Shown here piece after piece: positions 1-23,236 of a stretch of DNA of 23,236 nt. Position numbers and translations under genes: made by a program. Position 1 is the first letter of the stretch, and every line of letters begins with the position of its first letter. Source of the DNA: Prolixibacteraceae bacterium (GTDB lineage: Bacteria > Bacteroidota > Bacteroidia > Bacteroidales > Prolixibacteraceae); contig JAFGDX010000577.1 in the NCBI GenBank assembly GCA_016931875.1, positions 1 to 23,236 of the forward strand, written 5' to 3'. The notes under the pieces are model-generated. The model was not told the origin of the DNA, did no database searches, and saw only the letters and a program-made list of their open reading frames with translations.

Positions 1-522
1 GAAGATGCTGCCACCAAAGCAGACCTTGCAAGCGAAAAGATTGCCATTGAAAAGGCTTTCCTGCAAACATCGCGTAATTTATCGGTCTTGGATCAAAAAC
101 TTAACCAGCTCTTAGTATTTGTCCAAGAGTCAGAAGATCAAATTCGTTCAGGGTTTGAAAGCATTCTTTCAACCTTAAAAGACCAGGAAAACCAGCGGCT
201 CGCCCGCCACCAACGACAGCTTAAACTGAAATCAAAAAGCGTGATCATGGCTTTCGTCTTTCTTTTCCTCTTGTTTACCGTTTCGCTGATCGGGAATATT
301 TATCAAAGAAATGAGCTAACGCGCGTGAGCGATAATGATATCAAGTACCGGTACATCAAAATGGTCGGTGGGATTAACGCTGATGAGCTTTCCAAATTGG
401 AAGAACTGTTTCACATCAACAAGGACAAAGAGTTGATTAGAGAAATTCGGAAGCAAGTGGAGGAATTTGAAAGGGAAAACCCAGAGCAGATTATAGAATT
501 GGAACAGAAACACCTGGAGTGA
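1..522 (+). CDS. C-terminal part of a single-pass membrane protein of unknown function (5' end outside window)
   Basis: The reading frame is open to the window edge, so the true start lies upstream; a TTG at 88 is internal to this frame and is not a convincing start. The visible 173 residues show an N-terminal helical, heptad-like stretch rich in Lys, Glu and Gln (about 1-75), one strongly hydrophobic segment (about 81-101) and a charged C-terminal tail rich in Glu and Lys. This suggests a coiled-coil or helical domain on one side of the inner membrane and a helical tail on the other. I do not recognise the family. It ends about 105 bases before the sigma gene start and shows no obvious link to the redox genes downstream, so it may be a different transcription unit. 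Confidence 0.7.
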   Translation, partial: EDAATKADLASEKIAIEKAFLQTSRNLSVLDQKLNQLLVFVQESEDQIRSGFESILSTLKDQENQRLARHQRQLKLKSKSVIMAFVFLFLLFTVSLIGNIYQRNELTRVSDNDIKYRYIKMVGGINADELSKLEELFHINKDKELIREIRKQVEEFERENPEQIIELEQKHLE

Positions 523-627
523 AATTGCGGAGATTTAATGAATGAGTGCTCTAACTGGGAGAATTTAAACCATCCAAATGTGAGAGGGAGTTTTTTCATA
601 TCTTTAAAAACTATTATTGCCCTCAGT

Positions 628-1191
628 ATGAAGATAGAAAAAACGCAAAATGAACTTTCAGTCTGGGTTGAGACCTATACGCAAGACCTCTACTCCTGGG
701 CTTTGCATAAAGTTTCCGACGTGGAGATTGCACAGGATTTGGTGCAAGACACTTTTTTGGCTGCCGTCGAAAAAGCCGGAACGTTCAATGGAGACAGCTC
801 GCCTAAAACCTGGCTGTTCAGTATTCTCAATCACAAAATTATTGACCATTACCGGAAGAAGGTGAAACAGCCGTCAAGCTTCGACGACCAATTGTTTTCG
901 ACATTCTTTGAGGCTGGAGGCGAATGGCAGGAGGCCCGTAAACCCAAAGAATGGATTGATGAGCAGGATGAACAGGTGTTGGATGATCCGGAATTTCGGA
1001 AAGTCCTTCAGCATTGTCTGGATGCCCTGCCCGATCAGTGGAGTACTTCTGTAAAACTAAAATACCTTATGGAGAAAAAAGGAGAGGAGATTTGTCAGGA
1101 ACTCGGGATCACTCCGTCTAATTTCTGGCAAATCATCCACCGGGCGAAGCTTCAACTCAGGGATTGTGTCGAAAAAAAATGGATTCTTTGA
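628..1191 (+). CDS. ECF-type sigma-70 family RNA polymerase sigma factor
   Basis: A 187-residue ECF sigma factor that would direct RNA polymerase to a dedicated promoter class. Region 2 spans about 12-80, with the region 2.2 motif DLVQDTFL (37-44), and ends in a basic segment. Region 4 spans about 125-178, with a helix-turn-helix around ELGITPSNFWQIIHRAK. The linker of about 45 residues is longer than usual and acidic. The length and sequence resemble the TIGR02943 sigma-70 subgroup (recalled, not searched). The frame is open back to an ATG at 538, but the ATG at 628 starts at the normal N-terminus of the family. The gene is followed after 10 bases by a zinc-type anti-sigma gene. No copy of the TGTCAGG/CGAC element precedes it, so autoregulation is not visible here. 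Confidence 0.93.
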   Translation: MKIEKTQNELSVWVETYTQDLYSWALHKVSDVEIAQDLVQDTFLAAVEKAGTFNGDSSPKTWLFSILNHKIIDHYRKKVKQPSSFDDQLFSTFFEAGGEWQEARKPKEWIDEQDEQVLDDPEFRKVLQHCLDALPDQWSTSVKLKYLMEKKGEEICQELGITPSNFWQIIHRAKLQLRDCVEKKWIL

Positions 1192-1201
1192 GAAAAAAAG
1201 G

Positions 1202-1468
1202 ATGAAAAAATTAATGAATAAATTATTTCTTTCGTGTCTGAAAGCCACGGAACTAATGGAAAAGCGGTTTCATTTTAAACTCACTTTCACTGAAAAGATG
1301 CAGCTTAAGGCGCATAAAATGATGTGTGATGCCTGTACCCGGTACGAAAAACAAAGTGAGTTTTTGGAAAAAGGAATTCAGGCGTACCACGAAAAGCTGG
1401 AACAAGAGGAAAACCTGGACAAGCTAAAGGAGCAAATCAAACTGAAAATCAATGAAAACAGACACTGA
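1202..1468 (+). CDS. Small soluble zinc-finger (ZAS-type) anti-sigma factor
   Basis: An 88-residue protein directly after the sigma gene. It carries the signature of zinc-binding anti-sigma domains: C12 near the N-terminus, then H38-x3-C42-x2-C45, followed by a charged helical tail. In characterised families such as RsrA and ChrR these residues bind zinc and the domain holds its sigma factor until released; in RsrA the trigger is thiol oxidation. No membrane segment is present, so it should be cytoplasmic and could sense a diffusible signal directly. A GTG at 1166 in the same frame would overlap the sigma gene; the ATG at 1202 lies just after a purine-rich stretch. A second ATG at 1214 is possible. 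The assignment rests on motif plus context; the sensed signal is inferred. Confidence 0.85.
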   Translation: MKKLMNKLFLSCLKATELMEKRFHFKLTFTEKMQLKAHKMMCDACTRYEKQSEFLEKGIQAYHEKLEQEENLDKLKEQIKLKINENRH

Positions 1469-1489
1469 AATTTTTAGACTACTACTTGT

Positions 1490-1753
1490 ATGAGAACTTT
1501 CAAACTAAAACAATCAGACGTGAAACGGGCACTGCGTATGGCATTGCTGGTCGGTATTATTCTTAACCTGATCAACAACCCCGATTTATTTCTTTTATCC
1601 GTTGAAAACGTAAACCCTTTCCAGTTCACACTTACTTTTTTTGTTCCCTTTTTTGTTTCACTCTATTCAGCCGTACTTGCCAATAAATCCAATCGTACGG
1701 AAACAGTTGTGGTGAGTCTGGCACACGAACCATCCAGCCAGAACAGACCATGA
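1490..1753 (+). CDS. nrtS: NrtS-like small nitrate/nitrite transporter protein
   Basis: An 87-residue membrane protein with two hydrophobic segments (about 17-36 and 45-65) separated by a short polar loop. The pattern of a basic N-terminus, then RALRMALLVGIILNLINN and a second helix with PFFVSLYSA, matches the two-helix NrtS family known from cyanobacteria, where NrtS-type proteins support nitrate and nitrite uptake. Such small proteins presumably work as oligomers. It lies 21 bases after the anti-sigma gene, and its TGA overlaps the ATG of the next gene, so the four genes from 628 to 2310 probably form one transcription unit. Transport of nitrite or another small anion is inferred from the family alone. 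The tail of about 20 residues is polar and not distinctive. Confidence 0.72.
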   Translation: MRTFKLKQSDVKRALRMALLVGIILNLINNPDLFLLSVENVNPFQFTLTFFVPFFVSLYSAVLANKSNRTETVVVSLAHEPSSQNRP

Positions 1754-2310
1754 GCCGAATCCAAGTTATTCCGCCCGAAGAAGCCACGGGAAGGTTAAAG
1801 GAAATTTATGATGAAATCGTTGATAAACGGGGCAAACTGGCTGATGTACATACCATTCAAAGCCTGCGACCGGAAAGCATTGTCGCGCACATGGATTTGT
1901 ACCTGGAAATCATGTTTTCACGGTCGGAACTTTCGCGGGCCGAACGCGAAATGATGGCCGTGCTGGTTTCGGTTGCCAACGGCTGCGAGTATTGCCAACT
2001 TCATCACATACAGGCGTTAAGTCATTACTGGAAAGACGAAGACCGGATTCAGCAGCTTCGTGTTAATTTTGAAAATGCGGCCCTTAACCAGCGGGAATTA
2101 GCATTGGCTGGCTTTGCTAATTTGCTAACGATTACCCACGAAGCCTACAAAAACGAAAAATACCTCCAACCACTAACTGAAGCTGGTCTTTCCGACAAGG
2201 CATTGCTGGATGCCACCTTAGTGGTGGCCTATTTTAATTTTGTCAATCGCATTGTCTTGGCACTTGGGCTTGAAGCCAGTGAACAGGAAATGCAAGGTTA
2301 CCAGTATTAA
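1750..2310 (+). CDS. AhpD-fold / carboxymuconolactone decarboxylase family peroxidase-related protein
   Basis: A 186-residue all-helical protein of the carboxymuconolactone decarboxylase/AhpD family, closest in length and pattern to those annotated as peroxidase-related enzymes. The redox signature C79-E-Y-C82-x3-H86 is present after a helix with SRAEREMMAVLVS, as in AhpD, where the two cysteines reduce peroxide or a partner thiol. No signal peptide is seen, so it should act in the cytoplasm. Its ATG overlaps the TGA of the NrtS-like gene, which implies translational coupling. Co-occurrence with an ECF sigma and a thiol-type anti-sigma fits a role in peroxide or thiol stress, but the substrate is unknown. 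A second family member lies at 22477 under separate TetR control. Confidence 0.9.
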   Translation: MSRIQVIPPEEATGRLKEIYDEIVDKRGKLADVHTIQSLRPESIVAHMDLYLEIMFSRSELSRAEREMMAVLVSVANGCEYCQLHHIQALSHYWKDEDRIQQLRVNFENAALNQRELALAGFANLLTITHEAYKNEKYLQPLTEAGLSDKALLDATLVVAYFNFVNRIVLALGLEASEQEMQGYQY

Positions 2311-2335
2311 CTTCGGCTCGATACCAATCAATTAA

Positions 2336-2352
2336 CTACCGACCAAAGGTAG
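2336..2352 (+). terminator. Weak hairpin after the sigma-factor operon
   Basis: CTACC, a seven-base loop, then GGTAG forms a short perfect stem 26 bases after the stop at 2310. It is followed by T-rich sequence (GATTCTTTTCT) rather than a clean T run. It sits between the end of the first operon and the next promoter element, where a terminator would be expected. The stem is only five pairs, so this is a tentative call. Confidence 0.3.
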
Positions 2353-2378
2353 AATCGATTCTTTTCTGCACAATCCCC

Positions 2379-2404
2379 TGTCAGGAATTGCCTGCTTGGC
2401 CGAC
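2379..2404 (+). promoter_or_regulatory. Candidate ECF sigma promoter (copy 1) for the thioredoxin/DUF3179 operon
   Basis: TGTCAGG at 2379-2385, 15 bases, then CGAC at 2401-2404. The start codon of the thioredoxin-like gene follows 30 bases later. The same two blocks at nearly the same spacing occur in five other gaps of this window. The bases around the elements (CCTGTCAGGAAT, and CCGAC followed by GTT) and the leader up to the ATG are also shared with copy 3 at 9386. Confidence 0.75.
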
Positions 2405-2434
2405 TGTTTTCATGAATCACAAAAAGATGAAATC

Positions 2435-2887
2435 ATGAAGAAGATGACTACAGTAGCAATTTTATTATTGGGATTATTGGTAACGATCCTTATCCAGGCC
2501 AATCCATCTCAAAATAACTCCGGAGCTCAAAATAACACCGGAATCGCTTTCCACCAGGGAAGTTGGGCTGAAGCTTTGCAACGGGCAAAAAAAGAAGGCA
2601 AACCCATCTTTCTGGATATTTCTGCCAGTTGGTGCGGCCCGTGTAAACTACTAAAAGCAAGGACTTTTCCCAACGCCGATGTGGGCGAATTCTACAACAC
2701 CAACTTCATCAACGTGGCGGTGGACGGTGAAAAAGGCGAAGGCATTGAACTGGCTCAAAAGTATCGGATCAAAGGTTATCCAAGCCTGATTTTTCTGGAC
2801 AGCAAAGGCAATCTGATCGCTCAAACAGCCGGTTACCGAAACCCAAAACAGCTGATCGAAATCGGGGAACAAATACTGAATAAATAG
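2435..2887 (+). CDS. Exported thioredoxin-like protein with WCGPC active site
   Basis: A 150-residue thioredoxin-fold protein. It begins with a signal peptide or membrane anchor (about 5-21, hydrophobic), has a linker rich in Gln, Asn and Ser (22-38), and then a thioredoxin domain with the active site W66-C-G-P-C70-K and the cis-proline region around YRIKGYPSLIFLD. The pre-domain sequence SWAEALQRAKKEGKPIFLDI is typical of DUF255/thioredoxin_7-like proteins that reduce or isomerise disulfides outside the cytoplasm. The frame extends upstream to an ATG at 2396, but that codon lies inside the promoter element; the ATG at 2435 gives a standard signal sequence. It heads a run of four closely spaced genes to 5529. 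The partner protein is unknown. Confidence 0.9.
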   Translation: MKKMTTVAILLLGLLVTILIQANPSQNNSGAQNNTGIAFHQGSWAEALQRAKKEGKPIFLDISASWCGPCKLLKARTFPNADVGEFYNTNFINVAVDGEKGEGIELAQKYRIKGYPSLIFLDSKGNLIAQTAGYRNPKQLIEIGEQILNK

Positions 2888-2889
2888 CC

Positions 2890-3921
2890 ATGAAAACTAA
2901 AGGGGCAGCAACTATTGAGGGATCTCAAAGCCGGAGGGTTCGAGCAGCAGTGTTGGTTTTTGCGGTTTTTGGGATGATGGCTGCCCCTGTTTTATTGCAT
3001 GCGCAAACCTGTTGTTCAGGCGGCGTTCCACTTGGCGGCAGTTTGGGATTGGGTGCGGCCGAAAACCAGGCTCTCCAGATTTTGGTCACCTATGATTACA
3101 ATGCTTTGAATGATTTGGTCGATATCTCGGAACAACTCGACGACCAAACCCGCAGCCGGATTACCCACTCATCCATTATTGAAGTGAATTACGGGCTAAC
3201 CAACCGCTTTTCGCTTACGGGTGTTTTGCCATTTATCCGGCAGGAAAGAAACATCCAGGCTTTTGGCGGAACCGAAGATTTTACGGCAGCACAAGGACTG
3301 GGCGATGTGGTGTTACTGGCCAAGTACCGCCTGATCAATCCTGAAAAAGGATCGGATATTGACTGGGTGGTTGGTGCCGGTCCAAAAATACCAACAGCAA
3401 AAACTGATTTTACAAACAACCAGGGCTTGGTCATGGCTGCCGATATGCAACCGGGGTCCGGCTCACTGGATGGCATTTTTTGGAGCTCGTTTCAGAAAAA
3501 TCGTTTCTTGAAAAATCCCAATCTCGGCCTGGTAGCGGTTACAACATTTCGCTATTCGGGAAAAAACAGGAACTATAACGACAGCCAAACTTATCAATTT
3601 GGCAACGAATTTCAATTCAACCTGGGCCTGAATTACAGCTTGTTTGTCAAACGTCAGGTCGATGTATTCGCCTTTTTCCGCTACCGGAAACAAGCGGAAG
3701 ATTTGATTGATGGCGGGGTTTTCCCCTCTTCGGGTGGGCAGTGGGTTTATGCCATTCCGGGAGTCAATATCCGTTTCTCTCCCGATTTGTCGCTCAGGCT
3801 TTCCGGCGATATTCCACTTTACCGGAAGCTGGACGGCACACAACTTACCACCTCTTATAAATTAACTGCAGCAGTACTTTTCAACCTGCCGCTGAAGAAA
3901 AAGTCAATGTTTACCAATTAA
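2890..3921 (+). CDS. Outer-membrane beta-barrel / transporter-like protein
   Basis: A 343-residue exported protein with a long basic n-region (1-19), a hydrophobic core (20-35) and a likely cleavage after A38. The mature protein starts with a Cys-Cys pair (41-42) in a Gly-rich stretch. The rest alternates polar and hydrophobic residues in strands ending in aromatics (for example LTNRFSLTGVLPFIRQ, VKRQVDVFAFFRYRKQ, ysLFVKR-like segments), as in outer-membrane barrels annotated simply as transporters. It starts two bases after the thioredoxin stop and is followed after 11 bases by the DUF3179 gene, so it is probably co-transcribed with them. The exposed Cys pair could bind a metal or be a thioredoxin target; this is inference. 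The substrate is unknown. Confidence 0.75.
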   Translation: MKTKGAATIEGSQSRRVRAAVLVFAVFGMMAAPVLLHAQTCCSGGVPLGGSLGLGAAENQALQILVTYDYNALNDLVDISEQLDDQTRSRITHSSIIEVNYGLTNRFSLTGVLPFIRQERNIQAFGGTEDFTAAQGLGDVVLLAKYRLINPEKGSDIDWVVGAGPKIPTAKTDFTNNQGLVMAADMQPGSGSLDGIFWSSFQKNRFLKNPNLGLVAVTTFRYSGKNRNYNDSQTYQFGNEFQFNLGLNYSLFVKRQVDVFAFFRYRKQAEDLIDGGVFPSSGGQWVYAIPGVNIRFSPDLSLRLSGDIPLYRKLDGTQLTTSYKLTAAVLFNLPLKKKSMFTN

Positions 3922-3932
3922 AAAAGAAACAG

Positions 3933-4997
3933 ATGAAAACAATACTGATTTATTTATTGACCGTTGCCTTTTTAGCAACAGCTTGCGGTGAAGATGAAAT
4001 GAGTGCAGGAACCAATCCTCCGGGATCAGTAGATTCCGGAGAATGGTTGATTCCTAAAAATGAAGTACGCGATGGCGGCCCGGGACGAGACGGTATTCCG
4101 GCGCTTTCGGCTCCCCAATTGATTACGGCACAGGAAGCCACTTTTTTAACCGACAACGAACTGGTATTGGGTTTTGCCGATGGCAGCGATGTGCGTGCCT
4201 ATCCCCACGATATTCTCGATTGGCACGAAATTATTAACGACGAAACAGCCAACCACTCCATTGCAGTGATCTATTGTCCGCTCACCGGAACGGGTATTGG
4301 CTGGGACCGGAACGTTGCCGGAACAAAAACCACCTTTGGGGTTTCCGGATTACTGTATAACTCCAACATCATCCCTTACGACCGGTCAACCAATAGCAAC
4401 TGGTCGCAACTTTTGCTGAAATCGGTGAACGGGGAGCTGATCGGGACATCAGCAAACACCTACAACCTGGTTGAAACGAGTTGGAAAACCTGGAAACAAC
4501 TGTACCCTTCAACCAAAGTGGTTTCAACCAATACGGGACACAACCGGAACTATGGCAACTATCCCTACGGAAACTACAAAACATCCGGCAACCTGCTTTT
4601 CCCGGTAAGTCGTAACGATAACCGGCTTGATGCCAAAGAACGGGTGTTGGGAGTCGTGATCGGCGAAAAAGCCAAAGCCTACCGTTTCGAAAATTTTCCC
4701 GACCAATTGAATGTCATCAACGACACTTTTGAAGGTACCCAACTGGTGGTAGCGGGTAGCAAATCTTCGAACCTGATGGTTGCCTTTGATCGGAAACTTC
4801 CGGATGGAACGGTACTCGATTTTCAACCCTTGCAAGCGAGTGTTGACGGCATTTTACAGGACAATGAAGGGAATAAATGGGATGTGTTTGGGCGTGCTGT
4901 AGCTGGGCTGCGAACTGGCCAAAAACTAACTCCCGTGCCTCAAATGATGGGCTATTGGTTTTCGTTTCCCGCTTTTTATCCTGACATCGAATTATAA
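3933..4997 (+). CDS. DUF3179 domain lipoprotein
   Basis: A 354-residue lipoprotein: the signal sequence ends in the lipobox LATAC with C18 as the lipidated residue, followed by an acidic spacer. The DUF3179 domain covers most of the mature protein, seen from the VIYCPLTGTGIGWDR segment (C115), the TTFGVSGLLYNSNIIPYDR segment and the following NWSQ. In the family as I recall it, the position after CPL is normally Cys or even selenocysteine; here it is T118, so this copy keeps only one of the two. The function of DUF3179 is not established. The gene is in the second operon, 11 bases after the barrel gene and four bases before the DUF4833 gene. The late segment VGVVIGEKAKAYRFENF looks like a second copy of the domain core. 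Confidence 0.9.
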   Translation: MKTILIYLLTVAFLATACGEDEMSAGTNPPGSVDSGEWLIPKNEVRDGGPGRDGIPALSAPQLITAQEATFLTDNELVLGFADGSDVRAYPHDILDWHEIINDETANHSIAVIYCPLTGTGIGWDRNVAGTKTTFGVSGLLYNSNIIPYDRSTNSNWSQLLLKSVNGELIGTSANTYNLVETSWKTWKQLYPSTKVVSTNTGHNRNYGNYPYGNYKTSGNLLFPVSRNDNRLDAKERVLGVVIGEKAKAYRFENFPDQLNVINDTFEGTQLVVAGSKSSNLMVAFDRKLPDGTVLDFQPLQASVDGILQDNEGNKWDVFGRAVAGLRTGQKLTPVPQMMGYWFSFPAFYPDIEL

Positions 4998-5001
4998 AAA
5001 A

Positions 5002-5529
5002 ATGCAAAACACCAAGTCAATTATCATAGTCTTGCTGGGTTTGATTTTGATGGGAGTACCCAGTAGTTCGTTTGCGTTTGATTCTGAAAATAATAAAAAT
5101 TACTTATTTAAAATCGAACGTAGCCGGGATGCTGATGTGGTTATTTATGAAGCAAACCTGAGTAAAGACGGTAGTTTAAATCAGAAAGATCCTATTCGTG
5201 TTTATTGGAAAAAGAATACAGACAATGGCAAAATAGAGTCACTAACGAAAGTGCAAAATTCGCTTTCGTATGGCCTCCGAATTATTGAAGTAAATTCTTT
5301 TAAAACGGAATTTCAATTGGTGGCGTTCGAACAACCCATGACGCTTAAAAAAAATACCGACGGAGACTATAAAGTTTACGTTTGGATAGAGGATCAGGAA
5401 ATGGAAGTAGAACGCATTTATGTGCGGTTTTCAAACAAAAGTTATTGGTTTCCGAAAGTGGGGAGCGTCGGGTTATATACCAAAGCAGTCAATACACCCG
5501 AAATTCTTGCAAAAGTGATAACACCCTGA
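5002..5529 (+). CDS. Exported DUF4833 family protein
   Basis: A 175-residue protein with a signal peptide (hydrophobic core about 7-18, cleavage probably after A25). The mature part shows the pattern of DUF4833: LFKIERSRDADVVIYEANL near the start, then a segment with PIRVYWKK, and a beta-rich C-terminal half with VERIYVRFSNKSYWFPKV. Family members are small exported beta-proteins found mainly in Bacteroidota and have no assigned function. It begins four bases after the DUF3179 stop and is the last gene before the next promoter element, so it probably closes the second operon. No cysteine remains in the mature protein, so a direct role in thiol chemistry is unlikely. Confidence 0.82.
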   Translation: MQNTKSIIIVLLGLILMGVPSSSFAFDSENNKNYLFKIERSRDADVVIYEANLSKDGSLNQKDPIRVYWKKNTDNGKIESLTKVQNSLSYGLRIIEVNSFKTEFQLVAFEQPMTLKKNTDGDYKVYVWIEDQEMEVERIYVRFSNKSYWFPKVGSVGLYTKAVNTPEILAKVITP

Positions 5530-5565
5530 TTGTCGTCACTATTTCTGTAAATTTTTGTTTGAAGT

Positions 5566-5591
5566 TGTCAGGTTTACGTCTGCAGTACGAC
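5566..5591 (+). promoter_or_regulatory. Candidate ECF sigma promoter (copy 2) for the DsrE/cytochrome operon
   Basis: TGTCAGG at 5566-5572, 15 bases, then CGAC at 5588-5591. The DsrE start codon lies 46 bases further, the longest leader of the six copies. It sits in the 108-base gap after the DUF4833 gene, where no other coding potential is apparent. Confidence 0.7.
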
Positions 5592-5637
5592 CTATCCATC
5601 GACAGTCAATATTTAGTTCATCGAAAAATTTAAAAAA

Positions 5638-5994
5638 ATGACAAAAATAGCTATCGTAATTTATGCTGATACCGACACGGTGGAAGCAATGGGAAAAGTA
5701 TCAAACGCATTTATGCTGGCGCTTGAAGCAGTTGAAAACGGGGACGACCTGAAAATAATTTTCGAAGGCGCCGGTACCAAATGGATTGGCGAACTGGAAA
5801 GGGATGACCACAAAATGCATGATCTATACTCCGGCTTGAAAGATAAAATTACCGGAGTTTGCGATTATTGCGCCCAGGCATTCGGTGTAAAAAGTAAAGT
5901 TGAAAAAGCAGGAATTCCTTTGCTCTCGGAATTTAAAAAACACCCCAGCCTGCGCAGTCTGTTTGTCGAAGGCTACAGCGTTATCAATTTTTAA
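5638..5994 (+). CDS. DsrE family protein (candidate sulfur carrier)
   Basis: A 118-residue cytoplasmic protein of the DsrE/DsrF-like family: an alternating beta/alpha fold starting with KIAIVIYADTD, a central IIFEGAGTKWI strand-loop, and a C-terminal segment with a C75-x2-C78 pair (GVCDYCAQAFGV). In characterised relatives (DsrE, TusD) a conserved cysteine late in the chain carries a persulfide and passes sulfur between proteins. C78 is the likely carrier residue by position. No signal peptide is visible. It is the first gene after promoter copy 2 and precedes exported cytochrome and barrel genes. Sulfur transfer is a family-based inference; many DsrE proteins have no known substrate. Confidence 0.87.
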   Translation: MTKIAIVIYADTDTVEAMGKVSNAFMLALEAVENGDDLKIIFEGAGTKWIGELERDDHKMHDLYSGLKDKITGVCDYCAQAFGVKSKVEKAGIPLLSEFKKHPSLRSLFVEGYSVINF

Positions 5995-6066
5995 GATCAA
6001 ATTGTTCCGAGCAGCAAAATAAAATGCTTGAGAACGCAATCTGGTAATCACTCAAAAAAGAAAATA

Positions 6067-6444
6067 ATGAAGCATATTAATTCATGGATGATGTTAATCC
6101 TTCTTTCTGTTGCTTTTTTCAGTTGCCGTTACGACAATGAAGAGGAATTATACGGAGATGCAATCTGCGACACCAGCAACGTGACCTACGCTCAAACCGT
6201 CAAGCCTATTCTAACGGCCAGTTGTTACAGCTGCCATTCAGTCAGCAATGCCAACAGCTTTGGATCGGGAATCAACCTGGAAACCTACAGCGAACTCATG
6301 ATTCAGATCAACAACGGGAGGTTAGTCGGCGCCATTAGCCATTCGCCGGGTTACACGCCCATGCCCCAGGTTGGTGCCAAACTGGATGATTGTTCCATTG
6401 AAAAAATTAAAGCCTGGATTAACGAAGGAGCTGCAAACAACTAA
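6067..6444 (+). CDS. c-type cytochrome lipoprotein with one CxxCH site
   Basis: A 125-residue lipoprotein. The signal sequence ends at C20 in a lipobox (VAFFSC). A single heme-attachment site C53-Y-S-C56-H57 follows the segment VKPILTAS, which is typical of small cytochromes of the planctomycete-type PSCyt/cytochrome c domain. A Met at 99 in the sequence TPMPQ is a candidate axial ligand. The C-terminus (IEKIKAWINEGAANN) is the usual final helix. A frame extension reaches an ATG at 6028, but the ATG at 6067 gives the proper signal peptide. The gene lies 72 bases after dsrE-like and 11 bases before the DUF5777 barrel. A role in electron transfer at the periplasmic face is likely; partners are unknown. 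Confidence 0.92.
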   Translation: MKHINSWMMLILLSVAFFSCRYDNEEELYGDAICDTSNVTYAQTVKPILTASCYSCHSVSNANSFGSGINLETYSELMIQINNGRLVGAISHSPGYTPMPQVGAKLDDCSIEKIKAWINEGAANN

Positions 6445-6455
6445 ACAAAACCCAC

Positions 6456-7346
6456 ATGAAGAAAATAATCTTTTATATGATTTTCCTGGTTCCTTTTGCC
6501 TCGATGGGGCAAGATCTGGATGAGTTACTAGACGCAGAAACATCGGTAGGAAAGATCTACGAAAGTGCTGCATTTAAGGCTACCCGTGTCATTAATGGTC
6601 ACTCGGTGGAGCAAATGAAAGCCAAACATCTTGATTTCCGTATTTCGCACCGCTTTGGAGAACTGAATGGCGGCGCCTACGAATTTTTTGGCCTCGACCA
6701 GGCCACCATTCACCTGAGCCTCGAATACGGCCTGAAAGATTGGCTGATGATTGGCGTGGGCCGTAGCAACCTGCTAAAGACTTACGACGGATTTGTCAAG
6801 CTGAAACTCTTGCGCCAAACAGGCGGATCAAACAGTGTCCCCGTCTTTTTGTCGTACATGGGCTCGACAGAAATTTTCACAACGAAATGGACCAACCTGG
6901 AGCGGGATAATCTGTTCTCATCCAGGCTGACTTACGTACACCAGTTGCTGATCGCCCGGAAATTCAATAATCAGTTGAGTCTGCAATTATCACCGACCCT
7001 GGTCCACAAAAACCTGACACCCACCACCCGGGATGACAATGATTTATATGCCCTGGGAGCCAGCGGACGCTACAAAATCTCTAACCGGGTGGCCATCAAT
7101 GCCGAATATTTTTACGCTTTCCGCTCCGATGATGCTTCTGTCGATTATCCAAACGCACTTTCGTTTGGCGTTGATATTGAAACCGGAGGGCACGTTTTTC
7201 AATTGATGCTCACCAACTCGCTGGCCATGCGCGAAGGCGGTTTTATTTGGGGTCAGGACAATCACAACTGGGATGATGGCGGAATCCATTTTGGCTTCAA
7301 CGTTTCCAGGGTGTTCTCCTTTGATAAAAAGGCCAGTAGCTATTAA
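6456..7346 (+). CDS. DUF5777 family outer-membrane beta-barrel protein
   Basis: A 296-residue protein with a short signal peptide (cleavage near SMGQ, about residue 18). The mature N-terminus DLDELLDAETS and the following HLDFRISHRFGELNGGAYEF are characteristic of DUF5777, a predicted barrel family of Bacteroidota. The remainder shows alternating amphipathic strands and ends in a barrel-like strand, HFGFNVSRVFSF, close to the C-terminus. It is 11 bases downstream of the cytochrome lipoprotein and 18 bases upstream of a YceI gene; this cytochrome, barrel and YceI arrangement recurs in the phylum as far as I recall. It may be a pore for the substrate of the neighbouring exported proteins. No substrate can be read from the sequence. 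Confidence 0.85.
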   Translation: MKKIIFYMIFLVPFASMGQDLDELLDAETSVGKIYESAAFKATRVINGHSVEQMKAKHLDFRISHRFGELNGGAYEFFGLDQATIHLSLEYGLKDWLMIGVGRSNLLKTYDGFVKLKLLRQTGGSNSVPVFLSYMGSTEIFTTKWTNLERDNLFSSRLTYVHQLLIARKFNNQLSLQLSPTLVHKNLTPTTRDDNDLYALGASGRYKISNRVAINAEYFYAFRSDDASVDYPNALSFGVDIETGGHVFQLMLTNSLAMREGGFIWGQDNHNWDDGGIHFGFNVSRVFSFDKKASSY

Positions 7347-7364
7347 TCTAAAACCTCATGAAAC

Positions 7365-7919
7365 ATGAAGACGCTTGTACTATCAATTTTTGTGATCTTA
7401 TTCACAACCGGATTATTCGGACAAGAAATATATTTTACCAAAACAGGAACCATTATTTTTGATTCGTCTACCCCACTGGAAACAATCCATGCTGAGAATA
7501 ATCAAGTCACCTCGTTTTTGAAAACCACCAACGGAGAGCTGAACTTTGCGGCTCTGATGAAATCCTTCAAGTTTAAAAATGCCCTCATGGAGGAACATTT
7601 CAACGAGAATTTTATTGAATCGTCGAAATACCCAAAAGCAGTATTCAAAGGCCAAATTCTGAACTGGTCAGCCATTAACCTGTCCAAAGAAGAAGCGCAG
7701 GAAGCCAACGTTGAAGGAGAACTCACCTTGCACGGGGTGACCAAAAAAATTTCCACGAAGGCCGTTTTGAACCCTCAAAACGGCAAAATTGCCGGGACCT
7801 GCGATTTTGTTGTATCAGCCGAAGATTTTGAGATTAAAATTCCGGCCCTGGTCCGCGACAAGATCGCCAAAGAAGTGAAAGTAACGGTGAACGTGCTTTA
7901 TGAACCTTACAGCAAATAG
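7365..7919 (+). CDS. Exported YceI family protein (copy 1)
   Basis: A 184-residue protein with a signal peptide ending near LFGQ (about residue 20). The YceI lipocalin-like barrel is seen from the start of the fold (YFTKTGTIIFDSSTP), the FKFKNALMEEHFNENFIESSKYPKA core and the LTLHGVTKK strand near the end. YceI proteins bind isoprenoid or other amphiphilic ligands in some structures and are induced by alkaline or acid stress in E. coli; the ligand here is unknown. It sits 18 bases after the DUF5777 gene and two bases before an OB-fold gene. A second YceI protein, 186 residues, is at 10510, also next to an OB-fold gene. Confidence 0.93.
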   Translation: MKTLVLSIFVILFTTGLFGQEIYFTKTGTIIFDSSTPLETIHAENNQVTSFLKTTNGELNFAALMKSFKFKNALMEEHFNENFIESSKYPKAVFKGQILNWSAINLSKEEAQEANVEGELTLHGVTKKISTKAVLNPQNGKIAGTCDFVVSAEDFEIKIPALVRDKIAKEVKVTVNVLYEPYSK

Positions 7920-7921
7920 AT

Positions 7922-8350
7922 ATGAAACCTGCTTATAAAATTAGTTTGATACTCATCGTGCTTGCTGTTGTTGCGGGAGCAGGAGCTTATTGGTACGTAT
8001 TTTTGAAACCACACCAGAACCTGGAGAACACGAAGCCGGAATTTAAACTCAGCTCAACGCAACTTTTCAACGATTTCACGGAGGATGAAACAGCCGCCAA
8101 TGCCAGGTATTCGGGCAAAGTTGTTGAAGTGAGCGGAGAGGTTGTTGCTGTACAAACCGGAGAACAAGGCACCGCAATCATTCTGGAAGACGAGCTTTTC
8201 GGTGTCAGCGTCTACCTCGACAGCAGTTTTGTAGCAGCCAATCAACAACTAACAAACCAGACAGCAACCGGACAAACCATCACCATCCGGGGGAAATGCG
8301 ATGGCATGCTAAACGATGTGGTCATCAGCCGGGCGGTGATTATTCAATAA
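7922..8350 (+). CDS. Membrane-anchored OB-fold (tRNA_anti-like) protein (copy 1)
   Basis: A 142-residue protein with an uncleaved N-terminal membrane helix (about 6-28) and an exported OB-fold domain of the tRNA_anti-like type. The start of the domain is marked by FKLSSTQLFNDFTEDETAANARY, then YSGKVVEVSGEV, and a final strand with TIRGKCDGMLNDVVISRAVI. It is clearly paralogous to the protein at 9996, which shares the AAANxxY and the xxISGE blocks. Despite the family name, such periplasmic OB domains need not bind nucleic acid. The gene starts two bases after YceI copy 1 and is the last in the third operon. Function is unknown. Confidence 0.83.
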   Translation: MKPAYKISLILIVLAVVAGAGAYWYVFLKPHQNLENTKPEFKLSSTQLFNDFTEDETAANARYSGKVVEVSGEVVAVQTGEQGTAIILEDELFGVSVYLDSSFVAANQQLTNQTATGQTITIRGKCDGMLNDVVISRAVIIQ

Positions 8351-8447
8351 TTCATTTGCTCCCCCATTGCCCGCTCAAATTTAATTCGTTGAAACAAAAG
8401 TCCTTCGTATTATTCCTTTAAGCTAATTTTATATTTATTTTTGGTAC

Positions 8448-9251
8448 ATGAAACGCTTACAGGAAATAAAGGAAAAGTACGTTGAACTTTCGAAAGGTTA
8501 TGTCGACTACGAGAAGCTCAACAATTACCTCATTACCCATCATTCAACAGCGATAGAAGGCTCAACCCTCACCCATAGTGAAGTTGTTCTGTTGCTCGAA
8601 AATGGAATTACCCCTCAGGGAAAACCATTTTTACATCTGCTCATGGAGAAAGATCACCTGGAAGCGCTCAACTATGTTCTTGAAATAGCGGGTGAAAAGC
8701 GAAAATTAAACCTGGAAACAATCCAACAGATCTCTGCGCTGATCATGAAGAATACCGGTGCATCATACAACATGGCAGGTGGTTCGTTTGATGCTTCAAG
8801 AGGCGAGTTTCGAAAAGGCGGGGTACACGTTGGCACACGTTCTTTCGTCGATTTTAACAAGGTTCCCAAACTGGTGCAAGATTTGGTGGATTACGTCAAC
8901 TCTGAGATTGACAATTGCCACGATTTTGTTGCGAACAGCATCCTTGCTTTCGATGCGCATTTCCAAATGGTTTCCATCCACCCATTCGCCGATGGAAACG
9001 GAAGATTGTCGCGCTTGCTCATGAATTACGTTCAACATTATCATAAACACCCGATCACCCCGGTTTTGGCCGAAGATAAAGCGCGCTATTTCGAAGCGCT
9101 TGAGCAAACAAGACAACAGCAAAACCCGAATATCTTCCGGAAATTCATGTTCGGTGAATCGTTGAAGTACTTCAATCTGGAAATCAGCATGATGACACAG
9201 AAGCAAGTTCTCAAGAAGAAACCAGGAAAAGGCCTGACGTTCCTGTACTAA
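8448..9251 (+). CDS. Fic family protein (AMPylase-type) with N-terminal inhibitory motif
   Basis: A 267-residue Fic protein. The catalytic loop H178-P-F-A-D-G-N-G-R is complete and matches the HPFx(D/E)GN(G/K)R consensus for transfer of AMP or another nucleotide moiety to a target hydroxyl. Near the N-terminus S33-T-A-I-E37-G fits the (S/T)xxxE(G/N) inhibitory helix, which places it in the self-inhibited class with the regulatory motif ahead of the Fic core. No antitoxin gene or signal peptide is present. It stands alone: 97 bases after the OB-fold gene and 191 bases before the next gene, with no copy of the ECF element, so it seems unrelated to the redox genes. Its target is unknown. The gap after it contains a short CGAGA/TCTCG hairpin without a T run. 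Confidence 0.94.
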   Translation: MKRLQEIKEKYVELSKGYVDYEKLNNYLITHHSTAIEGSTLTHSEVVLLLENGITPQGKPFLHLLMEKDHLEALNYVLEIAGEKRKLNLETIQQISALIMKNTGASYNMAGGSFDASRGEFRKGGVHVGTRSFVDFNKVPKLVQDLVDYVNSEIDNCHDFVANSILAFDAHFQMVSIHPFADGNGRLSRLLMNYVQHYHKHPITPVLAEDKARYFEALEQTRQQQNPNIFRKFMFGESLKYFNLEISMMTQKQVLKKKPGKGLTFLY

Positions 9252-9385
9252 ACACTTCTTCTAATAATCACCTGAGCAATACAGAACGAGAGCGTTTCTC
9301 GCAAGAATAAGTCCTTGTTCTTTTTTCAAACGTTGAAGTACTTCTTGAGAAACAAACAAACGATTATTTTTTTCTTACCAACTCC

Positions 9386-9411
9386 TGTCAGGAATAAGGA
9401 TGCTGTCCGAC
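9386..9411 (+). promoter_or_regulatory. Candidate ECF sigma promoter (copy 3) for the second thioredoxin-like gene
   Basis: TGTCAGG at 9386-9392, 15 bases, then CGAC at 9408-9411, and a start codon 31 bases later. The flanks and leader resemble copy 1 at 2379 beyond the core: both have CCTGTCAGGAAT, CCGAC then GTT, a shared TGAATCAC in the leader, and ATCATGAA at the start codon. Confidence 0.75.
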
Positions 9412-9442
9412 AGTTCTCCTGAATCACTAAAAATTCAGGATC

Positions 9443-9850
9443 ATGAAAACAGTAAAGTCAATTTTCGCAAGTTTTATTCTAATCGCGCTGGTCAGTTTCT
9501 CAGCGTTTGCCGGAGCAGGATCAAAAGTTATCGCTGTGGTCAACAAAGCCGAATGGTGTCCGACCTGTCAGAAAAATGGGATGCGCGCCATGGAAACTTT
9601 TAAAGCCAATAACGAAGATATGGCCGTTCATTTCATCGCCAATGATCTGACCGATGACGAAAGTAAAAAGAAATCAGCAGAAGCATTGGAAGAAGTTGGG
9701 CTCGCCACAGTGATGGCCGAATACAAAGGAACCGGCGTGGTTTATTTTTTTGATGCAGAAAGCAAAGAATTAATCAACCAGGTTAGCGTTGCCAAATCCA
9801 ATGAAGAACTTGCTGAAGCGGTAGCCATGGCAAAGCGAGGAGCTGAATAG
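9443..9850 (+). CDS. Exported thioredoxin-like protein with WCPTC active site
   Basis: A 135-residue protein with a signal peptide (core about 8-20, cleavage after AFA at 23) and a compact thioredoxin-like domain. The redox motif is W38-C39-P-T-C42 and the cis-Pro region is replaced by TGVVYFFDAESKELI, so the classical cis-proline is not obvious. This differs from the WCGPC protein at 2435 and suggests a different redox potential or partner. It is a single-gene unit: promoter copy 3 lies 31 bases upstream and a strong terminator follows 23 bases after the stop. Its leader resembles that of the gene at 2435, which suggests a shared origin of the promoter region. The substrate is unknown. Confidence 0.85.
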   Translation: MKTVKSIFASFILIALVSFSAFAGAGSKVIAVVNKAEWCPTCQKNGMRAMETFKANNEDMAVHFIANDLTDDESKKKSAEALEEVGLATVMAEYKGTGVVYFFDAESKELINQVSVAKSNEELAEAVAMAKRGAE

Positions 9851-9873
9851 GAACCGAAAAATGGATGCGGCAG

Positions 9874-9905
9874 GGCGGAGCTACTTAGTTCCGCCTTTTT
9901 ATTTG
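9874..9905 (+). terminator. Rho-independent terminator after the WCPTC thioredoxin gene
   Basis: GGCGGA at 9874-9879 pairs with TCCGCC at 9890-9895 around a 10-base loop, followed directly by TTTTTATTT. It isolates the single-gene unit from promoter copy 4, which begins 30 bases later. Confidence 0.88.
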
Positions 9906-9934
9906 AAAACCAGTAGAAAAAAGGTCAAAATACT

Positions 9935-9959
9935 TGTCAGGATTTGCGTTTGTTACGAC
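9935..9959 (+). promoter_or_regulatory. Candidate ECF sigma promoter (copy 4) for the OB-fold/YceI pair
   Basis: TGTCAGG at 9935-9941, 14 bases, then CGAC at 9956-9959; the ATG of the OB-fold gene follows 36 bases later. A terminator immediately upstream means this pair needs its own promoter, which supports the call. Confidence 0.75.
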
Positions 9960-9995
9960 TATTTATTTAAATCATCAACAAAAAAGAAACTCAAA

Positions 9996-10472
9996 ATGAA
10001 AAAGAAAAAAATTATCAGAATTGGAATCATAACCGCGGTTGCAGGGATTGTAATTGCCGGGGCAGTTGTCCTCTACTTGTTCAACATGCCGCACCGCGAC
10101 GTGCAATCTGCCAAGTCAGATTTTAGCCTGACCAGTTCGCAACTCGTAGCCGAATATTTAACTGATGCAGCCGCGGCAAACACGAAGTACCTGGCTGCCG
10201 ATGGTGATTCGAAGATTCTGGAAATCAGCGGAGAAATCAGCAAAATATCAGAAAATTTCGACGGTCAGAAAGTAGTCCTGCTAAAAAGTGCAGTCGACAA
10301 AGCCGGTGTCAGTGCCAGCTTCCTACCCGAAACAAGCGCCAATACCGAAAGATTGCAGGTGGGACAAAACGTTACCATTAAAGGCGTAATTCGCTCGGGC
10401 GCCAGCTATGACGACGACCTGGGACTGTATGAAAATGTGATCCTGGGAAAAAGTGATATTGTTACGAAATAG
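9996..10472 (+). CDS. Membrane-anchored OB-fold (tRNA_anti-like) protein (copy 2)
   Basis: A 158-residue protein with a strongly basic N-terminus (MKKKKIIR), one membrane helix (about 8-29) and an exported OB-fold domain. It shares with the protein at 7922 the FxLTSSQL-like start, the AAANTKY block, the LEISGEISKI strand and the NVTIKGVI strand. The frame is open upstream to an ATG at 9861, but that would run through the terminator and promoter copy 4, so the ATG at 9996 is chosen. It precedes YceI copy 2 by 37 bases. In this pair the OB gene comes first, the reverse of the order at 7365-8350. Function is unknown; a joint role with YceI at the cell envelope is inferred from the repeated pairing. 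Confidence 0.83.
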   Translation: MKKKKIIRIGIITAVAGIVIAGAVVLYLFNMPHRDVQSAKSDFSLTSSQLVAEYLTDAAAANTKYLAADGDSKILEISGEISKISENFDGQKVVLLKSAVDKAGVSASFLPETSANTERLQVGQNVTIKGVIRSGASYDDDLGLYENVILGKSDIVTK

Positions 10473-10509
10473 AAATCAAATTAACATGGAAACAATAAAA
10501 ATTAAAGTC

Positions 10510-11070
10510 ATGAAGAAAATTATCCTATTAACCCTTGCCGTTATTTTAGGCGCAGGCACAACCGTTTTTGGCCAATCAAAGTTGGTGAGTTCAAAATCGC
10601 ACATCAAGTTCTTTTCAACCACACAGGCAGAAGACATTGAGGCCAACAATACCATCGCGGTGAGTACGCTAAACACCTCAACCGGAGAGGTGGTCTTTTC
10701 AGTCCCGATGCAGGGGTTCGAATTCGAAAAAGCCCTGATGCAAAAGCATTTTAATGGTGAAGACTTTCTGAATACCAAGGAATTTCCCAAAGCCAAGCTG
10801 ACAGGGAAAATTACGAATATCGACCAAATTGATTTCGGAAGCGATGGTTCCTATGAAGCTCATGTCGTGGGAGATTTAACCATCAAAGGGGTAACAAAGC
10901 CAGTTCATGAAAAGGGAACAATTACCGTAAAAGGCGGTGAGGTGGAAACAAAAAGCAAGTTCAATGTAACACTGGCCGATTATGGGATCGAATTCGTAAA
11001 AGGGAAACCCTCATCGAACATTGCAAAGACCGTCGAAGTTACTGTTCAAACGGCCTATTCCAAAAACTAA
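10510..11070 (+). CDS. Exported YceI family protein (copy 2)
   Basis: A 186-residue protein with a signal peptide ending near VFGQ (about residue 20) and a complete YceI barrel: SKSHIKFFSTTQAEDIEANN at the start, FEFEKALMQKHFNGEDFLNTKEFPKA in the middle and LTIKGVTKPVHEKG near the end. It aligns along its whole length with the 184-residue copy at 7365, which supports the ATG at 10510 as start. An in-frame ATG at 10486 would add eight residues ahead of the signal peptide, and the frame continues to 10453 inside the OB gene. A hairpin follows the stop. The ligand is unknown; known relatives bind long isoprenoid-like molecules in the periplasm. Confidence 0.92.
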   Translation: MKKIILLTLAVILGAGTTVFGQSKLVSSKSHIKFFSTTQAEDIEANNTIAVSTLNTSTGEVVFSVPMQGFEFEKALMQKHFNGEDFLNTKEFPKAKLTGKITNIDQIDFGSDGSYEAHVVGDLTIKGVTKPVHEKGTITVKGGEVETKSKFNVTLADYGIEFVKGKPSSNIAKTVEVTVQTAYSKN

Positions 11071-11079
11071 AGAATTACA

Positions 11080-11108
11080 GGCAGCAGGACAAGACAATTC
11101 CAGCTGCC
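11080..11108 (+). terminator. Probable hairpin terminator after YceI copy 2
   Basis: GGCAGC at 11080-11085 pairs with GCTGCC at 11103-11108 around a 17-base loop, nine bases after the stop. Only TT then an A-rich run follows, so termination on this strand may be weak. Confidence 0.5.
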
Positions 11109-11143
11109 TTAAAAAATAACGAAATCCCTTAAAATACATCAAT

Positions 11144-11638
11144 ATGAAAGCCGTAGCCAAAGAAAACCTGGTGCAACTGAAAGAGATGCTTCAGTCCATA
11201 AACAACGAAAACTATACCCGGCAAAACGAAATTTTGTCCGGCTCATCCGTCGGGCAGCACATCCGTCACATTCTGGAGTTTTACTTGTTGCTGGTGTCTG
11301 GTTCGTTTTCCGGAACCATCAGTTACGACAAACGCCAGCGCGATATCCGGATTGAAAAGGATCAGCAGTTTGCCATTCAAACCATCGACCGCCTGTTACA
11401 AGGAATTGATACCCTCGATGAAACGCTTGCCGTGAAATTCGAAGGTGATTTTACTGCCGATGGAACCGCCCAAAATAGCACGCTGAGTTCAGTTGGCCGC
11501 GAATTGGCCTACTGCATTGAGCACAGCATTCACCACCAGGCTATCATTAAAGCCGGATTAATTGTGCTCGGATTGAGCGAATTGACCAATGAAAACTTTG
11601 GCGTGGCTTATTCAACCATTCGATACCGCGAAAACTAA
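11144..11638 (+). CDS. DinB family (DinB/YfiT-like) metal-binding four-helix protein
   Basis: A 164-residue helical protein of the DinB superfamily. The metal-ligand histidines are in place: H39 (with H42) in the segment SVGQHIRHILEF and the H127-S-I-H130-H131 cluster in the segment YCIEHSIHHQAI. Some DinB-fold enzymes transfer low-molecular-weight thiols such as bacillithiol or mycothiol, and EgtB in ergothioneine synthesis carries a DinB domain, but this stand-alone protein has no sulfoxide synthase domain. No signal peptide is present. Its stop overlaps the ATG of the NRDE gene by one base, so these are co-translated. It is not preceded by the ECF element. The exact reaction is unknown. 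Confidence 0.85.
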   Translation: MKAVAKENLVQLKEMLQSINNENYTRQNEILSGSSVGQHIRHILEFYLLLVSGSFSGTISYDKRQRDIRIEKDQQFAIQTIDRLLQGIDTLDETLAVKFEGDFTADGTAQNSTLSSVGRELAYCIEHSIHHQAIIKAGLIVLGLSELTNENFGVAYSTIRYREN

Positions 11639-12363
11639 TGTGCACCGTAACTTACATACCTCAAAAAAATACGGGTGGCTTTATTCTCACCTCAAACCGG
11701 GATGAAAAATCATGTCGGCCCACGATTCCGCCTCAGATTTACCAAGTCAATGGGATGAACATCTGTTTTCCCAAGGATGAGCAAGCCGGCGGGTCATGGA
11801 TCGCGTCCAACGATCGTGGCCGGCTTTGTTGTTTGTTGAACGGAGCTTTTTTAGCTCATCAGAAAAAACCGCGTTATGTCCAAAGCCGCGGAACGGTGTT
11901 GCTCGAACTGGTGTCATCAGTTTTAACTCCAGCCGATTTTTTCCAGGTGAAAAACCTGAGGGATGTTGAACCCTTCACGATGATCACCCTTGAAATACGA
12001 TCCGGAAGCATCAGCCACCTGAGTGAGTTTATCTGGGATGGCCATAGCAAACATCTCAGGAATCTCCCACAGAATGAACCAGGCATTTGGTCGTCGGTAA
12101 CCTTGTACGATGAGGAACACCGGAAACTGCGCCGCCAATGGTTTAAACGGTTATTGGCAAACCAAAATGGAACGATTTCTCCGAAACAAATTTTTGATTT
12201 TCATTCAGGAAGCCACACCAACAACCCGGAAATCGACGTGGTTATGGAGCGCGATGGTGGCATGAAAACCGTAAGTATCACCCAGGTCGTACCTGAACAA
12301 GGAAAATTCAGGATGGCCTACTATGATCTGCAACAGCAGTTTAATAAAGAAGTGACAACATGA
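11638..12363 (+). CDS. NRDE (TANGO2-like) family protein
   Basis: A 241-residue protein beginning with MCTVTYIP and the defining N20-R-D-E23 motif, as in the NRDE/TANGO2 family. The N-terminal Cys at position 2 directly after the initiator Met is conserved in this family, which has an Ntn-hydrolase-like fold. Eukaryotic TANGO2 is linked to heme and lipid handling, but bacterial members have no settled function. Its start overlaps the DinB stop (TAATG) and its TGA overlaps the ATG of the next gene, so the three genes from 11144 to 13421 form a tightly coupled unit. No signal peptide is seen. Confidence 0.9.
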   Translation: MCTVTYIPQKNTGGFILTSNRDEKSCRPTIPPQIYQVNGMNICFPKDEQAGGSWIASNDRGRLCCLLNGAFLAHQKKPRYVQSRGTVLLELVSSVLTPADFFQVKNLRDVEPFTMITLEIRSGSISHLSEFIWDGHSKHLRNLPQNEPGIWSSVTLYDEEHRKLRRQWFKRLLANQNGTISPKQIFDFHSGSHTNNPEIDVVMERDGGMKTVSITQVVPEQGKFRMAYYDLQQQFNKEVTT

Positions 12364-13421
12364 ACATTCAGAAAAAACATTCCGGATTTGCCATCGCCAT
12401 CGCCTGGCCCGAAACCTGGTGCAAACAGCCGGGTGCCTGGTACGACGATCTTTTATTCCGAATCGGGATTAACAAAAACCATTTCTATCAGGTTGGGCAC
12501 GCCGCCCTGGTTTTGGTTGACCGGAAAACACAGCGTTGTTATTATTTCGATTTTGGCCGGTACCACACACCGTTTCAACACGGAAGGGTGCGCAGTGAAG
12601 CGACTGATGACGGACTCAGAATCCACACCAAGGCTCGTATCTCGGCCAATGGGAAGCAAATCGTAAATTTTAAGGAGATTCTGACCGAATTGCAGCAGAA
12701 TCCTGAGTGTCATGGCGAGGGTGCGATTCACGCTTCGTATGGTCGGGTCGATTTTGCCAAAGCATTTGCCAAAGCCAATCAGTTGCAACAAATGAGCCCG
12801 ATCCGGTATGGGCCATTCACATTTAACGGAAGCAACTGTTCGCGATTTGTCAATGCCGCCATCCGCGCCGGGAAACCGTCGTGGCGGGCAGCTTTTAAAC
12901 TGAATTTCCGCGTTCCGTTGACTCCGACTCCAATGAACAATGTGAAATCGTTCGGAAACCGGACCGTTCTTCCGAAATTGATTCCCGTCCCCATTTTCTC
13001 TCCTCAGCGGGTTTCAGACAAACGGCTGTTGCAAGACACTTTGCCCGAACCGAAGCGACCGGGAAAAGTGCCTCCGGCAGCCCAATGGCTGGCAGGCGAA
13101 GGCGCCGGGTCCTGGTTCAGTATTGTCGCGACCAACGATAAGAAGTTTGAAATGACACGGTTTTCGCCCGAAGGAAAACTGGAATGCCGGGGCGAATTCA
13201 TAATCAGCAATCAGCATGTCTTTCGAATCGATCAAACTTTCCGGTTTGAACACTTAAGTCATTGTCGGAAGGTCAGGATCAGGCAAGATGGCCAATCCAT
13301 CGAATTTGAAAGATCCGGAAGTTTCGACTTTCAGAAAAAAGACCATCTCGAAAGTCTGCTGAGCGAAGCGTATGTTAAACCGGTGAAAAGGCCAGCCGCC
13401 GTGTTTCTCTTAATACCTTAA
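12360..13421 (+). CDS. DUF6695-like protein, possible papain-like fold
   Basis: A 353-residue protein without a signal peptide. The N-terminal half has GFAIAIAWPETWCKQPGAWYD, a histidine in VGHAALVLVD (H47) and a cysteine in NGSNCSRFV (C160). His first and Cys second in such strand and helix settings resembles circularly permuted papain/NlpC-type domains, so a peptidase, amidase or acyltransferase activity is conceivable but unproven. I recall the N-terminal sequence from Bacteroidota proteins labelled DUF6695; this needs a search. The C-terminal third (about 230-353) is a separate beta-rich region. The ATG overlaps the NRDE stop (ATGA). A terminator-like stem downstream overlaps promoter copy 5. 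Confidence 0.7.
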   Translation: MNIQKKHSGFAIAIAWPETWCKQPGAWYDDLLFRIGINKNHFYQVGHAALVLVDRKTQRCYYFDFGRYHTPFQHGRVRSEATDDGLRIHTKARISANGKQIVNFKEILTELQQNPECHGEGAIHASYGRVDFAKAFAKANQLQQMSPIRYGPFTFNGSNCSRFVNAAIRAGKPSWRAAFKLNFRVPLTPTPMNNVKSFGNRTVLPKLIPVPIFSPQRVSDKRLLQDTLPEPKRPGKVPPAAQWLAGEGAGSWFSIVATNDKKFEMTRFSPEGKLECRGEFIISNQHVFRIDQTFRFEHLSHCRKVRIRQDGQSIEFERSGSFDFQKKDHLESLLSEAYVKPVKRPAAVFLLIP

Positions 13422-13475
13422 CCTGCACGAATGTCCATTTCGTCAGCCCCCAGAAAAAAATAAAACCCTGGCTCC

Positions 13476-13500
13476 AGTCAGGATTTGGTTTTTCTCCGTC
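13476..13500 (+). promoter_or_regulatory. Candidate ECF sigma promoter (copy 5) for the rhodanese-thioredoxin/ergothioneine operon
   Basis: AGTCAGG at 13476-13482, 14 bases, then CGTC at 13497-13500; the ATG follows 27 bases later. It is the most divergent copy (first base of the -35 block and third base of the -10 block). CCTG at 13467-13470 and CAGG at 13479-13482 could pair ahead of GGTTTTT, so the same bases may also end the upstream operon. Confidence 0.62.
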
Positions 13501-13527
13501 TATTCTAAAAACAAAAATAGTCTTCCA

Positions 13528-14244
13528 ATGAAACGAACAGCCATGTCGATATCATTTGCGCTAATCGCTTTTTTATCGATAGCACAAGCCCCAACAATAA
13601 AGCAGGTAAGCCCCGCGGAATTCAATCAACTCGTAGAAACCCCAGGCGGAGTTTTGCTTGATGTGCGCACCCTTTCGGAATTCAAAAACGGGCACATTCC
13701 CAATTCGGGACAATTAAATTATTACGCACTCGATTTCAGGAAACGCCTGTTGATGCTGCCTAAAGACGAACCCATTTATTTGTACTGCAACACCGGTTGG
13801 CGCAGTGAACGAGCAGCTAAAACGCTTGCTGAAAATGGGTATAAAAATGTTTATAACCTCGAACACGGAATTATGGACTGGGAGCTTCAAAACCTGCCGG
13901 TGGTGGTTGATCCCGATGCCAAACCCGACACTGAAAACAAAATGGACTACGAAGAGCTGGTGCGGTTGATCGAATCGGGGAAGCCGGTGTTTATTGATTT
14001 TTACGCGCCCTGGTGCGGTCCCTGCCGTACAATGATGCCAACGATTGATGAACTGAAAACAAAATACCACGGCAAAATTAATATTGTGAAAGTGAACGTG
14101 GATGCCAGTAAAAAACTGGTGAAAGAAATGAAAATCCAGGGTGTACCCTACCTGGCCTTGTATAACAACGGCAAGCCAGTTTATACAAAAAACGGACTGA
14201 CCTCGCGCGACGAACTTGAACAGGCATTGAACAGTATTTTATAA
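13528..14244 (+). CDS. Exported rhodanese-thioredoxin fusion protein
   Basis: A 238-residue protein in three parts. A signal peptide (1-20) is followed by a rhodanese domain (about 25-125) with the conserved DVRTLSEF and the active-site loop C87-N-T-G-W-R-S. Then comes a thioredoxin domain (about 137-238) with W162-C-G-P-C166 and the cis-Pro segment IQGVPYLALY. The rhodanese cysteine would carry a persulfide, and the thioredoxin pair could reduce it to release sulfide or regenerate the enzyme. Both active sites look intact. It heads a long run of close genes and is preceded by promoter copy 5. The coupling of the two domains is inference; the protein could equally use each on different substrates. 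Confidence 0.92.
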   Translation: MKRTAMSISFALIAFLSIAQAPTIKQVSPAEFNQLVETPGGVLLDVRTLSEFKNGHIPNSGQLNYYALDFRKRLLMLPKDEPIYLYCNTGWRSERAAKTLAENGYKNVYNLEHGIMDWELQNLPVVVDPDAKPDTENKMDYEELVRLIESGKPVFIDFYAPWCGPCRTMMPTIDELKTKYHGKINIVKVNVDASKKLVKEMKIQGVPYLALYNNGKPVYTKNGLTSRDELEQALNSIL

Positions 14245-14252
14245 AATCCATC

Positions 14253-14864
14253 ATGAACGACACAGGAGTAATCTACTTTTTTATAGCGCTGGCAGCCGCC
14301 ACAATTGGTGCTGTTCCATTGGGACTGGTGAACCTTTCTGTGGTTGACACAGCATTGAAAAATGGCTCGCAAAAAGCAACGGGGATTGCACACGGCGCAT
14401 CGGTAGTTGAAGTGATTTTTGCGCTTTCATCGCTTGTCGCCGGGGCTTGGTTATCGGAGTTTTTTAAGGGAAATCCGATGGTGCGGTATTTTGTTTTTGC
14501 CGTTTTAATGGGTTCCGGTTTGTTTTTCTGGCTCAAAAAGAACAAAGGACAACTTAAAAAAGAGCAGGGAAAATCTATTGGTTTTCTGAAAGGGGCTTTG
14601 CTAAATATCGTTAGTATTCCGGTATTGCTGTTCTGGCTTCTCGCCGCTACCGTTCTTTCAGCCAAACAACTTCTCCCTTCCTCGTTACCCGAGATTTTGT
14701 TTTTCCTGTCCGGAGTTTGGCTGGCAAAAATGGTCATTCTTAAAATTTATGTTTTCCTCGCATTAAAAGTAGTAAGCCGCGCACATAAACTATCATCCAA
14801 TATTAACCGCGTCATCGGTATTGTGTTGATGACGGTAGCAGTGATTCAACTCTTGAAAATTTAA
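14253..14864 (+). CDS. LysE family transporter
   Basis: A 203-residue inner-membrane protein with about six hydrophobic segments and the LysE-type N-terminus: a first helix with TIGAVPLGLVNLSVVDTALKNG followed by the second helix with GASVVEVIFALSS. LysE-family proteins export amino acids such as lysine, homoserine or cysteine derivatives. It starts eight bases after the rhodanese-thioredoxin stop and precedes a peroxiredoxin-like gene by 11 bases, which suggests that it exports a thiol or sulfur-containing amino acid, but the sequence itself does not reveal the substrate. A small basic loop (FWLKKNKGQLKKEQGKS) lies mid-protein on the likely cytoplasmic side. Confidence 0.87.
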   Translation: MNDTGVIYFFIALAAATIGAVPLGLVNLSVVDTALKNGSQKATGIAHGASVVEVIFALSSLVAGAWLSEFFKGNPMVRYFVFAVLMGSGLFFWLKKNKGQLKKEQGKSIGFLKGALLNIVSIPVLLFWLLAATVLSAKQLLPSSLPEILFFLSGVWLAKMVILKIYVFLALKVVSRAHKLSSNINRVIGIVLMTVAVIQLLKI

Positions 14865-14875
14865 GGGCAAAGACG

Positions 14876-15490
14876 ATGAAAATTGGAATTATCAATCTAA
14901 TAATATTTTTTACTATGACAAATTCAGTAGTACAAAATTACAGAAAAGCAAAAGACGCAAACGGGTTAAAGGTGGGGCAGCAAGCGCCTGACGTCCAGGC
15001 AACAGATGCCGACGGAAGAACTTTTCAGCTCTCAGAAGAATTGAAAAAAGGGCCAGCGGTGCTTATTTTTTATCGCGGCCAGTGGTGCCCGTACTGCAAC
15101 AAGCACCTGGGTGAAATTCAGGAAAACCTGCAACAGTTTATGGAAAAAGGAGCCACCGTAGTCGCCGTTTCCCCCGAAAAACCGGAATACCTACAGAAAA
15201 CAGCACTGAAAACAGGTGCTCGCTTTTCACTGCTCTACGATAAAGACTATCAGATAGCCGACGCATATGATGTCACGTTTCAGCCTGGCAGCTTTTCCAG
15301 GATTATTTACAATGCCGTGTTGGGAGCAAAACTAAAAGAAGCCCATTCGGATAATAGTCAACAACTGCCCATTCCAGCAACTTATGTGATAGATCGCAAA
15401 GGACAAATCGTGTGGCGGCATTTTGACCCCGATTATAAAAAACGCTCCACCGTTGATGAGATCGTTAGGGCTCTTGAACTCGCAAAATGA
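14876..15490 (+). CDS. Peroxiredoxin-like (AhpC/TSA) family protein
   Basis: A 204-residue thioredoxin-fold protein. The AhpC/TSA domain starts at about 33 (VGQQAPDVQATDADGR) and carries W70-C71-P-Y-C74 in the segment YRGQWCPYC, then the peroxiredoxin-like VAVSPEKPEYLQKT and a TYVIDRKGQIVWR strand. This is the peroxiredoxin-like subgroup with a Cys-x2-Cys pair, rather than the classical PxxxTxxC loop. The N-terminus (GIINLIIFFTM) is hydrophobic; with the ATG at 14876 it could be a membrane anchor, with an ATG at 14915 the protein would be soluble. It lies 11 bases after the LysE gene. A role in removal of peroxides or polysulfides fits the operon but is inferred. Confidence 0.87.
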   Translation: MKIGIINLIIFFTMTNSVVQNYRKAKDANGLKVGQQAPDVQATDADGRTFQLSEELKKGPAVLIFYRGQWCPYCNKHLGEIQENLQQFMEKGATVVAVSPEKPEYLQKTALKTGARFSLLYDKDYQIADAYDVTFQPGSFSRIIYNAVLGAKLKEAHSDNSQQLPIPATYVIDRKGQIVWRHFDPDYKKRSTVDEIVRALELAK

Positions 15491-15532
15491 GCCGTTTAAT
15501 TTGCTTTGAATTCAGAACATGAAGATGAGATT

Positions 15533-15817
15533 ATGAAAGCAACATGGAACGGCAAAGTGATTGCCGAAAGCAATGACATCGTAAACGTCGAAGGGAATGC
15601 CTATTTCCCGATTGAATCAGTAAGAAAAGAGTTTCTAAACGAAAGTGACACCCAAACTGTTTGTCATTGGAAAGGAACTGCTTCGTATTATAACTTGGAA
15701 GTGGATGGAAAAGAAAATCCTGATGCTGCTTGGTATTATCCAACACCTTCAGACTGAGCTAGCAGTGTCAGGGGACGTGTAGCTTTTTGGAAAGGCGTTC
15801 AAGTGATAGAAGAGTAA
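15533..15817 (+). pseudogene. DUF427 protein interrupted by an in-frame TGA
   Basis: The frame starts MKATWNGKVIAESND and continues with VEGNAYFPIESV and HWKGTASYYNLEVDGKENPDAAWYYPTPSD, a clear DUF427 protein. It stops at a TGA (15755-15757) after 74 residues. The same frame then continues without any shift for 19 more codons, reading ASSVRGR then VAFWKGVQVIEE, to a TAA at 15815-15817. Those residues are the conserved end of DUF427 proteins, and the read-through length of 94 codons fits the family. So either a single nonsense mutation (or sequencing error) truncates the gene, or the TGA is read through. Family members have an ordinary residue here, so selenocysteine is unlikely. The start at 15533 is preferred over 15506 by homology. 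Confidence 0.85.
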
Positions 15818-15889
15818 AGACGTCTTTGAAAATCTACCGGAACAAAAGAGAAGCCAATTTTATAAAAACTTATAAAAAACAGATTCTTT

Positions 15890-17191
15890 ATGGTTATCGA
15901 AAAAACAACAACAGAACTCTTCAGACATCTAATAACATCAGGAGTAAAAATCATCGATGTTCGACAGGTGGAGGCTTACAACGGCTGGCATCTGAAAGGT
16001 GAAACCCGCGGCGGCCACATTGCCGGGGCAAAAAGCCTGCCTGCAAAATGGCTAAAATACATCGACTGGATAGAAATCGTGCGCCACAAAAACATCCTTC
16101 CGGAACACGAAATTGTCGTTTATGGTTATTCGCCCGAAGAAACGCAAGAAGTAGCCGAACGGTTTTTAAAATCGGGCTACAAAAAGGTTTCTGTTTATAA
16201 TCATTTTGCGGATGAATGGGTTGTCAATCCCAATCTTCCAATGCAGAAACTCGAACGGTACAAAAACCTGGTTTCAGCAGAATGGGTAAACGAATTGATT
16301 TTGGGCGGGAGACCGGCTGAATATGAAAATGACAACTTTGTTGTTGTCCACGCGCATTACCGCAATCGCGACGCATACCTAAACGGCCATGTTCCGGGGG
16401 CAATCGATATCGACACCAATGCGCTGGAAGCCGAAGAAACCTGGAACCGCCGCTCGTCCGAAGAATTAAAAAAAGCGCTTGAAGAACACGGAATCACTGC
16501 TGATACCACCGTGATTTTATATGGGAAATACATGGATCCCGACAACGATGACGAATTTCCGGGCAGCGCTGCCGGCGATATTGGCGCCATTCGGTGTGCC
16601 TTTATTATGCTATATGCCGGGGTGAAAGACGTACGGATACTGAATGGTGGTTTTCAGTCGTGGCAGGACGCCGGTTTTGAAACTTCATTTACCGATGAAC
16701 CTAAAAAACCGGTGGCCGATTTTGGCGTTTCCATTCCGCAGAAACCAGAACTGGCTGTTGATACGCCCGAAGCCAAAGAAATGATTGTTGCTGCCAATGC
16801 CGAACTGGTTTGTGTACGTAGTTGGCCTGAGTATATTGGCGAAGTGAGTGGCTACAACTATATCGAAGCGAAAGGCCGTATTCCAGGAGCCGTGTTTGCT
16901 AATTGCGGCTCGGATGCCTACCACATGGAAAACTACCGCAATGTGGACCATACTACCCGCGAGTTTCACGAAACAGCAGAAATTTGGATGAACAACGGAA
17001 TTACTCCCGACAAACACCTGGCATTTTATTGCGGTACCGGCTGGCGCGGCAGCGAAGCTTGGTTTAATGCCTGGCTGATGGGCTGGCCCCGTGTTTCTGT
17101 GTACGACGGTGGCTGGTTCGAGTGGAGCAACGACCCAAATAATCCGTATGAAACGGGAGTGCCGGAAGAAAATCTCACGCCAAGCCGCTAA
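15890..17191 (+). CDS. eanB: Triple-rhodanese sulfurtransferase resembling EanB (anaerobic ergothioneine synthesis)
   Basis: A 433-residue cytoplasmic protein made of three rhodanese-like domains (about 1-125, 126-275, 285-425). The first two lack the catalytic cysteine: the corresponding loops read VVYGYSPEE and VILYGKYMDPD. The third has C381 in the loop FYCGTGWRGSEA. EanB of Chlorobium limicola is a rhodanese-type enzyme that takes sulfur from polysulfide and places it on hercynine. From memory its key residues are C412, Y411 and Y353; a constant shift of 31 puts these on C381, Y380 and Y322 here, but an alignment is needed. The next gene, six bases on, is an EgtD/EanA-type methyltransferase, which is the strongest support. 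A general persulfide transferase is the alternative. Confidence 0.8.
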   Translation: MVIEKTTTELFRHLITSGVKIIDVRQVEAYNGWHLKGETRGGHIAGAKSLPAKWLKYIDWIEIVRHKNILPEHEIVVYGYSPEETQEVAERFLKSGYKKVSVYNHFADEWVVNPNLPMQKLERYKNLVSAEWVNELILGGRPAEYENDNFVVVHAHYRNRDAYLNGHVPGAIDIDTNALEAEETWNRRSSEELKKALEEHGITADTTVILYGKYMDPDNDDEFPGSAAGDIGAIRCAFIMLYAGVKDVRILNGGFQSWQDAGFETSFTDEPKKPVADFGVSIPQKPELAVDTPEAKEMIVAANAELVCVRSWPEYIGEVSGYNYIEAKGRIPGAVFANCGSDAYHMENYRNVDHTTREFHETAEIWMNNGITPDKHLAFYCGTGWRGSEAWFNAWLMGWPRVSVYDGGWFEWSNDPNNPYETGVPEENLTPSR

Positions 17192-17197
17192 AAAATT

Positions 17198-18163
17198 ATG
17201 GAACCAAAATTACTGCTTTCACAATTGGCAACCGATACCTTACAAGGGCTTTCCTCAAACCCCAAATACCTCTTGTCGAAATATTTTTATGATGACGAAG
17301 GAAGCCGGATTTTTCAGGATATCATGAACATGCCCGAATACTACCTCACCGATTGCGAGCATGAAATATTTTCATTGCAAACAGAGGAAATCACAAAGGC
17401 AATCTGCCCGGAAAACAAGCTGTTTAATATGGTTGAACTGGGTTCTGGCGACGGTTTAAAAACCAGAATCCTGCTGAAGTACCTGGTTGAAAAGGCCATC
17501 AATTTTCAATACACTCCCATTGATATCAGTGCAAAAGCCAACCATGAACTGGTGCAAAGCCTGAAAACGGAGTTGCCCGCATTACAAGTTGAAGCCAAAA
17601 CCGGCGATTATTTTCAGAAACTGAAGAATCTGAACGGACATGCTTCCATTCAAAAAATCATCCTTTTTCTGGGGTCGAACATCGGAAATTTTTCAGATGA
17701 AGAAACCACAAAATTTTTGAACCAGCTTTCAGCCTATTCAAATGTGGGGGATAAAGTTTTAATAGGTTTCGACCTGAAAAAATCGCCTGCAATAATTATG
17801 GATGCCTACAACGACCCGCATGGTCACACGCGCCGTTTCAACCTGAACCATCTGGTTCGCCTGAACCGTGAATTGGATGCCGACTTCAATCTCCAAAAGT
17901 TCGAGCAGCAAACGACCTACAATCCGCAAAGCGGCGAAGTAAAAAGTTTCCTGATTTCGAATGGAGAACAAACAGTTCAGATTGGCGCACTCGAAAAAGA
18001 ATTCGTTTTTGAGAAATGGGAGGCTGTTTTTATGGAACGCTCGCGGAAATACGACTTTCAAACCATTGATAAACTGGCGTTAAATCATGGATTTAAAGTG
18101 GTGCAAAATTTTACCGACAGCCGGAATTACTTTGTGGATTCGCTGTGGGAAAAAATAACTTAA
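17198..18163 (+). CDS. eanA: L-histidine N-alpha-methyltransferase (EgtD/EanA type)
   Basis: A 321-residue SAM-dependent enzyme of the EgtD family (Methyltransf_33), expected to trimethylate histidine to hercynine. The family N-terminus is plain (KYFYDDEGSRIFQDI and MPEYYLTDCE), the SAM-binding loop is E80-L-G-S-G-D-G at the start of the Rossmann domain, and the FLGSNIGNF segment matches the substrate-site motif of EgtD. The C-terminal part with FMERSRKYDFQTIDKLA is also typical. The gene begins six bases after the EanB-like gene and ends one base before the next ATG. No EgtB sulfoxide synthase is found in the window, so the sulfur step is more likely EanB-type. Some EgtD-family proteins act on other amino acids, which sequence alone cannot exclude. 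Confidence 0.92.
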   Translation: MEPKLLLSQLATDTLQGLSSNPKYLLSKYFYDDEGSRIFQDIMNMPEYYLTDCEHEIFSLQTEEITKAICPENKLFNMVELGSGDGLKTRILLKYLVEKAINFQYTPIDISAKANHELVQSLKTELPALQVEAKTGDYFQKLKNLNGHASIQKIILFLGSNIGNFSDEETTKFLNQLSAYSNVGDKVLIGFDLKKSPAIIMDAYNDPHGHTRRFNLNHLVRLNRELDADFNLQKFEQQTTYNPQSGEVKSFLISNGEQTVQIGALEKEFVFEKWEAVFMERSRKYDFQTIDKLALNHGFKVVQNFTDSRNYFVDSLWEKIT

Positions 18164-18164
18164 T

Positions 18165-19034
18165 ATGATACGAAAATCAACCAACAACTGGCAATTACTA
18201 TCGATTCCATTTAGTCAGGATATGGAAAACGAACTGAAACAACAACACCTTGCCGCGCAGTTTATTGCACTGACAGGCCGCTACCTGATTCCCCAAAAAC
18301 CGGATGGAAGCAACATCAACATGCAATACATTCCTGAAAAAGTGATGTTGCTCGGAAATGCACATCCCGACGGATGGAAAGTTGGTGTGAAACTAAGAAA
18401 CCAAACGGTGCAGATTTTGGGTGAAAACGACAATTCAAAAACTGAAGTTCCCCTTGAAGGAAAGACTTTACATGAAGCTTTTCAGGAGTTTAAAACAGCC
18501 CTGCATAACCTGGGAATTGATGTTTCGCAGTTAAAAACCGAACAGCCTTACGCGTTGTCAAAAGGTGGGTTAAAAGAGGGAAAATATTTTATGCGGGGAA
18601 GCGAGGAGGCTGTTTCGGAGAATACTCGATACCACCACAATGCCCGGCTGATAATCAACGAGCTGTCTGCCCGGTTTTCCGATGTTGAACCGGTGCGCAT
18701 CTGGCCCCACCATTTCGACACCGGGACATTTGCCACTATTGCCCGTAATGAAAAAGGTGCTGCGTCAAAAACCATCGGACTTGGCCTGGCTATTCCTGAC
18801 AGCATGGTTCCCGAACCTTATTTTTACCTGAGCTTTTGGTCTGAAAATCCGCTTAATATTGGTAACAATTCGGATAAACTACCTGCCGGAAAGTGGATGA
18901 TGCCAAACTGGAACGGTGCTGTGCTTGGAGTTTCGGAGATTATTCAAAAACAGACAGCCGAAGAACAATACAGTTTGGTAAAAGTCTTTTTTGAAGTTGG
19001 ACTAAAAAGCTTATTGGAAAAACTGAAGTTATAG
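18165..19034 (+). CDS. Conserved protein of unknown function with WPHHFD motif
   Basis: A 289-residue soluble protein without signal peptide or membrane segments. The C-terminal half has a run of strongly patterned motifs: a histidine pair in ENTRYHHNARLIINELS, then VRIWPHHFDTGTFATI, then TIGLGLAIPDSM, EPYFYLSFWSEN and WNGAVLGVSEI. I recall the WPHHFD, then GxGL, then EPYFY order from an uncharacterised bacterial family, but cannot name it. The histidines and Asp could bind a metal. The gene follows eanA by one base, so it is almost certainly co-translated with it. This makes it a candidate for an accessory step in ergothioneine or hercynine metabolism. The following gene is 64 bases away. 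Confidence 0.72.
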   Translation: MIRKSTNNWQLLSIPFSQDMENELKQQHLAAQFIALTGRYLIPQKPDGSNINMQYIPEKVMLLGNAHPDGWKVGVKLRNQTVQILGENDNSKTEVPLEGKTLHEAFQEFKTALHNLGIDVSQLKTEQPYALSKGGLKEGKYFMRGSEEAVSENTRYHHNARLIINELSARFSDVEPVRIWPHHFDTGTFATIARNEKGAASKTIGLGLAIPDSMVPEPYFYLSFWSENPLNIGNNSDKLPAGKWMMPNWNGAVLGVSEIIQKQTAEEQYSLVKVFFEVGLKSLLEKLKL

Positions 19035-19055
19035 AATCACGCTAAAACGCAGAGA

Positions 19056-19082
19056 CGCAAAGTTTAATGTTCTCTCTTTGCG
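19056..19082. repeat. Inverted repeat CGCAAAG/CTTTGCG within a dispersed-type repeat
   Basis: CGCAAAG (19056-19062) is repeated in inverted form as CTTTGCG (19076-19082) with a 13-base spacer, 17 bases before the Rieske-fusion start codon. The bases just upstream (ACGCAGAGACGC) resemble a short intergenic repeat seen in many bacterial genomes (from memory). It could be a relic or a weak stem in the leader RNA. Confidence 0.5.
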
Positions 19083-19098
19083 AGCAACATATTATACT

Positions 19099-20709
19099 AT
19101 GAAAAATCCAATTAAACTAATCGAAATTCAAAAATTGCAAGACCGCCAGCCGGCTCATGCCATAGTTAATGACCTTGACCTGGCGGTTGTCCTTTACGAT
19201 GGGAATATTTCGGTGTTATATGGCCGCTGCCTTCACCGTGGCGCTTTAATGGCCGATGGGCATGTGGAAGGCCACAACCTGATTTGCGGGCTTCACGGCT
19301 GGGATTACCGACTTGATACCGGTGTTTCGGAATACAACAACAAAGAAGCGCTTCACAAATTTACTGCAAAAACTGAAGACGGTTTTGTTTGGATGGATGA
19401 AGCTGAAATCGATGCTTTCCTCGAAAAACATTCGCAACCCTTTAACCGCCAAAAATACCAGGGAATTTATGCCGATACCCACCCTGAAACGACTGAACTT
19501 TATACCAGTTACATCAAAGAACTTTCAAAAAACGGGCTGAAAAATATCGGTCACCATGGGTTTTCAGCTTCCATGGGCGTTGATAGAAATACGCTTCCCA
19601 AATGGGAGGACATTCAATTTTTACCTGCTCAACTGTGGAAACGCCCGTTAACCGACGAGATGGTTGTGGACACAAAAGTTACTATTGGCAAAAATGCCAG
19701 AAAGCCGCTTGTGCTCGAAATTCCATTATTTGTCTCCGACATGAGTTTTGGAGCTTTGTCGCGCGAAGCAAAAATTGCTTTGTCGAAAGGGGCAGAAATG
19801 GCCGGAACCGGCATTTGCAGCGGTGAAGGCGGCATGTTGCCCGAAGAGCAGGAAAACAACTCCCGCTATTTTTACGAGCTGGCATCAGGAAAATTTGGGT
19901 TTAGCTGGGACAAGGTAAAAAAAGCACAGGCCTTTCATTTTAAGGGGGGGCAAGGCGCAAAAACCGGTACCGGAGGGCACCTTCCGGGAAATGAAGTAAC
20001 AGGTGAAATCGCTGAGGTCAGGGGTTTGAAAGAGGGCGAACCTGCCATTAGTCCTGCCGCTTTTCCCGATTTATTCACCGTTAAGGATTTCGCTGATTTT
20101 GCCAACGAAGTCAGACAGCATACCGGCGGAATTCCGGTAGGGTTCAAAATAGCTGCCAGCCACATTGAAAAAGACATCGATTTTGCACTCGAAGCGGGAG
20201 CCGATTACATCATCCTCGACGGGCGCGGTGGTGGAACCGGGGCAGCTCCCAAAATCCTCCGCGACAACATCAACGTGCCAACCATTCCGGCGCTGGCCCG
20301 GGCGCGCAAACACCTTAACAAAGTGGGCGCAAAAGATGTGGCGCTCATTATCACCGGTGGGTTGCGAACGGCCGAGGATTTTGCCAAAGCCCTGATGTTG
20401 GGCGCCGATGCCGTGGCTGTGTCCAATTCAGCATTACAGGCCATTGGCTGTCTTGGAATGCGTGCCTGCCATACAAACAATTGTCCGGTTGGGGTGGCCA
20501 CACAAAAAGAAAACCTCCGTCAGCGTATTATCATCGAAACCTCGGCAAAACAGCTCTGTAATTTTTTGATGGCCGTGAACGAACTAATGAAAGTGGTGGC
20601 CCGGGCCTGTGGCCACGATGATTTTCGGAAATTTAACCGTGATGATTTGGTCACCTTTAACCGCGACATGCATTATTTAACCGGAATTGAATATGGCGGG
20701 ATTTCATAG
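19099..20709 (+). CDS. Rieske [2Fe-2S] / FMN-binding glutamate synthase domain fusion
   Basis: A 536-residue protein. The N-terminal Rieske domain has C44-L-H46 and C63-G-L-H66, the complete ligand set of a [2Fe-2S] cluster. From about 125 to the end it is a glutamate synthase alpha-subunit FMN domain, shown by VSDMSFGALSREAKIALSKGA, GEGGMLPEE, the KGGQGAKTGTGGHLPG loop, ILDGRGGGTGAAP and the C451-x5-C457-x4-C462 cluster motif ending NNCPVGVATQ. The glutaminase domain and the GltB C-terminal helix domain are missing, so it cannot be an ordinary glutamate synthase. A reductase or dehydrogenase fed by the Rieske centre is likely. The start at 19099 is an ATG; a TTG at 19078 would overlap the inverted repeat. 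The position after eanB-eanA suggests a link. Confidence 0.9.
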   Translation: MKNPIKLIEIQKLQDRQPAHAIVNDLDLAVVLYDGNISVLYGRCLHRGALMADGHVEGHNLICGLHGWDYRLDTGVSEYNNKEALHKFTAKTEDGFVWMDEAEIDAFLEKHSQPFNRQKYQGIYADTHPETTELYTSYIKELSKNGLKNIGHHGFSASMGVDRNTLPKWEDIQFLPAQLWKRPLTDEMVVDTKVTIGKNARKPLVLEIPLFVSDMSFGALSREAKIALSKGAEMAGTGICSGEGGMLPEEQENNSRYFYELASGKFGFSWDKVKKAQAFHFKGGQGAKTGTGGHLPGNEVTGEIAEVRGLKEGEPAISPAAFPDLFTVKDFADFANEVRQHTGGIPVGFKIAASHIEKDIDFALEAGADYIILDGRGGGTGAAPKILRDNINVPTIPALARARKHLNKVGAKDVALIITGGLRTAEDFAKALMLGADAVAVSNSALQAIGCLGMRACHTNNCPVGVATQKENLRQRIIIETSAKQLCNFLMAVNELMKVVARACGHDDFRKFNRDDLVTFNRDMHYLTGIEYGGIS

Positions 20710-20813
20710 TGAGTCATGTTCGAAGGAAGAAAAACACTGCGAAATTTCACGGGAACACGGCAAGAGAACAATTTTCAAGCATGTAAACAGGAATTAATTT
20801 GAGCACAAAAAAT

Positions 20814-21007
20814 ATGAAAATTACGCTGTTTTCAACCCTGACTTGTCCCAACTGCGGACACAAAAAAACCGAAGAAATGCCCGCCGACGGCTGTCAGTTT
20901 TTTACGAGTGTGAAAGCTGCAAAACCGTATTACGACCAAAACACGGCGATTGCTGCGTGTATTGTTCATACGGAACGGTGAAACGCCCGTCGAAGCAGAT
21001 TGGATAA
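20814..21007 (+). pseudogene. Frameshifted small zinc-ribbon protein
   Basis: From the ATG at 20814 the frame reads MKITLFSTLTCPNCGHKK, then EEMPADGCQFF. At this point a T run (six T at 20888-20893) loses one base relative to the expected sequence, and the original frame ends at 20981 with an unrelated tail. Adding one T restores FFYECESCKTVLRPKHGDCCVYCSYGTVK and runs to a TAA at 21005-21007. Two Cys-x2-Cys pairs and the GDCCVYCSYGTV block match a small zinc-binding protein family common in Bacteroidota and Proteobacteria. The restored protein has a slightly altered C-terminus (RPSKQIG instead of the usual CPP ending, recalled). A T-run slip is also a classic sequencing error. Confidence 0.85.
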
Positions 21008-21046
21008 CTTCCTTTAAATAAATATCAGATTATTTTGTCTTTTTTT

Positions 21047-21072
21047 TGTCAGGTCTGAGAAAATACTGCGAC
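21047..21072 (+). promoter_or_regulatory. Candidate ECF sigma promoter (copy 6) for the P460-like cytochrome
   Basis: TGTCAGG at 21047-21053, 15 bases, then CGAC at 21069-21072; the start codon follows 30 bases later. A T-rich stretch precedes the first block. Confidence 0.72.
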
Positions 21073-21102
21073 TAATGAGCGTAATACTAAAATTAGACGC
21101 GT

Positions 21103-21618
21103 ATGAAAAATTCAGTATTTGTTAAAGTTTTAATGGCAGTTGCAATATTCGTTTCGTTACAATCTTGCGGTGATGATGACGATGGTGAGATCAAAGAAGA
21201 GTTCATTGCAACTGATAGTTCGTTTAGCAACTTTATGAGCTGGGAGCTTGAAGCTACCCATCAAGGACCAGACCCCGCCTTGGGAGGCGCACATGGCGGC
21301 AATGATGAAACCGTAACCCGCGAGATTTATTACAAAAACGGCCAAAATCCTGTCGGTGGTGAATTTCCTGTGGGAACAATCATCGTCAAACATTCCAAGA
21401 ATCCAGACCTTTCAGTCAACGAATTTACGGCAATGGTTAAACGAGGAAACGATTTCAATCCCAGTGGTGGGGACTGGGAGTGGTTCATGCTCAGTGCTGA
21501 CGGTTCCATTGCAAGCGATCCTTCGTCGGGTATGAAAATGCGTGGCGCAGATTTAATGGGAGGCATGTGTCTTTCATGTCATACTGCAGGATCCAAGGAT
21601 TATACATTTACTAAGTAG
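21103..21618 (+). CDS. Cytochrome P460-like heme lipoprotein
   Basis: A 171-residue lipoprotein with a lipobox at C22 (SLQSC) and an acidic spacer. The single heme site C156-L-S-C159-H160 lies close to the C-terminus, followed by AGSKDYTFTK, which is how cytochrome P460 and cytochrome c'-beta proteins end. The TREIYYKNG segment and EFPVGTIIVKH are also typical. Cytochrome P460 oxidises hydroxylamine or nitric oxide; the related c'-beta binds NO. Whether the heme-crosslinking lysine of true P460 is present needs an alignment: K78 and K96 are candidates. The gene forms a single unit between promoter copy 6 and a strong terminator. NO or hydroxylamine detoxification is inferred and would fit the NrtS-like gene near the sigma factor. 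Confidence 0.85.
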   Translation: MKNSVFVKVLMAVAIFVSLQSCGDDDDGEIKEEFIATDSSFSNFMSWELEATHQGPDPALGGAHGGNDETVTREIYYKNGQNPVGGEFPVGTIIVKHSKNPDLSVNEFTAMVKRGNDFNPSGGDWEWFMLSADGSIASDPSSGMKMRGADLMGGMCLSCHTAGSKDYTFTK

Positions 21619-21658
21619 CACTTCCCCAATGAATTAAAGCCTTAGATGCTCGAAAAAG

Positions 21659-21700
21659 CTAACGGTAGTTGAAAAGTTTGGCTGTCCGTTAGTTTTTTTT
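21659..21700 (+). terminator. Rho-independent terminator after the P460-like gene
   Basis: CTAACGG at 21659-21665 pairs with CCGTTAG at 21686-21692 and is followed by eight T. The loop is 20 bases. It closes the single-gene unit. Confidence 0.9.
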
Positions 21701-21797
21701 AACCTGCATTCATAAACATCCCCAAAGATCAATAATTCATGGAAGTGCGCGAAAAACCCGTCAAAACAAAATATACTGAAAGTATCTAACTAATGAC

Positions 21798-21828
21798 TTG
21801 TAATTACCTAAGCATTTGCTTAGATTTG
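21798..21828 (+). promoter_or_regulatory. tetR promoter with overlapping operator
   Basis: CTAAGC-ATTT-GCTTAG (21808-21823) is an imperfect palindrome with the same half-sites as the perfect palindrome at 22439-22462. It overlaps TAGATTTG (21821-21828), which fits the Bacteroidota -7 consensus TAnnTTTG, with a TTG 20 bases upstream. Repressor binding there would block its own transcription. The rest of the 229-base gap from 21618 holds the terminator and about 95 bases with nothing recognisable. Confidence 0.75.
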
Positions 21829-21847
21829 TTTCTTATTTAGAATAAAT

Positions 21848-22426
21848 ATGCCCAGGAATAAGACATACGACAACGATTTGGTGCTTGAAAAAGCCATGAA
21901 TATTTTCTGGATAAACGGTTACGAAGGCACTTCGGTGCGGATGCTCGAGAAGGAGATGGGTATCAACCAGTTTTCTATTTATGCTTCCTTTAAGAATAAG
22001 AAGAACTTGTTTATAAATGCCCTAAGAAAATATCGGGAACATGTTATAAAAAACAGGTTTCAGCCATTATTGCAGGAGGAAGCAGGCTTTGCCCAACTGG
22101 AAAACTTTTTGCTCAGCGCTGCCACTTCAAAAAATGGAAAAGACGAAAAGAAAGGCTGTCTAGTGGTGAATACTGCCGGTGAAATAGGAGAACATGACCC
22201 AGACATTGCCTTGGAAATAAACCAGTATTACGATTTTATCCGCAGCATGATTTTAAAAGTGTTACAAAATGCTATAAAAAAAGATGAAATTCCGACAAAT
22301 ACAGATATTGAAAAACAGGCCAGTTTTTTCCTGGGCGTGATGCAGGGAATTTCAGTGGCATCAAAAACAATGAACAGCAGTCAGTTAAATGACTTTGTTT
22401 CTATTGCACTGGCACAAATAGAATAA
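21848..22426 (+). CDS. TetR family transcriptional regulator
   Basis: A 192-residue repressor-type protein. The N-terminal TetR DNA-binding domain (about 8-55) is clear: DLVLEKAMNIFWINGYEGTS, then LEKEMGINQFSIYASFKNKKNLF. The C-terminal ligand domain has an unpaired Cys in KKGCLVVNTAGE, a segment common to TetR proteins of the YxaF/LmrA-like group. Operators with CTAAGC half-sites flank the gene, one over its own promoter and one before the AhpD-fold gene downstream, so it most likely represses itself and that gene until a small molecule binds. The ligand is unknown. It does not seem to belong to the ECF regulon. Confidence 0.93.
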   Translation: MPRNKTYDNDLVLEKAMNIFWINGYEGTSVRMLEKEMGINQFSIYASFKNKKNLFINALRKYREHVIKNRFQPLLQEEAGFAQLENFLLSAATSKNGKDEKKGCLVVNTAGEIGEHDPDIALEINQYYDFIRSMILKVLQNAIKKDEIPTNTDIEKQASFFLGVMQGISVASKTMNSSQLNDFVSIALAQIE

Positions 22427-22438
22427 TTTTTTTAATCA

Positions 22439-22462
22439 TATTCTAAGCGTACGCTTAGAATA
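22439..22462. promoter_or_regulatory. TetR operator, perfect 24-bp palindrome
   Basis: Each half reads TATTCTAAGCG outward-in, with TA at the centre (22450-22451); all 24 bases are self-complementary. It lies 15 bases before the ATG of the AhpD-fold gene and shares CTAAGC half-sites with the site over the tetR promoter, which identifies both as operators of the adjacent regulator. A stem-loop in the mRNA is also possible. Confidence 0.8.
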
Positions 22463-22476
22463 AAAAAATAACAATT

Positions 22477-23043
22477 ATGACAACATTCAAATTACACACA
22501 ATTGAAACAGCCCCTGAGGGATCAAAAGCAATCCTGGAGGGAGCCCTTAAACAAAACGGCTTCATCCCAAATTTATACGGAATAATGGCTGAATCGCCCG
22601 AAGTATTGAAAGCCTATTCCCAAATGAACCAACTTTTCAACGAAACATCATTGAATCCGGTTGAAAAGAACATCGTTTGGCTAACCGTAAGTTATAACAA
22701 TAGCTGTCACTACTGTATGGCCATCCATTCCATGGTTGCCAAAATGTTTAAACTGTCGGATGAAATGGTTAAAGCTTTGCGGAACAATACACCGCTGAAC
22801 GATCCGAAACTTGAAGCGCTTCGCCAATTCACAGCCCTTCTGGTTGAAAAAAGAGGATGGGCCTCAGACGAGGATGTTAAAGCCTTCCTTGCTGCTGGAT
22901 ATACACGGAAGAATGTTCTTGAACTGGTGGTCGGAATTGGACAGAAAGTTATCAGTAACTACGTAAATCATCTCGCACATACGCCTCTTGATGAGCAAAT
23001 TGAAGCATTCGAATGGGAAGCTTCCGGCATAAATCAAGAGTAG
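22477..23043 (+). CDS. AhpD-fold / carboxymuconolactone decarboxylase family protein (TetR-controlled)
   Basis: A 188-residue helical protein of the carboxymuconolactone decarboxylase family. C77-H-Y-C80-x3-H84 in NNSCHYCMAIHSMVAK is the AhpD-type redox motif, and the preceding PVEKNIVWLTVS helix is typical. The N-terminal FKLHTIETAPEGSKAIL is the usual lead-in of the family. It differs enough from the protein at 1750 to belong to another subgroup. TetR-controlled members of this family often respond to toxic electrophiles or peroxides, but the substrate here is unknown. The start is 15 bases after the palindromic operator. The disrupted gene at 23064 begins 20 bases after its stop and probably belonged to the same operon. 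Confidence 0.92.
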   Translation: MTTFKLHTIETAPEGSKAILEGALKQNGFIPNLYGIMAESPEVLKAYSQMNQLFNETSLNPVEKNIVWLTVSYNNSCHYCMAIHSMVAKMFKLSDEMVKALRNNTPLNDPKLEALRQFTALLVEKRGWASDEDVKAFLAAGYTRKNVLELVVGIGQKVISNYVNHLAHTPLDEQIEAFEWEASGINQE

Positions 23044-23063
23044 CATACTTTAAATTCGAAATT

Positions 23064-23154
23064 ATGAAAAAACAAATCCTGCTCATTATTCTGTTTGCCT
23101 CAATCGTGAGTATTCCGGCTTTCTCACAATTACCTGAAAAGGCAGAAGACATGA
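23064..23154 (+). pseudogene. 5' fragment of a secreted protein gene cut by an insertion sequence
   Basis: An ATG at 23064 opens a signal peptide (hydrophobic core about 5-16, cleavage near AFSQ at 22) followed by LPEKAEDM. After about 30 codons the sequence turns into an IS-like end and the frame closes at 23210 with unrelated residues. The start FSQLPEKAED resembles exported TlpA/AhpC-type redoxins of Bacteroidota (from memory), so the lost gene may have been another thioredoxin-fold protein; this cannot be proved from 30 residues. It lies in line with the TetR-controlled gene. Confidence 0.65.
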
Positions 23155-23236
23155 GGGTGTCCCAAAAGGTCATCCTCTTTTTTTATTTTATTAGGCTGCA
23201 AGTTTTGTAATACAGTCTCGATTTTTCTGCATGGGC
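23155..23236 (-). mobile_element. End of an insertion sequence (rest outside window)
   Basis: The sequence GGGTGTCCCAAAAGGTCA begins abruptly inside a signal-peptide gene and has the look of an IS terminal repeat; GTGTCCCAAAAG-type ends are, as I recall, seen in IS1182-like elements, but I do not assign the family. About 36 bases further in, a minus-strand frame ends that reads like a transposase tail. The exact border could be 23153-23155, and the other end is not visible. Confidence 0.6.
23191..23236 (-). CDS. C-terminal end of a probable transposase
   Basis: On the minus strand the frame entering from the window edge reads PMQKNRDCITKLAA and ends at a TAA (complement of 23191-23193). The gene would point toward the IS end at 23155, leaving about 36 bases between stop and terminus, which is the normal layout of simple IS elements. 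Only 14 residues are visible, so the call depends on its position next to the IS-like end. Confidence 0.45.
   Translation of the reverse strand, partial: PMQKNRDCITKLAA

Follow-up and report, generated by a model that had tools for sequence, protein, structure and literature searches.

The window analysed here, a 23,236-nucleotide stretch of a Prolixibacteraceae bacterium that comprises the whole of contig C75 in a draft genome (3.23 Mb, 71% complete), contains an ECF sigma factor gene followed by a small gene for a putative zinc-type anti-sigma factor, and further genes occupying some 20 kb are listed on the strand of the ECF gene (Table 1). The original prediction placed such a pair at 628-1468, and both members are borne out, the first by Pfam domains (PF04542 and PF08281 above cut-off, i.e. 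sigma-70 regions 2 and 4 are present) and the second by its ZAS pattern. The ECF product scores 96.3 bits against TIGR02937 (sigma70-ECF; cut-off 42.9), and its best NCBIfam scores are 143.5 for NF009184 (cut-off 276) and 142.3 for TIGR02943 (Sig70_famx1); because the latter is below the curated 162.2 bits, the protein is not filed in that family. Against the NF052368 anti-sigma family the downstream product scores 46.3 bits, under the curated cut-off of 50.

Table 1. Sigma/anti-sigma pair, promoter-type elements and associated genes in the window.
Feature	Position	Strand	Details
ECF sigma factor gene, 187 aa	628..1191	+	Sigma70_r2 9.5e-17, Sigma70_r4_2 2e-8
Internal promoter-like element, TGTCAGG-N15-CGTC	1093..1118	+	In region-4 HTH codons, Cys156-Gln157-Glu158 ... 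Pro163-Ser164
Putative anti-sigma gene	1202..1468	+	ZAS motif C-x25-H-x3-C-x2-C (from sequence)
Predicted promoter element	2379..2404	+	Before thioredoxin-like 2435-2887, then 2890-3921, 3933-4997 (DUF3179), 5002-5529 (DUF4833)
Predicted promoter element	5566..5591	+	Before DsrE-like gene 5638-5994
Genes after DsrE-like gene	6067-6444, 6456-7346, 7365-7919, 7922-8350		Second DUF5777, third YceI, fourth tRNA_anti-like
Predicted promoter element	9386..9411	+	Before thioredoxin/redoxin-like 9443-9850 (Redoxin 20.8 bits, cut-off 26.6)
Predicted promoter element	9935..9959	+	Before tRNA_anti-like 9996-10472, then YceI 10486-11070
Predicted promoter element, AGTCAGG...CGTC	13476..13500	+	Before rhodanese-thioredoxin fusion 13528-14244
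Genes after rhodanese-thioredoxin fusion	14253-14864, 14876-15490		LysE, AhpC/TSA
Predicted promoter element	21047..21072	+	Before cytochrome P460-like 21103-21618 (P460 25.3 bits, cut-off 27)

Six copies of a two-block element had been described between the genes, and all six are found on the + strand, with GTCAGG starting at 2380, 5567, 9387, 9936, 13477 and 21048; the blocks are 15 nt apart in four and 14 nt apart in two, and the 13477 copy reads A-GTCAGG with CGTC, all as described. A pattern count with GTCAGG-N13..16-CG[AT]C gives seven matches in the window, every one on the + strand, against a mean of 0.16 in shuffled sequences, 0 of 100 shuffles reaching seven. The seventh copy (1094-1118) was overlooked previously and lies within the ECF sigma gene itself, which refutes the statement that the coding-region copies of GTCAGG that had been checked have no CG(A/T)C at the same distance. 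From the -10 block to the chosen ATG, the six sites in order are separated by 30, 46, 31, 36, 27 and 30 bases, and the 27-46 bases originally given hold for these starts. Their intergenic placement likewise stands with the chosen starts and is start-dependent for two genes, as the mechanical list of open reading frames uses TTG 2396 to open one frame and ATG 9861 to open a second; the latter start would place the 9935 site within that gene. We chose 9996 instead, because the orthologue at a second locus (C1, below) has an open reading frame starting beyond its own site and the same length, 158 aa.

The genes following these sites had been characterized as nearly all thiol, sulfur or heme redox proteins, which is an overstatement: the set also contains tRNA_anti-like, YceI, DUF and beta-barrel genes, and among the window genes the haem-binding, P460 and one redoxin match are all under their Pfam cut-offs. 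A TetR-family protein is encoded in the window as well.

Pattern searches of the 3.23 Mb draft return 21 matches, seven in the window and six on contig C1, and the remaining eight each lie within an open frame 80 aa or longer; the reversed-pattern control gives 25 matches, and a genome-wide enrichment is thus absent. The signal is local, as originally proposed, and is concentrated in these two contigs, which also hold all four genome-wide matches to the longer pattern TTGTCAGGNTTN10-12CGWCT (reversed control, 0). Contig C1 encodes a second ECF sigma factor, 68% identical to that of the window and with its own anti-sigma, and has five intergenic copies of the element plus one copy within the ECF gene. 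The intergenic copies precede DUF4833, DsrE, thioredoxin-like, tRNA_anti-like and DinB genes. The gene order differs from that of the window, and most gene families are common to both. Presence of the bare motif alone means nothing, since TGTCAGG-N13..16-CGWC is found in 60 of 61 genomes (this one and its relatives), most of which lack this ECF, and mostly near the level of the reversed control; in the present genome there are 15 matches versus 4 in the control.

Relatives were collected by searching public genomes with the ECF protein alignment alone, and the best 80 of 188 were taken (1.06 Mb of DNA, mostly from metagenome assemblies). These 80 loci contain 95 copies outside the ECF gene on the ECF strand and 6 on the opposite strand, together with 38 copies inside the ECF gene at a single fixed place, and the reversed-pattern control yields 10+9. 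The blocks of the 95 ECF-strand copies are separated by 14 nt in 49, 15 nt in 45 and 13 nt in one. Counted by locus among these best 80, 46 carry the motif outside the gene, 38 carry it inside and 20 in neither place, and 34 are without a GTCAGG site outside the ECF gene; where at least 2 kb of downstream sequence is present, an outside site occurs in 44 of 66 (49 of 66 counting GTAAGG) and is lacking in 22 (17 with GTAAGG counted). Culturable carriers include Ancylomarina sp. DW003 (L132), with both an internal and an intergenic site, and Labilibacter marinus (L115), with an internal one. When no -10 sequence is assumed, the 354 GTCAGG on the ECF strand of 82 loci are followed by CGAC at 14 nt in 44 instances and at 15 nt in 42, and by CGTC at 14 nt in 8 and at 15 nt in 11, and CGAC is absent from the six commonest words behind the 241 GTCAGG on the opposite strand of the same loci. 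The consensus derived is TTTGTCAGG[AT]TT ... CG[AT]CTa with 11-12 nt between the blocks, corresponding to 14 or 15 nt from GTCAGG to CG[AT]C. By these comparisons the motif travels with the ECF family and does so in a strand- and spacing-specific manner. Of 296 genomes sampled in the phylum, 44 carry the ECF group (E <= 1e-30).

A frame of 60 aa or longer lies within 300 nt of nearly all of the intergenic sites (128 of 132), at a median of 42.5 nt. The reading frames downstream number 122, and 85 of them match a gene in the window or in C1, with rhodanese-thioredoxin (22), tRNA_anti-like (20), DsrE (10) and two thioredoxin types (9 and 7) the most frequent and others fewer, and 37 match none. 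The unmatched frames include an eight-member cluster, the one member tested being, as its representative, an HvfA-family RiPP precursor, and one HvfX-like singleton. The predicted promoter-type elements stand before redox operons, and they keep with the ECF family. A GTGAGG variant was considered for loci with GAG at residue 157 of the sigma factor and rejected: there is no -10 enrichment behind it, and L086, L089 and L094 (3-6 kb each) have no recognised intergenic site. In nine GTAATG loci GTAATG-N14..16-CGWC occurs 0 times outside the ECF gene on both strands of flanks of ~1.5-2 kb.

GTCAGG itself was not found in the literature searched on the motif, and the original prediction held the motif to be unfamiliar; this requires correction, as it is close to the published neisserial sigma-E consensus. 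The published account (PMC2893595) gives the Neisseria meningitidis sigma-E promoters as -35 GTMAGBWTT and -10 CGTCTAAH with 12-13 nt between them, and reports a ZAS motif in the anti-sigma MseR. Three of the six window sites fit GTMAGBWTT fully and the derived consensus fits the published -35, whereas the spacer after the 9-base -35 is 11-12 nt here rather than the 12-13 nt of that account, and its -10 is CGTC where five of the six window sites have CGAC. Neisseria sigma-E/MseR and Haemophilus RpoE2/HrsE (ECF group 13 in PMC7907618) resemble the window in having an ECF gene followed by a small ZAS anti-sigma gene, and in redox targets; theirs are MsrAB, and MsrAB is not among the Pfam matches of the window. 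Identity between the window ECF and a Neisseria gonorrhoeae sequence is 37% over 82% of the ECF length. We take the neisserial and present promoters and sigma/anti-sigma pairs to be of the same kind.

Comparative evidence supports reading the intergenic sites as promoters from which the ECF serves a local regulon: the C1 locus with its five intergenic copies and largely matching gene families, the strand and spacing specificity with an outside copy in 46 of the best 80 of 188 relatives, the likeness to the Neisseria sigma-E promoter, and a -35 base that shifts with the ECF subfamily (below). Alternatively, another regulator, either a repressor or an activator, might bind these sites in place of the ECF holoenzyme, with the TetR-family protein as a conceivable candidate. 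We consider this highly improbable given the two-block shape with a CG[AT]C -10, the strict orientation, the spacing of 14/15, the likeness to the sigma-E consensus of Neisseria, and the way the -35 base covaries with ECF subfamily.

Within the Bacteroidales, an ECF/anti-sigma pair of Bacteroides/Phocaeicola, EcfO-Reo, is described in PMC13114119 as acting in stress response with a NigD regulon. EcfO/Reo was considered for the window pair and dropped; Reo, by that account, spans the whole cell envelope, whereas the window anti-sigma is of the small zinc type. A recognised class I anti-sigma accompanies few Bacteroidota ECFs (6%, PMC7406223), and no experimental study of this ECF group in Bacteroidota was recognised in the literature searched.

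The element within the sigma gene overlaps a protein segment, I-C-[QK]-E-L, that is well conserved, and it is missing from 53 of 189 loci; its presence could simply be a coding coincidence while the intergenic sites act as ECF promoters. We evaluated this with a codon null in which proteins are fixed and codons redrawn, defining a strict site as GT[CA]AGG-N15-CG[AT]C and a relaxed one as G[TC][CAG]AGG-N15-C[GT][AT]C. Near-identical loci were removed (178 to 174), L043-L049 were excluded from the counts as duplicates of named loci, and L137, without the Cys anchor, was dropped from the codon count. In the first sample the strict site is present in 56 of 117 loci versus 3.86 expected (maximum 11 in 3000 redraws). 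With one representative per 65% identity cluster it is present in 23 of 49 versus 1.42 expected. The second sample has 72 loci (L174-L245), of which 14 were missed by the regular expression; for 57 covered by the codon null, which leaves out 15 recovered loci (the 14 and L163), the strict count is 30 versus 0.51 expected (maximum 5), although these 57 lean toward site-keepers because the regular expression requires conserved residues. Recovery of the 14 missed loci by alignment adds seven strict sites and brings the second sample to 37 of 71. All 189 loci together include 93 with a strict site, 136 with a relaxed one and 53 with neither.

Codon choice at the motif positions is correspondingly skewed in 81 ECF genes. 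Cys156 is TGT in 80 and TGC in one (138:77 elsewhere in these genes), Gln157 is CAG in 71 and CAA in one (329:286 elsewhere), Lys157 is AAG in 4/4 (360:1051 elsewhere), Glu157 is GAG in 4/4 (297:862 elsewhere), and Ser164 uses TCN in 28/28, with AGY making up 313 of 877 other Ser codons. On the protein tree there is one third-base change in 81 at Cys156 and one in 73 at Gln157, fewer per sequence than in any other of the 54 two-fold columns, which average 0.20, and the other two conserved Cys residues show 28 in 82 and 10 in 81. The motif bases are also mostly kept where the residues differ: GTCAGG persists with Ser156 as AGT in 4/4 loci (one genus) and with Gly156 as GGT in L137, Lys157 is AAG in 57 of 60 loci, and the codon for residue 163 (Pro, Ser, Thr or Ala) ends in G in 121 of 173. 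A signal in the Ser codons of residue 57, the top of the first G statistic, was rejected, as it reflects split Ser families and is gone in a third-base-only test. With counts far over the codon-usage expectation in two samples, and the two least-changing two-fold codon columns falling at two motif positions, the coincidence reading is very unlikely, and on this codon evidence the internal element is kept at the DNA level.

The internal -10 is CTAC in 28 of 174 loci. In the first set there are 27 such loci, and their intergenic sites are mainly CGAC (28, with 3 CGTC and 4 CTAC), so that some internal sites may be weak. The internal site is absent from the four proteobacterial relatives examined, of which Halomonas keeps GTAAGG without a -10, and the N. 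gonorrhoeae locus lacks the element at the corresponding place.

The internal -35 base follows that of the neighbouring predicted promoters. Both an internal and an intergenic site are present in 68 of 174 loci, which are informative for this comparison: in-gene GTCAGG is accompanied by an intergenic majority of GTCAGG in 42 loci and of GTAAGG in 5, and in-gene G[TC]AAGG by intergenic GTAAGG in 18 and GTCAGG in 3. Fisher tests of this covariation, with its 5 + 3 exceptions, ignore relatedness, and we give no probability because related loci are not independent. The same base that sets C or A in the -35 also decides whether residue 157 is Gln or Lys.

A ZAS gene lies within 520 nt after the ECF gene in 114 of 120 loci, and the first ATG of the ZAS gene is a median of 84 nt from the internal -10 place (quartiles 81-87, range 7-333). 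In the window itself, the anti-sigma ATG begins 84 nt beyond the last base of the internal -10, with a GTG at 48. Upstream of the ECF gene, no strict site lies within 400 nt in any of 129 loci with a relaxed internal element (7 further such loci have too little upstream DNA for this count), versus 8 of 53 loci without the internal element. The contrast amounts to approximately a single event, since seven of the eight are all the sampled loci of family f27, and the eighth (L234) is a doubtful alignment. The sigma-dependent autoregulatory site upstream of the ECF gene that is a neisserial trait is found in 0 of these 129 loci, which differ in this from the autoregulated neisserial rpoE operon. 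H. influenzae RpoE2 is described as only slightly activating its own promoter, which resembles the absence of an upstream site here.

Promoter-like sequences within genes can hold sigma-bound polymerase, and the internal element could accordingly be real and yet act by pausing or holding polymerase in a sigma-dependent way, or have some other non-promoter role. We regard this as improbable, if less so than a coding coincidence: a -35 and a -10 are both present at promoter spacing, the element sits a median of 84 nt before the anti-sigma ATG (quartiles as above), and an analogue in Corynebacterium glutamicum does initiate transcription (PMC3489674). In that account a SigH-dependent promoter within sigH transcribes rshA only, its mapped starts lying 62 and 66 nt ahead of the anti-sigma start codon, and sigH itself has four housekeeping-type promoters. 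The C. glutamicum SigH/RshA system is thus like the present one in having a promoter in the sigma coding region, predicted here from sequence conservation, and differs in phylum and motif (TGGAAGA / TGTTAAA, as given there); it is the only case of an internal ECF promoter found in the papers examined.

By analogy with this system, and from its position and conservation, we infer that the internal element is a sigma-driven promoter of the anti-sigma gene, providing a negative-feedback brake, although codon constraint is no proof that the anti-sigma gene is its target. The window probably represents an ECF sigma/zinc anti-sigma pair with a local regulon and an internally driven anti-sigma brake. 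A thiol, oxidant or metal signal would loosen the zinc anti-sigma, these signal-to-release steps being drawn from ZAS proteins in general, and the freed sigma would use the intergenic sites to transcribe the neighbouring operons and the internal site to transcribe the anti-sigma gene. The sigma gene itself would be unboosted, leaving sigma at a basal level and anti-sigma supplied on demand. Where a sigma operon usually amplifies itself, this circuit would instead give a local response restrained by negative feedback. The kind of regulon, with its neisserial-like motif and ZAS anti-sigma, is known; the internal copy is new.

More tentatively, and with somewhat less than even confidence, we suggest that the sigma factor's own HTH-coding DNA doubles as a promoter for that sigma and is kept as such in most sampled members phylum-wide, a CAG/AAG change altering both residue 157 and the internal -35, with the other -35 elements following. 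The analysis offers a testable promoter code and core regulon for this ECF group. It predicts that the DNA-binding codons of the sigma gene contain a promoter for that sigma, which would drive the inhibitor and replace positive with negative feedback, and that the one family with an upstream site and a lost internal element would have the opposite wiring. If true, the overlap would couple the anti-sigma brake to both the protein sequence and the specificity for promoters, and would steer the evolution of the regulon.

Two gene groups of the window (see table) recur elsewhere, one of them in part. The trio of DinB-like, TANGO2-like and TseH-like/DUF6695 genes is also carried by C1, the contig of the same genome with a second ECF locus, and by the same-genus genome G026. 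No copy of the promoter-type motif (GTCAGG-N14/15-CG[AT]C) is present upstream of the longer run, and its triple rhodanese and EgtD-like methyltransferase genes are found again close to the ECF gene in G026 and in contig C50 of the second same-genus genome, G019.

Coordinates of the gene groups and of a further ECF fragment.
Contig	Positions	Feature
Window	11144-13421	DinB-like, TANGO2-like, TseH-like/DUF6695 genes
Window	15890-20709	Triple rhodanese, EgtD-like methyltransferase, 289-aa gene, Rieske/glutamate-synthase-domain fusion
G000:C28 (L027)	140-317	Broken-looking ECF, two overlapping pieces

The 4.1 kb contig G000:C28 contains a third ECF of the window ECF family, a fragment (59% and 64% identity for its pieces), and the motif is absent from the whole contig. 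ECF relatives are also present on proteobacterial plasmids (L141 and L143), where CcdA, thioredoxin and arsenosugar (arsS) genes adjoin, together with CMD and peroxiredoxin genes in the Acinetobacter plasmid relative.

Among clusters of proteins encoded downstream of sites but lacking a window counterpart, the largest has nine members (behind site L078 2302, where the protein has 728 aa, and eight related sites). A further cluster has eight members (L152 2314 and seven related sites), and the one protein tested is an HvfA-family RiPP metallophore precursor; an HvfX-like gene is present at one locus (site L102 10565). These two genes connect the ECF family not only with thiol redox but also with copper/RiPP systems.
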